The notes under the pieces were generated by a model. That model was not told the origin of the DNA. It did no database searches and saw only the letters and a program-made list of their open reading frames with translations. 64,000 nt of DNA from Adonisia turfae CCMR0081. GTDB taxonomy: Bacteria; Cyanobacteriota; Cyanobacteriia; Phormidesmidales; Phormidesmidaceae. Shown here piece after piece: positions 1 to 64,000 of this stretch (position 1 is its first letter; every line of letters begins with the position of its first letter). The stretch covers positions 1,516,047-1,580,046 of the forward strand of contig NZ_QXHD01000004.1 of the NCBI RefSeq assembly GCF_011009555.1, in the 5' to 3' direction. The position numbers and the translations under genes are program-made.

Positions 1-149
1 TCCTTATTTTTGTACGATTTTCTGGATATCCTCGTCAAATCCTGGGGTTCTTTCTTTATTAAAGGAGACTCCGGGGATCGATGTTTAACTAATTAAAGTG
101 TCACCAATTGAGGATATCTCAGCTTCATAGGGCAGAAAATGTATTCAAG

Positions 150-170
150 AAAGCTTGATAAAGCTTTTTC
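150..170 (+). terminator. possible terminator of a gene upstream of the window
   Basis: A perfect 7-bp inverted repeat (AAAGCTT, loop GATA, AAGCTTT) is followed by a short T run. It could end a plus-strand gene lying left of the window. The rest of positions 1-358 holds no convincing gene; two GCATATGC octamers (181-188, 205-212) lie in it and may belong to the promoter of the next gene. Confidence 0.3.
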
Positions 171-358
171 CTTGATTCTTGCATATGCTTTAAAGTCTTA
201 TGGTGCATATGCATGAGGTGTTCCTGTTTCTTGTGCGATTCTGACAAATACTCCAGTTGAATTCAAGTGGGCAACTTAGTTCAACGAGGCTGGAGTTATA
301 GGGTTAAATTGGGCTCTACCGATACATTTTTCAAGCAAACATTTTTCCCTACAAAATC

Positions 359-1036
359 ATGCAAAAATACATTCTAACAGGTGCCCTGTTTGCAAGTACT
401 TTAGCTGCAAGTTTTCTGGCACAAGCTGATTCCGCAAACGCTGCTTCTATTACATATAACTTCAGAAGATTTGACGTACCGCTTCTAATTGATGTTGCAC
501 CATCCAGTTTTACAGTTGATGGTCTAACTGTAGATGTAAGTGGTAATGGTGTCGTCACTCAGACTGCTGACGGTTTGGGTTTGGCCAGGGTCCTAAGCGT
601 TGCTCCTCCTGAACAGGTGGATGGCCTTGCCTTAAACGGTCCAGACTTCCTGGATTTTGACTTTGGTAGTCGGTTTGTAAACATTGTCTCTGCTACGTTC
701 CGACGTGTTGGTACCAATGTGCCTATTGATGAGGTAGGTGAAGTTGGTAACGATGACTTTAGTCTGGCGGTTGACGGTAACTCTGTTATCGAGATCGCTG
801 ATATCCCTGGTGGTAATGGCCTTGACTCCGGTATAGGCACCTTTGACTTTACGCCCCTACTATTGCCTAGTGGTAATGTTTGGAGATTTAGTGCTCCTGA
901 GCTGGATGATGACTACACCATTGCCAGTTTGACGGTCACTAGTGAAGAAATTCCCACTCCAGCTGTGTTGCCTGGTTTGATTGGTATGGGTGTTGCCTTT
1001 ATGCGCAAGCGACGTGGTGAAGCCGCTGATGCCTAA
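359..1036 (+). CDS. PTPA-CTERM sorting domain surface protein
   Basis: This is a 225-residue secreted protein of unknown function. Residues 1-29 form a signal peptide ending near SANA-A. The middle is a beta-rich domain with little lysine that I do not recognise. The tail has the full tripartite sorting signal: PTPA at 199-202, a hydrophobic stretch at 203-215 and a basic cluster RKRR at 216-219. PTPA-CTERM is the cyanobacterial relative of PEP-CTERM, known as a substrate class of cyanoexosortase A. Such an enzyme is encoded convergently just downstream, so cleavage by it is the natural inference. No strong ribosome-binding site is seen before the ATG. Confidence 0.85.
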   Translation: MQKYILTGALFASTLAASFLAQADSANAASITYNFRRFDVPLLIDVAPSSFTVDGLTVDVSGNGVVTQTADGLGLARVLSVAPPEQVDGLALNGPDFLDFDFGSRFVNIVSATFRRVGTNVPIDEVGEVGNDDFSLAVDGNSVIEIADIPGGNGLDSGIGTFDFTPLLLPSGNVWRFSAPELDDDYTIASLTVTSEEIPTPAVLPGLIGMGVAFMRKRRGEAADA

Positions 1037-1204
1037 TGGGTCTACGGTAGTCTTTAAGAGCTAATGGTTTAGTTGTGGTTGACTGAAAACCGTTGCTTAA
1101 AGATGCGTAGAAAAGGGTAAGCGTCCCCTATATGAAGCTGTTGGTATGACTTCTTCAAAGTGATAGGGAACGCTGGCCGAGATAGTTGACTAAGCGAAGT
1201 CGAA

Positions 1205-1245
1205 AAAAGAGATAGGCTCTAGTTCTTCTACAGTCTATCTCTTTT
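1205..1245. terminator. bidirectional terminator between PTPA gene and exosortase
   Basis: An 11-bp perfect inverted repeat (AAAAGAGATAG at 1205-1215, CTATCTCTTTT at 1235-1245) has A-rich and T-rich ends, so it works on both strands. It lies between two convergent genes. A second, imperfect hairpin (12-bp arms, one mismatch) occupies 1120-1174. Confidence 0.7.
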
Positions 1246-1311
1246 AAGGTTTATGAATAACGTGTTTGGGGCAAATGCTTTGGATGGCCTGGCTGAGACT
1301 GCTATGATTTT

Positions 1312-2241
1312 TTATCCGCTCATCTGTCGAGACTGAGACTTCATTAGTGCCTCAACAATATAGTAATAAGCCGTAAACAAAACGCCCGAGAAAATTTGAC
1401 CACCCCAAAAACCATGCCAGAATTTAAACCACTCTGGTCCCCAATACACATGGGCAATGGTTACCAACATGAGTCTGGGCACATTAGCGATCATGGCAAT
1501 GATTGCAGCAGCGATAATTAACAGCACCATTTGACGGCGATCTTGTTTGTACAACAACCCCATAAATAAACCTGCTGCGGCAATGGTAATTGCCATATCT
1601 AACCCATTACACCCCCAACCTACTTCCACAGCTCCTTCAGGAAATGTGATAAAGATGCCCTGCTGCGTTGCTGGGAATCCAATCCACTGCATTGATTGTG
1701 TGCCTGCCCAGGCCATAACTTTCTCTAATCCTTGATCAGGAACGAAAAAGTCCCACAGCCCCCGAGAAATAATGCCAATGCGAGGATATACGGTTAAACC
1801 AATAAAAAAGGTTGGCAGCATAAACTTGTTAAAGACTTTAAGCCCCCAGGTACTACAGGCCATACCGATAATAATAAGTAGCCACAATAACGCTTGGGGC
1901 CACATGGCAAATCGACAAAATGGGAATACAACTATGCCGACAACAATTAATAAATAGCCTAAAGCTCGATCTTCTTCCGATGCTTTTAAGGTGCTAAACA
2001 CCTGGCGACGCTGCCATAGCTTCCAAGCTGCTATGAGTAGCATACTTAATACTAAAAACCAGCCAATTTTTCCCTTCAGTGCTCGAGGAAAGAGATAGCC
2101 AACCCATACGGGTAGGTATACTAACCCCACAACTGAGCCCAAGAGCATCAACCGACCATGGTTAGTCTTTATGGTCTGTTGTAACTGAGCATAAACCACC
2201 GTTATAAGCTGCTTTATATCAAAGAATTTTTGTGTTGACAT
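1312..2241 (-). CDS. crtA: cyanoexosortase A
   Basis: This integral membrane cysteine protease/transpeptidase is predicted to process PTPA/PEP-CTERM proteins at the cytoplasmic membrane. It has 309 residues, usual for the family, with about eight hydrophobic segments. The putative catalytic triad is visible: Cys211 in GWGCNGLD, Arg256 in NVPR and His276 in FWHGFWGG. The likely substrate gene lies convergent, 275 bp away. It is the last gene of the long minus-strand polysaccharide run, matching the known link between exosortases and exopolysaccharide loci. The accessory protein often found beside cyanoexosortase A is not visible here. The symbol follows the cyanoexosortase naming and is unrelated to carotenoid crtA. 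Confidence 0.85.
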   Translation of the reverse strand: MSTQKFFDIKQLITVVYAQLQQTIKTNHGRLMLLGSVVGLVYLPVWVGYLFPRALKGKIGWFLVLSMLLIAAWKLWQRRQVFSTLKASEEDRALGYLLIVVGIVVFPFCRFAMWPQALLWLLIIIGMACSTWGLKVFNKFMLPTFFIGLTVYPRIGIISRGLWDFFVPDQGLEKVMAWAGTQSMQWIGFPATQQGIFITFPEGAVEVGWGCNGLDMAITIAAAGLFMGLLYKQDRRQMVLLIIAAAIIAMIANVPRLMLVTIAHVYWGPEWFKFWHGFWGGQIFSGVLFTAYYYIVEALMKSQSRQMSG

Positions 2242-2325
2242 AGGCTTGGTAGTGGATAGTATGAAAATTGATAATGATCAAAATTACGCCACAAAGTACT
2301 AGGTTGATCGGGCCCGTGCTCTCAA

Positions 2326-3663
2326 TTATCCACGACCTTTAATACGCAACTCGTGCCAGCGGAGCCCAACTAACACTATACTCGTCAGTGTGAAGCCAGG
2401 CTCTTCCATAAGAGTAAAGATAAAACCATTAACGATGACATTGAGGACTAAGAAACGAGATACATCGTCTTTAGTAATTCTAGTTAAGGTAACAAACCAT
2501 AAATAGATGTAGCTGCCTAGACCTAAAAGACCTAAGTCTCCCCAGATACCGGCCCAGCCCCATAGGGGAGAGAAAAAACTTGAATCTAAATAATTCCCAC
2601 GCCACCTTGACCAAACTAAATCAGTGACCGGATGGGTCGTTGCACCCATGGGTCCAACAAGAGACCAATAGTCTCTGATCATCCAGCCTCCTATGCGACC
2701 AATGGTGTGCCCAGGCCCCAAACCAAAGAACCAGTTTAAGAATGAATTGTAGTGGTTGGGAATAACTCTAAAAGGGGTGGTTTTGAGAACGGTTGCATCG
2801 CCGTTAGGGCCATAGATATGGGGGCGAATCCAGCCTCTATAGGCGCTAAAAAAATCGACATTGTAAATACACCAATAGAAGGTGTACCCCAGTAGACCGG
2901 CTGCAATAATATATTGGAAGGCTACTTTGAAATCGGTGATTTTGCTAAAAATTAGACAGCCCCAGGCTAAAAATGCGACTAATATTACCTGTTTCGCATC
3001 AGCAAATAAGACCTGTGCCATCACTGCGGCAAGCACAGAAGTACGTATCCAAACGGGCATTGTCTTAGCACTGACGTAATAGTAAAGACCAAATACTAAG
3101 GATGCACTCGCCCCCACTACGTGACCACCGGAGGAGAGATAAAAAACACCTTGGATATTATCTTCTATGGTCATCCGAGTGTGGGCTAACAGACCTGTGG
3201 TTAAACCTACTTTCTGAAGCAAGGCTAGCCCCAGATGGATAGCTCCAAAACGAAGAATCCAGTTTTTGAATTGGTCTAAGGAGTCTTGTGTAAATGGAAC
3301 GGAAATAAGGGCGGCCAAAAAAATAAAAGGCTCTGAGATAATCATGAGCCCTAAGAAGACATTGATCAGGCCTGCGTTATTTAGTAAGGCACTGGCGGTT
3401 GCGATCGCAAACAATGCCACCAATCCAACAAGTAGAGCCTGTACAGTAGCCAACTGCCTGCGGGATTGATGCCGACTGCTCAACATCACTAGGCTGCAAG
3501 CCGCAGGTAGCACAATAAAGTGAACAAAATTGATCGGTGCTGGAGCCCCCATTGACTCAAGGAGTCTGGGAAAAAAAACCGTCGCAAATGAAATTAGTAA
3601 CAAGCGAGAGCTTGAAATGAAACCCGCAGGCGCTTTGGGACGAGGTAGAGTCTGAGTCTGCAT
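2326..3663 (-). CDS. O-antigen ligase/polymerase (Wzy)-like membrane protein
   Basis: This 445-residue polytopic protein has ten or more hydrophobic helices and a large loop at about residues 265-345, where Wzy and WaaL proteins carry their active site (for example PNHYNSFLNWFFGLGPGH). Such proteins polymerise lipid-linked repeat units on the outer face of the inner membrane. Its place, two bases after a glycosyltransferase and upstream of the exosortase, suits a polymerase for the polysaccharide made by this cluster. Sequence conservation in the family is low, so the ligase alternative cannot be excluded. Confidence 0.65.
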   Translation of the reverse strand: MQTQTLPRPKAPAGFISSSRLLLISFATVFFPRLLESMGAPAPINFVHFIVLPAACSLVMLSSRHQSRRQLATVQALLVGLVALFAIATASALLNNAGLINVFLGLMIISEPFIFLAALISVPFTQDSLDQFKNWILRFGAIHLGLALLQKVGLTTGLLAHTRMTIEDNIQGVFYLSSGGHVVGASASLVFGLYYYVSAKTMPVWIRTSVLAAVMAQVLFADAKQVILVAFLAWGCLIFSKITDFKVAFQYIIAAGLLGYTFYWCIYNVDFFSAYRGWIRPHIYGPNGDATVLKTTPFRVIPNHYNSFLNWFFGLGPGHTIGRIGGWMIRDYWSLVGPMGATTHPVTDLVWSRWRGNYLDSSFFSPLWGWAGIWGDLGLLGLGSYIYLWFVTLTRITKDDVSRFLVLNVIVNGFIFTLMEEPGFTLTSIVLVGLRWHELRIKGRG

Positions 3664-3665
3664 TG

Positions 3666-4868
3666 TTAGCGTAAAGTAACCGGTGTGGCCGATGGAGCCG
3701 ATGGAGAAACGGGCACAAGTTGGGAGTAAATGGCCATCAGCTGCGAATAGTTAGCGGTTGCTGTATAGTTGGCCTCAAACTCAGCACGAGCATTTTGACG
3801 CATCTGTCCCTGAGGTTCAGGATGGTCTAACATCCAATGCACCTGACGGGCTAGATCGTCAGGATTGCCAGGGGTGAAATGTAAACCAGTATGGCCAGAT
3901 TTAACAATTTCTGTGATGGCACCAATCTTAGAGGCAATCACAGGAGTACCCGTGGCAAATGCCTCGACAGCAACTCGACCAAAGGTTTCATACCACTTAG
4001 ATGGAAAGATCAAAAACTGAGCCTCCCCCATCAGCTGATGCACCTCAGCCATCGGTCTACGGCCCAGCCATTCTATGTGGGGCATCTGTTCAACTGCTGC
4101 GGTCACCAGTGTCGACAGTGGCCCATCCCCTACAACTTTGAGGGGTAACGGTGTTTTGAGCTGTTTCCAGGCGTCTAGCAAGGTATCCAGCCCTTTTTCC
4201 ACAGAAAGACGCCCCACATACAGAGCGTAACCGCCTTTGCCAGTACCCACCTGCGGCTCTGGGGCAACAAAGTTGGGTTTAACGACAATTTTGTCAGCAG
4301 GTAGTCCCCCCTCAATGAACTTTTGTCGCGCAAACTCTGTTAACGCAATATAGCAATCAACTTTATTTTTCCATGTGCCCATGGCTCGATGGGTGGAGAG
4401 CATGGCCGCAACTCCGGCACTGGCTACACGATTTTCTCGGTAACAGCCATGGACCATGCCCGGATAGGGAATTGGCTTACCGATACAGTCTTCACACACC
4501 TGTCCCTGGCGGAAGAACAGGCCGTTAGGACAGACAAGGCGATAGTTATGGAGAGTTTGAACAACAGGAATATTCTCAGCTTTAGCAGCGTAATAGATGG
4601 AGGGAGAAATCAGAGGGAAAAAGTTTTGCACATGCACAATATCGTAATGTTGTTGTGCCAGGCGCTTACGCACTGCGTTATAGGTAGTCTGTGACCACAC
4701 AGTTTGTGCTGCCAGGGATAACTTACTCACCTCAGCAATGCGGTCATTGGTTTCCTCATAGAGATCCACCTGGTGCCCCTGCTCTTGCAGTAGACCCATT
4801 TCAGCTTCGTAGCATTCTTCTTCGCCACCACGGATCTGGTAGCGATTGTGAACCCCTAGAATACGCAT
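3666..4868 (-). CDS. glycosyltransferase, GT-B fold (GT4 type)
   Basis: A 400-residue GT-B enzyme predicted to transfer a sugar from a nucleotide donor to the growing lipid-linked repeat unit in the cytosol. The N-terminal half opens with an acceptor-side motif, GVHNRYQIRGGEEE. The C-terminal donor half has VGRLSVEKGLDTLLDAW and the E-x7-E type element around FGRVAVEAFATGTPVIAS. Four cysteines in the N-terminal half (around VCPNGLFFRQGQVCEDCIGK) are seen in one branch of GT4 enzymes. The sugar specificity cannot be told. It is probably co-transcribed with the polymerase 2 bp downstream. Confidence 0.85.
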   Translation of the reverse strand: MRILGVHNRYQIRGGEEECYEAEMGLLQEQGHQVDLYEETNDRIAEVSKLSLAAQTVWSQTTYNAVRKRLAQQHYDIVHVQNFFPLISPSIYYAAKAENIPVVQTLHNYRLVCPNGLFFRQGQVCEDCIGKPIPYPGMVHGCYRENRVASAGVAAMLSTHRAMGTWKNKVDCYIALTEFARQKFIEGGLPADKIVVKPNFVAPEPQVGTGKGGYALYVGRLSVEKGLDTLLDAWKQLKTPLPLKVVGDGPLSTLVTAAVEQMPHIEWLGRRPMAEVHQLMGEAQFLIFPSKWYETFGRVAVEAFATGTPVIASKIGAITEIVKSGHTGLHFTPGNPDDLARQVHWMLDHPEPQGQMRQNARAEFEANYTATANYSQLMAIYSQLVPVSPSAPSATPVTLR

Positions 4869-4964
4869 TTGTAATCTAACTCCCTACGGTCTAAATTTAC
4901 GAGTCCTTACTGCCAAGTCGGAATAGTTTGAAAGAGGTCGGCAGTTTTTGTGAAAGGGCTTACG

Positions 4965-6203
4965 TTACATACCTGGTGACCCAGCACAGAGTTCTTGATA
5001 CAGCTGACTTAGCTGTGACGCTTTTGCCTGCCAGCTATAGTGCTCACGCACTAGCTTTTTCCCCGCTTCACCCATAGTTTTCCGCAGGTCAGGATCCTGT
5101 GCCAGCTTAAGCATTGCCTGACTGAGGTCTTGGGTCGCTTGCTCTGGTGTATGGGCTGCGATTCTAAATCCAGTTTCATCGGTCACCTGGACCGCTGGAC
5201 CGCCTAAATCTAAGCAGAGAATCGGACGCCCTGCCGCCATCCCCTCTAAGCAGACCCAACCACCCGAATCATGCAGGCTAGGGTGTACCAACACGTGACT
5301 TTGAGCTAGCTTTTCCAGGGTTTCCTTACGGGGTAGCCGTCCCCAAAATTTGACTTTGTCGGCTACTCCCAGGTCCTTGGCTAGTGCCTGAAAGTTCTCC
5401 AGCTCCGGTCCCTCTCCCAAAATCCAATATTCAGCATTGGGCAAATTCGCTTTCGCAAACGCCTGAATACCCAGATAAAATCCTTTCCAATGGAGTAAAC
5501 GTCCCATGCTGATCAAGCGGAAGGGGCCAGTCTCTGGCAGGGGACAACTATTTAACTTTTCTATCTCTTCTGGAGCCAGACCAGACTCTGAAGCGATTTG
5601 CACATGGGATGCGCCCATTTTGCTTAGTTGTTTAGCCGTGTCATGGGTGGTTGCTCGTACAACAGCACTACGTTGCGCCGTTAGCCGGGTAAAGGGATCA
5701 ATTTCACCCATTTTATGGGCTAGCTTACGCAGGGTTTCATACTGTTTTGCTTTGTCGCTAAAGTCTTTGAAGAAACTCTGAGGAGCCTGTTCGCCACCGC
5801 CCACCGGCCCCCAAACAAAGGGAACAGGCAGTAGGGATAGCCAGCTAGGTGTTGAATAACGGACAAAGGTGACATGGTGAGCCACGTCAAAATTAATGTC
5901 TTGATGTAAGCGCCGGGCAACAAAGTAGGCTTGAATCTGCCACAGATAATAGTGAATTTGCATGGCACCCGATTGTCCCAGGCGCATGCTATCTTGCCAA
6001 AAAGGCAGCGTAAAGTAAACGAATTTCAGGTTGGGAATGGGGTTGCGAGCCAGCTCAGCTTCGATGGCCTCTTTGCTCTCATCAGGGCGAGTCAGCACCC
6101 AAACCTGATGGTGTTGCGCAACTTCTCGGGCAATATTCCAGCCCACACCAGGTTCTGAGCCCTTATTAGGCTCACAAGAGTAGGCAGAGATAAGAATTTT
6201 CAT
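4965..6203 (-). CDS. glycosyltransferase, GT4 type
   Basis: A 412-residue GT-B glycosyltransferase. The N-terminus carries ISAYSCEPNKGSEPGVGWN, a glycine-rich opening typical of one GT4 branch. The donor domain has MGRLLHWKGFYLGIQAF and the HDSGGWVCLEGMAAGRPI element that contacts the nucleotide sugar. Donor and acceptor are unknown. It lies in the same direction as its neighbours, 42 bp after the methyltransferase, and is expected to add one residue of the repeat unit. Confidence 0.85.
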   Translation of the reverse strand: MKILISAYSCEPNKGSEPGVGWNIAREVAQHHQVWVLTRPDESKEAIEAELARNPIPNLKFVYFTLPFWQDSMRLGQSGAMQIHYYLWQIQAYFVARRLHQDINFDVAHHVTFVRYSTPSWLSLLPVPFVWGPVGGGEQAPQSFFKDFSDKAKQYETLRKLAHKMGEIDPFTRLTAQRSAVVRATTHDTAKQLSKMGASHVQIASESGLAPEEIEKLNSCPLPETGPFRLISMGRLLHWKGFYLGIQAFAKANLPNAEYWILGEGPELENFQALAKDLGVADKVKFWGRLPRKETLEKLAQSHVLVHPSLHDSGGWVCLEGMAAGRPILCLDLGGPAVQVTDETGFRIAAHTPEQATQDLSQAMLKLAQDPDLRKTMGEAGKKLVREHYSWQAKASQLSQLYQELCAGSPGM

Positions 6204-6244
6204 AACAATCTACGTCTACATTAGTGGCTAATCGTAACAATCAG

Positions 6245-6892
6245 CTATTCTTTGTCCGCAATTATGAGGTAACTACCATAAATATTGTGTATAGGAAAGT
6301 AATATCCTAAATAGCGAGTAACTTTACCGCTACCAAACAAACGAATATTTCTATATCCCATCATTTGAAGCTTGCATTTTAATGCATGTGGAAAATGTTG
6401 CGAAACATGCGCCTCGCCCAAAACACTCTCTTTTCGCAGTCTCTTTTTGTAGTCTTCAGGATTAGGAGTCGTTAACATTAATCGTCCCCCTATTTTTAAG
6501 ACTCGGAAAAATTCTCCCAGGGTTTTATCTACATCATTTGGATACAAATGCTCTATGAATTCACCAGCGACTACAACATCAAATGACCTATCACTCACAG
6601 GTATATCTGTAGATAGACCATAAAAAGTTTGGGCATAGATATTTTTGGATAGCCGATCTAATCGATCTTGAACGCAGTCTAAACCTGCAATCTTTAGAAG
6701 TGAATTACATTGCTTTAGAATGTGGCCTCCACGACCAGTGTTACAGCCAACATCAAGCACGGTTTCATACTTTTTTGAAAAAAACTTATAAAACTGTCTA
6801 TAGCGTTCTTCAGTGAATGGATCTGTTTCACTTGCTATCTGCTTGGCATTTAGTACCTCGTATTCCTGAACTGTCATAGGGTTAGCCTCCAC
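6245..6892 (-). CDS. class I SAM-dependent methyltransferase
   Basis: A 215-residue methyltransferase with Rossmann motif I (VLDVGCNTGRGG, residues 45-56) and a post-I acidic region (AGLDC). The stretch DVVVAGEFIEHLYPNDVDK is typical of the UbiE/type 11 group. In this setting it may O-methylate a sugar of the polysaccharide; that role is inferred from position only. An internal ATG at 6877 (residue 6, MTVQEYEVLN) is an equally good start. No other modifying methyltransferase is present in the cluster. Confidence 0.8.
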   Translation of the reverse strand: MEANPMTVQEYEVLNAKQIASETDPFTEERYRQFYKFFSKKYETVLDVGCNTGRGGHILKQCNSLLKIAGLDCVQDRLDRLSKNIYAQTFYGLSTDIPVSDRSFDVVVAGEFIEHLYPNDVDKTLGEFFRVLKIGGRLMLTTPNPEDYKKRLRKESVLGEAHVSQHFPHALKCKLQMMGYRNIRLFGSGKVTRYLGYYFPIHNIYGSYLIIADKE

Positions 6893-6930
6893 AAATATTT
6901 ATGGTTGATATTGAAAAAATCTAAAGCTTT

Positions 6931-7812
6931 TTACCAAGCTAGACTCGTTTCATAACCGAGTTCAATGAGCAAATCCCCGGCAATTTTCTTAAATTCTGCC
7001 TTATGGTCTTCTTTGAAGTACTGTTGCCATCCTCCAATAGCACCTTTTCCACCTTTCTTAAATGTGTGAGATTCTTCTGGGTTCATGGCATAGGAACCAA
7101 ATTTAGCCTTGATTTCTTCAGAGGAAAGGTTGACCTGAAGATGATCCATAATTTGACCAATAAGGTGTAGCCGCTTGTCTTCAGAGCCACCCCCCCTTTC
7201 TCCCACCAGATCTTCAAACTTAACCGCCAGGGTTTGTGAATCCTGAAGCCAGCCATGCCAGCGTGAGAAGTCTTGAGCAATATTAGGCTGGGAAAGGTTT
7301 GAACCAAACGGTGAGCCGACAGGGACACCGACAATGGAGTTCATTAACTGCTGGTCGAAGTTAGATTGCTGCTGATAAATATCGTGCAAAAATATGCGTT
7401 TCTCTTTGGTTACCCAGCGAGCATGGGAAACCGCTACGTCTCTGAGATCGCGATAGATAAATAAAGGCTTGCAATGGTGCTCACCTAAGATGTCTAAAAT
7501 CTCTTGTGAATGCATTAGGTGCGATCGCACAATAGATTGATTAGGGGCAGACCCTAACTTCCATCGAATATGGTTAGGCGTGTTCATAATGCCGCAAAGG
7601 GCTTGAACAGAAATAATGTCATCCCATCGCTTGAGGCCAGGGGTTGAATAAAGAATCTGATACAGTAAGTGAGTGCCACTTTTAGGATAGGAATTACAGA
7701 TCACGAAATTCTTAGGGCGATTACCTGAAAGAGCTTTCGCTTTAAGCGTCCTAGTCAAAAAAACAGCATCTCTAGCATGTAAGCCTAGAACATTTCTGAG
7801 TTGATAGCTCAT
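6931..7812 (-). CDS. sulfotransferase (Sulfotransfer_1, cytosolic type)
   Basis: A 293-residue PAPS-dependent sulfotransferase that would place a sulfate ester on a sugar hydroxyl. The 5'-phosphosulfate loop is YPKSGTH at residues 42-48. The 3'-phosphate site is FIYRDLRDVAVSHAR, with its conserved Arg and Ser. The C-terminus has the KKGGKGAIGGW element matching the RKG-x-x-GDW-like PAPS clamp of this subfamily. It is one of eight sulfotransferases in this run and the only one of this loop type. The acceptor is unknown. Confidence 0.85.
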   Translation of the reverse strand: MSYQLRNVLGLHARDAVFLTRTLKAKALSGNRPKNFVICNSYPKSGTHLLYQILYSTPGLKRWDDIISVQALCGIMNTPNHIRWKLGSAPNQSIVRSHLMHSQEILDILGEHHCKPLFIYRDLRDVAVSHARWVTKEKRIFLHDIYQQQSNFDQQLMNSIVGVPVGSPFGSNLSQPNIAQDFSRWHGWLQDSQTLAVKFEDLVGERGGGSEDKRLHLIGQIMDHLQVNLSSEEIKAKFGSYAMNPEESHTFKKGGKGAIGGWQQYFKEDHKAEFKKIAGDLLIELGYETSLAW

Positions 7813-7829
7813 CCTATAATTCCTTAAAT

Positions 7830-8972
7830 TTAAGCAATATTTGTTTCAGCAGCACTAGCTAATAGCGATTCATATATCTGAGCAATTTGCTCGGCGGTGT
7901 TTTTCCAAGTAAATTTCGCTGCGCGTGTTGTCCCCTTAGTTATCAGCTCACGTTTTACATCTGGATCTTTAAAGATTGCTTCTACTGATTTAGCAATACC
8001 ATTAATATCCAGAGGCTCCACAAGGATAGCGGCATCATCAACCACCTCTGGTAGTGAGGTGACATTGGACGCAATTACAGGCAGACCACAGGCCATTGCT
8101 TCTAAAACCGTGATCCCAAAACCTTCATATGTTGAAGGCGCGACTAATATGTCAGCTGCATTATAAATTTTGATCAAAGTCTCCTTGTCAGGTTTACCTA
8201 GATAAGATATACGACCATCAAGTTGATGTTCCGCAATAAATTTTTTCTGGTCATGGGTAAAGTCATCCCCTGCCTTCCAAAAGTGAATGGGGAATCCTTT
8301 AGTTTGCAACTGAGCCACAACCTTCAAAATTGTAATGATATTCTTGCGTGGGTTGTTAGAACCAACATTGAGTAAACAGCATGTTTCCGCAGGTATGTTT
8401 AAATCTTGACGAAAATGGCCCTCTGCCTGGGAAGTTATAGCCTGAAAAATATCGTCTACCCCGTTGGGAACAGTTTGGATTTTCGTTGCACCCACGTCCA
8501 AATACTTAATAATATCTTGGGCGGTATAGTCCGAAACTGAAACAATTCGATGGGCTTCACACATGCTGCGCAGTGAATATTTCCATGTGGCTAAACTTAA
8601 CCAAGGCATCAGAGCTCGATCACGAAATAACTCTGGATGGACTAGATTGATCAAATCGTGACAGGTAACAACAACAGGCACCTGGGCTGTTTTAAGCCAG
8701 TTCACGAGATAGCCATCACTGTGGTCAATAATATGAAAAATGTCGGACTCACAATTTTGTAAGCCTTTAGGATATTGCCAATATCTCTGGTGATATTTTT
8801 GTATGCCTTTGAGTAGAGAGTTAGTACGCTTGCCCTGAACAGGGTTATCAGGAAAATTTTCCACAATTTCCCAATTCGGTCGAACGGCTCTAAGTCCTTC
8901 CACCACGGCGTCGGCATACACATCCATACTAAAAGAAACGCCGGGAGAACGCCTTAATATTGTTATGCGCAT
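7830..8972 (-). CDS. glycosyltransferase, GT4 type
   Basis: A 380-residue GT-B enzyme. It opens with RSPGVSFSMDVYADAVVEGL, has NVGSNNPRKNIITILKVV at the start of the donor domain, and has the classic EGFGITVLEAMACGLPVIAS with the E-x7-E pair. The sequence most resembles mannosyl- or rhamnosyl-type GT4 enzymes, but that is impression only. It ends 18 bp before the sulfotransferase that follows, so the two are likely co-transcribed and may act on the same residue. Confidence 0.88.
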   Translation of the reverse strand: MRITILRRSPGVSFSMDVYADAVVEGLRAVRPNWEIVENFPDNPVQGKRTNSLLKGIQKYHQRYWQYPKGLQNCESDIFHIIDHSDGYLVNWLKTAQVPVVVTCHDLINLVHPELFRDRALMPWLSLATWKYSLRSMCEAHRIVSVSDYTAQDIIKYLDVGATKIQTVPNGVDDIFQAITSQAEGHFRQDLNIPAETCCLLNVGSNNPRKNIITILKVVAQLQTKGFPIHFWKAGDDFTHDQKKFIAEHQLDGRISYLGKPDKETLIKIYNAADILVAPSTYEGFGITVLEAMACGLPVIASNVTSLPEVVDDAAILVEPLDINGIAKSVEAIFKDPDVKRELITKGTTRAAKFTWKNTAEQIAQIYESLLASAAETNIA

Positions 8973-9029
8973 TTCAGGTATAGGTCCTTAGTATTTACAG
9001 ACAACTTCATCTCGTTAAATCTCGAAATA

Positions 9030-10277
9030 CTAAGACGAAACAGGATGTAAATTCAATTTTTGTCCAGTTTTTTGCCGCTGGATGCGCTCAATAACTGCTA
9101 AAAAGGCATTGACTTCGCAATTTAAGTCTTGATTAGCAAACACTTCGCGCGCACGTTGGCTATAGGTTTTGCGAGTTTGGGTACAGGTCAGCGAGAGGAT
9201 AGCCTTGGCAAGGGCATCCACATCCCCACAGGGGTAGACAAGACCGTTATAGTGGTGACGAACGGTATCGCTATAGCCCCAGTTGCCACAGCGATCGCTA
9301 ATAATGGCGGTACAACCACAGGCCATGGCTTCAGAAACCACCAGAGGATGGGGGTCTGACCATGAGCTAGCCACAAATACATCTAGAGCTGCATAGTATA
9401 GGGGCAGCTTACTTTGATTAATAAAGCCAACGTTGATCACCTCTCCATTTAACTCACTCAGTCGCTCATTAATGGCATCATTGAGTTCACCACCGCCTAG
9501 CATAATGCCTCGCACCCGTGGATCTTTGCGATGGGCTTGCACAACGGCATCGATGAACTCAAAGGGGTTTTTGCGCTCAATATATTTGCCAACAAAACTA
9601 TACAGAATCGTATCGTCATCCCAGGCTAGCTCTGCCCGAATTTTCTTGATCTCTTCTGGGTTTTGGGCCAGTGTCTGCTCGTAGCGATCGCGATCAACCG
9701 GATAACATCCCCGTACAATCTTGTCAGCGGAAACGCCATAGTGACGGAGATATATTTCATTGTGATCACCACTGGAGATCCAATGATCTACCAGCCCATA
9801 CATGGATGGATACAGTAAAGTAGTGGCCAGCTTTCTTAAGTAGCTAAAATGTGAGTCTGTAATAATTGTGGCATCATTTTGCATAATAATGGGAATGCCC
9901 TGCTGCTTACACAGCAAGATTGCCAGTCGATAGGAATAGGTGAAAAAGCTACTGACAAAGACAGCGTCAAAGTTTTTTGCCTTAAGCCTATTGATCAAGC
10001 CTGGAGTAAACAGTCCACGCTTAATCTTTGGGGCCACACTACCATTCCAATTCTTCAGATACTCATAGGTATAGCCACTGGTCAAATCCACGTCCCAAGC
10101 GGCTGTATTACCCACACCTTTAGCCCCTTGGGCCTGGTTTTCAGTACACAGATAAAAGGCTGAGACATCGACTCCTGGTTGAGCATTCAACTGACGCCAG
10201 AGAGGAGCATGGTGCTGAGTCGGATGAGTAAAAACAACGCCTAAGCGAAAGTTATTAGTTGACATGTGTCTAACCAC
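9030..10277 (-). CDS. glycosyltransferase, GT4 type
   Basis: A 415-residue GT-B glycosyltransferase. FTHPTQHHAPLWRQL lies near the N-terminus, VGKYIERKNPFEFIDAV opens the donor half, and VVSEAMACGCTAIIS is the nucleotide-sugar site. A start at residue 5 (10265, MSTNNFRLG) is at least as likely as the first ATG. Upstream, 10278-10658 is a 381-bp gap without a gene. Confidence 0.85.
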   Translation of the reverse strand: MVRHMSTNNFRLGVVFTHPTQHHAPLWRQLNAQPGVDVSAFYLCTENQAQGAKGVGNTAAWDVDLTSGYTYEYLKNWNGSVAPKIKRGLFTPGLINRLKAKNFDAVFVSSFFTYSYRLAILLCKQQGIPIIMQNDATIITDSHFSYLRKLATTLLYPSMYGLVDHWISSGDHNEIYLRHYGVSADKIVRGCYPVDRDRYEQTLAQNPEEIKKIRAELAWDDDTILYSFVGKYIERKNPFEFIDAVVQAHRKDPRVRGIMLGGGELNDAINERLSELNGEVINVGFINQSKLPLYYAALDVFVASSWSDPHPLVVSEAMACGCTAIISDRCGNWGYSDTVRHHYNGLVYPCGDVDALAKAILSLTCTQTRKTYSQRAREVFANQDLNCEVNAFLAVIERIQRQKTGQKLNLHPVSS

Positions 10278-10658
10278 CTAACACTAATGATTTAGTAAAA
10301 GACAAATAAAAAGCGATAAGGTCACTCAGGGAAGAATTCCTAGACCAGCGCTCTTAACTCAAGAAAAAGCTAATTGAGAGGATGACCAGAAACATTGTTT
10401 CCTTTAAAAATTTCCTAAACGATAGTTTGACCTATCTCTTCTCATTTAGCTTGCTTAGGCACTTGTTTAACGGTGAGCCCCTTGTAGGGATATCTTTTCT
10501 GAATTTTGAATTGCATTCTTGATGCAACTTGTCAATCATTCAGCATGTAATGGTGGTGTTAGCCAACCTGTAACATCACTTTCGGTAATATTAGCAATAG
10601 ATCCGGACTCATCCGGGATAACGGCTCAATCTGAGAGCTGAGTGCCAAGAGTCTTTGC
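10278..10658. other. intergenic gap inside the polysaccharide run
   Basis: No reading frame of note is seen on either strand. A small perfect hairpin (TTGCAT, loop, ATGCAA; 10510-10526) and several short A/T-rich stretches are present. The gap may hold a promoter for the leftward genes. Confidence 0.4.
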
Positions 10659-11696
10659 TCAATTCGATACCATCATCTTGAGGAGTTTAGGTCTTGCCTG
10701 AGGTGAAAATAACCAGATCACTGCTGGCCTAGCTAATGATAGCGGCATGATACCGACCCAAACAAACCATACGCTATAAATTGCCCGTCTGAGCGGTGTT
10801 AAATCTGAGTATTTCCAAAGCGAAATCAAACCAGAAAAAGTTAGATTGAGACGATTATCTGATGGAATAGGATGATTGCTAAAATTCAAACGCAATGACG
10901 CTAGGCGAGACCAGAGACGTCCAAAAAATCTTAGCTCAAAGTCCTTTGGCATCTCGTAACCAAACTGTTCTGCCTTTTCTATTAAGAGTCTATCCCTTAG
11001 TAAATCATGCTGTACGTATTTGCCCAGTTTCCCTTCATCAAATGTGGCAGAAACCCACCTATTGTTTTGATGTATTCTGTAGCCTGCTAACGCAGTTTCG
11101 ATGGAAGCCACCGAACCATAAAAGGGAACGAGTGTTGTTAAATAATTATCAGCAGCTAACTTAAAATCATCTTCTGGGATGGGAAAAATTTCGGTTAGTG
11201 CTTTTCGACTAATAGCATTACCAGACGTAGGAACGGTAGCATAGGTTGTTTTTGAAAGAAGTGTCTTATAGACATCGCCAATGGCCAACTTAGCGTTCCT
11301 AGGATAGGTATAGTCTAGCGAGTTATTCTCACTGTCTACAACGCCTAGCCTGTAATGAAGCTTAGATAGATCATCTCGCCAGTGTTCCATGACCTCTGCA
11401 ACAGCATTGTCAAAAAGATAGTCATCTGAATCAAGAAAAATGATGATATCGCCCTGGCTAGCAAAAAAGCCAGCATTTAAGGCTGAAGCCTGTCCACCAT
11501 TTTCTTTAAAGATAGTTTTGACACGTGAATCATACTGCTGGATCAAGTCTTTTGAGTTATCTGTAGAGCCATCATCTACCACAATGACTTCAATATTGTC
11601 ATAGGTTTGACTCAACGCACTGTCGATCGCTTTTTTGACAAATTTTTCATAATTATAGTTGTTAATAATAATGCTAACCAGCGATTTACTACTCAT
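10659..11696 (-). CDS. glycosyltransferase family 2
   Basis: A 345-residue GT-A enzyme. The N-terminal catalytic domain shows SIIINNYNYEKFVKKAIDSA, VIVVDDGSTDNSKDLI and the metal-binding IIFLDSDDY. The C-terminal third is hydrophobic near residues 285-325 and may sit on the membrane. It is clearly similar to the GT2 gene at 12677-13651; the first 100 residues are almost the same in pattern. A sulfotransferase lies between the two, suggesting local duplication. Confidence 0.88.
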   Translation of the reverse strand: MSSKSLVSIIINNYNYEKFVKKAIDSALSQTYDNIEVIVVDDGSTDNSKDLIQQYDSRVKTIFKENGGQASALNAGFFASQGDIIIFLDSDDYLFDNAVAEVMEHWRDDLSKLHYRLGVVDSENNSLDYTYPRNAKLAIGDVYKTLLSKTTYATVPTSGNAISRKALTEIFPIPEDDFKLAADNYLTTLVPFYGSVASIETALAGYRIHQNNRWVSATFDEGKLGKYVQHDLLRDRLLIEKAEQFGYEMPKDFELRFFGRLWSRLASLRLNFSNHPIPSDNRLNLTFSGLISLWKYSDLTPLRRAIYSVWFVWVGIMPLSLARPAVIWLFSPQARPKLLKMMVSN

Positions 11697-11733
11697 ATCC
11701 GATTCCTATAATAGAATTTATGGGACACCTCAT

Positions 11734-12627
11734 CTACTTCAACCATGTAGATAGATCCCTATCTATCAGGTCCTGTAGCTTTAGAATATCGTCGCGGTAA
11801 ATAGCAGTCAGTTGTTGCCGCGTCTGAGGCAGTAATTCAGGTTTCTTCCCAATGTTCCACTGCTTGATGCGCTTGGCAGCGTTGTGTCGTAAATCTTCAG
11901 GAACAATGGTCTGAATAGTTGATCTTAAAACATTATCCCTGGAGAAGAACTTCTGTAGCAGCATGCTTTTAGGCATCCCAGATACATTCTGTTTAGTCAT
12001 ATCCGGATTAAAATCGGGATCAACACCTAAAAACTCAAAAATATCCCTCAAAATACCAAGAGAATCACGGCATAAATCCTCAAAAAGATAGATTTTGAAT
12101 TGTTTCTCATCAAACCGTTCAAAGTACGGCTTAAGTTGTGCATGGTAATATCCAGCTGTTTGATAATGCCACAGATGAGACCAATTGTTAGCAATTCTTG
12201 ATGGTTCTGCCTTGAGCCCTTCTTCAAAAGATAAGGGTTCATAGTCCTCACGTTTTAAGTGGGTGTAGCAGGAAAAGGCTCTATCGACCGGATGTCGTAA
12301 AATAACGATCATCTTGGCATCGGGAATGTAGTGTTTGATTCGATCGGCAGCCTTTTCGCTATACAAATAGATAGGAGATGCTTCGCCAATGGCAATCTCA
12401 TCAGTTACGTCTTCGAACAGCTTTTGATAGTCTTCTAGATTATTTATAGAGTATAGATTAATGCCCTTGTCGGGGTTTTGAAAGTTGATTTCTTCTCCTT
12501 CCAAAGCAAAAAATTTAGGCTCCTTTGAGAAGGGCATAAAAATCTGCGGGTGCTGTCTTAAATAATAATGGAGTGAACTAGTGCCAGCTTTGGCAGAACC
12601 AATAATCAGAAAATTTGGCATATTCAT
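11734..12627 (-). CDS. sulfotransferase (heparan-sulfate type)
   Basis: A PAPS-dependent sulfotransferase. The 5'-phosphosulfate loop is FLIIGSAKAGTSSLHYYL, and the 3'-phosphate site is MIVILRHPVDRAFSCYTHLK. These features, with FMPFSKEPKFFAL after the loop, place it with the heparan-sulfate N-deacetylase/sulfotransferase-like branch that modifies polysaccharides. I chose the ATG at 12627 because an AAGGA lies ten bases upstream; the frame is open to 12666. It has 297 residues from this start. It sits between two similar GT2 genes. Confidence 0.87.
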   Translation of the reverse strand: MNMPNFLIIGSAKAGTSSLHYYLRQHPQIFMPFSKEPKFFALEGEEINFQNPDKGINLYSINNLEDYQKLFEDVTDEIAIGEASPIYLYSEKAADRIKHYIPDAKMIVILRHPVDRAFSCYTHLKREDYEPLSFEEGLKAEPSRIANNWSHLWHYQTAGYYHAQLKPYFERFDEKQFKIYLFEDLCRDSLGILRDIFEFLGVDPDFNPDMTKQNVSGMPKSMLLQKFFSRDNVLRSTIQTIVPEDLRHNAAKRIKQWNIGKKPELLPQTRQQLTAIYRDDILKLQDLIDRDLSTWLK

Positions 12628-12676
12628 AACGTTAGTCCTTATTTTCAATTCATTTAATTTAAACAAAAAATATCCT

Positions 12677-13651
12677 TTAAACCATCTTCACGAAGGAGAG
12701 CTTTAAAAGATAATAGGTAACCATAAAATTTAGTTTTATTTTTTCTAACAAGTTACTTTGGGAAAAATAGTCTTCGATTAACTTGCTAAAGCTCTGATCA
12801 TTGACCTGACTTTTTTTCTTGAGACTAACCCCTTTGGCTAGAAGCTTATTACTCAGACTCTCAAAGTCAGGACCTTTAGCTCTAATCCAATAGCCAGTGG
12901 CAATAGATATCTCAGCTCCAATTTTCCGTTTATTGGTAAAGTCGGTTTCTGAAAAAATATTATTGTGCAGTCTAAAAATACATAGGTTTCTTTCTGTCTG
13001 ATAACCTGTGCCTAGCCCAACTGCTAAGAGTTTTATATATAAATCTGAAATAGCAACACCCGATTTACCACGAACTTCAGGCATTGGAAAAATTTTTTCA
13101 GCTAAGGTTCTAGATAAACAGATATTAGATGTTGCCGGGGCAAAGTCAGGAGCTTTACCACTTTTGAGCTCATTTCTAAAGTCAATTTTTCTAGGATCTT
13201 CAGTCGTATTATTTTGATTGACCTCTTGAAAGTAATCTGTCAGTCGATTATTGACGAGTTGATCAGAGCGATAGGGGGTTGACCGATGGAAAAACCAGTC
13301 AGTCTTGTTATCTTTTCTAAATACCTTAACGACGTCTGCAACTTTATTAGTCAGATACAGGTCATCTGCATCTAGTAGACAAATAATCTCTCCACTACTT
13401 CTGGCAAATCCTGCATTTAAAGCCGAGGCTTGGCCACCATTCTCTTTAAGGACTGCTATTATTTGCTCTCCATAGCTACGAATAACATCTGGAGATTCGT
13501 CTTTAGAGCCATCGTCCACGACAATAACTTCGACATTTTCATAGGTCTGATGAAGAGCACTGTCAATCGACTGACTCACAAATGAACCATAGTTATAGTT
13601 ATTGATGAGTATGCTAACTAAGGGTTTATATTCACTCATGGTCAATATCAA
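12677..13651 (-). CDS. glycosyltransferase family 2
   Basis: A 324-residue GT-A enzyme with SILINNYNYGSFVSQSIDSA, VIVVDDGSKDESPDVI and the DxD-like ICLLDADDLYL. It is a close paralogue in pattern of the GT2 gene at 10659-11696, but the C-terminal third differs, so the acceptors probably differ too. A second ATG at 13639 (residue 5) is a plausible start. The C-terminus ends in a hydrophobic segment. Confidence 0.87.
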   Translation of the reverse strand: MILTMSEYKPLVSILINNYNYGSFVSQSIDSALHQTYENVEVIVVDDGSKDESPDVIRSYGEQIIAVLKENGGQASALNAGFARSSGEIICLLDADDLYLTNKVADVVKVFRKDNKTDWFFHRSTPYRSDQLVNNRLTDYFQEVNQNNTTEDPRKIDFRNELKSGKAPDFAPATSNICLSRTLAEKIFPMPEVRGKSGVAISDLYIKLLAVGLGTGYQTERNLCIFRLHNNIFSETDFTNKRKIGAEISIATGYWIRAKGPDFESLSNKLLAKGVSLKKKSQVNDQSFSKLIEDYFSQSNLLEKIKLNFMVTYYLLKLSFVKMV

Positions 13652-13717
13652 TTGCTCTATACATCATTCAAAGGGACAGTAAAACTGGTCATAATGCGAT
13701 CTCATTTTGATTAAAAA

Positions 13718-14668
13718 TTAACCACGTTCAGATATACCACCGCCAAACTGTAGTCTCATTCTTTCTTTGATCGCTGCGCCTCTGAGACGTAACATTACTG
13801 TTGTAAATTGGATTTTTTGACGGGGAGTCCGTAGCCGTTTGTCTTGCCAGGTACGTATAAAAAATCGGACAGGAGGTTTGAGAAAGCTAATAAAATCGAT
13901 TAGCAAAGCCAACTGTGTTGTTTTGCCAGTCTTAATAGCATCATAACGACCACCCATAATTCGAGTGCAACGCTTATAAAGATCATCCCAGGTATTTCGA
14001 GTGGGATGCTTTACACAGGCATCTTTAGCATAAAGCTGTCGATAGCCAGTGTTAAAAACTCGCTGTCCCCATTGCTTATCCCCGCCAGATTTAAGCGTTT
14101 TATCAAAATCACCTACAGCCTTGATGACATGGCTAAATGTAAATAGATTGGCAGTGACGCCAAACTGGCCATTCTCTAAAAATTGATCCTGCGGAAATCC
14201 TAGGGCAATTATTTCATAGAGCTCATAGGGATTAGGATTATTAGCATCTTCGGCAAATAGATCAATGTGACCAGCGACTAAACCAACATTGGGTTCACTA
14301 AGTAGAACAGCTACGCCATTTTCTAACCATGTTGGAGTTGGAATGCAGTCTGCATCTGTGAAAGCAATGACATCGCCTTTGGCCAATGACAGTCCCTTGT
14401 TACGTGCGATATACGAACCAGGCTGAGATTCATGCGTTAATGTGACTTGCTCAAAATCATTAGTGACATCACTAACCGTTTCTGTCGAATTATTGTCTAC
14501 GACGATGATTTCATATCTGTCTTTTGCATAAGTTTGCTTGCTCAGAGCAGCCAAACAATTTCCGAGAAACTTATTACTGTTATAAACAGGAATAATAATT
14601 GAAACAAATGGAGTTTGAGCTAGTTTAGCAGTCATTGTATTGGCTGGTAGGTTAAAGACCTTATTCAA
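13718..14668 (-). CDS. glycosyltransferase family 2
   Basis: A 316-residue GT2 enzyme of a different branch from its two neighbours. It has VSIIIPVYNSNKFLGNCLAAL, IIVVDNNSTE and FTDADCIPTPTWLENGV. The later GGDKQWGQRVF carries the E/DxxW-like acceptor motif (here K-Q-W-G). The C-terminal basic, hydrophobic tail may touch the membrane. It lies 62 bp after a sulfotransferase start and is oriented with the cluster. Confidence 0.87.
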   Translation of the reverse strand: MNKVFNLPANTMTAKLAQTPFVSIIIPVYNSNKFLGNCLAALSKQTYAKDRYEIIVVDNNSTETVSDVTNDFEQVTLTHESQPGSYIARNKGLSLAKGDVIAFTDADCIPTPTWLENGVAVLLSEPNVGLVAGHIDLFAEDANNPNPYELYEIIALGFPQDQFLENGQFGVTANLFTFSHVIKAVGDFDKTLKSGGDKQWGQRVFNTGYRQLYAKDACVKHPTRNTWDDLYKRCTRIMGGRYDAIKTGKTTQLALLIDFISFLKPPVRFFIRTWQDKRLRTPRQKIQFTTVMLRLRGAAIKERMRLQFGGGISERG

Positions 14669-14729
14669 GGTAGGTAAGAAAAGCAGAGGATCAAAGTAAA
14701 AATTTATATTTAAGAAAAGATCTGAACTC

Positions 14730-15608
14730 TTAAACTCCCAAGCCCCATCTAGAAATATCTATGCCATACTCTTGAGTGAGCTTTCTCAAGTCATCTCGCA
14801 GCTCTTGTGTGATAAAGTTACGCTGACTTTCTGAGAACTCTACTTTTTCAGTGATTTCTTCAACCGTGAAAAATTTGCGAACAGCGTTTTTCGCTCTGCG
14901 CTGTTTACCAGAGGGTAAATAGCTAATGATTGGTGATGCAATATATCTATCAAATGTTGGCCAGAGAGAATTTGTTCTCATCATCCCCTTTGAACGGTTA
15001 TGTAATTTAGAGACATCAGAAAAGTCAAAATCAGAATTTATGCCTGCAAAATCACAAATTTTTTTTAATACCTCTTGTGGTCGGGCTTTAAGATCGTCAA
15101 ACGTGATAATTAAAATATCTTCTTTAGGAAACCTTTTGTGATATGCATCCAATTGCATCGCATATTTTGAAACTTCAATAGCTGGATATGGGATGCCATG
15201 GACGATGTTTTGCTTATATTTAAGTGACCAGCCTTCTTGTAAATCATGAGTACAATGGGAAACTATCCGGTCAATGGGGTTTCTAACGATATAGACAAAC
15301 TTAAAGTTTACTTTTTGCTCAGATTTAATTTGATATATTCTATCAACTACATCAGTTTTTCTAGGTAGTTTTGTATATGCTGTAGAAGCTTCCAACGCAA
15401 TCTTATGAGTTTCATGATCATAGTCCCAGAGGCTTTTATAGTAGTCAAAACCTCGTACCCAAGAATTGTTGTTTGAAAAAAAATTCGGTTCTTTTTGTCT
15501 GCAACGTGAAATCTCAGGATGCTGAGCCAAATAATGAAATAGGCTTGTGGTTCCGCATTTCATAGAACCAATCATTAGCAAAAAAATGTCAATATCCTGA
15601 TTTTTCAT
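14730..15608 (-). CDS. sulfotransferase (heparan-sulfate type)
   Basis: A 292-residue enzyme. The PAPS loop is LLMIGSMKCGTTSLFHYL, followed by CRQKEPNFFSNNN. The 3'-phosphate region is FKFVYIVRNPIDRIVSHCTH. The family transfers sulfate from PAPS to polysaccharide hydroxyls or amines. The C-terminal ELRDDLRKLTQEYGIDISRW is the usual end of this branch. It is related in layout to the sulfotransferases at 11734 and 24363, but not a recent copy. Confidence 0.87.
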   Translation of the reverse strand: MKNQDIDIFLLMIGSMKCGTTSLFHYLAQHPEISRCRQKEPNFFSNNNSWVRGFDYYKSLWDYDHETHKIALEASTAYTKLPRKTDVVDRIYQIKSEQKVNFKFVYIVRNPIDRIVSHCTHDLQEGWSLKYKQNIVHGIPYPAIEVSKYAMQLDAYHKRFPKEDILIITFDDLKARPQEVLKKICDFAGINSDFDFSDVSKLHNRSKGMMRTNSLWPTFDRYIASPIISYLPSGKQRRAKNAVRKFFTVEEITEKVEFSESQRNFITQELRDDLRKLTQEYGIDISRWGLGV

Positions 15609-15671
15609 GGTTTATCCTATTAAAACTAAACATACTTCTAAGGTTTAGCGTCAAGTTCTAGAAACTAGGCA

Positions 15672-16913
15672 TTACCGATACGCTGCAAGCGTTTTTTCGG
15701 CAATGGTATCCCAGGTCCAATGGCTGACAATCTGGTAGTTGTGTTGCCCCATCTTGCTGAGCTGATCTGAAGCTTGCATAGATGCATGTAATGCCTGACG
15801 TAACCCATCTGGTGAATCTGGGTCATACAGAAATGCACCCAGATCATCCAAAACTTCTCCAATATGCCCTCTACGAGGTGCAATGCATGTTTTCCCGAAA
15901 GACATTGCCAAAATGACAGCTCCAGACGTCAAAAACTCTCGGTAGGGAAATACAACAACATTGGCCGCATTCATGTAAATTTGCAACTGATTATCAGGGA
16001 TGAAGCCTGGTAGGTATCGAATGTGAGCATCGTTTACAGCAGCAGTAGTTAATTGGTTAGCTAGTTCTTGATCTTTAGGCTTGCCTGCAATGACCAGATA
16101 TGTGTTGGTTGAATCTAGTCTTTTGAAGGCTTGGAGAAGATCTGCCACACCTTTGTAGGGGTGAATGGTTCCCAAGAATAATAGAACTAAGCCTGACTCT
16201 GGCAGGTTGAGTGTTTGTCTAGCCTCCTGAAGTGTTGCTGTATTAGGATAGCTATCAATGTAATTAGGGTGGGGTAGTACATAAATACATTGCTGATTTT
16301 TGAAGTAAAACCTTTGAGCTACTTCTGCTTTAGCTGTCTCACTATGGACAATTAGTTTATGAGCAATGTGGGCGACTAAAAATGACGCAATATTATCTAG
16401 CAGCAGATATTTATTCTGATGATTTTTTAAGTTGTGAATTGTCCAAATAATATTAACTTGAGAGAACCTGAGAATAAGTAGCTGAACAATAAATAGACAA
16501 AGCTTCAAAGCGGCTCTGAAGCCGCTCTCTTCCTCTAAAAAGAAATGATGTAACCAATGTAAATGTAGAACATCTGTCTGATTACTTTTAACTGTTTTAA
16601 GCAAGCTAGATGTGCTGCAGCTAACGCCTGTGACCTTGTGCCCTTTTTGGGTTAACTGATCAGATAATTTCTGTTGATACGGGTTGTCAGTATACCAGGG
16701 GGCAATAATCACGTTAAGACTATCCTGGTATTGATTAGATGCTTGGATATTTTGACCAAGACTATTCTCGGCAGCCCCTTCTTGGTCAGTCTGAGTCAAT
16801 GACTTATTTTTTGTAAATGCTCCAAGCATATACTTTAAACCTCCTAGTTCCTCAAGCCAAGTTAAAATGAAACCTACACTACGATGAAGAAAAGTGTATA
16901 GATTGAGAATCAT
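15672..16913 (-). CDS. glycosyltransferase, GT4 type
   Basis: A 413-residue GT-B enzyme. After an N-terminal stretch of about 65 residues without clear homology, the acceptor half starts at VIIAPWYTDNPYQQKL. The donor half has LLFLGTIHPYKGVADLLQAF and VVVFPYREFLTSGAVILAMS in place of the usual E-x7-E, a pattern shared with the GT at 17777. A start further downstream is possible because the N-terminal region looks poorly ordered. Confidence 0.82.
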   Translation of the reverse strand: MILNLYTFLHRSVGFILTWLEELGGLKYMLGAFTKNKSLTQTDQEGAAENSLGQNIQASNQYQDSLNVIIAPWYTDNPYQQKLSDQLTQKGHKVTGVSCSTSSLLKTVKSNQTDVLHLHWLHHFFLEEESGFRAALKLCLFIVQLLILRFSQVNIIWTIHNLKNHQNKYLLLDNIASFLVAHIAHKLIVHSETAKAEVAQRFYFKNQQCIYVLPHPNYIDSYPNTATLQEARQTLNLPESGLVLLFLGTIHPYKGVADLLQAFKRLDSTNTYLVIAGKPKDQELANQLTTAAVNDAHIRYLPGFIPDNQLQIYMNAANVVVFPYREFLTSGAVILAMSFGKTCIAPRRGHIGEVLDDLGAFLYDPDSPDGLRQALHASMQASDQLSKMGQHNYQIVSHWTWDTIAEKTLAAYR

Positions 16914-16922
16914 TTAGAAAGC

Positions 16923-17708
16923 TCAAAATACATCTAACACCTTTGAATTCCATTGTTTTGCAGCTAATTTGTACAATTTAATATCTGGTTGGCAGATTTC
17001 TTCAATTTTATTTCTTAGTTGACTAGAAATCTGAGATCTTTGTTGTGATTTTGAAACAGGATTTGAGTTTTTATTTTCAATTTTTAGACTAACACCAAAT
17101 ACATCCTTATAAGTTTGAGTAAAGCCATTTAAATCTTCCAGAAAGCCTACTAGAGAAAAATTAGACAAGTTTTCTGCTGCAATTGAGATCGCATCCTCAG
17201 AGGTAGGATCTAAACCCAGATTTTTATCCGTCAACTTCTGTACATAATCACTACCTAGCTTTTTTCCTGCTTCTGAATCTACAAAACTTTCCAAGTCAGA
17301 ATCAATGCTGAAGTGGTTATCTTTTTTGCTTCTATTAAAGAAGTATTGAGATATCCATTTTTTAACAGGATGTCGCAATATTGTCATAAAATCCCAGTCT
17401 TGGCCAAATTCTTTATAGACCTTGTCACTATATCTAAAATGACCTGCAATATACTGATAGTTATGATTAGACATGCTGTAAAGTAGAATGTCTTCCCGAA
17501 AGTCCATTAGATTTTTGTTGGCAATTGTCGCCCCTTTCAAAGAAGCATGGGCACTTAATTGGAATGTTCTTTTCTTGCCGAAAAATCCAAAGCTTTTTCG
17601 AATTGCTTCATCCATGGATGTTCCACCACATTTTGGAATATGAAGGAAGAAAATCTTTGACTTCATTTGATTGGTCTGAAGTGGAGAAAAATAAAGTAAA
17701 TTCTGCAT
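16923..17708 (-). CDS. sulfotransferase (Sulfotransfer_2 type)
   Basis: A 261-residue protein with the FFLHIPKCGGTSMDEAI loop typical of Golgi-type carbohydrate (chondroitin/heparan 2-O) sulfotransferases. The 3'-phosphate region is FMTILRHPVKKWISQYFFNR. This makes it a different subfamily from the neighbouring sulfotransferases. A second ATG at 17666 (residue 15, just before KSKIFFLHIPK) is also possible. It ends 10 bp before the next glycosyltransferase gene. Base composition is noticeably A/T-rich. Confidence 0.83.
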   Translation of the reverse strand: MQNLLYFSPLQTNQMKSKIFFLHIPKCGGTSMDEAIRKSFGFFGKKRTFQLSAHASLKGATIANKNLMDFREDILLYSMSNHNYQYIAGHFRYSDKVYKEFGQDWDFMTILRHPVKKWISQYFFNRSKKDNHFSIDSDLESFVDSEAGKKLGSDYVQKLTDKNLGLDPTSEDAISIAAENLSNFSLVGFLEDLNGFTQTYKDVFGVSLKIENKNSNPVSKSQQRSQISSQLRNKIEEICQPDIKLYKLAAKQWNSKVLDVF

Positions 17709-17776
17709 AGCTATTGGAAAAACGATTGTGGAAGTAAGATCTAAGAAAAGTGTTTAAGTATTTAACTGACAAGTAG

Positions 17777-18955
17777 TTACAAATTTTGAAAGGACTGTTT
17801 AGAGCTATTGCATTTAGAATTGAAAGAGTTGGAACGATGAATTACTTGGGCGTAATGTTGGGTATGATCTTCAACAATAGTGCGAATCTGCAACTGGCTA
17901 CGTAAATGATCGATAGCTGTATTGTTAGACTCTTTCGGTTGAGATAGAAGATTGCTCAGAAGCATGGCCAGAGATCTGGCAGTGTAAGGCTCAAAGGTAT
18001 GGATTGAACCCGGTGAAATGCTGTTGTATCCTTCAATTTGAGGGAGCTTATAGGCGGCTACCTTTGGGTGTGAAATCGATATCCAGGTAGATAGTGAACC
18101 GGAGGCAGAGCACTTCATAAATGGACAGACGGCAACGTCTGTAACCATAAGATATTCTTCTAGTTCTTTTTCGGATAGATAGCCTGTGATTTTTAGCCGA
18201 TCAGCAACTTTGAGAGTTTCCGCTAATTGGGTGAGTTCTTGCAAAAACTGTTCGCCACCACTACCTTCACTATTTTGTCCTGCAAAAACGACCATCACAT
18301 CTGAGGGAAGCTCAGGAAGCGTTTCCACCACAAGTCGATGGCCTTTGCGGGGATGAATCCAACCTAGCAGTGTAATGATCCTCTTATTTTTAAGGTCTAA
18401 AGACTGCCGAACCTCTTCAGGATTGATTTGAATGTCCCTTGTTTCCACAAAGTGAGGGATTATTTTGATTTTTTCTTTAGCCTTAGTTTGCAAGTTAGAT
18501 ACAGATACCAGTCTGTCAAATTCCTGTTGGGTACAAACAAAGACTTTACCCATACGATGGATCAAAAACCGAATCGCTAGTGCTTTAGGCCCATACATGG
18601 CCTTAAAATAAAAGACTGGTTTAGACCATTGAAAGGGGACTTGTTCCCAGTAAACATCGTGTAAGGTTACAACTAAGACAGCTTTGCAGCTGAGGGCAAA
18701 AATAAAGAGGTTTAACACACTTAGTGTTTTCCCCCAGATGGTCTTGTTATATTGAAAGTGAACGATATCTGCATCGGCCAGTTTTTGAGCAGCTTGATGC
18801 AACGTTAGCAGGTTTTGCCACCAGGCTTTGTCTAAAGCCGCACTGGTTTCAATAACAGAGTCATTGGGGCGTGTTTTGGCTTCCTCAGCAATGAGCCGAC
18901 CATAGCGATGTAGGCCATGTTCTTGAGGGCCTACATGTAAGTAACCGATATTCAT
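17777..18955 (-). CDS. glycosyltransferase, GT4 type
   Basis: A GT-B enzyme of 392 residues from the chosen ATG. The frame is open to 19042, but residue 30 of that long form (MNIGYLHVGPQEHGLHRYG) is the natural GT4 N-terminus and its ATG overlaps the upstream stop as ATGA. This is the translational coupling expected in an operon. The donor half has LLGWIHPRKGHRLVVETL and VAVCPFMKCSASGSLSTWIS, the same variant loop as the GT at 15672. Sugar specificity is unknown. Confidence 0.85.
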   Translation of the reverse strand: MNIGYLHVGPQEHGLHRYGRLIAEEAKTRPNDSVIETSAALDKAWWQNLLTLHQAAQKLADADIVHFQYNKTIWGKTLSVLNLFIFALSCKAVLVVTLHDVYWEQVPFQWSKPVFYFKAMYGPKALAIRFLIHRMGKVFVCTQQEFDRLVSVSNLQTKAKEKIKIIPHFVETRDIQINPEEVRQSLDLKNKRIITLLGWIHPRKGHRLVVETLPELPSDVMVVFAGQNSEGSGGEQFLQELTQLAETLKVADRLKITGYLSEKELEEYLMVTDVAVCPFMKCSASGSLSTWISISHPKVAAYKLPQIEGYNSISPGSIHTFEPYTARSLAMLLSNLLSQPKESNNTAIDHLRSQLQIRTIVEDHTQHYAQVIHRSNSFNSKCNSSKQSFQNL

Positions 18956-19911
18956 AGTTTTACTAGCTTGTTTATATAGCGTTTGGCAAGCTTTAACTTT
19001 TGCTGAGTATGTTTTTGGGCGTTCGCTTTTAAGAGCGGCCAACTGGCAGATTGCGTCTTATATCCAAGTTGGCACATCTCGCTGCTGGCAACCGCTTCAA
19101 TGGTGGCAATTTCTAGGGTGGATAGCTCGGTTTGCCAGCGGTTTAAGGATTTGTTATTGACGGGTCTAACGGCATTTCCTTTCCAAGGTTCACGGTTAAC
19201 GTTGACTCGCTTGGATTGTTGGGTGTGGTAGTCTAACATACTGGCATCAAACGATAACTCTAAAAAGTTGCACAGCTTTTTAAGACAATCTTCTGACGCT
19301 GAGATTAGTTGCTCATAATGCAATGTAAAAATAGCACCATTATCGGGTGGCGACTGACGTGCTGTGGCCATATATCTCCGCCAAACCTCAGCGTCACCCC
19401 CAACACTGCCTGTACTCCATGGCACCGTCTTCCAAGAATTAATGACAGCTCTAGGATCTCGTATTATGTGAATAAAACGAGCTTTTGGAAAGAAGGTCTG
19501 TAGGGTCTGCATATAGAGCAGATGGTTAGGGGTTTTTTCTCCTACGATCTGGGTATTGCGACCTTGTCGAAACTGCTCCAGCAACAACGTGAACAGTGCA
19601 GCATAGCTTCTATCGAGTGTTTGTGCAGCATCCTGAAAAGTTGACAGGTCTAGTTCCATCTCCGCAAATTCGGGGATGTCGGCAATGGCGTGAAGCAAGA
19701 CTTGGTAATTTGCATCTTCTGCTAGGTCACCATAGTGCTCCCGCTTTAGCCAAAAATTTCGGATGAAATGGGTTTCAGGTGCGATCGCAACGTCTGGATG
19801 AGCATCCAACATCTGCTGTAGCAGCGTGGTACCAGAGCGCGGACACCCCACCAAAAAAATAGGATTTAGGGTCTGCATAGGTTTGCTATCTTTCATGGCG
19901 CTAGTGAGCAT
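18952..19911 (-). CDS. sulfotransferase (Sulfotransfer_3 type)
   Basis: A 319-residue sulfotransferase. The PAPS loop is IFLVGCPRSGTTLLQQML and the 3'-phosphate region is ARFIHIIRDPRAVINSWK. The PRSGTT form with DAHPDVAIAPETHF marks the tyrosylprotein/Sulfotransfer_3-like branch, which in bacteria also includes carbohydrate enzymes. The first ATG overlaps the previous gene by 11 bp; ATGs at residues 6 (19896) and 12 are alternatives. It is translationally coupled to the GT downstream through ATGA. Confidence 0.85.
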   Translation of the reverse strand: MLTSAMKDSKPMQTLNPIFLVGCPRSGTTLLQQMLDAHPDVAIAPETHFIRNFWLKREHYGDLAEDANYQVLLHAIADIPEFAEMELDLSTFQDAAQTLDRSYAALFTLLLEQFRQGRNTQIVGEKTPNHLLYMQTLQTFFPKARFIHIIRDPRAVINSWKTVPWSTGSVGGDAEVWRRYMATARQSPPDNGAIFTLHYEQLISASEDCLKKLCNFLELSFDASMLDYHTQQSKRVNVNREPWKGNAVRPVNNKSLNRWQTELSTLEIATIEAVASSEMCQLGYKTQSASWPLLKANAQKHTQQKLKLAKRYINKLVKL

Positions 19912-20875
19912 ATCCCAACTGCCGGAGTAGAGAGCCTGCCTCTTGATTCACCTGTTGGTGTTGTTCTTCAGCAAACTCCCTTTCCCAACCGCCAACGGAT
20001 GTTGCTTTAGCTTGTGAGAATGCCTCGTAGAGCGTTTGGCTAGAGACCGAACTCTCAATTCCTAAGTAGTTAAGTAGCTTTTGTGCCGCCTGCTGAGGCT
20101 GACTAACCAGGTCTTCATAGCGTAGTTCGTAGTATTGATCGGCTGGCAATGCTTGGGCCTGCTCAAGAATACTGCTGACATGACGTCGCCAGGCCCAAAT
20201 ACAACGATGAATATCGCTAGTGCTTTCAAACTCCTTCACACGTTCAGGTTCTACCCAAAAGCGAGCATAGGGACCATGGCGATAGCCACTAGACTCTCGT
20301 TTGTCAGAGTTGGCCGAAGCGGCTTGTAGCCATGGCTTTTTGCTATGGGAGAGCGCGGCATCTCTGCCATCACGAATAATGTGAATAAATTGGGCGTCGG
20401 GAAAGGCTTGATAGAGAAAGTCAATTAAAAAGCAATTACGGGGGGTTTTCTCGGCAAAGCGTAAATCTCCATCTCCATGCAGTCGCATTAGCCATGCGTA
20501 AACAAGCTGATAGAAAAATTTAGCCTTGTCAAAGCTCCACGCCTGGGTATGAATATAGCGAGCGGCTGATTTAGTGGCGACTGGCTCAAAGTGATAGGAA
20601 AGCTCCGGCAGTTGGCCAATACATGATCCTAGAAATGTGGTGCCAGAGCGAGGAGAACCCACAATAAAAATTGGACGGCTCAGATTGGGAAATAGCCAAT
20701 GCCATAGTCTAGTAGTAGATACGGGTCGCTTTTTTTTGTGATAATTTTTACGATCGACGGATACGGTTTGTCGAGCCCAAACTAGCAGGTTAAACCAGCG
20801 GATTGGCTCAACCATATCATGGGGGATAGAGGTCATCTTACTGGTAGTAACTTCACTAAAGTTTTTCATACTCAA
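19901..20875 (-). CDS. sulfotransferase (Sulfotransfer_3 type)
   Basis: A 324-residue sulfotransferase with loop PIFIVGSPRSGTTFLGSCIG and 3'-phosphate region AQFIHIIRDGRDAALSHSK. GGWEREFAEEQ near the C-terminus resembles the acceptor-side end of the family. It overlaps the next sulfotransferase by 11 bp. The pair is unlikely to be a recent duplicate, since identity outside the PAPS sites looks low. Target hydroxyl unknown. Confidence 0.86.
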   Translation of the reverse strand: MSMKNFSEVTTSKMTSIPHDMVEPIRWFNLLVWARQTVSVDRKNYHKKKRPVSTTRLWHWLFPNLSRPIFIVGSPRSGTTFLGSCIGQLPELSYHFEPVATKSAARYIHTQAWSFDKAKFFYQLVYAWLMRLHGDGDLRFAEKTPRNCFLIDFLYQAFPDAQFIHIIRDGRDAALSHSKKPWLQAASANSDKRESSGYRHGPYARFWVEPERVKEFESTSDIHRCIWAWRRHVSSILEQAQALPADQYYELRYEDLVSQPQQAAQKLLNYLGIESSVSSQTLYEAFSQAKATSVGGWEREFAEEQHQQVNQEAGSLLRQLGYAH

Positions 20876-21042
20876 TAGCTTTAGTTCAGGATTGAGTCTT
20901 GATTATTTGAACCAGTCCTAAAATGTATAGTCAAAGCGATCTAAATCTCTCTGAAATACATACTCAACAAGTTTTTGTGATTTTTTTGAGTAATAATCAC
21001 GATAATTTTTCTTTTTAGGAGTTGTATTAAAATGAGGAATTC

Positions 21043-21933
21043 TCAAAGTTCTTTTGAATAAAAAGGAAGCTTGAAAAGACTAGTTTTTTTCTGTATTATC
21101 TCAATCTGTTCAGGGGTTAATTGCTTTAACCACTTACTAGGTTCATTAGCAGATACACGCATTGGTGAATAAGAACTGCCACTATCGGCAACAGTAGATG
21201 TCGCAAGAATTTGATCTGTTTTAGAAGTCCATTCAAGGTTTAATTTATTGAAGAGTTCTTTGTACTCTTTTATGGGATCTCTACACAGCTCCTCATGGGT
21301 AATAAATATCCAATTTGGATGGGTTTGATATTGTTTATGTAAAATGTAATAGATTGCCCCCCAATAAAGAGCTATATTGTCAAAGAAAGTATCGCTATTG
21401 CGTAAGTCATCCTCAAAAGGATGCAAGTAGTCTTCGAGTAATTTCGGCTGTGCTAACAATCTATTCAGAGCTCTACCACGTCCATTATTTTGGGAGGATT
21501 TAAAGGTTCTTAACCAACTAGAAGCCAAACCACAGGGGTGGCGAGTGATGATAACAATCTGAGGCGCGATATTGTGATCGATCCAATCTAATGCTGCGCA
21601 AGCATGAACATCTTTCACGATGACTCGACCAGGCAACCAACTGAGTCTTTTTTTAAGACGACTATAATGTCCAGTCAGCTTGCACTTAATATAAGGATGA
21701 TTGCTTTTGCCAGAGAACACCTTTTGACAAAAATGCTTAAATGCAAGATCATTGTCGTCTGCACGGAGGTATTTGAGCCAATGAGGGGAGGCTTCAGAGA
21801 CATGATCCATATTAAATGGTTCATGAAAAAGTTTTATATTCTTGCTCGTATTCAATACAGAAGCCAACCACGTTGTTCCACTTCTGGGTAAGCCAACTAT
21901 CAGGATTGGGGGCTTGTCTTTGGAAAGGAGCAT
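21043..21933 (-). CDS. sulfotransferase (Sulfotransfer_3 type)
   Basis: A 296-residue sulfotransferase with PILIVGLPRSGTTWLASVL and the downstream site IVIITRHPCGLASSWLRTFK. EPSKWLKQLTPEQIEIIQKK is the usual C-terminal helix of the family. Sequence and flanks are A/T-rich compared with the genes to its left. It lies 318 bp from the next gene on the right, where no frame of note is seen. Confidence 0.85.
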   Translation of the reverse strand: MLLSKDKPPILIVGLPRSGTTWLASVLNTSKNIKLFHEPFNMDHVSEASPHWLKYLRADDNDLAFKHFCQKVFSGKSNHPYIKCKLTGHYSRLKKRLSWLPGRVIVKDVHACAALDWIDHNIAPQIVIITRHPCGLASSWLRTFKSSQNNGRGRALNRLLAQPKLLEDYLHPFEDDLRNSDTFFDNIALYWGAIYYILHKQYQTHPNWIFITHEELCRDPIKEYKELFNKLNLEWTSKTDQILATSTVADSGSSYSPMRVSANEPSKWLKQLTPEQIEIIQKKTSLFKLPFYSKEL

Positions 21934-22251
21934 AATGATTCGTTGGTTTTATGGATAACCGTATTTTTTCTTGTAAGGAATCAAACAATCAGATAATTGT
22001 TTTATGAATAAAGAAAATTTATTTCTCCTAGGTTAGCTCCATACTATTAAGTATATTTAAAATAGCCCTTATTCCTATATTGAAATTAGAAGGCTTACTA
22101 CGCTCTTGAGCAAAAAAACATTTATGTTAATGATCAAGAGATTAAGTCATAAAATTGTATTTAGAAAGAGTAAATTGACTTCAAAATAACTCTATCCCTC
22201 AAATTTTAACGTAATGGAACAGTCTGATTAAACAGGTTAATTTTGGCATTT
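21934..22251. other. A/T-rich intergenic gap
   Basis: No coding signal is seen on either strand in this 318-bp stretch. It is strongly A/T-rich, and no clear promoter or hairpin could be picked out. Confidence 0.4.
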
Positions 22252-23190
22252 TTATATAAATGGAGTTTCAAAAAGTTTTTGATTAATAGAAATTTTCTCT
22301 GCCATTTTCAAAAGGGATAGAATAAAAATCTTGTTTTGTGAAATCATATAGCTTTCTTTATAAAGAGAGTGCAAATGTTGAATCCCCTTGGATTGAGCAT
22401 CCATAAACTCTTGAATTAATAATTTTCTATGGGCTCCTCTTTTCACATTTGGTTTTTTAGAAAAGTTCTCAGGCTTATTGGAAAATTTTTGATACCAATC
22501 ATGAAAGCCAATAGAATCAAAATGTAATAACTTTATTTCTTTAGTATCTATAAATCTTGTATTTTTCTTGTCATACTCAAGTGGTTGATGAATCGCAATT
22601 TTTTGAATCTTTGAAGTTATTTTTATAGCTACTTTTGATCTTGTATGACCTTTGAAATAATTATCTCCATAGAAAACAGATTTGCAGCCGAATACCTTAG
22701 CTACTTTTACTTTTCGAGGTGATGGGTTAGGAACTTTAAATATCCTAGGTTCAAAGATATTTTTGTAATTTTCAATTTCAGGAATAGCTTCACGTATTGA
22801 TAATCTTATGACATCTGATTCACTATTATCTAAAACAGACTTGAAATTTTTGGATGAATAAATTAATTCATCTCTATCAATATGTATAATCCATTTGCAG
22901 CCGAGTTCTTTTGCAATAGTTATACCTTCATTAGCATTGATAACTTGCCTCTCCGTATGCAACTCAGGTCTATGGGAAGACCTTTTTAACCAATATTCAT
23001 CCGTGCATGTTACTGCATGAACATTTTTATATGTTGAATGTATGTGATCGATGCAATTATCATTAGGATCATCGAAGAATAAAATAATTTTATCAATCCC
23101 TATATTCAAATGATAGTTGATGAATAAAATTAATTCCTCTAGAGTCCCTTTAACGGTAGAAATAATGGCTACTTTAGGGTCGTTTTTCAT
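22252..23190 (-). CDS. glycosyltransferase, GT2/GT92-like
   Basis: A 312-residue protein beginning KVAIISTVKGTLEELILFIN, with IDKIILFFDDPNDN and the metal site WIIHIDRDELI. This is the layout of the Glyco_tranf_2_4/GT92-like group, where the acceptor is contacted through a late HQPLEYDKKN-type region. Codon use is far richer in A/T than in the left part of the cluster, which may mean separate acquisition. The specificity cannot be predicted. Confidence 0.75.
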   Translation of the reverse strand: MKNDPKVAIISTVKGTLEELILFINYHLNIGIDKIILFFDDPNDNCIDHIHSTYKNVHAVTCTDEYWLKRSSHRPELHTERQVINANEGITIAKELGCKWIIHIDRDELIYSSKNFKSVLDNSESDVIRLSIREAIPEIENYKNIFEPRIFKVPNPSPRKVKVAKVFGCKSVFYGDNYFKGHTRSKVAIKITSKIQKIAIHQPLEYDKKNTRFIDTKEIKLLHFDSIGFHDWYQKFSNKPENFSKKPNVKRGAHRKLLIQEFMDAQSKGIQHLHSLYKESYMISQNKIFILSLLKMAEKISINQKLFETPFI

Positions 23191-23364
23191 AATGAATTCC
23201 TATACTGTATAAATGTCTCTCATCAATGCCTTAGAAGCTTAGCTAGTTGAAATTATTTTGACTAGAATACAATTTAGCTAGAGCTTCCTAGCGATAAAAA
23301 GTATATAGAGATAAGAGAGTATTTCAAGCATCAATTCTATTAAAACTAATGCTTGAAATAAATG

Positions 23365-24324
23365 TTAGTTAAGCTTCGACTGTAAGTGAAATATTGTACT
23401 CATATAGAAATTTAAAACCATTCTGAAGGCTTCTGGTACATCTTTGATGCCAAAAGTGGATTCTAAAATGCTTTTAGGTAGTTTTCCAATCATCTTATCT
23501 TGATGAATTTTTCCCTCACGGGGACCATCGTGGTTCCCATGTCCACAGGCCTTAGCCGCCCCTAAGAATGGGAAGTTTTCAAAATTAAGGTATTCCGACT
23601 GATTAATATGTCTCCCCAAAATATTTACAGGATGCCATTCTTCTGCATAGTGGTCCTTTGAAATCTGATCTAGCCAGTCCGTCATTTCTGTTGGTATTGC
23701 AACAGTTCTTTCTTGGTGTGCTGCCAACCAATGGCTTGATTTACTAAATATATCTGAGTGAATTTCTAGAAGCTTAGCACGTAAAGTTGCTTGCTTAAAT
23801 ATGCGACATGTCCCACAAGATGAGTTGAATCTTCTGATGAAATATGTATTTCCATATTCAATCTCATTGTTTGAGTTAACCTTCACTTCTATCTGAAGAC
23901 CCTTGTTAATTATATAGCCATCTACTGTAGAACTTTGCAGCGTTTTATCTAATGAATTGATGGCATATTTAGCAAGATTACTATTCACATAGTCATCACC
24001 ATCAACGCGCATAAATAAGTCTACTTTGAATTTCTCGATAGCATAAAGTATGCCTACTATAAACTTTAAACCCATATCTACCCTTGCAATATTTCGATCT
24101 GGTTTAAAGGTTTTAGAGTCGGCTACATCTAGAAAATAAATATTGTCACCAATGTCTTTTGCCCAGTCTGGAATTTTACAGCAGACAACTATGATTTTTA
24201 TATCAGTAAACGTTTGTCGCCGTAATGACTCTAATGTCCTTTTAAGGACTATTTCAACATGCTCATAGTTGCTTACTTTAACGCTATCAGGATGAATTAC
24301 AGGAAGAATAAATGCGAAACTCAT
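23365..24324 (-). CDS. putative glycosyltransferase (GT-A, rhamnosyltransferase-like)
   Basis: A 319-residue protein with FAFILPVIHPDSVKVSNYEH, LRRQTFTDIKIIVVC and the metal-binding LFMRVDGDDYVNSNL. The DGDD signature and the layout resemble a small group of bacterial GT-A enzymes annotated as glycosyl- or rhamnosyltransferases. A later GTCRIFKQATLR and HQERTVAIPTEMTDWLDQI may be acceptor elements. Lower confidence than for the GT2 genes because the N-terminal nucleotide motif is atypical. Confidence 0.65.
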   Translation of the reverse strand: MSFAFILPVIHPDSVKVSNYEHVEIVLKRTLESLRRQTFTDIKIIVVCCKIPDWAKDIGDNIYFLDVADSKTFKPDRNIARVDMGLKFIVGILYAIEKFKVDLFMRVDGDDYVNSNLAKYAINSLDKTLQSSTVDGYIINKGLQIEVKVNSNNEIEYGNTYFIRRFNSSCGTCRIFKQATLRAKLLEIHSDIFSKSSHWLAAHQERTVAIPTEMTDWLDQISKDHYAEEWHPVNILGRHINQSEYLNFENFPFLGAAKACGHGNHDGPREGKIHQDKMIGKLPKSILESTFGIKDVPEAFRMVLNFYMSTIFHLQSKLN

Positions 24325-24362
24325 AGGGTTAAACTCCTAACGTACTAATTTTCAATAAAATC

Positions 24363-25244
24363 TTAGCGACTTACAGTTTCTGGACATTTCAACCAATGGT
24401 CTAAATTTCTTTCAGTTAATAACTCAAGACTTTTTATTTCAGGTTCGAAAAGAATTTTGAGCCTTTGGAGCTGTTTATCTTTTAGCGGTATTTTATATTC
24501 CCTTTTATGAATTGTTTTTGGCTCAATTTTAACCGTGTCATCAACTTCTAAAAAAGAAAATATCTGCGACAGTGTCTCATTATGTTTTTCCTGTAGATCT
24601 TCTGATAAAAGAATCAAAATCTGATCCCTTGGGAAGAATCTAAGGAGGCGGCGTATTTGGGATGAGTAAAAGCTTCGATCAAGATAGGAAAAAGTTCTAT
24701 TTTGGTCTGAGATAAATCTCTTCATTTTTGACGTTCCTGTCTTGACCCGTGAATAATCAAGTTCGGTAAAAATTGCTTCAGAGAAATCTCTATGCTCGTT
24801 ACCTCTGGAAGCTGCCATGTTCCAATGGGAATAAGCTCTAGTGATAGGGTTTCTTAGCAACAGAATGATTTTTGCATCTGGATTATAGGTATGAATCCTT
24901 GCTGGTGCTTTTTCATTCCACATATAGCAAGGGCATGCTTCGCCAACAACTTTAGTAGATGGCGAAGGTTGGAAAAATGCATGATATTTTCGATAAGCTG
25001 GAAAAATAGAATGCAAATTTATAAAAAATCTATCATTGTCGAAAAAATGCACTTCCTTTAAGGAATAGGGCATACAAATCTCTGGATGTTTAGTAAGAAA
25101 ATCATGCAGAGCTGTTGTTCCTCCTTTTTGTGTTCCTGCTATAAAAAAGGTCACTAATGGTTTGCCAACAGTAGCGGATCTACAACGCTTGACTAACTTT
25201 GAAACAATTTTTTCTGTATAAGTTACTTCACTAACGGTATGCAT
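24363..25244 (-). CDS. sulfotransferase (heparan-sulfate type)
   Basis: A 293-residue enzyme with PAPS loop FFIAGTQKGGTTALHDFL, then CMPYSLKEVHFFDND, and the 3'-phosphate region KIILLLRNPITRAYSHWNM. The pattern matches the NDST-like branch of sulfotransferases acting on polysaccharides. It is the first sulfotransferase after the ABC exporter in the direction of transcription (42 bp away). Confidence 0.87.
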   Translation of the reverse strand: MHTVSEVTYTEKIVSKLVKRCRSATVGKPLVTFFIAGTQKGGTTALHDFLTKHPEICMPYSLKEVHFFDNDRFFINLHSIFPAYRKYHAFFQPSPSTKVVGEACPCYMWNEKAPARIHTYNPDAKIILLLRNPITRAYSHWNMAASRGNEHRDFSEAIFTELDYSRVKTGTSKMKRFISDQNRTFSYLDRSFYSSQIRRLLRFFPRDQILILLSEDLQEKHNETLSQIFSFLEVDDTVKIEPKTIHKREYKIPLKDKQLQRLKILFEPEIKSLELLTERNLDHWLKCPETVSR

Positions 25245-25286
25245 GCTGATTTCCCAATATTGATAACTTTCAGATTAATTAGCGCT

Positions 25287-27137
25287 TTAATTAGCGCTAC
25301 CTATTTCAAATTGCATTTGGTGATATTTCCAAAGCTTGCCGCGCTCTTTGAGTAAACTCTGATAATTTCCTTGCTCTACAATTCGCCCTTTCTCTAAGAC
25401 GACAACTTTATCCGCATTAGAAATTGTTGATAGTCGATGGGCAATAGCAATTACAGTGCGCCCTTTTGATAACCTCTCGATTGATTCCTGAATCAGTTTT
25501 TCAGTTAATGAGTCAAGAGCACTTGTTGCCTCATCCAGAATTAAAATTTCGGGATCTCGCAACAGAGCACGCGCGATCGCAATCCTCTGACGCTGTCCTC
25601 CTGATAATCGGACACCCCGATTACCCAAGATCGTTTCAAATCCCTTCGGTAATTCTTGAATGAATTCCAGGGCATTAGATGCTTTCGCCGCTTCGATAAT
25701 ATCCGTGTCGCTAACATTTTCAACACCGTACACTAAGTTTTCGGCCACTGTTGTATTGAAGATAAACGTATCCTGGCTGACGATAGCCATTCGCTTTCTA
25801 AACGAATTTATTTTTAATTCGTTTAGATCTACGCCATCAATCAAAATTCGACCGCGCGAAGGGTCATAAAAACGTGGAATCAAATCTGCCAACGTAGTCT
25901 TCCCAGCCCCGGAAGCACCTACCAGCGCCGTCGTTTCTCCTCGCTTAATGGAGAGCGTAATGTCGTGGAGTATCGGCTCACCAGGATTATAGGAGAAGTC
26001 AACCGAAACAAAATCGATTGAGCGCTCTAACCGATGAAATTCTTGATGGCCGTCTTGGAAATAGGGCTTATCATCGCGTCGGAGCAGGTCATTGACTGAA
26101 TGTAAGGCACCTTGCGATGAGAGAAAACCAACACGGATGCCGTTTAAGGATGAAACCAGTGGTGTGGTACGAATCAGTACAAATAAGAATGTCAGTAGCT
26201 CTGCTGCTTTGAGTTGTCCCCTAGCAATGAGTAAGCTAAAGGATATGACAACCATGCCCACCAGGAGGGTAACGCCCAGACCTTCAATTAAGGGTCTTAC
26301 TAATGCGGAAAAATTAATGACTGCCAGCTGAGAATCATGAATTTGCTGGGCAGCTGCATAAAAGCGCTTTCGTTCAAAGTCCTGTGTGCCTGAGGCGTGA
26401 ACGGTGCGGATGCCGTTAATAAATGCAAGCGCTCGGTTAGTAAAGGCTTTGTTAGCAGCCGGGACTGCAAAGCTAGCCTCTCTCACCTTGGCCGTTAGAG
26501 AGGTTAATCCAACGGAGATTAGAGAAAAGACAAGGGTGGAGATTAAAAATAGCTGCCAGGATAACAGCAACATGGACGTTAGATAGGCCAAAACCTTAGA
26601 GCCTTGGACAACAGACGTTGCAAGAACATTAAATGCCTGCTGAACCTGATTCACTTCCCCCCGGATAGTGCTCATCAAAGCTCCAGGACTCACGGTGGTG
26701 TAGTAGCTGAGTCGCAAGCTTTCTAGCTGATCAAAAATTCGACCACGTAAGCGATTGACAAGAGTCAAAGAGGACTTCTTAGCATAGATAGTGCTTAAAT
26801 AATCAAAGCAACCCCGTAACCAAACTCCCACCAGCAATAGACCAGACAGTCTGTAGATCCGTTCTGTTGCAGAAGCCTGGGTTGCCAAAAAAATGGTATC
26901 AAACCACTGAATTCCTGTTTGAATAGGAGGCTCTTCAGGGTTAGTGAGTCCTTGTAGAAAGGAGGCAATAAATCCAACCGTTACCCCTTCAAAGGCAGCT
27001 GCAATCAGAGCAAAGAGGATTGCTAGAAAGACGATTCTTCGAAAATATTTAAATTCCCTAAGAATTAAATGATGTTCCTTCCAGATCTGAGTTGTTTTGA
27101 TCAGTGTACGAAGGGCACCAGGTAGCTTTATTTTCAT
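25287..27137 (-). CDS. ABC exporter, permease fused to ATPase (MsbA/HepA/PglK-like)
   Basis: A 616-residue half-transporter. The N-terminal membrane domain has about six helices (residues 35-345). The ATPase domain has Walker A GASGAGKTT (407-415), signature LSGGQ (511-515), Walker B ILILDEA (531-537) and the H-loop His567. Homodimers of this architecture flip lipid-linked oligosaccharides or lipids. No Wzx-type flippase is seen in the window, so this is the best candidate for moving the repeat unit across the membrane. HepA of heterocyst envelope polysaccharide is a known cyanobacterial relative. Confidence 0.85.
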   Translation of the reverse strand: MKIKLPGALRTLIKTTQIWKEHHLILREFKYFRRIVFLAILFALIAAAFEGVTVGFIASFLQGLTNPEEPPIQTGIQWFDTIFLATQASATERIYRLSGLLLVGVWLRGCFDYLSTIYAKKSSLTLVNRLRGRIFDQLESLRLSYYTTVSPGALMSTIRGEVNQVQQAFNVLATSVVQGSKVLAYLTSMLLLSWQLFLISTLVFSLISVGLTSLTAKVREASFAVPAANKAFTNRALAFINGIRTVHASGTQDFERKRFYAAAQQIHDSQLAVINFSALVRPLIEGLGVTLLVGMVVISFSLLIARGQLKAAELLTFLFVLIRTTPLVSSLNGIRVGFLSSQGALHSVNDLLRRDDKPYFQDGHQEFHRLERSIDFVSVDFSYNPGEPILHDITLSIKRGETTALVGASGAGKTTLADLIPRFYDPSRGRILIDGVDLNELKINSFRKRMAIVSQDTFIFNTTVAENLVYGVENVSDTDIIEAAKASNALEFIQELPKGFETILGNRGVRLSGGQRQRIAIARALLRDPEILILDEATSALDSLTEKLIQESIERLSKGRTVIAIAHRLSTISNADKVVVLEKGRIVEQGNYQSLLKERGKLWKYHQMQFEIGSAN

Positions 27138-27316
27138 GAAGTCAAAATATAGAAAATACTTCTGGGAAGCAGTTTATAACCCACAAACGTTAATCTGAGC
27201 CTATACGCATCACACTATAGTTTTCCTAATGTAAAGCGATTTTCGGGAAAGGTCAGAAACACCGAAAAGCAACCCATAGCTTTACCTAAACCACATCATT
27301 TAGCTATCACTAAAAC

Positions 27317-27444
27317 AGTTGCTTCATCAAGCAACTATCTGATTTTTAGCATTGCTTCAGACAGCTCAAATAGCCCATCGAGCTGTTCCATGTCCTCAAT
27401 GGGCTACAAGCGATAGAAAGCTTTCTACTGAAAGCGTTCTATCA
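27317..27444 (-). promoter_or_regulatory. cluster of hairpins between wecG-like gene and ABC exporter
   Basis: Three inverted repeats occur in the 326-bp gap: AGTTGCTT/AAGCAACT (27317-27336, perfect), TAGCCCAT/ATGGGCTA (27371-27406, perfect) and GATAGAAAGC/GCGTTCTATC (27412-27444, one mismatch). A further pair, ACAGCTC (27361-27367) with GAGCTGT (27380-27386), would compete with the second. They could form a terminator or attenuator, but no strong U run follows. Confidence 0.4.
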
Positions 27445-27463
27445 AATCACCTAATGTTTTGGG

Positions 27464-28333
27464 CTATCGTCTACCATGCATCCCAAACGCAACGTTTACT
27501 TGAGGGCAACCAAATCTAGGCTCTAATCCTAACTTCACCTTAACCAGTTGCTTAAAGGCCAACAACAAAAATAAGGGGATTGTTTTGGCATAGCGCTTCC
27601 AAAGTCTGCCTGGCTCTTGTACTAAGCGATATAGCCATTCCAGGCCGTTCTTTTGCACCCAAACAGGGGCCCACTTCTTCTCACCAGCAAAAATCGGAAA
27701 TACACCACCTATACCCACCATAACTGACTGGATCCGGCCTTTGTGATGATGCATCCACCACTCCTGCTTAGGACAGCCCAACGATATCAGTACCAAGCCA
27801 GCTCCACTATCGTTGATCTCCTTAACTAAGGCCGCATCTTCATCACGGGTGAGTGGTCTAAAGGGTGGCGATACCATACCTGCAATCTTTAAGTTAGGAT
27901 ACTCTCGCTTGAGCCGTTGTTCCATACTCCACAGCACATCAGGAGTAGAGCCTAAGAAAAAGATGCTGATATTTTCTTTAGATGCTTTTTCGCACAGGCT
28001 AAGAAAAATATCCATTCCTGCGACTCGATCTTGCTTGCGCTTTCTCAGGCGACTGGTTAGCCATACTAGGGGCATACCATCCGGCGTGAGCATATCGGCT
28101 CTATGTAAGACCCAGGCAAAGCCTTCATTGTATTTGGCCTCAACTAACATGTGGACATTTGCCACACACACGACTTTACTGAGTCGCTGATGTGCCCAAC
28201 CTAACATCGTATTAATTTGGGCCTCAAAGGGTTCTGCTGTAACTGGAAAACCAATCACACTCTGCTTTTCCAGTTTTTTTGTGCTTCTCTTCCAAAGACC
28301 AGTAAGGTTAGACTTAGTAGTCGAATACAGCAT
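27464..28333 (-). CDS. WecG/TagA/CpsF family glycosyltransferase (GT26)
   Basis: A 289-residue member of the WecG/TagA family, which adds an N-acetylmannosamine-type or related sugar to a lipid-linked acceptor at the membrane. Visible signatures are HRADMLTPDGMPLVWLTSR, FFLGSTPDVLWSMEQRL and ISLGCPKQEWWMHHHK, plus the amphipathic C-terminal tail. About 40 extra N-terminal residues precede FPVTAEPFEAQINTML, where the family normally starts, so the true start may be further in. It is the first minus-strand gene of the cluster, facing the long divergent control region. Confidence 0.85.
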   Translation of the reverse strand: MLYSTTKSNLTGLWKRSTKKLEKQSVIGFPVTAEPFEAQINTMLGWAHQRLSKVVCVANVHMLVEAKYNEGFAWVLHRADMLTPDGMPLVWLTSRLRKRKQDRVAGMDIFLSLCEKASKENISIFFLGSTPDVLWSMEQRLKREYPNLKIAGMVSPPFRPLTRDEDAALVKEINDSGAGLVLISLGCPKQEWWMHHHKGRIQSVMVGIGGVFPIFAGEKKWAPVWVQKNGLEWLYRLVQEPGRLWKRYAKTIPLFLLLAFKQLVKVKLGLEPRFGCPQVNVAFGMHGRR

Positions 28334-29441
28334 AATGATTCTCGATTTTTGTTGAGGGCGGATTACAAAAACTTCTGTTTCTAATGCGATCGCACAAAAT
28401 CGAATAAACCTATGAATCTTTATTGATAAATCTGCTTTCTTAAAATCAAATTTATCAAACTTGCACTACTGTAAGTACATTAAGAGAACTAAATGATTTA
28501 AGAAGGTTTATTCGCAGTGATGCACTAGAGCATCTACATGTAATAAAAGTCACTGCTGCGTTACTGCTGCCTTGAACGTAAGACTGACGAAGTTTGGAAG
28601 ATTATCTTCAGAACACCCTTAATCCAAGCATTTTATCCATTTACTTAGATAAATCTGTTTAGTCTAAAAGACTGATTTAGACTAAAAGACCTATGGAAAA
28701 ACTTCCTTGGTAGCGTAAACCCTGAGCCCCGTGTAAATCTTTACCAAAGATTTAGGTAGATAATACACAGAACAACACTCTATTCAATGGCTGGTAGCAA
28801 CCTCAGGAGAATTATCTGTTAGTCATGTTTAATTAACGCGATAAAACTCAGAGACCCTGAAACGAATATGGTAGACCTTCTAGCCGTTGTAGATTTGGGG
28901 TTGGGTACACGAAGATAAACCTGCCGATTCATCCTACGTTACATATTGACAAATTCCTTGCTAATAGGTGTCGTCATATGATAAAAACACATTTTCTCAG
29001 TGGGAAAGCAATCTATACTTCATAATTGCTTTATAAACACACGTTTTTATTTCATAAACACCCTTGCTTTGCAGCCAGTATAGACAAAAAAAAATGATTT
29101 GTCATTAGCGGCAGTGGTCATCTATTTAAGTTGCACAATGGATCTCTACAAATCGATTGTTCAGTTTTACGGGCATTTTTATAACTACGGCTATTGTCTT
29201 GATGAGACCTATTTACTTATATAGATAACAACAGGCAATAATGTACGGCAGATCAAGGGTTACGACGATTCTGCTGCCAGTAAATATGTGAAATTAATGG
29301 CAGCGATTTCAAAATTAAACGGATTGGTGTAGATTCACACAGAAAACTGATACACCCCTAAAGGCTTATAGCTTATGGCCTGAATACAGTGTGTTCGAAG
29401 CTTGTGTTCTAACTTCTCACATTGCAATCTGTTTGATACCT
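28334..29441. promoter_or_regulatory. 1.1-kb divergent control region
   Basis: No convincing gene lies here. It separates the minus-strand sugar genes from the plus-strand export genes. Inverted repeats are TTGATAAAT/ATTTATCAA (28423-28458) and AGTCTAAA/TTTAGACT (28661-28683). The latter overlaps a direct repeat, CTAAAAGAC (28664-28672, 28682-28690). Several A/T-rich tracts near 29000-29100 could hold promoters. A long leader for one or both operons is likely. Confidence 0.5.
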
Positions 29442-30929
29442 ATGTTTAATCGTCGCCTGTCCCAGCAAAACCTAGCCCTACTCTGTTTTGCACTCTGTGC
29501 AATGGGTATCTCTACCTCTCCAGCAAATGCTCAGCTTCAACCATTGCCAGGGTTGGATCGTAATAGAGAAGTCCCCACAAGCCGCAGTGCTGCACCCACA
29601 TCAGAGGCCATTGCACCACCATCTGAAACATCTTATACATTAGGTGCTGGTGATGTAGTTCGTGTCGATATCTTTAGAGTGCCGCAATACAGTGGCGAGA
29701 GTGAAGTCCTTGTGGATGGCACTCTTAACTTACCCCTCGTGGGGCCTATAAACGTAGCGGGTCTGACGTTAGGCGAAACCACAGAGTTGTTGTCTAGTCA
29801 GTACGGTCAGTATCTCAAGCGTCCCTTAATTACCCTCAGTCTATTAAATAGACGACCTCTACAAGTTGGTATTTCAGGTGAAATCAACAGCCCTGGCTCC
29901 TACACCCTGACTCAAACCGGGACCCAGGCCCCCAGATTAAGCCAGTTACTAGAACGGGCTGGGGGGGTGACGCAAGTTGCGGCTATTCGGGACATTCAGA
30001 TCCAGCGCCCTGGACGTAATGGAGAACAACAGACATTCACCGTTGATCTATGGGAGCTGCTAGAAACTGGTAACTCCCAGTACGATATATCATTAAGAGA
30101 TGGAGATTCTATTTTTATCCCCACAGGTACCCTCTCTCTACAAGAAGCCTCTTTTTTAGCAGATGCTAGTTTTGCCGCCAGCGTTAGTCAGCCCATTAAT
30201 GTGGCTGTGATTGGTGAGGTTTATCGTCCAGGTCCATATACACTGCAAGGAGGTCGGGCTAGCACTGGAGATGCTGGTGTTCCGGGTGCCTCTTCTAGCT
30301 CGTCAACCCCCACTACGGTGACGCGAGCGCTACAATTGGCTGGCGGCATCAAACCCAGAGCCGATATTCGCAAGGTGCAAGTTGTGCGCCCGACCCGTTC
30401 TGGTGAGACCCAGGTTATTGATGTTGATTTGTGGAAATTGCTGGAAGTAGGGGATATCTATCAAGATGTCGTGCTGCAGCCTAACGATACTATCTTTGTT
30501 CCAGTCGCAACAGCTTTGAACCCTGCTGAAGTACCGACAGTTGCAGGTTCCAGCCTATCACCTAACTCAATTCGCGTTAACGTTGTCGGGGAAGTAAGCC
30601 GATCAGGAGTCATTGAGTTACCCCCTGACACCTCTCTCAGCCAAGCGATTCTTGCAGCTGGTGGGTTTAACCGTCGTGCCAGAAAAGGTGAAGCGGAATT
30701 GATCAGACTCAACGCGGATGGCACCGTTGCCCGTGAAACGATTCCGGTGGACTTTGCTCAAGCAATTAATGACGAGAATAATCCTATCTTGCAAAATAAC
30801 GATGTCGTTATCGTTAATCCCAATGCTCTAGCTCGTGTAACCGATGATATTGGAGCTGTACTAGAGCCAGTTGGACAAGTGATTAGGAATGTCTTCTCTC
30901 CCCTAAGATTCCTGGATATACTCGATTAG
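29442..30929 (+). CDS. polysaccharide export outer-membrane protein (Wza-like)
   Basis: A 495-residue periplasmic/outer-membrane export channel subunit. The ATG at 29442 is chosen because it yields a normal signal peptide (NRRLSQQNL...TSPANAQ); the frame is open from a GTG at 29391. After the signal come a Poly_export domain (YTLGAGDVVRVDIF, about residues 55-140) and three SLBB-type repeats (around PLQVGISGEINSPGSY, INVAVIGEVYRPGPY and IRVNVVGEVSRSGVIEL). No lipobox cysteine is visible, unlike E. coli Wza. It is followed 76 bp later by the co-polymerase gene. Confidence 0.87.
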   Translation: MFNRRLSQQNLALLCFALCAMGISTSPANAQLQPLPGLDRNREVPTSRSAAPTSEAIAPPSETSYTLGAGDVVRVDIFRVPQYSGESEVLVDGTLNLPLVGPINVAGLTLGETTELLSSQYGQYLKRPLITLSLLNRRPLQVGISGEINSPGSYTLTQTGTQAPRLSQLLERAGGVTQVAAIRDIQIQRPGRNGEQQTFTVDLWELLETGNSQYDISLRDGDSIFIPTGTLSLQEASFLADASFAASVSQPINVAVIGEVYRPGPYTLQGGRASTGDAGVPGASSSSSTPTTVTRALQLAGGIKPRADIRKVQVVRPTRSGETQVIDVDLWKLLEVGDIYQDVVLQPNDTIFVPVATALNPAEVPTVAGSSLSPNSIRVNVVGEVSRSGVIELPPDTSLSQAILAAGGFNRRARKGEAELIRLNADGTVARETIPVDFAQAINDENNPILQNNDVVIVNPNALARVTDDIGAVLEPVGQVIRNVFSPLRFLDILD

Positions 30930-31005
30930 GCAGAGATAGTCAAGAACTCTGAATTTTCACTTTTAATCTTGCACAATTCACCTCTATTATAATTATCTTC
31001 TACCT

Positions 31006-33168
31006 ATGAGAGCCGATACCCTCCCCTCTTCACCCCCATGGACCCCTCAAGATCGTCTACCAACGACAGAAGATGAAGGTGGTCTAAATGTTGGCGGTCT
31101 CCTTAAAACACTACAGCGTAAGTGGTGGATCATCGCTGGCATGACAGTTGTGACCATGGGCTTGGCTGCGGTTAAAGTGATAACTACCAAACCCGTCTAT
31201 AATGGCAGTTTTGAAATTTTAGTACAGGCTCAAAGTACTGAGACCGAGGTCATCTCGAACGTTCCTGAAACAATCACAAGCCAAGAACAAGTGGCCGTTG
31301 ATGGAGACCTACTCAAGATTTTAAGAGGGCCTAAGGTCTTACAACCTGTTATTGAAGGCATTAGAGATCGATATCCTAATTTCTGTCCTCCAGCAGCCAC
31401 GCAGTCAGAACCATTGGAGCTCAGTTATGATCCTTGCTACCAGCTGGTTACTAGTCGTTTAAAGGTAAAGCAGCTCGGCAAGAATTCAGACATCATTCAG
31501 GTAACATTGCAAGATCCTGATCCACAGACTGTTCGGGTTATCTTAGACCTAGTGTCTCAAGCCTATCTTGCCTATAGCTTAGAGTCAAAACAGGCTGATA
31601 TTCGCCGAGCAATTGAGTTTGTTGAGAAAAAGCTACCTGATCTGGTCAATAAGGTAGAGTCTTTGCAAGATCAGCTGCAATCACTGCGTTTAGAGCACAA
31701 TATTATTGATCCCGATTCCCGTGGAGCTCAACTATCAGGGCAGGTAAATGCCTTCTCTAAACAACAGCTTGACCTGCAAATACAGCTGGAGCAAAATCGG
31801 GCGACCTACGATAGTCTCCGCGGCCAGCTGAGTGGGCCTCAAGAACAGGCGTCTTCCTCTGCATTAGCTCAAAACCCCAGATATCAGACGCTACTTAATC
31901 AGTTGTTGGATCTAGATACCAAAATTGCTGAGGCCTCCACACTTTATCTAGACAGTAGCCCTGATATGGAAGTGCTCAAAGAGCAACGTCAGAATTTATT
32001 AGCGCTACTGCAACAACAGGGGGAACAATCCCAGAGAGATCTGATCAGTCAGCTGCAAGAGCTAGAATCACAGGAACGGGCATTGAATCAAACATTGCAG
32101 GGGTTGAGCTCAGGTGTTGATGACCTTTCAGGAATTTCGAGAGACTATTTAGAAATTCAACGGGAGCTAGGCATTGCCACAGAAAACCTGAATCAGTTTT
32201 TAGCAAAGCAAGCGGCTTTAGAAATTGATGAGGCTCAGCGAGAAATTCCCTGGGAAATTGTCACCCCGCCAACACAACCCAGCTCCCAGGCTGTGAGCAT
32301 GGTGCAGAATTTGTTACTGGGCGGCACCCTGGGATTATTAGTGGGTTCGATCATGGCCCTCTTGATGGATAAATCATCCGGGGTTCTGTATTCAGATAAA
32401 GAAATTCAACGGGTCATACAATTGCCTATCTTAGGCAAGATCCCCACGCCTCAACTGGTTGAAAAAGATATTCTAGAACCTGTCAAAGCGTTACAGTTAT
32501 CTGTCAATAAGTCTTCTGTAGGCGATGCCCAAGCGAAAACGTCTTTAAGCAACGGGTCGGCATCTTACACTGAGGATCCATTTATGGAGGCGTTTCGCTC
32601 CCTTTACACTAACCTGAGACTCAGCAGTGTAGAGCAACCATTAACGTCGGTCGTGGTTAGCTCTGTGATGGATAATGAGGGTAAATCAATTGCTGCCATT
32701 CACTTGGCTGAAGCAGCTGCCTTGATGGGGCAACGGGTACTGCTGGTGGATACTAATCTACGTAATCCTAAGATTCACAGCTATCTTAAATTACCCCATG
32801 ATGCAGGTCTCACTGATCTGGCTTCGATTGATCCTAGTTCCATTACCAAAAATACGTTTCTCCATGAACCTATTGATGGGCTTAAGGTTCTCTGTGCCGG
32901 AACAAAAGGTCACGATGCGGGCCATATCTTAACAACTAAGCGTGTTCAAGGCCTACTTCAACAGTTGAAAACCAAATTTGACTTAGTTGTATTCGATGCA
33001 CCATCCTTGCTGGGTCAATCCGATGCATATCTGGTTGCTGAGCAAGCAGATGGCATGTTAATTGTTACGAACCCTGGTCAGATTAAGCAAAATCTAATCA
33101 ACCAGGCTCTGGATCAACTGCGGATTGCCAATATTAATGTGTTTGGTATGGCTGTCCGAGAAAACTAA
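31006..33168 (+). CDS. polysaccharide co-polymerase with BY-kinase-like domain (Wzc-like)
   Basis: A 720-residue inner-membrane protein of the PCP-2a class. It has a Wzz domain with helices near residues 40-58 and 432-452, a periplasmic coiled-coil region (about 195-400) and a cytosolic P-loop domain starting near EDPFMEAFRSLYTNL. Walker A is unusual (SSVMDNEGKSI instead of a P-G-E-G-K-S-T form). Walker A' is LLVDTNLRNP and Walker B is LVVFDAPSLL. The protein ends INVFGMAVREN, with no tyrosine-rich tail, so autophosphorylation as in Wzc is doubtful. It probably sets chain length and couples to the Wza-like channel. Confidence 0.85.
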   Translation: MRADTLPSSPPWTPQDRLPTTEDEGGLNVGGLLKTLQRKWWIIAGMTVVTMGLAAVKVITTKPVYNGSFEILVQAQSTETEVISNVPETITSQEQVAVDGDLLKILRGPKVLQPVIEGIRDRYPNFCPPAATQSEPLELSYDPCYQLVTSRLKVKQLGKNSDIIQVTLQDPDPQTVRVILDLVSQAYLAYSLESKQADIRRAIEFVEKKLPDLVNKVESLQDQLQSLRLEHNIIDPDSRGAQLSGQVNAFSKQQLDLQIQLEQNRATYDSLRGQLSGPQEQASSSALAQNPRYQTLLNQLLDLDTKIAEASTLYLDSSPDMEVLKEQRQNLLALLQQQGEQSQRDLISQLQELESQERALNQTLQGLSSGVDDLSGISRDYLEIQRELGIATENLNQFLAKQAALEIDEAQREIPWEIVTPPTQPSSQAVSMVQNLLLGGTLGLLVGSIMALLMDKSSGVLYSDKEIQRVIQLPILGKIPTPQLVEKDILEPVKALQLSVNKSSVGDAQAKTSLSNGSASYTEDPFMEAFRSLYTNLRLSSVEQPLTSVVVSSVMDNEGKSIAAIHLAEAAALMGQRVLLVDTNLRNPKIHSYLKLPHDAGLTDLASIDPSSITKNTFLHEPIDGLKVLCAGTKGHDAGHILTTKRVQGLLQQLKTKFDLVVFDAPSLLGQSDAYLVAEQADGMLIVTNPGQIKQNLINQALDQLRIANINVFGMAVREN

Positions 33169-33247
33169 ATCTTAGGAAACTAAACGATAGGCATTTTAGG
33201 TTTAGGCTTGCCTATTCTCACTTTTGTAATCAAGTCTGGTTTAATTA

Positions 33248-33291
33248 CGAGGGGTCAAGAAAGAACCCATGGGTTCTTTCTTGACCCCTCG
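33248..33291. terminator. 44-bp perfect palindrome between convergent genes
   Basis: Positions 33248-33291 are an exact palindrome centred on CCATGG (arms CGAGGGGTCAAGAAAGAACC and its complement) with no spacer. It lies between the Wzc-like gene and the convergent S4 gene. The most ordinary reading is a strong two-way terminator. The lack of a loop and of a long U run is unusual, so a protein-binding or mobile-element origin is also possible. Confidence 0.6.
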
Positions 33292-33391
33292 CAGTTTTGT
33301 GATTCAATGTAGCGTTTCTCACCCACCTTGATTGTGAGTCAGCATTGGGTGCACAGTCATTGATTTATTTTGCCATCCAGATAGCGACTGC

Positions 33392-34171
33392 CTAAACATA
33401 CCGAGTCAAGCCTATGCGGTAGCGCTGTTTTTTGGTGATCATCACATCGCCAATTTCCAGTCTACCTTTACCGCGAATAGCGACTAGATCACCGGATTTT
33501 AGCGCATGACTGGATTGGGGAATCGTTTTCCAATTGACTCGAACATCGCCCGCAGTAATCATGTCTGCCATTTTGCTGCGGGACATGCCAAATCCTGCTG
33601 ACGCTACAGCATCTAAGCGCATAGAAGCTTCGACAGTTGTGATTTCTTTTTTCTTGGGTTCACGTACTCTTAACTCACTCCAGTCAATGGGTTTTGTTTT
33701 AACGGGTACTGAGCGTACCTGGGTCAGGCTTATTTCTAAAAATTCCACCAGCTCCGGAACAACAATTAGTTGGGCACCGCGTTCACCCAAGACAATGATG
33801 TCCCCCACTTTTTCCCGCACAATGCCGGTGCCCAATAATGCGCCCAAAAAGTCCCGGTGAGTTGCTGTATCAAACAAAAAGTTACCCGCTACGCTAAGTA
33901 ATGCTAAGGGAAGCGCTTGTCCTGCTAACGGAATTTCAGTTCGTGCTATGGTCAGGCGCTGCCGTTCGGCCTGGGGGTACCCTCCGTGGGCCTGGGTATG
34001 AATATCGGTAAGACGACCAAATATGGCTTGGGCTTCGTAAAGCTCTGGTGGTGACAGAAAATCAGTTGTGACCGGCTCCCATGTACGAATAGACTGATCG
34101 GCTTGATCAATTACACGGGTTAGGGTTTCGGTGTTTTCAACACCCTTGAGTAGGTCGTCTTTGGGCAGCAT
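33392..34171 (-). CDS. photosystem II S4 domain protein (YlmH-like)
   Basis: A 259-residue RNA-binding protein of a family nearly universal in cyanobacteria and plastids and annotated as photosystem II S4 protein. The N-terminal two thirds are the YlmH-type region (GGYPQAERQRLTIARTE, LGERGAQLIVVPELVEFLE). The S4 domain covers about residues 185-245 (RLDAVASAGFGMSRSKMADM, DVRVNWKTI, KSGDLVAIRGKGR). Its exact role is not known from the sequence. It stands alone, divergent from a small possible ORF. Confidence 0.88.
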   Translation of the reverse strand: MLPKDDLLKGVENTETLTRVIDQADQSIRTWEPVTTDFLSPPELYEAQAIFGRLTDIHTQAHGGYPQAERQRLTIARTEIPLAGQALPLALLSVAGNFLFDTATHRDFLGALLGTGIVREKVGDIIVLGERGAQLIVVPELVEFLEISLTQVRSVPVKTKPIDWSELRVREPKKKEITTVEASMRLDAVASAGFGMSRSKMADMITAGDVRVNWKTIPQSSHALKSGDLVAIRGKGRLEIGDVMITKKQRYRIGLTRYV

Positions 34172-34397
34172 AGGCGTGAGCTAGCTATACAATGGCTATT
34201 TTCTTACTATATTAAGCGGTGTTTGGTTATGCTGCTTTAGTCTGGCTCTGGGAAGCCCATGACATTTTATGGGGACAATATGCTTGAAGACTGCTCTCCA
34301 TGGCTATTGAAGGTGTTTGTTTCTGCTTCGGGTTAACACTTAAATGATGGATTAAAGGTCAATCTGGCAATAGGATTAACAATCCGGAGGAGTTTGT

Positions 34398-34505
34398 ATG
34401 ACTTCTCCAACTGGCACGTGGGTCACAAGGTTTTCTTTAAAGTATGCGTCTCAATATCATGGGACATTTGCAGCTTTTAAAAACTCTCATCAGCTATACT
34501 TATAA
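34398..34505 (+). CDS. possible 35-residue small protein
   Basis: An ATG at 34398 is preceded at five bases by GGAGGAG, one of the strongest ribosome-binding sites in the window. The frame runs 35 codons (starts MTSPTGTWVTRF, ends NSHQLYL). A hairpin with 7-bp arms (CTTTTCA/TGAAAAG, 34532-34549) follows. I recognise no family. The rest of the 829-bp gap at 34172-35000 holds no other candidate. Confidence 0.35.
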   Translation: MTSPTGTWVTRFSLKYASQYHGTFAAFKNSHQLYL

Positions 34506-35000
34506 ATGGGAAAAACCTTTTATTCACAGGGCTTTTCAGGCTTGAAAAGATTTAAATCACTGTCAAATAGTCTTGAACTGTTGACATTTATGAGAATCAG
34601 TTTCTATGATGAATCACAGGTGCAGATCGCCACAACAACAAAGGGGAGATCCTAGCCGACTAGTTTATCCTCAACCTAATGCCGTTATAGAGTGATAGGT
34701 ATTAGGGCCATACAAAAGTTCCCAATTGCCTCCAGAGTTGGATATTTCATATTGTGATGACCTGAGGCAGTGGCAAGGTTGCAATTGTTGCGATCGCATA
34801 GGTGACTCATTCTACTAAGTGTGTTCAACGCTAGAGAACCCCTTGATGGTTTTGCTATGAACAACGGTGCCGTATCTACGGCAGTTAAGTTAAATCGAGT
34901 TAGTTATACTAGCTGAGATTTAAGGGCTAGGGGAAGTAGTGAATTCTCAACGGGGTACAGGTACCACTTTTCAACCTAATCCTTTAAAAAAGCAAAGAAC

Positions 35001-36140
35001 ATGCAAATCAACGCATTTGAACGGGAAGTTCTTGAACTTACCAATGAGTTTCGTGCGCAAAATGGTTTAAAGCCTCTTGTTTTTGATCAAAGCTTGAACA
35101 AAGCTGCAGATCAGCATAGCAAGGACATGGCCCAAAAAGACTTTTTTAGCCATCAGGGTCAAAATGGATCAAGCCCTGCAGATCGAGCTAAAAATGCAGG
35201 CTATGAATCTGGATTTGTTGGAGAGAATATTGCAGCGGGATATCGTTCTGCCCAAGATGTAGTTGATGGATGGATTAACAGCCCTGGCCACCGCGCCAAC
35301 CTGCTAAATTCTAACTATAACGAAATTGGCATCGGGTATTATTTCTTAGAAAATGATACGGGTAGTGTTAACTACAACAGTTATTGGACCCAGGTGTTTG
35401 GTAAGGGAACAATTGAAACATCTTCACCTAATCCACCTTCAAACCCAACTACACCCAAGCCACCCTCAAATCCCACCAACCCCAAACCACCTTCCAACTC
35501 AAATAACAACTCTGTTATTAGAGGAACTAACAAGGCTGACAAGTTGTTTGGTAGCTCGAAAAGCCAACGAATTTTTGGCAGGAGCGGCAATGACGTCATC
35601 GACGGAAAAGGGGGCAATGATACGATTTACGGTAATGCCGGAAGAGATATCCTGAAAGGCGGAGATGGCGATGACACGCTCCATGGTGGCTCTTTAAATG
35701 ACAAGCTCTATGGTGGTGCTGGCAATGATCGGCTGCTAGGCGGAACACAGTCGGATGTTCTAGTCGGTGGTGACGGTAATGACCGTTTACAAGGGACCTC
35801 CTTTAGAAAGCGTGCAACCGAGAAAGACATTATGACGGGTGGTAACGGTCGCGATACCTTTGTTTTAGGTAACAAAGCTGGCGCTTTCTACGATGATGGC
35901 AAAGCCAAAACCAGTGGGCTAAACAACTACGCCCTAATCAAGGATTTCAAAGCTGGTCAAGGAGACATCATTCAGCTGAGCAACGATCATGACTATCGTT
36001 TAGGATCTTCTCCAAAGGGTGTACCCAATGGTCAAGCTCTATTTATTGATAATGGGGCTGGCCAAAAGGATGAGCTGATTGCTGTCATTCAAGGCGCAGG
36101 CAACCTGAATCTATCGAGCTCTAGCTTCCAGTACGTTTAA
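35001..36140 (+). CDS. CAP-domain protein with RTX repeats
   Basis: A 379-residue protein. Residues 1-135 are a bacterial CAP/SCP (YkwD-like) domain with HSKDMAQKDFFSHQG and GWINSPGHRANLLNSNYNE. Residues 137-170 form a Pro/Asn-rich linker with repeated PKPPSNPT units. Residues 185-265 hold hemolysin-type calcium-binding nonapeptides (GGDGDDTLHGG, GGAGNDRLLGG, GGDGNDRLQG). There is no N-terminal signal peptide; RTX proteins of this build leave by a type I system using the C-terminus. No type I exporter gene is adjacent. The CAP domain's activity is unknown. Confidence 0.88.
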   Translation: MQINAFEREVLELTNEFRAQNGLKPLVFDQSLNKAADQHSKDMAQKDFFSHQGQNGSSPADRAKNAGYESGFVGENIAAGYRSAQDVVDGWINSPGHRANLLNSNYNEIGIGYYFLENDTGSVNYNSYWTQVFGKGTIETSSPNPPSNPTTPKPPSNPTNPKPPSNSNNNSVIRGTNKADKLFGSSKSQRIFGRSGNDVIDGKGGNDTIYGNAGRDILKGGDGDDTLHGGSLNDKLYGGAGNDRLLGGTQSDVLVGGDGNDRLQGTSFRKRATEKDIMTGGNGRDTFVLGNKAGAFYDDGKAKTSGLNNYALIKDFKAGQGDIIQLSNDHDYRLGSSPKGVPNGQALFIDNGAGQKDELIAVIQGAGNLNLSSSSFQYV

Positions 36141-36150
36141 GCTGCTGGCG

Positions 36151-36182
36151 AAAGCCTGATACCGTTTAACATCAGGCTTTCT
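36151..36182 (+). terminator. terminator of the CAP-RTX gene
   Basis: A perfect 10-bp inverted repeat (AAAGCCTGAT, 10-nt loop, ATCAGGCTTT) starts 11 bases after the stop codon and ends in a short T run. Confidence 0.8.
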
Positions 36183-36240
36183 AAAATCACTTGAAACAGC
36201 TGACGAAACAGGGTGTTGAGTGCCTTTGAGGTGAAGCAAG

Positions 36241-36282
36241 AAAAAACAGCATGGAACCTTTTATAGGTGCATGCTGTTTTCT
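36241..36282 (-). terminator. terminator of the LuxR-type gene
   Basis: An 11-bp perfect inverted repeat (AAAACAGCATG 36243-36253, CATGCTGTTTT 36270-36280), read on the minus strand, ends in a run of six T. It lies 31 bases past the stop of the regulator. Confidence 0.75.
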
Positions 36283-36312
36283 TCCTGTTTAAATCTACTG
36301 AGTTGACTGTGC

Positions 36313-37014
36313 CTACCAAGTAGACTGTTCTTTCTTTGAATAAATGTTCTTCAAGTGTTTCTTGACAGTATTTTCAGAAATAAATAGTGCGCTGGCAATT
36401 TCCTTGTAACTTTTACCCATCCGTTTTAGACACCATACATCGGTCTCACGAGTGGTGAGACCATAGCGCTGGGCCTCTTGATTGGCAATCACAGTGAGAG
36501 AATGTTGGCGGTCTTCTAATGTGATTAGGAAACAATTACTAGGCTGATAGCCAGTATTCTCCCAATCAAACCATTGGGCTCGCAAATGGATACTGCCATG
36601 CTCAGTGACAAGCTCATCCTCTAAAACAATGGTGTAATGTGTGGGAAAGAGATCTGAGACTTCATTTTGGTTTTCCATAAGACTTTGGCATGATTGCCAG
36701 AGAATATCAGGAATATTGCTGGACGATGGGCACGACATCTTCTTAAGTAGTGATTGAGCACGTTTGTTCTTGAGAAGAATAGTTCCATTTTGAGAAACAA
36801 TCACAAGGCCAAATGTGGAATTTTCAATGGCAGCTATTAATAGAGCTGCTCGCATGTTAAAAGAGTCATTAGAATCATCGATTACTGCAACTGGAGAAGG
36901 AGCCATTGAGGGAACGAGTTGAGTCTGAGAAGCCATAACTAACGAGAAGTAATTGGCGGATGAAAATCTGAACTTCGTTGACTGTGCTAGTGGCGTCTGT
37001 GAGATTCGTATCAA
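36313..37014 (-). CDS. LuxR-family regulator with PAS-like sensor
   Basis: A 233-residue regulator. The N-terminal half (residues about 55-165) looks like a PAS fold (IENSTFGLVIVSQNGTILL...KRAQSLLKKM). The C-terminus is a LuxR helix-turn-helix (LTTRETDVWCLKRMGKSYKE, ALFISENTVKKHLKNIY). The protein stops soon after the recognition helix (SKKEQSTW), slightly short of the usual end. Starts at residue 27 (MASQTQ) or upstream are possible. It has its own terminator. Targets are unknown; the divergent ureE gene starts 185 bp away. Confidence 0.8.
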   Translation of the reverse strand: MIRISQTPLAQSTKFRFSSANYFSLVMASQTQLVPSMAPSPVAVIDDSNDSFNMRAALLIAAIENSTFGLVIVSQNGTILLKNKRAQSLLKKMSCPSSSNIPDILWQSCQSLMENQNEVSDLFPTHYTIVLEDELVTEHGSIHLRAQWFDWENTGYQPSNCFLITLEDRQHSLTVIANQEAQRYGLTTRETDVWCLKRMGKSYKEIASALFISENTVKKHLKNIYSKKEQSTW

Positions 37015-37198
37015 ATGCTGAATTAAACTAGTAGAAAATACGGATGCCGCTGTTGGTATTTACCTCATTTCCGAATTTGGAAAATCCGCATGAATTTGTG
37101 ACAGTTTGGCGGGCGGCATAAATCAGTGCGCGTGTTTTGATTAGGGGATAGGGTGAGCATGTGGCATGCTGTAAAAGCAATGCGTAGATAGAATCTCG

Positions 37199-37726
37199 GT
37201 GTACGTTTTTACTCAAAAAGTATCTTCAGCACTGGAGCCAACATTGGCACTAGCACTAACGGCGGACGAGCGTACTCGCTCACGATATCGCTACAGTCTC
37301 TCCGGTGGTATTACGGACACTAAAGGGGAGACTGTAGACTTTAGTACAACCCAGCTAGAGACTACCCAGGCTGATGAAATCTATCTAGAACTACCCCGTG
37401 GAACGACGCTACGACACGGTGATTGCCTGGGAGGCAGCAACCATAGTCAGGTATTAAAAATTGTGGCAAAGCCTGAGCCAGTAATGACCGTGAGGGCTTC
37501 GACTAACGCTCAGCCCCCATCGACTAACGCCCAGGCGTCCTTGCGACTTTTGCAGGCGGCGTATCATTTGGGTAATCGTCATGTGGCCCTGGAATTGGGG
37601 GCTGATTACTTACGCTTAGCGCCAGATCCGGTTTTGGCAGCGATGTTGCATCAGCTGGGTGTAACGGTCACGGAAGAAACTGTTCCCTTTCAACCAGAGT
37701 CGGGGGCCTATGGCCATCACCATTGA
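37199..37726 (+). CDS. ureE: urease accessory protein UreE
   Basis: A 175-residue nickel metallochaperone that delivers nickel to urease. It starts with GTG. The N-terminal UreE domain has ADERTRSRYRYSLSGG and LPRGTTLRHGDCL. The C-terminal domain has LLQAAYHLGNRHVALELG, with the histidine at the nickel site of the dimer, and it ends in a short GHHH tail. A 20-residue insert with a repeated STNAQ element (about residues 100-115) links the two. The gene overlaps ureF by 17 bp, so the pair is translationally coupled. Confidence 0.9.
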   Translation: MYVFTQKVSSALEPTLALALTADERTRSRYRYSLSGGITDTKGETVDFSTTQLETTQADEIYLELPRGTTLRHGDCLGGSNHSQVLKIVAKPEPVMTVRASTNAQPPSTNAQASLRLLQAAYHLGNRHVALELGADYLRLAPDPVLAAMLHQLGVTVTEETVPFQPESGAYGHHH

Positions 37727-38390
37727 TGAGCAAGCGCTGCTAAAGCTGCTGCAGTTGAGCAGTCCAGCTTTACCTGTCGGTGCCTTCAGCTACTCAGAAG
37801 GCTTAGAAACGTTAGTTATGCAGGGGCATCTTGCCGATGGTGAGGCGTTACACAGCTGGCTGTTGCAGGAGCTACGCTATGGGGCGGTGCGTTTAGACGT
37901 TGCGATCGCAACCCGCATCCACCAGAACCTTAACAGCCCTGATCAGCTTGCCTACTGGAATCAATGGCTCACCGCCAGCCGCGACACCGCTGAACTACGC
38001 CAGCAAAGCTGGCACATGGGTCGCGCCCTGGTGCGTCTGGTTTGCACACTTCACCCAGAGCTTCAGGCCACATTTAACGCCTGTGGCACCCCCTGCAATT
38101 TTGCCGTTGCCTTTGGCATCATCGCCGCCCACTGGCAAATGGATGTTCACACCATGGCCCTCGGCTATCTGCAAAGCTGGGCTGCTAACCTGATCGGTGC
38201 AGCCGTTAAGCTGGTGCCCCTGGGCCAAACCGACGGCCAACGCTGTCTGCTACAGCTAATTCCTGAACTGAGGACGGCAGCAGCCACCATGGTGGCACTG
38301 CAAGATGATCAGCTGTATGTGAGTGGGTGGGGCGGTGCGATCGCAAGCATGCAACACGAAACGCTATACACCCGCCTCTTCCGTAGCTAA
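37710..38390 (+). CDS. ureF: urease accessory protein UreF
   Basis: A 226-residue all-helical protein that joins UreD and UreG on apo-urease and gates GTP hydrolysis. Family signatures are LLQLSSPALPVGAFSYSEGL near the N-terminus and YLQSWAANLIGAAVKLVPLG later. The ATG lies within the end of ureE. A HIP1 site falls inside the gene. Between this gene and ureG there are 92 bp with no clear promoter. Confidence 0.92.
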   Translation: MAITIDEQALLKLLQLSSPALPVGAFSYSEGLETLVMQGHLADGEALHSWLLQELRYGAVRLDVAIATRIHQNLNSPDQLAYWNQWLTASRDTAELRQQSWHMGRALVRLVCTLHPELQATFNACGTPCNFAVAFGIIAAHWQMDVHTMALGYLQSWAANLIGAAVKLVPLGQTDGQRCLLQLIPELRTAAATMVALQDDQLYVSGWGGAIASMQHETLYTRLFRS

Positions 38391-38482
38391 CGTAAAATCT
38401 AAAATTTTGAAGGTAAATTCTAGGCTCATTAAATAGGGGTTTTATCCTGGGATTTATTCCATTACCTATCCGGCATGCTCCC

Positions 38483-39109
38483 ATGACTTCCTCCCCCTAC
38501 CGTGTCGGTGTTGCCGGCCCCGTCGGTTCTGGTAAAACGGCCCTCGTCGATGCCCTGTGCAAATCCATGCGCAATGACTATTCCATTGCCGTGGTTACCA
38601 ACGATATCTATACCCAAGAAGACGCCCAATTTTTAGTGCGCAGTCAGGCCCTACTGGACCATAACCGCATTGTTGGTGTAGAAACCGGTGGATGTCCCCA
38701 TACCGCCATCCGCGAGGATGCCTCCCTTAACCTGGTGGCAATTGAGGAGCTAGAAACCCGGTTTGATGACCTAGACCTAATCTTTGTAGAGAGCGGTGGC
38801 GATAATTTAGCCGCTACCTTTAGCCCAGAGCTGGTAGATCTGACACTCTATGTCATTGATGTGTCCGCTGGCGACAAAATCCCCCGCAAAGGCGGTCCAG
38901 GGATTACTAAATCTGACCTGCTGGTGATTAACAAAATTGACCTGGCTCCCATGGTGGGCGCTGACTTATCGGTGATGGATCGCGACACTAAAACCATGCG
39001 TGGCGATAAACCCTTTGTCTTTACAAACCTTAAAATCAGCCAGGGGCTAGACACCATTCAGCAATTTATTCAGTTTCACGGGCGGTTGCCAGTTACAAAT
39101 CTCACATAG
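38483..39109 (+). CDS. ureG: urease accessory GTPase UreG
   Basis: A 208-residue SIMIBI GTPase that carries nickel with UreE and powers urease activation. It shows the P-loop [10 protein letters not shown], the nickel-binding CPH in [32 protein letters not shown] and the guanine motif NKIDLAP. Its length is standard. UreABCD, the enzyme subunits and remaining chaperone, are not in the window, so they must be elsewhere in the genome. It is followed by a hairpin and then the NtcA-type promoter of urtA. Confidence 0.95.
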
Positions 39110-39136
39110 GGGTGCGTAATGTTCTTGCCAAAACTT

Positions 39137-39178
39137 CTCTTGTTTCTAAACTCTTGTTTCTAAACTCTTGTTTAGAAA
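39137..39178 (+). terminator. repeat-derived hairpin after ureG
   Basis: Two exact copies of the 14-bp unit CTCTTGTTTCTAAA (39137-39150, 39151-39164) and a third, altered one are in tandem. The altered copy creates a 9-bp perfect inverted repeat (TTTCTAAAC 39157-39165, GTTTAGAAA 39170-39178) with a four-base loop. It probably ends the ureEFG transcript. Confidence 0.5.
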
Positions 39179-39313
39179 GTTAAATAATTCATTTTGCAAG
39201 AGATAAGGTTATTGAGACATAACATTCGAGTCTTTATTGGAGCCATAATCGCTTTATTTAATACCGGGGATCAAACGCAAACAAAAACAAATAAATCTAC
39301 AGAGACCCGAAAA

Positions 39314-39355
39314 GTATCAAAGGCTACAATCGTCGTTTTCCTCAAGACTTACCAT
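39314..39355 (+). promoter_or_regulatory. NtcA-activated promoter of the urt operon
   Basis: GTA-N8-TAC, the exact NtcA consensus, occupies 39314-39327. It is followed after 22 bp by TACCAT (39350-39355), which fits the -10 form TAN3T. This is the canonical layout of class II NtcA promoters in cyanobacteria, where NtcA replaces the -35 box. Transcription would start near 39361, giving a leader of roughly 97 nt before urtA. Confidence 0.75.
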
Positions 39356-39458
39356 CACGAAGCGAATAAGTGTATCTACGGTAACTGCAACACTTGATTT
39401 GTGGCAGTGGCCGGTTCTTGATGCCATAGGTGTGTGAGTCTTTAGAAAGGAACGCCCA

Positions 39459-40772
39459 ATGACGAGGATTAATAGACGTAAATTTTTGGTGTACGGCTCC
39501 ACTGCCGTGGGTACCAGCATTTTGCTAAAGGCCTGTGGTGGAACTTCTGAGCCCACTGCAGATACTGCACCAGCCGAAGGCGAAACTACGATAGCGGCCG
39601 CTGGTGATGGCGACACAATTAAAGTCGGTATTCTGCACTCTCTAAGTGGCACGATGGCCATTAGTGAGACCACCGTGGTGGACGCTGAAGAATTAGCAAT
39701 TAAAGAAATTAACGCAGCTGGTGGTGTCCTCGGCAAACAGATTGTTGCCGTTAAGGAAGACGGTGCCTCTGATTGGGATACCTTTGCTGAGAAAGCTGAA
39801 AAGCTCATCGACCAAGACCAGGTATCCGTGGTATTTGGCTGCTGGACCTCTGCTAGCCGTAAGAAGGTACTCCCCGTATTTGAAGCGAAGGACCACATGC
39901 TGTGGTACCCCGTACAGTACGAAGGTCAAGAATGCTCCAAGAACATTTTCTACACGGGTGCGGCACCTAACCAACAAATTGAGCCCGCTGTAGACTGGCT
40001 GCTTGAGAACAAGGGCACAGACTTCTTCCTGGTGGGTTCTGACTATGTATTCCCCCGCACTGCTAACACCATTATTAAAGAGCAGCTCAAGGCCAAGGGT
40101 GGCAACACTGTCGGTGAAGACTATCTACCTTTGGGTAACACAGAGGTCACTCCCATCATCACTAAGATTAAGGCGGCTTTACCCGATGGCGGTGTGATCT
40201 TTAACAGCCTTAACGGTGACAGTAACGTCGCCTTCTTTAAGCAGCTTAAGGGTGCAGGCATGGGACCTGATAATTATCCTGTCATGTCTGTAAGTATTGC
40301 AGAAGAAGAAGTTCGCACCATTGGCCCCGACTTCCTGACAGGCCACTATGCAGCTTGGAACTACTTCCAAACTGTCGAAAGCCCTGCTAACGAGAAGTGG
40401 GTGTCCGATTTTAAAGCTGAGTATGGCGATGAGCGCGTAACCAACGATCCCATGGAAGCCGCTTACATCATGGTTTACCTATGGAAACAAGCGGTTGAGA
40501 AAGCGGGTTCTACTGATATTGCCGCAGTACGTGAAGCAGCCTATGGCCAGACCTTCGACGCACCAGGTGGTACGGTTACCATGAACCCCAACCATCACAT
40601 TTCTAAGACTGTTCGCATTGGTGAAATCCGCGAAGACGGTCTATTTGAAATTGTTTCCGAGACTGATGGTCCGGTTGATCCAATTCCTTGGAATCAGTTT
40701 GTTCCTGATACTAAGGGCTATGCGTGCGACTGGTCTGACCCTGCTAAGGGTGGCAAGTTTAAAGCAGCCTAA
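39459..40772 (+). CDS. urtA: urea ABC transporter substrate-binding lipoprotein UrtA
   Basis: A 437-residue periplasmic urea-binding protein. The N-terminus has a twin-arginine-like RRKFL and a lipobox LLKAC with Cys26, so it is probably a lipoprotein exported by Tat. The remainder is a type I periplasmic binding fold of the amide/urea group ([55 protein letters not shown]). AAAGGA lies nine bases before the ATG. First gene of urtABCDE, under the NtcA-type promoter. Confidence 0.95.
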
Positions 40773-40794
40773 AGCTTTTGTAGGTTAGCTGACA

Positions 40795-40825
40795 GGGGAG
40801 AGTCACTGTGGCTCTTCCCTTTTTT
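40795..40825 (+). terminator. hairpin with U run between urtA and urtB
   Basis: An imperfect 12-bp stem (GGGGAGAGTCAC against GTGGCTCTTCCC, with one mismatch and one G-T pair) is followed by six T. Since urtB continues the operon 44 bp on, it probably acts as a leaky terminator that leaves urtA mRNA in excess. Confidence 0.7.
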
Positions 40826-40868
40826 CATTCAAGGGAAGAAGAGTTTACTTTTTTGACAGGTAATTGTC

Positions 40869-42035
40869 GTGCTCGACGGTTTAATCAACGGCATATTTAA
40901 CGGCATCAGCATTGGGGCAGTGCTACTGATTGTTGCCCTGGGTCTGGCCATTGTGTTTGGTCTCATGGGTGTAATTAATCTGGCCCATGGAGAGCTAATG
41001 ATGCTAGGGGCTTACACCACCTATGTGGTCCAGAACAGCTTTAAGTCCTTAGGGGACGGGGCTCAAGACTTCTACATTTGGTTAGCTTTACCCCTCTCTT
41101 TTATCGTGGCAGCCCTGGTGGGGCTCTTGTTAGAACGCAGCGTCATTCGATTGCTCTATGGGCGACCATTGGAAACGCTCTTGGCCACCTGGGGTGTCAG
41201 CCTCATTTTGCAGCAGTTTGTGCGCAGTGTTAGTTGGGCTATGGCCTTTGGCATTCTGGCTATTTGTGTACTGCTTTTTGGTGGGCGGGCTGTTTTGAAC
41301 AAGTTTGCTCACTTGGGGCCGCGTCAAAAGCTGGCTAACTTTGTTGTTTTAGTACTTTCTGCCGCCATTGGCATCACGTTTGGGCGTTCTCTCAATGGTA
41401 ATCCCACCATGTCCAAACCTTGGTTTAGTGCTCGTAACGTAGATGTAACGGCTCCCAAGTGGCTCCAGGATAGTATTAGTGTTACGGATACGCTTTCATT
41501 TCCAGCTGCACGTATTTTTATCATTGCACTGACAATTATTTGCCTGCTGGGTACATTCTGGTTTCTCAATAAATCTGCCTGGGGTTTGCGGATTCGAGCG
41601 GTGACCCAAAACCGTGACATGAGCGCCTGTTTGGGAATTCCTACAAAGCGAGTGGATGCCCTTACCTTTGCGTTAGGGTCCGGGCTGGCTGGTATTGCCG
41701 GTTGTGCTGTTACACTGCTGGGCTCTGTAGGTCCGAACCTAGGCAGCAACTATATTGTTGACGCCTTTATGGTGGTGGTCGTTGGCGGGGTTGGTAAGCT
41801 TATCGGTAGCATTGTCGCTGCTCTGTTAATTGGCATCATTACCTACATCGTTGGTTCCGGCACTTTGGTACTGATGCTGCCCTCTAGCGAGTCTTTACAG
41901 CCTCTGATTGATACGGTGACATTTTTTGCCACAACGAGTATGGCCAAGGTCTTAGTATTTGCTCTGATTATTGCCTTTCTGCAGATTAAGCCAGCGGGCT
42001 TATTCCCACAAAAAGGCCGTTCGGTGGAGGTGTAA
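40869..42035 (+). CDS. urtB: urea ABC transporter permease UrtB
   Basis: A 388-residue inner-membrane permease of the branched-chain amino-acid/urea (LivH) group, starting with GTG. About nine hydrophobic segments are visible, and the signatures VMGVINLAHGELMMLGAY and TQNRDMSACLGIPTKRVDAL (cytosolic loop) are conserved in UrtB. It pairs with UrtC to form the membrane pore. The stop is followed after 2 bp by the urtC ATG. Confidence 0.94.
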   Translation: MLDGLINGIFNGISIGAVLLIVALGLAIVFGLMGVINLAHGELMMLGAYTTYVVQNSFKSLGDGAQDFYIWLALPLSFIVAALVGLLLERSVIRLLYGRPLETLLATWGVSLILQQFVRSVSWAMAFGILAICVLLFGGRAVLNKFAHLGPRQKLANFVVLVLSAAIGITFGRSLNGNPTMSKPWFSARNVDVTAPKWLQDSISVTDTLSFPAARIFIIALTIICLLGTFWFLNKSAWGLRIRAVTQNRDMSACLGIPTKRVDALTFALGSGLAGIAGCAVTLLGSVGPNLGSNYIVDAFMVVVVGGVGKLIGSIVAALLIGIITYIVGSGTLVLMLPSSESLQPLIDTVTFFATTSMAKVLVFALIIAFLQIKPAGLFPQKGRSVEV

Positions 42036-42037
42036 CG

Positions 42038-43189
42038 ATGGTAACGACAAAACCCGTCGGCAAAAAGCGCAGACGTGCCCTCGAAGCAAGTATTGTTATT
42101 GGTCTGGCCTTTGCCCTTATCTTTGTTGCGCCGTTAGTACTGTCTGGTTTCCGTTTAGGGTTACTAGGGCGGTTTTTAGCATTAGCGATTGTGGCCCTGG
42201 GGGTTGACCTGATTTGGGGCTACACCGGGTTACTGAGTCTTGGCCAGGGGATTTTCTTTGCCCTGGGAGGCTATGCATTTGCGATGCATTTGCAGCTCAA
42301 TCTGGCTGGCGATGGTCTGCCAGAATTTTTTGGCTTGTATGGTGTGTCAGAGCTACCCTGGTTCTGGCAGCCGTTCTATTCACTGCCAGTCACCCTCATT
42401 GCCATTGTGGCCTTACCTGGTTTAGTGGCTGGTTTATTGGGGTATCTGGTCTTTCGTAACCGGATTCGAGGCGTCTATTTCTCGATTTTGACCCAGGCCA
42501 TGTTGGTGGTATTTTTTAACTTCTTTAATGGTCAACAAAAGCTAATCAATGGTACAAACGGTCTCACTACCGATACCACGGTTCTGTTTGGTCAGCAGGT
42601 GGGTAGCGATCGCATGCAGTTTGCCTTCTATGTTGCCACCGTTATTGTCCTTGCCCTTACCTATGGTCTTTGCCGATGGTTGACCCGTGGTCGCTTTGGT
42701 CGTCTACTCATTGCCATTCGCGATGATGAGAACCGCCTCAGATTTTCAGGGTATAACCCTGCCATGTTTAAGGTCCTGGTATTCGCCGTGGCAGGTGGTA
42801 TTGCTGGAGCAGCGGGTGCTTTGTATACCGTTCAATCTAGCGGTATCACGCCACAGTACATGAGCGTTGCCTTCTCAATTGAAATGGTGATTTGGGTTGC
42901 CGTGGGTGGTCGCGCCACCCTTGGCGGTGCGATTTTGGGTGCCTTGGTGGTTAACTGGGCCCAAGCTCTCCTGAGTGAACAATTTCCAGAGGTGTGGCTA
43001 TTCTTTCAAGGAGCCCTGTTCTTGCTAGTGGTGACGGTGCTACCTAAGGGGATCGTTGGTTGGGTCCGTGATGATGCCGTCCGCCAGATTCGTGATTTGT
43101 TTGGTCTACAACCCCAGCTCAGCACCTATCCAGATCTGGAGCTAGATCCCGATGTCAAACGTGAACAGCGCGAATTAGCCGGTAAATAA
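42038..43189 (+). CDS. urtC: urea ABC transporter permease UrtC
   Basis: A 383-residue LivM-type permease with about ten hydrophobic segments. LIWGYTGLLSLGQGIFFALG and AIRDDENRLRFSGYNPAMFK (the ATPase-facing loop) are typical. It forms the second half of the urea channel with UrtB. It starts 2 bp after urtB and is followed by 135 bp before the preferred urtD start. Confidence 0.94.
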   Translation: MVTTKPVGKKRRRALEASIVIGLAFALIFVAPLVLSGFRLGLLGRFLALAIVALGVDLIWGYTGLLSLGQGIFFALGGYAFAMHLQLNLAGDGLPEFFGLYGVSELPWFWQPFYSLPVTLIAIVALPGLVAGLLGYLVFRNRIRGVYFSILTQAMLVVFFNFFNGQQKLINGTNGLTTDTTVLFGQQVGSDRMQFAFYVATVIVLALTYGLCRWLTRGRFGRLLIAIRDDENRLRFSGYNPAMFKVLVFAVAGGIAGAAGALYTVQSSGITPQYMSVAFSIEMVIWVAVGGRATLGGAILGALVVNWAQALLSEQFPEVWLFFQGALFLLVVTVLPKGIVGWVRDDAVRQIRDLFGLQPQLSTYPDLELDPDVKREQRELAGK

Positions 43190-43324
43190 CCACCAAAAGC
43201 CTTGGTTGGGTTGAGCCTAAGCGCTAGCTCTTTTATTGATTGCTACACCAACACCGCTCAATCCAACATCCCTCCATCCCACTTTCTCCAATCTCTGCAA
43301 GCGACCATCATTGCACACCCGATC

Positions 43325-44455
43325 ATGGCCAACCCAATCCTCGAAATCGATAACCTCACCGTCAGCTTCGACGGCTTCAAAGCTCTCAATAAGCTCACCT
43401 TCTCCATGAACGAAGGTGAGCTGCGAGTCATCATTGGCCCCAACGGCGCAGGTAAAACCACATTCCTAGATGTCATCACTGGAAAAGTCCAACCCACCCA
43501 CGGCAAGGTCCGGTTCAAAGGCAAAAAGCTCAGCGGTCGTTCAGAACATAACATTGCCCGTCTAGGCATAGGTCGCAAGTTCCAAACCCCACGCATCTAC
43601 CTTAATCTGACCCCGCGCGAAAATCTGGAGCTATGCTGCAACCAGGATAAGAACGTATTATCTACTCTGTTTAAGCCCACACCCACAGCAGAACGCCGTA
43701 CCGTGGGTGGGTTGCTGGAAACCATCGGCCTTGACCATAAGGCCGACAAGCCTGCTGCGCTCCTCTCCCATGGCGAAAAACAGTGGCTGGAGATTGGCAT
43801 GCTAGTGGCCCAGTCCCCAGATTTACTCCTGGTGGATGAACCGGTTGCCGGACTTACTGATGAAGAAACTGAACGCACAGGTGAACTGTTGATTGCCTTA
43901 GCCGAAAGCCATTCTGTAATCGTGATTGAGCACGACATGGAATTTGTGCGTCAGATTGCCCGTCAGGTAACGGTGCTGCACGAAGGTTCTGTGCTCTGTG
44001 AAGGCACGATGGATGAGGTACAAAATGATCCTCGGGTGATTGAAGTATATTTAGGTACCGAGACGTCCATTACACCAGACCAGATGTTGTTGTTACGTAT
44101 CGCTGCAACTATGGCCTGGGCCGATGGCAACTTTGAACCCATAGAACAAGAGATTATTCTTGATCGCCTGAGTCGTCAGTTTGCCTATGAACCAGAGGAA
44201 CAAGTTGCACTGAAAACAGAGTTAAAAGATTTGTTAGCGAAGAGAATTCCTTTACAAGAGTTGGTTCCTCAGCTGAAAACACCCGACCAGCGCGAACAGG
44301 CACTGATGCTGAGCTATGACGTCATTAAGGCTAACCAAATTAACCAGGCAGAAGCATCGGCATATCAGCAACTGTTACACCTGTTAGCGCTGCCTGAAGA
44401 AACCGTAAATCGTTTGGAAAACGCTGCTCTAGAACAATTTGAAAACGCTAATTAG
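43325..44455 (+). CDS. urtD: urea ABC transporter ATPase UrtD fused to a TerB-like domain
   Basis: A 376-residue protein from ATG 43325 (MANPILEIDNLTV), the usual UrtD N-terminus; the frame is open from 43202 but the extra 41 residues look like leader sequence. Residues 1-245 are a normal ATPase: Walker A GPNGAGKTT (38-46), signature LSHGE (147-151), Walker B LLLVDEP (177-183), His193. Residues about 254-370 are an added helical domain with MAWADGNFEPIEQEII and VIKANQINQAEASAYQQLL, the acidic helix pattern of the TerB family. UrtD normally ends near residue 250. The extension may regulate the transporter or tie it to the membrane or a metal signal. Confidence 0.92.
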   Translation: MANPILEIDNLTVSFDGFKALNKLTFSMNEGELRVIIGPNGAGKTTFLDVITGKVQPTHGKVRFKGKKLSGRSEHNIARLGIGRKFQTPRIYLNLTPRENLELCCNQDKNVLSTLFKPTPTAERRTVGGLLETIGLDHKADKPAALLSHGEKQWLEIGMLVAQSPDLLLVDEPVAGLTDEETERTGELLIALAESHSVIVIEHDMEFVRQIARQVTVLHEGSVLCEGTMDEVQNDPRVIEVYLGTETSITPDQMLLLRIAATMAWADGNFEPIEQEIILDRLSRQFAYEPEEQVALKTELKDLLAKRIPLQELVPQLKTPDQREQALMLSYDVIKANQINQAEASAYQQLLHLLALPEETVNRLENAALEQFENAN

Positions 44456-44533
44456 GTACCCAACTGCACTTTATTCGAAACTTCGATCTAGACAGTCTTT
44501 ATTCCTCTTACTTCCCTTAAACAATCCTCATCC

Positions 44534-45289
44534 ATGACAGAGACAGCCTACCCGCCTACCCATAAAGTCACCTCCACGGCTCCAATGCTGAAGATTTCCA
44601 GCCTTAACTTCTATTACGGTGAGAGCCATATTTTACGGGATGTCGATCTCACGGTACCCAGGGGCCAAATGGTGTGTTTGATTGGACGTAATGGAGTAGG
44701 TAAGACGACCTTATTGAAAAATATTATTGGGCTGTTGTCGCCTCGTGGTGGTGCGATCGCATATGACGGACAAAATATTCATACTTTGACTGCCGATAAC
44801 CGAGCCCGCATCGGCATTGGCTACGTCCCCCAAGGACGAGAGATCATTCCCCGCTTAACGGTCAAAGAGAATCTTCTTATTGGTTTAGAAGCGCTAGGAA
44901 AGCGTGCCCCCAAGGCTAAAAAAGAAATTCCCGACCTCATCTTTGAACTTTTCCCCGTCTTAAAAACAATGTTGTCACGGATGGGCGGAGATCTAAGTGG
45001 TGGACAACAACAACAACTATCCATCGCCCGTGCACTTATGGGGCAACCTCAGTTATTACTCTTAGACGAGCCAACCGAAGGTATCCAACCCTCAATTATT
45101 CTAGACATTGAAAATGCGGTACGACGGATTATTGAAACTACGGGTATTTCCGTTCTGTTAGTAGAACAGCACTTACATTTCGTCCGTCAAGCCGACTATT
45201 ACTATGCCATGCAGAAAGGTGGTATTGTTGCATCGGGGTCAACGGATCAACTCAGTAATGATGTGATTCAAGAGTTCTTAGCGGTTTAA
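44534..45289 (+). CDS. urtE: urea ABC transporter ATPase UrtE
   Basis: A LivF-type ATPase, partner of UrtD. It has Walker A GRNGVGKTT, signature LSGGQQQQLSIARAL, Walker B LLLLDEPTEGIQP and H-loop VEQHLHF. The first ATG gives 251 residues; ATG 44585 (MLKISSLNFYYGES) matches the usual N-terminus better and gives 234. Last gene of the urt operon. No clear terminator is visible in the 314 bp that follow. Confidence 0.93.
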   Translation: MTETAYPPTHKVTSTAPMLKISSLNFYYGESHILRDVDLTVPRGQMVCLIGRNGVGKTTLLKNIIGLLSPRGGAIAYDGQNIHTLTADNRARIGIGYVPQGREIIPRLTVKENLLIGLEALGKRAPKAKKEIPDLIFELFPVLKTMLSRMGGDLSGGQQQQLSIARALMGQPQLLLLDEPTEGIQPSIILDIENAVRRIIETTGISVLLVEQHLHFVRQADYYYAMQKGGIVASGSTDQLSNDVIQEFLAV

Positions 45290-45603
45290 TTCTCAGCGGT
45301 TTAACATAGTCTCTGTGGGCATACTGCTAGTACGCTCATTCATAGTCATTAGTCTCGGCTTTTCTAATGAAGAGGCGATGTTTTGCGATGTTTACATTAT
45401 TTTACCTATGCATAGACAGGTAATTAAAGATATGTTGCGTAATGCCATTGTCCGTTAATTTTAGAAACTAGGGTTGAAACAACACGTCCGATTGTCTGGC
45501 ATATCCACTTAGCCGTGTATAGCCGTATAACCTCTTTTAGACGTGTATTAAAAGGTATCTGAGCATTGGCAGATACACGGCACAGAAGAATCAACAACAA
45601 TCA
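45290..45603. other. intergenic gap after urtE
   Basis: No gene is seen in this 314-bp stretch. It contains short direct repeats (TTGCGATGTTT-like near 45380; TAGCCGTGTATAGCCGTATA near 45512-45531) and an inverted pair TTACCT/AGGTAA (45401-45424). It may hold the promoter for the sulfotransferase. Confidence 0.35.
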
Positions 45604-45678
45604 GTGAAATGCGTTTGTTGTCACGTACAAGATGCTTTTACTGCTTCTGGCTGTGGATTTTTACAGGAAACACTCACC

Positions 45679-46605
45679 ATGTTAAAACGCTACATAAGAA
45701 AGTTCGTTCCAGTCAGCATTAGAACGTTTATTTCAAAAATCGAAAGCTTTTTACTATTTGATATTTATGCCTACCGCATTTTGGGTCCATTCCTCAGCAA
45801 AACGTTAAACCAGCGGCAACAGCCATCAAAATATCTTTTTGTTATGGCCCCCGCACGATCTGGTTCTACATTACTAGGCCACATACTCTACAGTCATCCG
45901 GAAGTGGCAGGTTATGGTGAAAGCCATGTGGGGTATTCATCAGAGACGGATCTGCGCCAGTTAACTTGGAGAACAGCTGCAGTTCTGGACAACTTTGATC
46001 CAATGGAACATACCTACATTGTGGATAAGATTGTTCGAAACTATCCGATTGCGGACAACATTCTGCAAAATAAACAGATTAAGTTTATATTTCTTCTGCG
46101 AGATCCCGCAGCCACTTACACAAGTACAGTGAAATCCTTTTCAGGACAAGAGTCCCCAGAAGGTGTCGATAAATGGCTTAATTATTACCGGAGGCGGCTA
46201 GAGTGCTTTGAAAGGCTAGTGATGCAAATTAATGACCCCAGTCGCTGCCTAACACTGAAATACAAGGATTTACTAGCTGATACCGACGCTACGTTGGCTG
46301 CCTTTCAGAAATTTCTTGGGACGAGTTCTCCATTTTCCGATAGCTATACGGTGGCGAAACACACGTCTCGTCTAAAGTATGGAGATAACTCCAAAGCAAT
46401 TCAAGCCGGCAAGATTCTGCGTAAAAAGTTTCATAAACTGACGTTAAATGATGCTGTCTTTGCTCCAGAAAAGCAACAAGCTGCTTACGATTTTTACGCA
46501 AATTGTCTATCAACGTTAAGACAATACACCCAAGTTTGTGGTTCGATTTCCCCCCAGCCAGTTCAAGAAGTGAGTGTGCCACCCACAAAGGTTAACGTAA
46601 CCTAG
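45679..46605 (+). CDS. isolated sulfotransferase
   Basis: A PAPS-dependent sulfotransferase of 308 residues from ATG 45679 (MLKRYIRKF); an upstream GTG at 45604 would add 25 unconvincing cysteine-rich residues. The loop is FVMAPARSGSTLLGHILY and the 3'-phosphate region is IKFIFLLRDPAATYTSTVK. This makes a ninth sulfotransferase in the window, on the other strand and 20 kb from the cluster. It may serve the same polymer or another surface molecule. Confidence 0.8.
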   Translation: MLKRYIRKFVPVSIRTFISKIESFLLFDIYAYRILGPFLSKTLNQRQQPSKYLFVMAPARSGSTLLGHILYSHPEVAGYGESHVGYSSETDLRQLTWRTAAVLDNFDPMEHTYIVDKIVRNYPIADNILQNKQIKFIFLLRDPAATYTSTVKSFSGQESPEGVDKWLNYYRRRLECFERLVMQINDPSRCLTLKYKDLLADTDATLAAFQKFLGTSSPFSDSYTVAKHTSRLKYGDNSKAIQAGKILRKKFHKLTLNDAVFAPEKQQAAYDFYANCLSTLRQYTQVCGSISPQPVQEVSVPPTKVNVT

Positions 46606-46790
46606 AATACCTACCCGTTTGTTGAAAACACTGATATACTTCCAAACAATTCACTTTGATGGTCGCAAAAGCCTAGGCGGGCTGTACGTTACAGCCGTAG
46701 TGCTTTAGTTGGCTCTATCGAGGAGCTAAGCTGCACCTCAATGTGGTTTAGCCTACACACTGAATTGTTGCATTTAAGGAAAACACAGTT

Positions 46791-47213
46791 ATGGTTAGTA
46801 ATCAGGCTCGCTCCCGTGCAGTGAATTCTGCCGGTAGTTTTATGAACGATTTTCGTGAGTTTTTGCTGCGTGGTAACGTTGTCGATTTAGCCGTGGCAGT
46901 TGTTATTGGTGGTGCTTTTGGTGCTGTCATCACCTCTTTTATTGAGGACATCATCACTCCTCTGTTATTGAGCCCTGCACTCAATAAGGCTGGCGTTGCC
47001 GATATTGCAGAGCTATCTGCCAATGGCGTCAAGTATGGTCTGTTCCTGTCGACCGTGATTAACTTTGTTGTAATTGCCTTTATTTTGTTCGTACTAATTC
47101 GTACATTTGAGCGTATGAAGCGTACTGAAGAAGTGGATGCTGGTCCTTCCACTGATGAAAAGCTAAACGATACGTTGGGTCGCCTCACTGGTTTCTTAGA
47201 GCAGCGGATGTAA
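46791..47213 (+). CDS. mscL: large-conductance mechanosensitive channel MscL
   Basis: A 140-residue MscL, a pentameric inner-membrane pore that opens under hypo-osmotic stress. The core starts at residue 18 (MNDFREFLLRGNVVDLAVAV), with TM1 at about 33-52 and TM2 at about 85-105 (TVINFVVIAFILFVLIR), and a charged C-terminal helix. A 17-residue N-terminal extension precedes the usual start. AAGGA lies before the ATG. It has its own terminator. Confidence 0.93.
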   Translation: MVSNQARSRAVNSAGSFMNDFREFLLRGNVVDLAVAVVIGGAFGAVITSFIEDIITPLLLSPALNKAGVADIAELSANGVKYGLFLSTVINFVVIAFILFVLIRTFERMKRTEEVDAGPSTDEKLNDTLGRLTGFLEQRM

Positions 47214-47264
47214 ACGTTGAGGCCTATTGACTGGATGGGTTTCATTTTGAATCAATGATTTCAG

Positions 47265-47304
47265 CAGTGAGTCGAGCACATTATTGCCTCGACTCGCTGT
47301 TTTT
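47265..47304 (+). terminator. terminator of mscL
   Basis: A 12-bp stem (CAGTGAGTCGAG/CTCGACTCGCTG, one G-T pair) is followed by five T, 51 bases after the mscL stop. Confidence 0.85.
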
Positions 47305-47405
47305 ATGTATCACTTACACCACCAGGCGATATTATATTCATCTCAATTGGTAACTGCTGTAGAAATATCAATATCGTTTAATTTCATGTATAGGAACTGC
47401 TAACT

Positions 47406-48260
47406 GTGGCTTCACCGACTGCAACACTTCTGATTTCTTGCCCCGATCAGCAAGGGCTTGTGGCTAAAATTGCAAACTTCATCTACGCCAATGGGGGCAA
47501 TGTTGTCCATGCTGATCAACATCGCGATGAGCCATCAGAACTTTTTTTGTCACGCATTGAATGGCAACTGGATGGATTTAATCTAAAACGTGATCTGATT
47601 GGAGCAGCCTTTGATTCCATTGCTAAACCTTTAGAGGCAAAATGGCAGCTCCACTTCTCTGATGAAGTCCCTCGCGTTGCCCTCTGGGTGAGTAAGCAGA
47701 ATCACTGTTTGTTAGACTTGCTTTGGCGATATCAAGCGGGAGAGATAGCAGCAGAGATTCCGCTGATTATCAGCAATCATGAAACATTACGGTCCATTGC
47801 TGAGCAGTTTAATATCGCTTTTTACCATATTCCAATTACTAAGGCGACTAAAGCTGAGCAAGAAGCAAAGCAGCTGGCATTGCTAAAAGAGCATTCCATT
47901 GATTTGGTCGTTCTGGCCAAGTACATGCAAATTCTGAGCCCTGATTTTATCGAGCAGTTTCCCAGGGTGATTAATATTCATCATTCGTTTTTACCCGCCT
48001 TTGTGGGGGCCAATCCCTATCATCGCGCCTATGATCGAGGCGTCAAAATCATTGGCGCGACGGGTCACTATGTCACCTCAGATTTAGATGCAGGGCCGAT
48101 TATTGAGCAGGATGTGGTGCATGTTAGCCATCGCGACCAGGTCAGTGATTTAATTCGTAAAGGTAAGGATTTAGAACGGGTGGTCCTAGCCCGTGCTGTG
48201 CGCCTGCATTTGCAAAACCGCGTACTGGTGTATGGCAATCGCACAGTGGTGTTTGCCTAA
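47406..48260 (+). CDS. purU: formyltetrahydrofolate deformylase PurU
   Basis: A 284-residue enzyme that hydrolyses 10-formyl-THF to THF and formate, balancing one-carbon pools. An ACT domain (residues about 5-80, LLISCPDQQGLVAKIANFIY) precedes the formyltransferase fold. IHHSFLPAFVGANPYHRAY and GATGHYVTSDLDAGPIIEQ hold the folate-site histidine and aspartate. It starts with GTG. Length and domain order are standard. It is convergent with the broken kinase gene. Confidence 0.93.
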   Translation: MASPTATLLISCPDQQGLVAKIANFIYANGGNVVHADQHRDEPSELFLSRIEWQLDGFNLKRDLIGAAFDSIAKPLEAKWQLHFSDEVPRVALWVSKQNHCLLDLLWRYQAGEIAAEIPLIISNHETLRSIAEQFNIAFYHIPITKATKAEQEAKQLALLKEHSIDLVVLAKYMQILSPDFIEQFPRVINIHHSFLPAFVGANPYHRAYDRGVKIIGATGHYVTSDLDAGPIIEQDVVHVSHRDQVSDLIRKGKDLERVVLARAVRLHLQNRVLVYGNRTVVFA

Positions 48261-48305
48261 CCGTTATCGCCTACAAATTAATCACATTTGTTCAATCACA
48301 TCTGT

Positions 48306-49244
48306 TCAAGTGGAGATTAGGCTAACGCCTAAATTATTGCTCAGTTCTTGAGCCAACCACTGGGATTCTCTTGTGGTTAAGCCTAAGGTCTTGCATTTAA
48401 GGTTATAAGAACGATGATTCGTGTGAATTTCAAGGATGTTTTTAGTTGTCTCTAGCCTTAAATGCAAGATATCTTCTCGCTGAGTCTGAAACAGAACTTT
48501 GCGCGATCGCATTAACAGTATAGTTTCTCGATAAATGATGAGATTGTCATCACTGAGACATATATGTAACTGACTCAGCAAACGATTCCTGGAGGGGGTA
48601 GGTAGTAGGACTATGCCTGTAAACCCTGCAATAGAGCTAACAACGACGGTGTTAAAAAACCAGAGAAAGCCTCCAAAAAGCCCCCCAAAAAAACCTATAG
48701 ATGAAAGAACAATCCATACAGCCACTGTTCCGACATAAGAGGAGATACTAAAGATGACTCCAAGAATCAGTAGATTTAACCATGAACCCACTTGTTTCCT
48801 TCGAAAACCATAGGGACGAATAACAGTATCTACGGTGCCGTCCCGCTGATTCACTAAAATGCGATTTTGATCAAAAGGGCGTTCAGATAAAGCGCTTAAA
48901 GTACCCTTTTCTAAAACCGTCTGTAAGCCAGTTAGGGCCTCTGTGGCTGAGGCAGGTCGCTGGCTGACATCAGGGTGTATCAACCAGCGCAACCACTGGC
49001 GTATGGGAGAACTGATATGTTTGGCTTTGCTCTCAAACTGGATGCGCATATTGTTTTGGGGTAAATCCGCAGGATGGCATCCTGTCATCAGAAAAATTAG
49101 TGTAGCTCCCAAACTGTATAAATCTGAAGCCGGTGTGGCCCGTCCACCAAACTGCTCGGGTGGCATATAGCCATAGGTGCCCACAATGGTTAACGTGCCA
49201 GATGGATTTAGAAACGGGACCTGGACAGAGCCAAAATCTACCAA
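48306..49244 (-). pseudogene. Ser/Thr protein kinase, N-terminal half lost at IS insertion
   Basis: The frame starts in the middle of a kinase at VDFGSV (the DFG magnesium site) and runs through GTYGYMPPEQF (activation and APE region), SDLYSLGATLIFLMTG and RPASATEAL. Two membrane helices follow near residues 165-215, with a cytosolic tail. The ATP-binding lobe and the catalytic loop HRD are absent. The break coincides with the left end of the IS5-type element, and no kinase sequence is found beyond its right end, so the missing part was deleted or moved. The apparent TTG start has no meaning. It was once a membrane-anchored cyanobacterial eukaryotic-type kinase. Confidence 0.85.
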
Positions 49245-49245
49245 A

Positions 49246-50501
49246 GGGCACCTCGATTAATTCAAAAATAGAGTCTCAATATGAGATCATGGTTACGGAT
49301 TAGGGTTGACAGGGAGACTTCTGATGGGACAACAAGGATTTTGGGATTTTGAGATCCGTCATCAAAAGCTGGAATCAAAAAAAGACCTGTTGACCTGCCT
49401 GGACGAGCTGATTCCGTGGGATGAGTTTCGACCGCTGTTAGAAAGCGTGTATGTCAAATCCCGTAAGCGTAAAGCAGGTCGTCGCCCGATAGATGTCATC
49501 CTCATGTTTAAGTTGTTAATCCTGCAACAGCTCTACAACATTGGTGACGATGAGCTGGAATACCAAGTGAATGACCGGTTGTCATTTATGCGATTTCTAC
49601 ATCTGGGCCTGGAAGATGCGGTGCCAGACGCGAAAACGGTGTGGTCATTTCGGGAGCGCTTACGCCAGGCCGAGTTAGTGGAAGGACTATTTGAGCAGTT
49701 TGGGGCCTATCTGAAGGCAACGGGCTACCAAGCCCAATGTGGTCAAATCGTCGATGCCACCTTAGTGCCAGTGCCTAAACAACGGAATAGTCGAGACGAT
49801 AATGCCGAGGTCAAAGCAGGCAAGGTGCCTGAGGATTGGCAGGACAAGCCTCATAAGCTATCCCAAAAGGATGTGGAGGCTCGTTGGACCAAAAAGAATG
49901 GCACGTCTCATTACGGGTATAAAAACCATATCAATCGGGATGCGGGGCATGGGTTTATTCGTCGGTATACGGTCACCGATGCCTCGGTTCATGATTCTCA
50001 GGTATTGGGTCAACTGCTAGATGCGGACAATTCTGATGATGAGATTTGGGCCGATAGCGCCTATCTCTCGATAGCGATTGTCACCGTGTTAGAGATGATG
50101 GGTTTTGAGAGCCATATTAACGAACGAGCCTATCGCAATCGCCCCCTAACAGAGGTGCAGATAGCGGACAATCGTGAGCGTTCAAAAACCCGGGCCAAGG
50201 TTGAACATGTATTTGGGTCGATGGTCAATGAGATGGGGGGCAAAGTTGTTCGCACCATTGGGTTAGCCAGGGCCAAAACCATGCTCGGCCTCAAAAACTT
50301 GACCTACAATCTCAAGCGGTATGTCTTCTGGCAAAAACAAGACATGGCTGAAGTATTTGCCTAAAGGATGGGATATTCAGCTCTAAAACGGACACAATGC
50401 ATGGGGGGTGTTTATTTCATATTCTGATTTCCAGAAACAAGGCTGGATAACAGTCTTATTTGAGACTCGATTCCTCAAAAAATCAATAAATAGAGGTGCC
50501 C
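49246..50501 (+). mobile_element. IS5-family insertion sequence
   Basis: A 1256-bp element. The ends are inverted repeats: left GGGCACCTCGATTAATT, right (minus strand) GGGCACCTCTATTTATT, with GAGTCTCAA repeated inside both ends. It is flanked by AAA on each side (49243-49245, 50502-50504), a probable 3-bp target duplication. It carries one transposase gene and a 137-bp non-coding right part. The element cuts the Ser/Thr kinase gene. Confidence 0.8.
49324..50364 (+). CDS. IS5-family DDE transposase
   Basis: A 346-residue transposase from the ATG at 49324, which has AGGGAG before it; an upstream TTG at 49306 is less likely. An N-terminal DUF772-type domain (RKAGRRPIDVILMFKLLILQ) is followed by the DDE domain. 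Catalytic acidic residues are probably in GQIVDATLVPVPKQ, DEIWADSAYLS and AKVEHVFGSM. The frame is full length without a stop, so the element may still be active. Confidence 0.9.
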   Translation: MGQQGFWDFEIRHQKLESKKDLLTCLDELIPWDEFRPLLESVYVKSRKRKAGRRPIDVILMFKLLILQQLYNIGDDELEYQVNDRLSFMRFLHLGLEDAVPDAKTVWSFRERLRQAELVEGLFEQFGAYLKATGYQAQCGQIVDATLVPVPKQRNSRDDNAEVKAGKVPEDWQDKPHKLSQKDVEARWTKKNGTSHYGYKNHINRDAGHGFIRRYTVTDASVHDSQVLGQLLDADNSDDEIWADSAYLSIAIVTVLEMMGFESHINERAYRNRPLTEVQIADNRERSKTRAKVEHVFGSMVNEMGGKVVRTIGLARAKTMLGLKNLTYNLKRYVFWQKQDMAEVFA

Positions 50502-50502
50502 A

Positions 50503-50652
50503 AAAGCTAGTAGACCAAGTCAGAGCTCAGATTCACTTAAAGCATAACTCCAATCGCGCTGATTTACTGTCGATGCCAGCGAACTTTTCTATCTGGTTGA
50601 TCAACCACCGTAATCCCCATTGCAGTCAGCCGGTCGCGAATATCATCTGCCA
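50503..50652 (-). repeat. degenerate copy of the cysS 3'-end repeat (copy A)
   Basis: About 150 bp directly after the IS right end match 59170-59320, including a shared flank (CCAAGTCAGAG, AGATTCACTTAAA) and the last part of cysS read on the minus strand. Many differences and small shifts make it non-coding. See the copies at 59170-59428 and 62293-62496. Confidence 0.7.
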
Positions 50653-50720
50653 TTCAAAATCGCGTTGCTAACGGACCGGTGGTAGATATGGCGAGCAGCG
50701 AACTCACTCCTTCCCGATTT

Positions 50721-51113
50721 CTAGCTAGTAATTATTAGCTCTCTGTATCCAGTGAGTGGATCAATCTCCCGCTTAAAAATAGCGTTAGGCACAATCCCCA
50801 AGATTATCTCTGCTGTCGTATAAATGTTCGAGCCATCCATCAAATGACCACCGATGACCTGGCCTTCACTATCTGATACGGCAATGTGTAAGTGAACACC
50901 ATATTGCGAGAGTGTACCTTCTAGCGACACTATCTCTAATGGTTGTTCAAAAACTGTTCCTTCTGGTTGATTGGCAAATCGGATCGCTGCCTTGCGTAAA
51001 CTACCCACACAACTCAGCATATAAGCGGCATCTATTTTTTGGTCAATACAGTATCTCAACAAAGATTGTTTGAGATCTTCTCCAGGCTTAAGACGAATAG
51101 CAATCACGTCCAC
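50721..51113 (-). CDS. PPC/DUF296 domain protein
   Basis: A 130-residue single-domain protein of the plants-and-prokaryotes-conserved (PPC, DUF296) family. It shows VIAIRLKPGEDLKQSL, SCVGSLRKAAIRFANQ, EIVSLEGTLS and the conserved HLHIAVSDSEGQVIGGHL. The histidines and the GGHL stretch match the putative metal or ligand pocket of the trimeric fold. In plants the domain accompanies AT-hooks; the bacterial stand-alone form has no settled function. It ends 68 bp from coaR in the same direction. Confidence 0.85.
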   Translation of the reverse strand: MDVIAIRLKPGEDLKQSLLRYCIDQKIDAAYMLSCVGSLRKAAIRFANQPEGTVFEQPLEIVSLEGTLSQYGVHLHIAVSDSEGQVIGGHLMDGSNIYTTAEIILGIVPNAIFKREIDPLTGYRELIITS

Positions 51114-51180
51114 ATCTTTTTTCCACGGGTATAGCGCTTACAAAGTCTAACAACTTAATGGATTGCTGCAACCTGCTGAT

Positions 51181-52293
51181 CTAAGGACGGGTGAGGTAAC
51201 AGTGGCAATCAGGTTTTTCTATCAGGGTTTCCACTAGTGCATTCAGGGTAACTGCCGCCAAAAGACCACCTCCCAAACTGCCTTGAATGGTGATGTAAGG
51301 CACTGGTAGCGACATCAACTGGCGCTTGGCTGCAGGAGCATGACCAAAGCCGATGGGCATCCCAATCACAAGAGCGGGTTGAAGTTTTCCCTGGTCAATC
51401 CACTGGCAGGCAGCTAGCAAGACCGAAGGGGCATACCCCACAACTAGCACACAGCCTGCCGGAACCTCCTGCAACCGTTGCTGCCAGAGATTATCTCGCC
51501 AAAATGCTTGCTCGGCATCAGCGGCTCCGGCGATGTGGGGGTCATCAATCAGCGTTGTCACGGGATTTCCTAGATGGGCTAGCCGTGTCTGATCCAGGGT
51601 AGCAGCAACAGCGGGGACATCCACGACAACTGAACAGCCTGCTTTGAGGGCAGTACGGGCAGCAGCGACAGCCTTGTGACCGAGGCGCACAAAACTGACC
51701 AGACTGACATCGCCGCAGGCCAACACCAATTGATGCAACAGGTGAACCGTAATTTCAGAGTAGTGAGATAAATCGGGCAGTAACAGCTTCAACGACTCCT
51801 GAAATTGCTCCGGGTGTGTGGTGACTTCGGTATCAAAATGACTCCAGATCTGATCCAGTTGCCCCAATCCGGCTTGGACATCGACATCCAATTGCTTCAG
51901 CTGCGATAGCGCTTCTGCCTGGGCGATCTGACAGTTGCGATCGCGCCCCAACAGACCTTCTAGTGCAGCTGCTGTTTGGCGGAGCTGGGTCATCTGTTGT
52001 ATGACCGTATGGTATTGCTGCTGTAGCTGGATGATCAATGTAGTATCCAGGGTGGCTTCAGGGTGGCTGTCTAAAAGCTGGCGAATGTGAGACAACTGAA
52101 ACCCCTGCTGCTTCAGTGCCATTACCCGCCGCAACCGTTGCACATCCTGCTGGGTATACAGCCGGTAGTTACCTTCAGACCGCTGGGGCTGAGGCAGTAA
52201 GCCAAGGGTATGGTAGTGCCGTACCATGCGCGGGGTGACGCCACTCCCCACGGCATCCGTCAGTTCTTTAATAGTCAGATGGTCTGTCTTCAT
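51181..52293 (-). CDS. coaR: cobalt-responsive MerR-type regulator CoaR
   Basis: A 370-residue fusion. Residues 1-75 are a MerR winged helix (GVTPRMVRHYHTLGLLPQP), followed by a coiled coil (about 80-150). The C-terminal 200 residues are a precorrin-8X isomerase-like domain (CbiC/CobH). Its last residues include Cys363-His364-Cys365, the cobalt-sensing motif described for Synechocystis CoaR, which has the same architecture. It activates the divergent cobalt exporter gene when cobalt is high; the isomerase-like part may sense tetrapyrrole. The operator lies between the genes. Confidence 0.93.
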   Translation of the reverse strand: MKTDHLTIKELTDAVGSGVTPRMVRHYHTLGLLPQPQRSEGNYRLYTQQDVQRLRRVMALKQQGFQLSHIRQLLDSHPEATLDTTLIIQLQQQYHTVIQQMTQLRQTAAALEGLLGRDRNCQIAQAEALSQLKQLDVDVQAGLGQLDQIWSHFDTEVTTHPEQFQESLKLLLPDLSHYSEITVHLLHQLVLACGDVSLVSFVRLGHKAVAAARTALKAGCSVVVDVPAVAATLDQTRLAHLGNPVTTLIDDPHIAGAADAEQAFWRDNLWQQRLQEVPAGCVLVVGYAPSVLLAACQWIDQGKLQPALVIGMPIGFGHAPAAKRQLMSLPVPYITIQGSLGGGLLAAVTLNALVETLIEKPDCHCYLTRP

Positions 52294-52310
52294 TCACTGA
52301 GTTTACAGTA

Positions 52311-52345
52311 ACCTTGACATTGACACTAATGTCAAGGTTTATGCT
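52311..52345 (+). promoter_or_regulatory. CoaR operator and coaT promoter with 20-bp spacer
   Basis: An inverted repeat with 11-bp perfect arms (ACCTTGACATT 52311-52321, AATGTCAAGGT 52328-52338) lies between -35 TTGACA (52314-52319) and -10 TATGCT (52340-52345). The 20-bp spacer, longer than the normal 17, is the hallmark of MerR-activated promoters, where the activator twists the DNA. It sits in the coaR-coaT intergenic space. Confidence 0.85.
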
Positions 52346-52376
52346 GGCGGATAGTTTTTATTGGACAGATCAGATT

Positions 52377-54317
52377 ATGGCTGCCAGAGCCCTTGCATCA
52401 CCCCGTCTCTCGACTTTATTTAAGGATGTATTCAAGCACCATCCCGAGGCCGTCGCTGCGATCACCTGCGCCATCCTGGTATTGCTGGGCTGGCAGTCCC
52501 TCAATTTTGGCTGGGTGGGAGGAGGCCTTTTGATCCTGACGGTAGCTTACGTTATTGGCGGTTTGGACAGCGCCCGTGACGGTATTACAACTCTGTTACA
52601 AGAGAAAGAGCTGGATGTTGATTTGCTGATGATCGTGGCGGCGCTGGGCGCTGCCAGTTTGGGGCTATGGCAGCAGGAATACTACCTGATCGTCGATGGA
52701 GGCGTCCTGATCTTGATCTTTGCCATTAGTGGGGCTTTAGAAGGCTACGCCATGCAGCACACCGAGCGCAGTATCCAGGGGCTGATGAGCTTAACAACAG
52801 ATACCGCCCGACTTCTGAACCACGGGCAGGAGCGCACTGTCCCCATTGCCCGTCTTAAGGTAGGCGATCTCATTTTGGTCAAGCCGGGAGAGCTGGTGCC
52901 CACCGATGGTGTAGTGGTAGACGGCGCGAGTATCCTCAACCAGGCTTCGATTACGGGAGAGTCTGTGCCCGTAGAGAAAACCATTGGGGATGAAGTCTTT
53001 GCGGGTACGCTGAATGGCCATGGGGCACTGCGGATCAAGCTGCATCAACCGCCGGAAAGCAGCTTAATTCAGCGGGTAATCCGGCTGGTGCAGCAGGCCC
53101 AGACAGAAGCACCTCCCTCTCAGCAATTTATCGAGCGGTTTGAGCGGGGCTACGCCAAAGTGATTGTTATTACCGGAATACTACTAGGCATACTACCCCC
53201 TTTCCTGCTGGGATGGACCTGGGAAGAAACGATTTATCGAGCGCTGATTTTTCTGGTGGTGGCCTCCCCCTGTGCCCTGATGGCCTCGATTATGCCCACA
53301 TTGCTATCGGGCATTGCCAACGGAGCCCGTCGAGGCATTTTGTTCAAGAACGGGGCACAGTTAGAGCAGATTGGACGTGTGCGTGCGATCGCATTTGATA
53401 AAACCGGCACTCTGACCACAGGCCATCTGCAGGTTGTGAACATGGTAGCGGCTCAGCCCGACTCAAACCAGCTCCTACAGGTAGCAGCCGCGCTGGAGAG
53501 TCTGTCGGAACATCCCATTGGGGACGCCATTGTGCAGGCAGCCCGCCAGCAAAATCTCACCTGGGCAACAGCCACCAATGCTCAGGCCCAGGCTGGACAG
53601 GGCCTCACCGCCAATCTGGAGGGTCAGAGTACCGTAGTCGGTAAAGCGGTCTTTGTTCGCACACAGGTAAAGACCATTTCTCCCCATTGGCTGGAGCAAA
53701 GCCAGCAGTGGGAATCAGAGGGTAAAACAGTGGTCTGGGTTGCCCAAGCGGGAGAACTGTTGGGACTGATTGCCGTAGCTGACATCGTTCGACCTGCCGC
53801 TGCCCAGGCTGTGGCCCGCCTCAAACAATTGGGTATAGAGCATGTGGTCATGCTGACGGGGGACAATCTCCGCACCGCCAGCAGCATCGCAGAGCATGTG
53901 GGTGTGGATCAGGTTTACGCAGAACTGTTACCCGAAGATAAAGTCGAGGTGATTCGTAAACTTCAGCAGCAGTATCAGAGCGTTGCCATGGTTGGAGATG
54001 GCATCAATGATGCCCCAGCCCTGGCCCAGGCCACCGTTGGCATTGCCATGGGGGCGGCGGGTAGCGATGTGGCGCTGGAAACCGCTGATATTGTGTTGAT
54101 GGGCGATCGCCTGGAGCGATTAGAACATGCGATTCATTTAGGTCGTCGCGCCCAGAGCATCGTGAAGCAAAATATTGTCTTTGCCCTGAGTTTTGTCGTG
54201 ATTTTGTTAATCCTGAATTTTGCAGGCAATATCACGCTGCCGTTTGGGGTGTTAGGCCATGAAGGCTCCACAGTGCTTGTCACATTAAGTGGATTGCGAT
54301 TGTTGATAAATAGATAA
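52377..54317 (+). CDS. coaT: cobalt-exporting P-type ATPase CoaT
   Basis: A P1B-4 type metal ATPase of 646 residues from ATG 52377. The frame is open back to 52314, but that start lies inside the promoter, so the internal ATG is needed. The metal-site motif is SPC (VVASPCALM), and the C-terminal HEGSTVLVTLSGLRLL matches the HEG(G/S)T site, both typical of cobalt exporters. Also seen are SITGES, AFDKTGTLTTG and GDGINDAPALAQA. No N-terminal metal-binding domain is present. It is expected to pump Co(II) out under CoaR control. Confidence 0.92.
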   Translation: MAARALASPRLSTLFKDVFKHHPEAVAAITCAILVLLGWQSLNFGWVGGGLLILTVAYVIGGLDSARDGITTLLQEKELDVDLLMIVAALGAASLGLWQQEYYLIVDGGVLILIFAISGALEGYAMQHTERSIQGLMSLTTDTARLLNHGQERTVPIARLKVGDLILVKPGELVPTDGVVVDGASILNQASITGESVPVEKTIGDEVFAGTLNGHGALRIKLHQPPESSLIQRVIRLVQQAQTEAPPSQQFIERFERGYAKVIVITGILLGILPPFLLGWTWEETIYRALIFLVVASPCALMASIMPTLLSGIANGARRGILFKNGAQLEQIGRVRAIAFDKTGTLTTGHLQVVNMVAAQPDSNQLLQVAAALESLSEHPIGDAIVQAARQQNLTWATATNAQAQAGQGLTANLEGQSTVVGKAVFVRTQVKTISPHWLEQSQQWESEGKTVVWVAQAGELLGLIAVADIVRPAAAQAVARLKQLGIEHVVMLTGDNLRTASSIAEHVGVDQVYAELLPEDKVEVIRKLQQQYQSVAMVGDGINDAPALAQATVGIAMGAAGSDVALETADIVLMGDRLERLEHAIHLGRRAQSIVKQNIVFALSFVVILLILNFAGNITLPFGVLGHEGSTVLVTLSGLRLLINR

Positions 54318-54365
54318 GGGATGCGCGGGAAAATAATCTACCTGTTGAGAGGCTTGGTGACAATT

Positions 54366-54466
54366 GGTTCCCCTTCGTAAGGGGAACCGTCAGGGAGGGG
54401 TTTTCGATACTAGCGCTGTTGGTCGAAACCCCTCCGCCTACGGCGCCTCCCCTTCGTAAGGGGAGG
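54366..54466. repeat. cluster of three hairpin repeats after coaT
   Basis: Three stem-loops lie in tandem: GGTTCCCC/GGGGAACC (54366-54388), GGAGGGG(TTTT)CGA against TCGAAACCCCTCC (54394-54435) and CCTCCCC/GGGGAGG (54446-54466). The first and last share the loop TTCGTAA. G/C-rich units of this look are common dispersed repeats in cyanobacteria. They lie between the convergent coaT and selO genes and may end both transcripts. Confidence 0.6.
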
Positions 54467-54589
54467 AAATCCTACAACACAATTTCAAACGGGTATTCTA
54501 TTTATTGGCAGATCCCTAAGACGCTGGAGCATCCGCGACTCTGCAAGTACGATATGACGCTCATGCGCTGATCGACAGCCCGCGCGTCA

Positions 54590-56302
54590 TCAAGATGAAC
54601 AACTATAGTGCGACACGCCACCAACGTCAGAAAACGCGCTAGGTCTTAGATGATAGTATTTATCTTCTACCTCTTGTGATTGCTCATCATAGGGATAGCT
54701 AAGGACTTCTTGCAACTCTTTAACTAACGTGTAGTCACCCTGCATGGCTTGTTGATAGGCAGGAACAATCAACCACTCTCGCCATGTGTACTTTGGATTA
54801 ATCTGTTTCATCTTCGTGGATATCTCAGCCAAATTGCCATCGTTAATGAGGTCGCGCCAGCTTTTTAGCCAAGATTGCCATTGTTCATCAAATTGTTGTG
54901 ACGTTTTACCATAGAAGCTCTTTTTCAACGCTGAGACATCGTCTGGTATATGGGATAACTCGCGGAAGAAAATGGTGTAATCCACATCTGAGTGGGTCAT
55001 TAGCTGCATTAATGTCTGAAACAGCTCTGGGTTAAATTCAGTTAAGCCAAGTTTGGCCGCCCACATTGTTTGGAGTTGTTGTTGCATGGCTTCTGCAAAG
55101 CCACGGCCTACTTGGTCAAACTGTTCTAACGCGTCAGCATCGCCCGCCAGTAAAGGTCTCACAGTTTTCCAAAACATGTAATAATTCGCTTCTGCTGCGT
55201 TCGGCTGATTGATGAATGCAAAGTGTTCGCCGCCACCAGTCCAGGGTTGAAACCAAGGGTCAAAAATTTCGCAAAACCCAAAGGGGCCATAGTCGAGGGT
55301 AAAGCCACCAGCGGCGCAGTTGTCACTATTAAAATTACCCTGGCAATAACCCACACGTAGCCAATGGGTCACCAGTGACGTCAGACGCTGGCGAAATAGC
55401 TTAGCTAACTCAACTAATTGATCTGCAAACCCAAGAGTTTGATTAATGTCGCTTTTGTATTCTCGCTCAATTAAATGGGACACTACCATGCGCAACTCTT
55501 CTGATGCTTTTGGATGGGCATTGCTGCGATCGCGACGAGCAAATAACTCCAGCTGACCAACGCGCAAAAAAGATGGTGCAACGCGAGTTGAAATGGCTAC
55601 CGGATTGTCCACCAAAACATCAGGCTCAAGCGAGCAGGAGTCTTGGGAATACCAAGGCCGGGTAACGGTCTCAGATTTAGAAACATACAGTGTCAAGGAG
55701 CGCGATGTGGGCACACCTAACGCGTGCATGTATTCTTGCGCTAGAAACTCACGCACACTTGACCGTAGTACTGCGCGCCCGTCGGCACCACGGCAATAAG
55801 GTGTTGGGCCACCCCCTTTCAATTGCATTTCCCAACGCTGGCCATTGATGATTCCTTCAAATATAGATATTGCTCGACCATCACCATAACCATTACCCGT
55901 ACCGAATGGACAATTTTGGATATATTCGGTGCCATAAATCGACAGTGCATACCCTGTCGCCCAACCCACATGACGCATCGGCTCATGGGCGACAGAGAGA
56001 TCACCAGAAAATAATTGCCGAAATTTTGCATCCAGCGCCAGCTGATCGCTCAACCCAAGTTCTTTAAAAAAGGTGCTGCTGTGGGCTACATATTCGGGTT
56101 CTGCAAGCGGCATGGGTGCCACAGGTACAAAATGACCTGAAAAAACCTGGCGGGCACGGTGATCATCCCCATCGACCGTGGCATCAGGATCGGCATTTAG
56201 GGTATCCATCAGGGAATAGTCTGCTAATTGCACAAACTCGTCGAAGGTGGTTACGCAGGGCTCAGCAGAAGCCTCTGCTGAGGGTGTAGATGGATATGAC
56301 AT
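54590..56302 (-). CDS. selO: SelO-family protein adenylyltransferase
   Basis: A 570-residue pseudokinase-fold enzyme that transfers AMP from ATP to protein hydroxyls (SelO/YdiU, formerly UPF0061). Signatures are [58 protein letters not shown] and [20 protein letters not shown] (metal site). It ends in SCSS, with cysteine where animal SELENOO has selenocysteine three residues from the end. Its length is somewhat above that of the E. coli protein. Linked to redox stress in other bacteria. It stands alone here. Confidence 0.92.
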
Positions 56303-56409
56303 TGTCGCTGGCGAGGGAAAGATTTATGTTTAATTGTAAAGGCTGGCATATTGAATGTGGAGCTTTCTGGGCTAATTGACTTGTTGGTATGCTCGATGAT
56401 GCAGACCTA

Positions 56410-57015
56410 TTACCGTTTAGCTTCCTCAATCAGCTGTGCTAATGCTTCCAAGGCACCAAATAGCCTGGCTAAATTATCAATAGTGTAGTTACCGGTGCTT
56501 CTGGTGAATGTGTCTAGCACCAATCGACCAAACTGCCAAAGGTTACCATCGGTGACGATGCCATAGACCGTAAATGTGGCATCCTCGTTTATTTTCTGGG
56601 AGGCTACTAACTCGGCTAAACATTGTCCCCATCCATGCTCAAAGTCGTTTTTCTTGGCTTCTACGACGACTACAATCGGCGTTTCTAGGACTGTTTTTCC
56701 GAGGTTTGAGCGCTTTGAAAAGATGTAATCTGGCGTCCCTGAAAGTGTGGAATCATAGGAGATACTCTTTTGAATCCAGAAAGAATAGTCTTGACTGTGT
56801 TTTTTATACAGCTCGCGCAGTAACGGGGATATAATCAGCTCGCTACGCGATGCCTCCGATGTGAAAATATCAATATTCTCTTTGCTAAATCGAAAATCGC
56901 TTAGAAAAGCTTCAGAGGGTGATATCTCCGTCACCGTAAGAAAGTCATGTTCATCATATTTGATGTCATACTTCTTCTGCACATCTGCAACAGTTTTGAA
57001 ATCACTAAATGACAT
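56410..57015 (-). CDS. hypothetical protein with PD-(D/E)XK nuclease-like core
   Basis: A 201-residue protein of a family common in cyanobacteria. The fold signature of restriction-type nucleases is visible: SEASRSELIISPLLREL (possible Glu59), GTPDYIF with Asp96, and VVVVEAKK with Glu119-x-Lys121, followed by a helix with HGWGQCLAEL. No DNA-binding domain is attached and no methylase is nearby. It starts 12 bp after the remnant of a toxin gene. Its function is unknown; nuclease activity is an inference from the motif. Confidence 0.65.
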   Translation of the reverse strand: MSFSDFKTVADVQKKYDIKYDEHDFLTVTEISPSEAFLSDFRFSKENIDIFTSEASRSELIISPLLRELYKKHSQDYSFWIQKSISYDSTLSGTPDYIFSKRSNLGKTVLETPIVVVVEAKKNDFEHGWGQCLAELVASQKINEDATFTVYGIVTDGNLWQFGRLVLDTFTRSTGNYTIDNLARLFGALEALAQLIEEAKR

Positions 57016-57027
57016 TTTTAGAGTTAC

Positions 57028-57075
57028 CTATTCAAAGTCTTCGTCCAAATAAATGTGAATAGAAATATCACTCAT
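57028..57075 (-). pseudogene. stub of a DUF5615-type PIN-like toxin
   Basis: An ATG overlapping the DUF433 stop as ATGA opens a frame of 15 codons, MSDISIHIYLDEDFE, then a stop. This is the usual N-terminus (LDED acidic motif) of the PIN-like toxin that follows DUF433 antitoxins. The rest of the toxin is missing and the nuclease-like gene starts instead. Confidence 0.5.
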
Positions 57076-57353
57076 AGATTCCATACTCGTGAATCAATCA
57101 GCTGATCAGGAATACGATTTCGCTCAATGTATTCGTTGATTTCTGCTTGATGATCCAGGTAGTAGCTGAGTGCATCAAAAACCTGGGATAAACCAAGGTG
57201 TGGCAGTCTTTGGGGGATTTCCTCAGGTGAAACTCCAATACGCCACATTTCTACAATTGCTCTAACAGGTGTACGAGTACCTTTAATAATGGGCTCATTG
57301 CTCAGTATTTGGTCATTTCTGACAATATGGCAGTGCTCTGTCGTTTGTACCAT
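57072..57353 (-). CDS. DUF433 domain protein, antitoxin-like
   Basis: A 93-residue DUF433 protein with HIVRNDQILSNEPIIKGTRT, PVRAIVEMWRIGVSPEEI and LGLSQVFDALSYYLDHQAEI. The fold is a helix-turn-helix and the family usually forms the antitoxin part of a pair with a DUF5615 PIN-like protein. The partner here is cut to 15 residues, so this is an orphan antitoxin that may retain only DNA binding. Confidence 0.85.
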   Translation of the reverse strand: MVQTTEHCHIVRNDQILSNEPIIKGTRTPVRAIVEMWRIGVSPEEIPQRLPHLGLSQVFDALSYYLDHQAEINEYIERNRIPDQLIDSRVWNL

Positions 57354-57444
57354 ACTGATGTTCCGGAGGGATCAATATATAATCGGTTCTATTTTAGCTT
57401 GAAAAGAAATTTCCGAGCCTGTTCAATCTGTTAGGGCAGATTAG

Positions 57445-57585
57445 ATGCTCAACCTGACGTATGAGTACAAGCTACTACCGCAAGCCGATCAGATTGAGCA
57501 CGATCTAGAGATGTGCTGCAAGGTCTCGAATTATGTGTGGAAGGAACAACTTTTTCTGACAGGTAGCTTACTTCCTAGAAGCTGA
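57445..57585 (+). pseudogene. remnant of IS200/IS605 tnpB (5' end)
   Basis: A 46-codon frame begins MLNLTYEYKLLPQADQIEHD and continues with CCKVSNYVWKEQL. It matches the start of TnpB/OrfB proteins, then ends in LLPRS and a stop. No RuvC or zinc-finger part follows, so only the first tenth remains. The surrounding 57354-57718 has no gene. Confidence 0.55.
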
Positions 57586-57641
57586 TTGGTGACAGCCTCA
57601 GCAACTTTTGGAGAGAATTAATGTTCCCGTTCACTCGTCGC

Positions 57642-57667
57642 AAAAACTTTTCGCACTCAGCGAAAAG
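57642..57667 (-). terminator. terminator of the P-loop kinase gene
   Basis: A perfect 8-bp stem (CTTTTCGC/GCGAAAAG, 57647-57667) with a five-base loop. Read on the minus strand it is followed by five T and lies about 50 bp past the stop of the kinase. Confidence 0.75.
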
Positions 57668-57718
57668 ACTCAATACGATCGGTGTGCAACGGGGTTGTTA
57701 GGTTACCTCCGATTGCAG

Positions 57719-58348
57719 TTAGACTGCCCCCAACTTTGTTTTTATCGCAGTGACTATCTCATCTGCCAGTTCATCCACAGAGCTGACTCCATTTAGAACC
57801 AAATCGCAATTCTTCAAGACCCTTGCGTTTACTTGAAGATACATTTCTCGGGTAGCACCATTAAGATACCCCGTTAGATATTCTTTAAGATAGGCTGCCA
57901 GATATTCTGGATTTCTTTTAATGAGACACCATTCAACATCTCGAAGCAGCCGACGTGCTAAGGCAACTTCTAGCGGAAGGTCGATACATGCTACAAAATC
58001 AATAAGTCCATTCATCTCGGCTCGTTCTCTACCAAATGGCTCCTCAATAACAATGAAGCTGGCCGCCTTGATCATTCCTTTGTTATCGGGGAGAGAAATG
58101 GATTCCCCATGCCGTAACATCTGCAAGTCTTTAAGGAGTTGTGGGGTTTCCCATTGATTAGGATCGGCTCCCTCTCTAATCCACTCAGAGAAGTTCGAGG
58201 GGTATTTCGATACGGAAGCGTAGTCATCGAAATAGAAAGATACAGCATCCTCTAGCAAACTGGTTACTTTTTGAACCAGAGAAGTTTTTCCTGATCCAGA
58301 GGGTCCACTTATAGCAACCACAAAACTTGGCGATTGTTTGTTAGTCAT
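57719..58348 (-). CDS. P-loop kinase of the uridine/nucleoside kinase type
   Basis: A small cytosolic kinase of 209 residues from ATG 58348 (MTNKQSPSF); the frame is open to 58444 but the extra residues would run through the attC-like sequence. It has Walker A ISGPSGSGKTSL, a substrate-region YFDDYASVSKYP and the lid-like ARRLLRDVEW. It resembles uridine kinase or phosphoribulokinase-like proteins, substrate unknown. The stop codon lies in GTCTAAC, the R" core of integron attC sites, and an attC-like sequence precedes the gene, so it may be a gene cassette. Confidence 0.65.
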   Translation of the reverse strand: MTNKQSPSFVVAISGPSGSGKTSLVQKVTSLLEDAVSFYFDDYASVSKYPSNFSEWIREGADPNQWETPQLLKDLQMLRHGESISLPDNKGMIKAASFIVIEEPFGRERAEMNGLIDFVACIDLPLEVALARRLLRDVEWCLIKRNPEYLAAYLKEYLTGYLNGATREMYLQVNARVLKNCDLVLNGVSSVDELADEIVTAIKTKLGAV

Positions 58349-58374
58349 CCTGTCCATGCCCTTAAGTCTTGGCA

Positions 58375-58493
58375 GCCTAACGCCAAGCTCACCGGCACAT
58401 GCTGTGGAGAAGTTTTTGTGTGATAATCGAGCGCAGCGACCCAAACAAAAACGGGCGGAGCTGCATGTGTCCGTGTGCAGCTTTTTGTCAGGA
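58375..58493 (-). repeat. attC-like (integron cassette) site
   Basis: Read on the minus strand, the right end is GTGAGCTTGGCGTTAGGC with the core GTTAGGC (GTTRRRY). The left end is CCTGACAAAAAGCTGCAC, which pairs with it at most positions but has GAC where AAC is expected. The 119-bp span is within the attC size range. The GNAT gene stops inside it. No integrase gene is seen. Confidence 0.4.
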
Positions 58494-58946
58494 AAAATTC
58501 AACTCCATAATTGTCTCTTCGAACTCTTCTTGATTAACCACTTCGAAACCAAATCGCTCAAAAAAGTGTTTCATTACGTCATGACCTTCAACGTAACATA
58601 TCGAAATAGAAGTAATGCCGTTCAATGATTTTATCTCCTGAATCGCTAAGTCAATTGCTTTTGTCCCATAACCTTTTCTTTGTTGACTTACATCGATCAA
58701 TAGTTGATCTATAAATATTTCGTTTGATTTCCCATCTCTATAGTTCGGATAATATTGAAGAAAACCGACAGGCTCATCTCCCAAGTAGATACCTCGATTC
58801 ACATAGTATTCATAGAACTTTGACGCTGCAATAGCCTCCGATGGGAGCGCAACAAAACCCTCCTGCTTTTCTGTAATTTCTAAGTCGATCATATCGACCC
58901 AATTGTCTTTGGTAATATTTCTTAGATTAATATCCAAAACATACAC
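58488..58946 (-). CDS. GNAT-family N-acetyltransferase
   Basis: A 152-residue acetyl-CoA-dependent acetyltransferase. Motif A is LLIDVSQQRKGYGTKAIDLA, with the R-K-G-Y-G pyrophosphate loop, and the C-terminal VEGHDVMKHFFERFGFEVV closes the fold. The substrate cannot be told; small-molecule or antibiotic acetylation is common among such lone genes. It ends inside the attC-like site, as cassette genes do. Confidence 0.82.
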   Translation of the reverse strand: MYVLDINLRNITKDNWVDMIDLEITEKQEGFVALPSEAIAASKFYEYYVNRGIYLGDEPVGFLQYYPNYRDGKSNEIFIDQLLIDVSQQRKGYGTKAIDLAIQEIKSLNGITSISICYVEGHDVMKHFFERFGFEVVNQEEFEETIMELNFS

Positions 58947-59169
58947 CCTTACTAAGATAGGCTTCTAACTCTTATTTAGACTGATTCTTCGTAGTATATC
59001 TCGCCAAATCAGATGGATAGGCTGCAAGTTGTCCACATAGTACGCTCAAGTTAGGTGAATATATTACAAGTTTCAGTATAGCTGCCGAGTTTTATCAGTA
59101 TTTTTTTTAATTACAGGTCAAAATAAACACATTCTTTTTGTGTCCAATACCTACAGAATCACAACCACG

Positions 59170-59428
59170 AAAGCTACCAAACCAAGTCAGAGACCAGATT
59201 CACTTAAACCATCACTCCTATCGCGCTGATTTACTGCCGATGCCAACGGACGGCTCCATCGGGCTGATCAACCACCGTAACTCCCACTGCCGCTAGCTGA
59301 TCGCGAATATCATCTGCTGTTATAAAGTCTCGCTGTTGTTGGGCCGTTTGGCGCTGCTGGATCAAGTCTGCGATCGCACCATCATCCAATCCACCCGTTG
59401 CCACGTCACTGTCGGCTTTGGCCTCTAA
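59170..59428 (-). repeat. copy B of the cysS 3'-end repeat, joined to znuB
   Basis: Positions 59231-59428 match the last 200 bp of cysS (62293-62496) with a 6-bp deletion and scattered changes. They still read [17 protein letters not shown] to the end GAVRWHRQ and a stop. Positions 59170-59230 match the flank of copy A near 50503. The repeat overlaps the end of znuB in another frame. Confidence 0.85.
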
Positions 59429-60236
59429 TGCCCTGTTTCAGGAGCAAACTGAGCAAATAGGCGGCTCCAGCAACAAGAATAATCGTTGCGCCGGAGGTGA
59501 GGTTGAAAAAATAGGAGAGCCACAGCCCTGTCGTCGTAAACGCCATCCCCAGTAGACTGGCCAGAAACATCATCTGCTTGATGTCCTGGACAAATTGGCC
59601 AGCGATCGCTGCGGGAATGGTTAACAGGGCAATCACCATAATTAACCCCACCACCTGCATCACCATCACGACTGTCAGGGCGATCGCTGCCACCAGCGTG
59701 AGGTAAAGGGCATCCACCGGAATGTTGCGGGTGATGGCAAAAACAGGATCAAAGGAAATGGCCAACAATTCTTTATAAAAGAGAAAAACCATCGCGCCAA
59801 TCATCAGGTTAAGGATGAGCATAATGATTAACTCCTGGCGGGGAACTGTGAGGATGCTGCCAAAGAGATAGCTCATTAAATCCGCTTTGTAGCCCTGGGT
59901 TAAATCAATGGCAATAATGCCCACTGCCATACCGATGGCCCACATTACCCCAATAATTGTATCGGCCCGTTGTTGGGTCTTGCGCTCCACCCAGCCCATG
60001 CCCAGGGCCGCAGCCAGGGCAAAGGCGATCGCTCCTAACACTGGATTAACGCCAAAGAAATAGGCTAATCCAATGCCCCCATAAGCGGCGTGGGCAATGC
60101 CCCCACTGATAAAAACAATGCGATTGACCACTACAAAAGTACCAATAATGCCGCAGGCAATGCTCACCAGTACCCCAGCCAGGAGAGCATGACGCATAAA
60201 GTCAAATTGCAAAGCTTGTCCAATGGTTTCAATCAT
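59406..60236 (-). CDS. znuB: zinc ABC transporter permease ZnuB
   Basis: A membrane permease of 276 residues from ATG 60236, which overlaps the znuC end by 8 bp; the frame is open to 60278. About eight helices are visible, with the family patterns HALLAGVLVSIACGIIGTFV and GGIAHAAYGGIGLAYFFGV. The last six residues (RGQSRQ) and the stop are encoded by the cysS-derived repeat in another frame, so the original C-terminus was replaced. It probably imports Zn(II) with ZnuA and ZnuC. Confidence 0.9.
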   Translation of the reverse strand: MIETIGQALQFDFMRHALLAGVLVSIACGIIGTFVVVNRIVFISGGIAHAAYGGIGLAYFFGVNPVLGAIAFALAAALGMGWVERKTQQRADTIIGVMWAIGMAVGIIAIDLTQGYKADLMSYLFGSILTVPRQELIIMLILNLMIGAMVFLFYKELLAISFDPVFAITRNIPVDALYLTLVAAIALTVVMVMQVVGLIMVIALLTIPAAIAGQFVQDIKQMMFLASLLGMAFTTTGLWLSYFFNLTSGATIILVAGAAYLLSLLLKQGIRGQSRQ

Positions 60237-60987
60237 TATGGTGGTGAGAAAAAACGCGGTGAGGAACACCGTGGGCAATCAGATCTACGGGGCATTGATA
60301 GATTTGCTCAAGCATTTCCGACGTAATTAACTTGTCATTGTGGTAAAAAAGGCGATGGTTAAGGCACCCCACCGTCTTAACGTAGGTGGAAACAGCACTT
60401 AAGTTATGGGAAATCATCAAAATGGTCATAAATTGATTGAGATCCGCCAGTAAGTCATAAATACTTTTCTGGATTTTACTATCCACGTTAGCGGTGGGTT
60501 CATCCAAAAGTAAAATATGGGGTTCAGAAGCCAGAGCCCGCGCAATGTAAACCCGCTGACGCTCTCCACCGGATAGCTGACCGATGGGCCGATCGCGTAA
60601 TCCCAGCATTCCCACCTGCTCCAGGCTGCGAGTGACCATACTCTCATCTTTGCGGTTATACCGTCTCAGCAAAGGGCGTTTACCTGAGCGTCCCATGCGA
60701 ACTACATCCTCTACCCGAATGGGAAACTCCCGATCAAATTCCAGGAATTGGGGCACATAGCCCAGGTATTTTCGACCCTGAGACACCGGGCGACCCATGA
60801 TTTTGACGTCTCCGCTATTGGGTGAAATCAGCCCTAACAAAACCTTCAACAACGTTGTTTTTCCCCCGCCATTGGGGCCAATTAAACCGATAAAATCTCG
60901 TTCCTTCACCACCAAGTTAATATCTTCTAATACCGGAGTTGTCCCATAGCCCGCCCAGACCTGATGCAGGGTAATGACCTCAGTCAT
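60229..60987 (-). CDS. znuC: zinc ABC transporter ATPase ZnuC
   Basis: A 252-residue ATPase with Walker A GPNGGGKTTLLKVL, signature LSGGERQRVYIARAL, Walker B HILLLDEPTANVD and H-loop MISHNLSAV. The C-terminus ends in a small His-rich tail (RVFSHHHND). The ATG directly abuts the znuA stop, and its end overlaps znuB, so the three genes form one operon. Confidence 0.92.
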   Translation of the reverse strand: MTEVITLHQVWAGYGTTPVLEDINLVVKERDFIGLIGPNGGGKTTLLKVLLGLISPNSGDVKIMGRPVSQGRKYLGYVPQFLEFDREFPIRVEDVVRMGRSGKRPLLRRYNRKDESMVTRSLEQVGMLGLRDRPIGQLSGGERQRVYIARALASEPHILLLDEPTANVDSKIQKSIYDLLADLNQFMTILMISHNLSAVSTYVKTVGCLNHRLFYHNDKLITSEMLEQIYQCPVDLIAHGVPHRVFSHHHND

Positions 60988-62004
60988 TTAATTTTCGCCC
61001 CTGTTCTGGTTCAGCACGTTGGCAAAGGTTTGGGAAACTTGCAACAGGTTATCTGACCAGTTGGGGGCCAAGGGAGTAATGAACAGGACTTCTCCAGTAA
61101 TTTCGGTAGCGATCGTTTCTGCACTTTTAGTACTGAATTCTGGCTGGGCAAAAATCACTTTAATGTTTTCTGTTTTTGCCTGTTGTATCAGTTCCCCCAG
61201 TTCCGCTGCACTGGGTTCCTGACCACCTATTTCAATAGGCACCTGCTCCAGGTCATAATCCTGGGCAAAGTATCCCCAGGCCGGATGAAAAACGATAAAC
61301 TCACGATTCTCAACCCCGACTAAGTTTTGTTTAATTTGTTGATCTAACTGATCAATTTCGCCTAAAAACTGGGTCAGATTGGCTTGATAGGTTGCCTCAT
61401 TGTCGGGATCGATCGTTACTAATCCCTGATAGATATTTTGGGCTTGAATCTTGACCCGTTGCGGTGACAACCAGATATGGGGATCCAGAGTTCCCTCAGC
61501 GTGCTCATGTTTGTCCTCGTGCCCATGTTCTTCTTCATGGTCATGGTCCGCTGCTTCCTCGGCATGATCCTCGTCGTGATGGTGGGCAGCCATTTCCAAT
61601 CGTTCAATTCCCTGGGCAGAATCAATCATCAGCATCTGGGCATTAGCAGACTGAATCTTGTCCATCCAGGCGTTTTCAAAAGGAACGCCAATACTGACGT
61701 AAGCTTCCGCTTCACTCAAGTCCTTCAACTGTTGGGGCTTGGGTTCGTAGGTTGCCGGTGATTCCCCCGGTTGCACCATTACGTTCACCTCAACCCGATC
61801 GCCTCCGATTTTCTCAACAAAGTATTCCTGGGGCAAAATACTAACCGTAATGTCCAACAGCTCCAGAGGTTCACTGCTGACTGGAGTCGTTGCAGTCTGA
61901 GCTTCATTCCCTTCACTGACAGAATCCGTTGACGGGGAGTTGCAACCCGTCAGCACAATCACCCCCAACAACAGGGATAACACACTCGACTTTGGATAAC
62001 TCAT
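60988..62004 (-). CDS. znuA: zinc-binding lipoprotein ZnuA
   Basis: A 338-residue periplasmic cluster-9 binding protein. The lipobox LTGC places the lipid-bearing Cys at 21. A His/Asp/Glu-rich loop (about residues 140-170, for example HHHDEDHAEEAADHDHEEEH) is the mark of zinc rather than manganese binders. Metal-site histidines lie in LDPHIWLSP and FIVFHPAWGYFAQDYDL. First gene of znuABC; a Zur/Fur-like palindrome lies 48 bp upstream. Confidence 0.92.
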   Translation of the reverse strand: MSYPKSSVLSLLLGVIVLTGCNSPSTDSVSEGNEAQTATTPVSSEPLELLDITVSILPQEYFVEKIGGDRVEVNVMVQPGESPATYEPKPQQLKDLSEAEAYVSIGVPFENAWMDKIQSANAQMLMIDSAQGIERLEMAAHHHDEDHAEEAADHDHEEEHGHEDKHEHAEGTLDPHIWLSPQRVKIQAQNIYQGLVTIDPDNEATYQANLTQFLGEIDQLDQQIKQNLVGVENREFIVFHPAWGYFAQDYDLEQVPIEIGGQEPSAAELGELIQQAKTENIKVIFAQPEFSTKSAETIATEITGEVLFITPLAPNWSDNLLQVSQTFANVLNQNRGEN

Positions 62005-62051
62005 TGGTTCTACCCCCCAAAAACAACTTGACGCGATACAGGTGATGATAG

Positions 62052-62084
62052 CTCACTTGAGAATGATTATTATTCTCAAGTGAG
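62052..62084 (-). promoter_or_regulatory. Zur/Fur-like palindrome upstream of znuA
   Basis: Perfect 13-bp arms (CTCACTTGAGAAT, ATTCTCAAGTGAG) flank GATTATT. The centre TGAGAATGATTATTA matches the cyanobacterial Zur consensus TGATAATNATTATCA at 12 of 14 defined places by my count. It lies 48 bp before the znuA start, where a zinc-responsive repressor is expected. Confidence 0.7.
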
Positions 62085-62153
62085 TCAAAATTATGGAAAT
62101 TCTAAATGTGAAATCTAAATGATGGCTGGTGTTAACGGCGATTGTTCTGGGAG

Positions 62154-62264
62154 GTGTCCCGTTCCTGGGAACATCAATTGCAAGACGATCTTGAACAGCT
62201 ACAGAGATTGGCCCAGGACTTTGAAGTTGAACTGTTGTCGTGGAAACCCGAATTGATAATCTAA
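62154..62264 (+). other. possible small ORF or gene remnant
   Basis: A GTG-started frame of 36 codons (VSRSWEHQLQDDLEQL, ending SWKPELII) on the plus strand has protein-like composition and one helix. A stop lies shortly upstream in the same frame. It may be the end of a lost gene. No family recognised. Confidence 0.2.
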
Positions 62265-62292
62265 TAATGAGGCTGTTGGCGCTATCGTTGAT

Positions 62293-62496
62293 TTACTGCT
62301 GATGCCAACGGACGGCTCCATCTGGTTGATCAACCACCGTAACTCCCACTGCCGCTAGTTGATCGCGAATATCATCTGCTGTTATAAAGTCTCTCTGTTG
62401 TCGGGCCGTTTGACGCTGCTGGATCAGGTCAGAGATTGCACCCTCATCCAATTCACCCGTTGCCGCATCAGTATCACTGTCGGCTTTGGCCTCTAA
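62293..62496 (-). repeat. copy C of the cysS 3'-end repeat (within intact cysS)
   Basis: The intact source or partner of the partial copies at 59170-59428 and 50503-50652. Together with copy B it flanks the znuABC block as a direct repeat. Confidence 0.85.
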
Positions 62497-63798
62497 CCCC
62501 AGTAACTGGGCCAGGTGCAACAACGTTTGCCACTGCCGCCAGAGAATCTCTGGACTGGATTGGGTCTGCCCTTCGTGCATCAGACGGTTCCCCTCTCGCT
62601 GTAGCCCTTTGGCCAGCTCAAATAGCACTGCCAGAGCACCCGATGTATTCAGATCATCGTCCATGGCGGTTTGAAACCGTTCGACCCATGGGTCTTCTGA
62701 GGTGGGTTCCTGTGAGTTGGGTTCCTGAGGAGAAGCCTGGAGGCTGGCAACTGGCCATGACAATGCGGCTCCATGGTGGTTGCCAAAGAGAAGTCCGGCT
62801 TTTAGCGTTTGCCAGCCGTTGACTGCAGCTGCGATCGCATCTTTTGTAAAATCCAACGGTTTCCGATAGTGCCCCTGCAGCACAAACAGTCGCACCGCCA
62901 TTGGGTCTACCGGTTGTGGGTATTCTGCCCACGCCCCATCCAACAGGTCACGGATCGTCGTGAAATTGCCCAGGGATTTCGACATTTTCTCCCCATTTAC
63001 CGTCACCATGCCATTGTGCAGCCAGTAGCGAGCAAGCGGTTGTCCCGTCAGCGCTTCCGATTGAGCAATCTCGTTTTCATGGTGGGGAAACACCAGATCG
63101 CCACCACCACCGTGAATGTCAATGGTTTCACCCAATCGCGCCCGGATCATGGCCGAACATTCGATGTGCCATCCTGGTCGTCCCAGGCCCCAGGGTGACT
63201 CCCAGGCGGGTTCACCCGGTTTTGCCGATTTCCATAGGGCAAAATCAAACGGATCACGTTTCTTCTGGTCTGGAGCATCAGCGGCAACTCGTCCCCCTGC
63301 CCCCGCCTGCAGTTGATCCAGATTTCGTCCAGAGAGCTTGCCATACTCCGCAAACTGCCGCACGCTGTAGTACACATCGCCATCGACTGCATAGGCGTAT
63401 CCTTTCTGTTCTAGCGCCTGGATCAATTGATGAATGGCAGGGATATGCTCCGTCACACGGGGATAGTCATCGGCATCGAGAATATTGAGTCGGCGAATAT
63501 CTCGAAAATAGGCGGCAATGTTGCGATCGCTCACCTCCTGCATCGTTATCCCTTCCACACTGGCACGATTGAGAATCTTGTCGTCAATATCTGTAAAGTT
63601 CTGCACATAGCGCACGGTGTATCCACACCACTGCAAATAGCGTCGCAGCACATCCCAAACCATGTACGAACGAGCATGCCCCAGGTGGCAATGGTCATAT
63701 ACCGTCACACCACAGCAATACATCACCACCCGTCCCGGATGAATAGAGATAAAAGGCTCTTTCCGGCCTGTCAGGGTGTTATGGAGGGTGAGGTTCAT
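62293..63798 (-). CDS. cysS: cysteinyl-tRNA synthetase
   Basis: A 501-residue class I synthetase. The HIGH motif is HLGH in [11 protein letters not shown], and KMSKS is in [11 protein letters not shown]. All zinc ligands are present: the Cys in YCCGVTVYD, Cys in WHIECSAM, and the His and Glu in FPHHENE. Compared with usual CysRS (about 460-490 residues) it has an extra Pro/Glu/Ser-rich stretch near residue 360 ([16 protein letters not shown]). A Zur/Fur-like box lies about 70 bp upstream. The 3' end is repeated at two other places. Confidence 0.95.
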
Positions 63799-63866
63799 GG
63801 AAAATGATGTTAACTAAAAACAGTGATGGAGTCGCAGGGATGACTCAGGATAGACTTCCAGTTTTA

Positions 63867-63885
63867 TGATAATGATTATCGTTCT
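63867..63885 (-). promoter_or_regulatory. Zur/Fur-like box upstream of cysS
   Basis: TGATAATGATTATCG differs from the cyanobacterial Zur consensus only in its last base. The wider GATAATGATTATCGTTCTC matches the 19-bp Fur box at 16 places. It lies about 70 bp before the cysS start and could also serve a plus-strand gene starting at the right edge. Confidence 0.65.
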
Positions 63886-63931
63886 CAGTCTATCATGAAC
63901 GTTCGAAACATTCCCACCCCTTACTCTCTGG

Positions 63932-64000
63932 GTGCGGAAACTTGTCGAACCCGACATTGACCCTGATGACAGTTATCGAGTCATACAGTTATTCAACTTT
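63932..64000 (+). other. possible start of a gene cut by the window edge
   Basis: A GTG opens 23 sense codons (VRKLVEPDIDPDDSYRVIQL...) running off the right edge. No ribosome-binding site is obvious. It is listed only because it faces away from cysS across the Zur/Fur-like box. Confidence 0.2.

Follow-up and report, generated by a model that had tools for sequence, protein, structure and literature searches.

Within the window, the stretch of 64,000 nucleotides of Adonisia turfae CCMR0081 that was analysed as a whole, the gene set for a sulfated polysaccharide is confirmed: eight sulfotransferases (STs), twelve glycosyltransferases (GTs), an ABC exporter, Wza and Wzc (Pfam/NCBIfam; Table 1). 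We are fairly confident in reading it as a HepA/Wzy-type, nearly complete locus for a sulfated capsule or exopolysaccharide with an exchangeable core. The sequence-only reading that preceded this analysis is partly supported: its polysaccharide locus with STs, and with unusually many of them, stands. It had overlooked the cyanoexosortase C, the PTPA-CTERM protein, the exporter's place in the HepA family, a primer beyond the window and the swap of the core.

Gene content and sulfotransferases

No frame of the locus is interrupted, and a run of 24 genes between 28333 and 1312 shares one strand with intergenic gaps of -91 to 381 bp. The locus has syntenic flanks and is part of a 7.69-Mb contig, in a genome which is listed at 5.12% contamination and which also encodes an APS kinase. 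STs were called by Pfam gathering cut-offs; all eight of those proposed earlier pass, seven through PF00685 and/or PF13469 and the remaining one, ST4, through PF03567. In each of the eight, regular expressions found an intact 5'-phosphosulfate-loop pattern and a 3'-phosphate pattern, which we take to be the PAPS-binding motifs. The twelve GTs counted before are also present, 11 of them above cut-off, and the ABC exporter and Wza/Wzc-like export genes are located as listed. The region 6204-6931, around the methyltransferase gene, is represented by only ~50 bp in Leptolyngbya sp. PCC 7375 (blastn). A ninth ST, at 45604-46605, lies outside the locus.

Table 1. Position of the features in the window and the evidence for each
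Feature	Position	Strand	Evidence
PTPA-CTERM sorting-signal protein, likely cyanoexosortase C substrate	359-1036	+	NF033465 48.6 bits, cut-off 29
Cyanoexosortase C (CrtC/XrtC)	1312-2241	-	NF033464 396 bits, cut-off 225
Wzy/WaaL-fold membrane protein, probable polymerase	2326-3663	-	Predicted structure and gene context
GT4, frame	3666-4868	-	PF00534; 99% identity in PCC 7375
GT4, frame	4965-6203	-	PF00534; 99% identity in PCC 7375
SAM methyltransferase	6245-6892	-	PF08241; sole methyltransferase of locus; missing from PCC 7375 locus
ST1	6931-7812	-	PF00685 37.6 bits; both motifs
GT4	7830-8972	-	PF00534
GT4	9030-10277	-	PF00534
GT2	10659-11696	-	PF00535
ST2	11734-12666	-	PF13469 69.9 bits; both motifs
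GT2, left edge of swapped core	12677-13651	-	PF00535; 92% identity in PCC 7375
Swapped core	13625-25286	.	blastn vs PCC 7375, E 1e-10; 11.7 kb
GT2 (core)	13718-14668	-	PF00535
ST3 (core)	14730-15608	-	PF00685 64.1 bits; 37% identity to XssA (183 aa)
GT4 (core)	15672-16913	-	PF00534
ST4, PF03567 type (core)	16923-17708	-	PF03567 32.5 bits, cut-off 22
GT4 (core)	17777-19042	-	PF00534 37.5 bits
ST5 (core)	18952-19911	-	PF13469 148.6 bits; 27% identity to XssE
ST6 (core)	19901-20875	-	PF13469 104.4 bits
ST7 (core)	21043-21933	-	PF13469 47.8 bits
GT92/GT2-like (core)	22252-23190	-	PF13704 34.8, PF01697 30.5 bits; unmatched in PCC 7375 locus
Weak GT2-like (core)	23365-24324	-	PF00535 19.8 bits, under cut-off 23.3
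ST8 (core)	24363-25244	-	PF00685 59.0 bits
HepA-family ABC exporter, proposed flippase for lipid-linked repeat	25287-27137	-	NF045513 981 bits, cut-off 725
WecG/TagA/CpsF (GT26), proposed for second sugar	27464-28333	-	PF03808 209 bits; 31% to XssN
Wza/OPX outer-membrane export protein	29391-30929	+	PF02563, SLBB domains
Wzc/PCP co-polymerase with kinase-like domain	31006-33168	+	PF02706 33.3 bits; 24% to XssK

In a tree from which frames of 200 aa or less were left out, as were the STs of loci L086, L098, L148, L161 and L165 (genomes already in the tree), the eight STs form eight separate lineages, and recent tandem duplication is therefore rejected as their origin. Six of these lineages are closest to STs of PCC 7375 and of other loci of the same type, and ST1 belongs to a clade of its own which also occurs in PCC 7375 (G162), in genomes G269, G169 and G223 and in the named loci L160 and L114. 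The sequence-only reading predicted up to eight differently placed sulfates and a repeat of perhaps ten sugars; separate ST lineages would fit different acceptor sites.

The statement that few bacterial loci hold so many STs was borne out as far as compared: by PF13469, no larger cluster was seen in 19 mostly ST-rich cyanobacterial genomes, those in which all ST candidates were scored, and the cluster of PCC 7375 equals that of the window, with 6 domains among these Cyanobacteriia. The counts are lower bounds, since 2 of the locus's 8 STs escape PF13469, and many-contig genomes are undercounted. For part of the genomes the maxima came from a script on hand-entered positions, with gene fragments merged by hand and contigs having one match or just distant ones mostly omitted; for the others they were read by eye. 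A class scan with PF00685, which matched in at least 240 of 388 genomes with ~6 candidates scored per genome, served solely to select genomes.

Polymerase candidate, exporter and proposed pathway

The Wzy-like protein of 2326-3663 has zero Pfam matches at E up to 5 and zero NCBIfam matches at E up to 0.001. Its AF2 model, built on an alignment of 69 of 70 sequences (L110 was dropped), reaches a pLDDT of 93.2 and has a single significant match in the PDB, the O-antigen ligase WaaL (7tpg, E 1.2e-4, TM 0.51/0.55). A profile search of solved sequences with it gave one match at E 0.51, which is chance level and was set aside, and a tblastn search of plasmids matched nothing. Because WaaL is a ligase, the fold by itself does not prove a polymerase; at least two GT4 genes stand among the four frames preceding wzy in 60 of 80 named loci, and judged from model and context the product is probably the polymerase of the repeat.

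The exporter scores lower on other models (MsbA 431 bits, PglK 229 bits) than on that of HepA, the ABC exporter of heterocyst formation, whose role is deposition of the envelope polysaccharide (HEP). No Wzx family is matched by Pfam within 1312-33168, and the flippase role is assigned to HepA by analogy, as the locus is without a Wzx flippase. Beyond the left end of the window, at a distance of 9 kb and separated from the locus by a lasso-peptide-like cluster, lies a sugar-phosphate transferase that has 69% identity to the synechan primer XssP over 201 aa. It is 62-65% identical to transferases of other loci of this type, which are located within the locus in G148, G236 and G203 and 12 kb away from it in G269. 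Cyanoexosortase C adjoins wzy in 6 of the 9 mapped stretches having HepA and wzy, and is probably part of the locus; the PTPA-CTERM protein carries one of five such signals in the genome, a term not found in the literature searched.

Taken together, these genes suggest the following pathway. The sugar-phosphate transferase would start the chain on a lipid carrier, the WecG-type enzyme would attach sugar number two and the remaining GTs would build the repeat, on which the eight cytoplasmic STs would put sulfates from PAPS. The lipid-linked repeat would then be flipped by HepA and polymerised by the Wzy/WaaL-fold protein, with chain length set by Wzc and export through Wza, while the polymer may be retained on the cell surface by PTPA-CTERM proteins that cyanoexosortase C processes.

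Other readings divide these roles differently. It is conceivable that HepA exports a finished chain, as in the ABC-dependent pathway, and that the Wzy-fold protein does something else. HepA is indeed named for heterocyst formation (NCBIfam name), and it is no obligate partner of wzy: it passes cut-off in 9 of 11 named genomes having this wzy family, and in five, e.g. Fischerella PCC 9431, it lies ~1 Mb or more from wzy (both on contig 1, taken as the named record), unlike the single locus found here. In 9 mapped stretches of this family, however, wzy and hepA are in the same locus, which in 7 cases also has wza and wzc, and flipping of lipid-linked glycans is a known activity of MsbA/PglK-type half-transporters, so we consider export of a finished chain fairly unlikely. 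The same 7 stretches bear on the proposal that the Wzy/WaaL-fold protein is a ligase or O-oligosaccharyltransferase (WaaL/PglL-like), whose product would be a sulfated oligosaccharide attached to lipid A or to exosortase-sorted proteins rather than a free polymer: Wza and Wzc, which are typical of long-chain export, are there together with the GT26 (they were not found in G269 and G082), and no second polymerase candidate was recognised in the locus by Pfam. We thus regard a ligase as unlikely, notwithstanding that the sole significant structure match is a ligase and that the gene's neighbours include those of cyanoexosortase C and a PTPA-CTERM protein.

A further view, that some or all STs have lipids or small molecules as substrates and merely neighbour the GTs, draws on the estrogen, protein-tyrosine and CurM sulfotransferases that are the distant solved relatives of ST1 and ST5, and on bacterial STs of rhizobia and mycobacteria that also act on lipo-oligosaccharides (excerpts of PMC8205485). 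It appears very improbable to us, as all eight STs sit inside one co-directional run with the 12 GTs and as their lineages are found again in other polysaccharide loci, in several cases at the corresponding position.

Variable interior of the locus

Between the window and PCC 7375, the single genome pair on which the swap rests, both locus ends are 96-97% identical, whereas within the core only 14028-15596 (68%) and 17991-21895 (74%) align, and in PCC 7375 the position of ST4 is occupied by an ST from a different lineage. The core has a GC content of 0.38 against 0.46-0.47 in the outer flanks, with 0.41 in 6932-13624. Eight sister loci have likewise conserved ends and a variable interior, with 0-7 STs each: the locus of PCC 7375 has 7, and that of Nodosilinea sp. 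FACHB-131 has none, its STs being encoded elsewhere in the genome. From these comparisons we infer that the core was exchanged between lineages, presumably by recombination, within a conserved frame, by which the number of STs and probably the position of sulfates would change.

Sulfation is not a fixed property of such loci, because just 17 of the 80 named loci related by wzy show an ST within the DNA examined. The loci of G148 and G236, two close relatives, are ST-less and have two pyruvyltransferases each in the core, and their genomes carry STs elsewhere (at least 3 and at least 4 PF00685 matches, respectively). A rule of sulfate or pyruvate was dropped: the G169 locus has one ST and one pyruvyltransferase, and a pyruvyltransferase occurs in just two of the 80 named loci, L096 and L097, which, being the same contigs as G148 and G236, leave the pattern an anecdote. 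Somewhat short of an even chance, in our tentative judgement, is a more general capsule switching, in which a conserved primer-HepA-Wzy-Wza-Wzc-exosortase frame would take exchangeable cores by recombination and the charge of the coat would be reset between many sulfates (6-8 STs), few and none; this would resemble serotype switching of pathogens, with the sulfation pattern as the varying trait.

Relation to known systems and meaning

The gene content had been likened to that of synechan (xss) on plasmid pSYSM of Synechocystis sp. PCC 6803, and the comparison is apt: with Xss names given to pSYSM genes by order and product, XssA, XssE, XssN and XssP have counterparts (blastp), and both loci combine STs among GTs with a Wzc-type PCP, a GT26 and a priming transferase; xss also contains an exosortase-system-associated gene. 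By its genes the locus is synechan-like in logic, but differs in flippase, polymerase and regulation. As described in the excerpted text of PMC8205485, xss has 2 STs, a Wzx flippase and no OPX, while the window locus has 8 STs, HepA and an OPX; the xss Wzy (XssF) is unrelated to that of the window (family profile E 0.19, below inclusion, 17 proteins searched); and the regulators XssQRS of the xss cluster (same excerpts) have no blastp match at E 1e-3 among 27 locus proteins and 7 left-flank proteins. In synechan, STs with GTs and Wzx/Wzy lead to a polymer with sugars and sulfate near 1:1:1:5:2, and deletion of xssE, one of its two STs, gave no substantial change in EPS or bloom formation, according to these excerpts (PMC8205485). 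The xss genes have also been transferred into S. elongatus PCC 7942 (PMC13125312, in excerpt).

STs also occur in the capsule clusters of Vibrio sp. KMM 8419 and Cobetia marina KMM 1449, where sulfated polymers were determined; these clusters differ by a Kps-type ABC pathway and PAPS genes in the cluster (PMC11641403, PMC11766843, in excerpt), and for the Vibrio strain the excerpt names three ST genes, one assigned to O-antigen. An exosortase beside EPS genes is known from exosortase/PEP-CTERM systems such as cyanoexosortase B of Nostoc punctiforme, with a proposed role of holding EPS to the cell (PMC12188702, in excerpt); the window system differs in having cyanoexosortase C with PTPA-CTERM.

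Judging from the excerpts of literature at hand, bacterial polysaccharide-sulfating enzymes with known positions seem to be few. Eight ST lineages in one locus, together with sister loci without some of them, amount to a natural knock-out series, in which the enzyme behind each sulfate might be identified by comparing polymers between the window strain, Leptolyngbya sp. PCC 7375 and Nodosilinea nodulosa PCC 7104. The sulfation pattern of the sugar coat is probably changeable. A core swapped between nearly identical flanks suggests that coats of cyanobacteria may vary as pathogen capsules do, which, if true, would matter for resistance to phages and grazers and for the production of sulfated polymers.

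Gene content, putative polymerase and starter

The sequence-only reading had listed sulfotransferases (STs), glycosyltransferases (GTs), an ABC exporter, Wza and Wzc in the polysaccharide locus, and Pfam and family-model scores bear this list out. All eight STs, numbered from left to right, exceed their Pfam cut-offs and keep both PAPS motif patterns, and 11 of the 12 GTs exceed theirs, the remaining one (23365-24324) being a weak match. The exporter scores far lower with the MsbA (431 bits) and PglK (229 bits) models than with that of HepA. The genome has a single, strongly scoring APS kinase and five PTPA-CTERM signals, of which two are close to the locus: that of the 359-1036 protein and one at C11:1503409 (C11 being the contig), ~12.6 kb left of the window.

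Features of the locus and other features of the window
Feature	Position	Remark
PTPA-CTERM protein	359-1036	just beyond the locus range first proposed
Cyanoexosortase C	1312-2241	396 bits, cut-off 225; just beyond the locus range first proposed
ST1	6931-7812	above Pfam cut-off
ST2	11734-12666	above Pfam cut-off
ST3	14730-15608	above Pfam cut-off
ST4	16923-17708	above Pfam cut-off, PF03567
ST5	18952-19911	above Pfam cut-off
ST6	19901-20875	above Pfam cut-off
ST7	21043-21933	above Pfam cut-off
ST8	24363-25244	above Pfam cut-off
ABC exporter, HepA family	25287-27137	981 bits, cut-off 725
Wza	29391-30929	
Wzc	31006-33168	
CAP domain protein	35001-36140	fused with RTX calcium-binding repeats
Perfect 14-bp tandem repeat	39137-39173	CTCTTGTTTCTAAA, 2.6 copies, between ureG-like and urea-binding-type protein genes
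ABC ATPase, urea-transporter type	43202-44455	C-terminal DUF533/TerB-like match
Ninth ST, outside the locus	45604-46605	urea-transport genes on one side, mscL on the other; long-branched in the ST tree
MerR-CbiC fusion regulator, divergent from P-type ATPase	51181-54317	similar to the cobalt-efflux pair known from Synechocystis

The Wzy-like protein (2326-3663), a membrane protein of 445 residues, matches no family in Pfam or NCBIfam. Scanning the genome collection turned up 109 relatives, of which 80 were kept, all cyanobacterial by title; the four frames before the polymerase include at least two same-strand GT4 genes in 60 of these 80 loci and at least one in 68. For its structure model (pLDDT 93.2, built from 69 sequences), the O-antigen ligase WaaL is the sole PDB match with E below 0.001 (E 1.2e-4, TM 0.51 and 0.55, 10% identity). 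WaaL and Wzy are regarded as having a common fold, so the match fits a polymerase or a ligase without telling them apart. An invariant GxGPGHxxxR stretch (G314-R323) in the alignment is a candidate active-site loop.

The pathway also has a probable starter, since a Bac_transf sugar transferase, one of five such matches in the genome, is located 9 kb to the left of the window (C11:1506589-1507149). This putative primer shares 98% identity with the transferase on the same side of the Leptolyngbya sp. PCC 7375 locus and 65% with one found 12 kb away from HepA in G269 (G-numbers denote compared cyanobacterial genomes); in G148, G236 and G203, transferases with 62-63% identity to it stand between HepA and GT26. 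Between primer and exosortase there is a lasso-peptide-like cluster (L166:11190-18759, in G000:C11, left of the window) with PqqD-like and protease-like frames, asparagine synthase, HPr-kinase-like, ABC and NTP_transf_5 genes, the lasso, PqqD and protease labels being presumptive; asparagine synthase homologues (40-97%) occur near the polymerase in 9 of the 80 named loci.

Sulfotransferase lineages and the divergent core

The claim that the locus carries unusually many STs held up among 19 cyanobacterial genomes, mainly picked for high first-look counts (G269 for its locus), in which all PF13469 candidates were scored and no larger PF13469 cluster occurred. At most six such domains start within 25 kb, in the window (8 STs in total) and in PCC 7375 (7 in total), followed by G269 with five and the remaining genomes with four or fewer; the three richest clusters are thus one locus type. 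Double ST domain matches were also seen in single frames of 612, 615 and 658 aa (G109:C44:11685-13205, G342:C93:4806-6323 and G082:C83:55961-57565), possible double sulfotransferases.

In a 65-row tree, whose deep joins are unsure owing to long branches, no two window STs share a lineage: ST1, ST2, ST5, ST6 and ST7 have partners among the STs in the locus of PCC 7375, ST3 is in a supported group with STs from there, ST4 groups with G243 and G082, and ST8 is without a partner, next to the ST2 group. The closest long pair within the locus shares 33% identity over 225 aa. Eight separate lineages of low mutual identity suggest that the STs may act on different acceptors.

Window and PCC 7375 are 97.3% identical over 1151-6203 and 96.0% over both 6932-13624 and 25287-46297; the last block takes in urease-accessory and urea-transport genes, so ~96% looks like background identity. 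Over the core (13625-25286), alignment at E 1e-10 is limited to two blocks, at 68% and 74%. The core is bounded on the right by the hepA stop codon and on the left by the point where the GT2 gene 12677-13651 begins, and its GC content is 0.38, against 0.41 in 6932-13624 and 0.46-0.47 in the outer flanks. For seven of the 11 core proteins there is a reciprocal partner in the core of PCC 7375 (43-88% identity), and their order is mostly conserved; the one match of ST8 there is non-reciprocal, at 33%, while ST4 and the GTs at 22252 and 23365 have no counterpart. Where the window has ST4, PCC 7375 has an ST of the ST3 lineage, and the methyltransferase 6245-6892 is absent from its locus. The simplest reading of this one genome pair is that the core was exchanged by recombination near gene borders.

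Relation to known systems

ST-bearing polysaccharide clusters of Wzx/Wzy and ABC types are already known in cyanobacteria, according to passages of PMC8205485. The comparison with the synechan cluster xss, which the sequence-only reading had called for, was run with Xss names assigned, from gene order and product, to 17 annotated genes of pSYSM, and it gave 69% identity between the putative primer and XssP, the primer of synechan. The polymerases are not related in sequence, no Wzx turned up in the locus, and the XssQRS regulators match 0 of 34 compared proteins of locus and left flank; the locus is distinct from xss. There is no fixed tie to heterocyst HepA either: HepA and the locus-type polymerase lie ~1 Mb or more apart in the five genomes of heterocyst formers with both on contig 1. 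In the titles and abstract openings of the non-subscription papers listed on comparable loci, such a locus is not described.

Conserved frame and proposed pathway

Of 63 genomes in the family to which the window belongs, 19 have a HepA above the cut-off. Twenty-two stretches around such matches, and the window, were mapped with profiles built from window genes, and 9 of these 23 hold HepA and polymerase together, with the following ST numbers: G000 (the window's genome) 8, G162 (PCC 7375) 7, G269 6, G169 1, G071 0, G082 2, G148 0, G236 0 and G203 2. Wza, Wzc and GT26 occur in seven of the nine, none being seen in the G269 and G082 stretches, and a window-like exosortase adjoins the polymerase in six (not in G169, G082 and G203). 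A tenth locus, on contig 130 of G223, has at least three STs, and a presumably matching named record, L165, has polymerase, exosortase, Wzc, Wza and GT26. Pfam on unlabelled frames found no ST between HepA and polymerase in G148, G236 and G071; this interval holds two polysaccharide pyruvyltransferases each in G148 and G236 and a branching enzyme in G071. The pyruvyltransferases of the ST-less sister loci are at L070:9178-10263 and L070:17006-17875, and at L073:7786-8871 and L073:15574-16722.

Beside the observed gene set, motifs, predicted fold, conserved frame and divergent core, we propose a pathway in which the primer would act first, then GT26, then further GTs and the STs on a lipid-linked repeat in the cytoplasm; HepA would serve as flippase, and the flipped repeat would be polymerised, exported via Wzc/Wza and tethered by exosortase-processed proteins. 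According to passages of PMC8205485, the sugars and sulfate of synechan stand near 1:1:1:5:2, for 8 GTs and 2 STs, and deletion of one ST (xssE) left EPS and bloom formation without substantial change. Applied by analogy, this rule would give, as a guess, ~12-13 sugars and up to 8 sulfates. In a simple comparison of counts, GT number does not simply track ST number (12 GTs and 8 STs in the window, 12 and 0 in G236), so that sulfate groups may be an addition to backbones that need similar numbers of genes.
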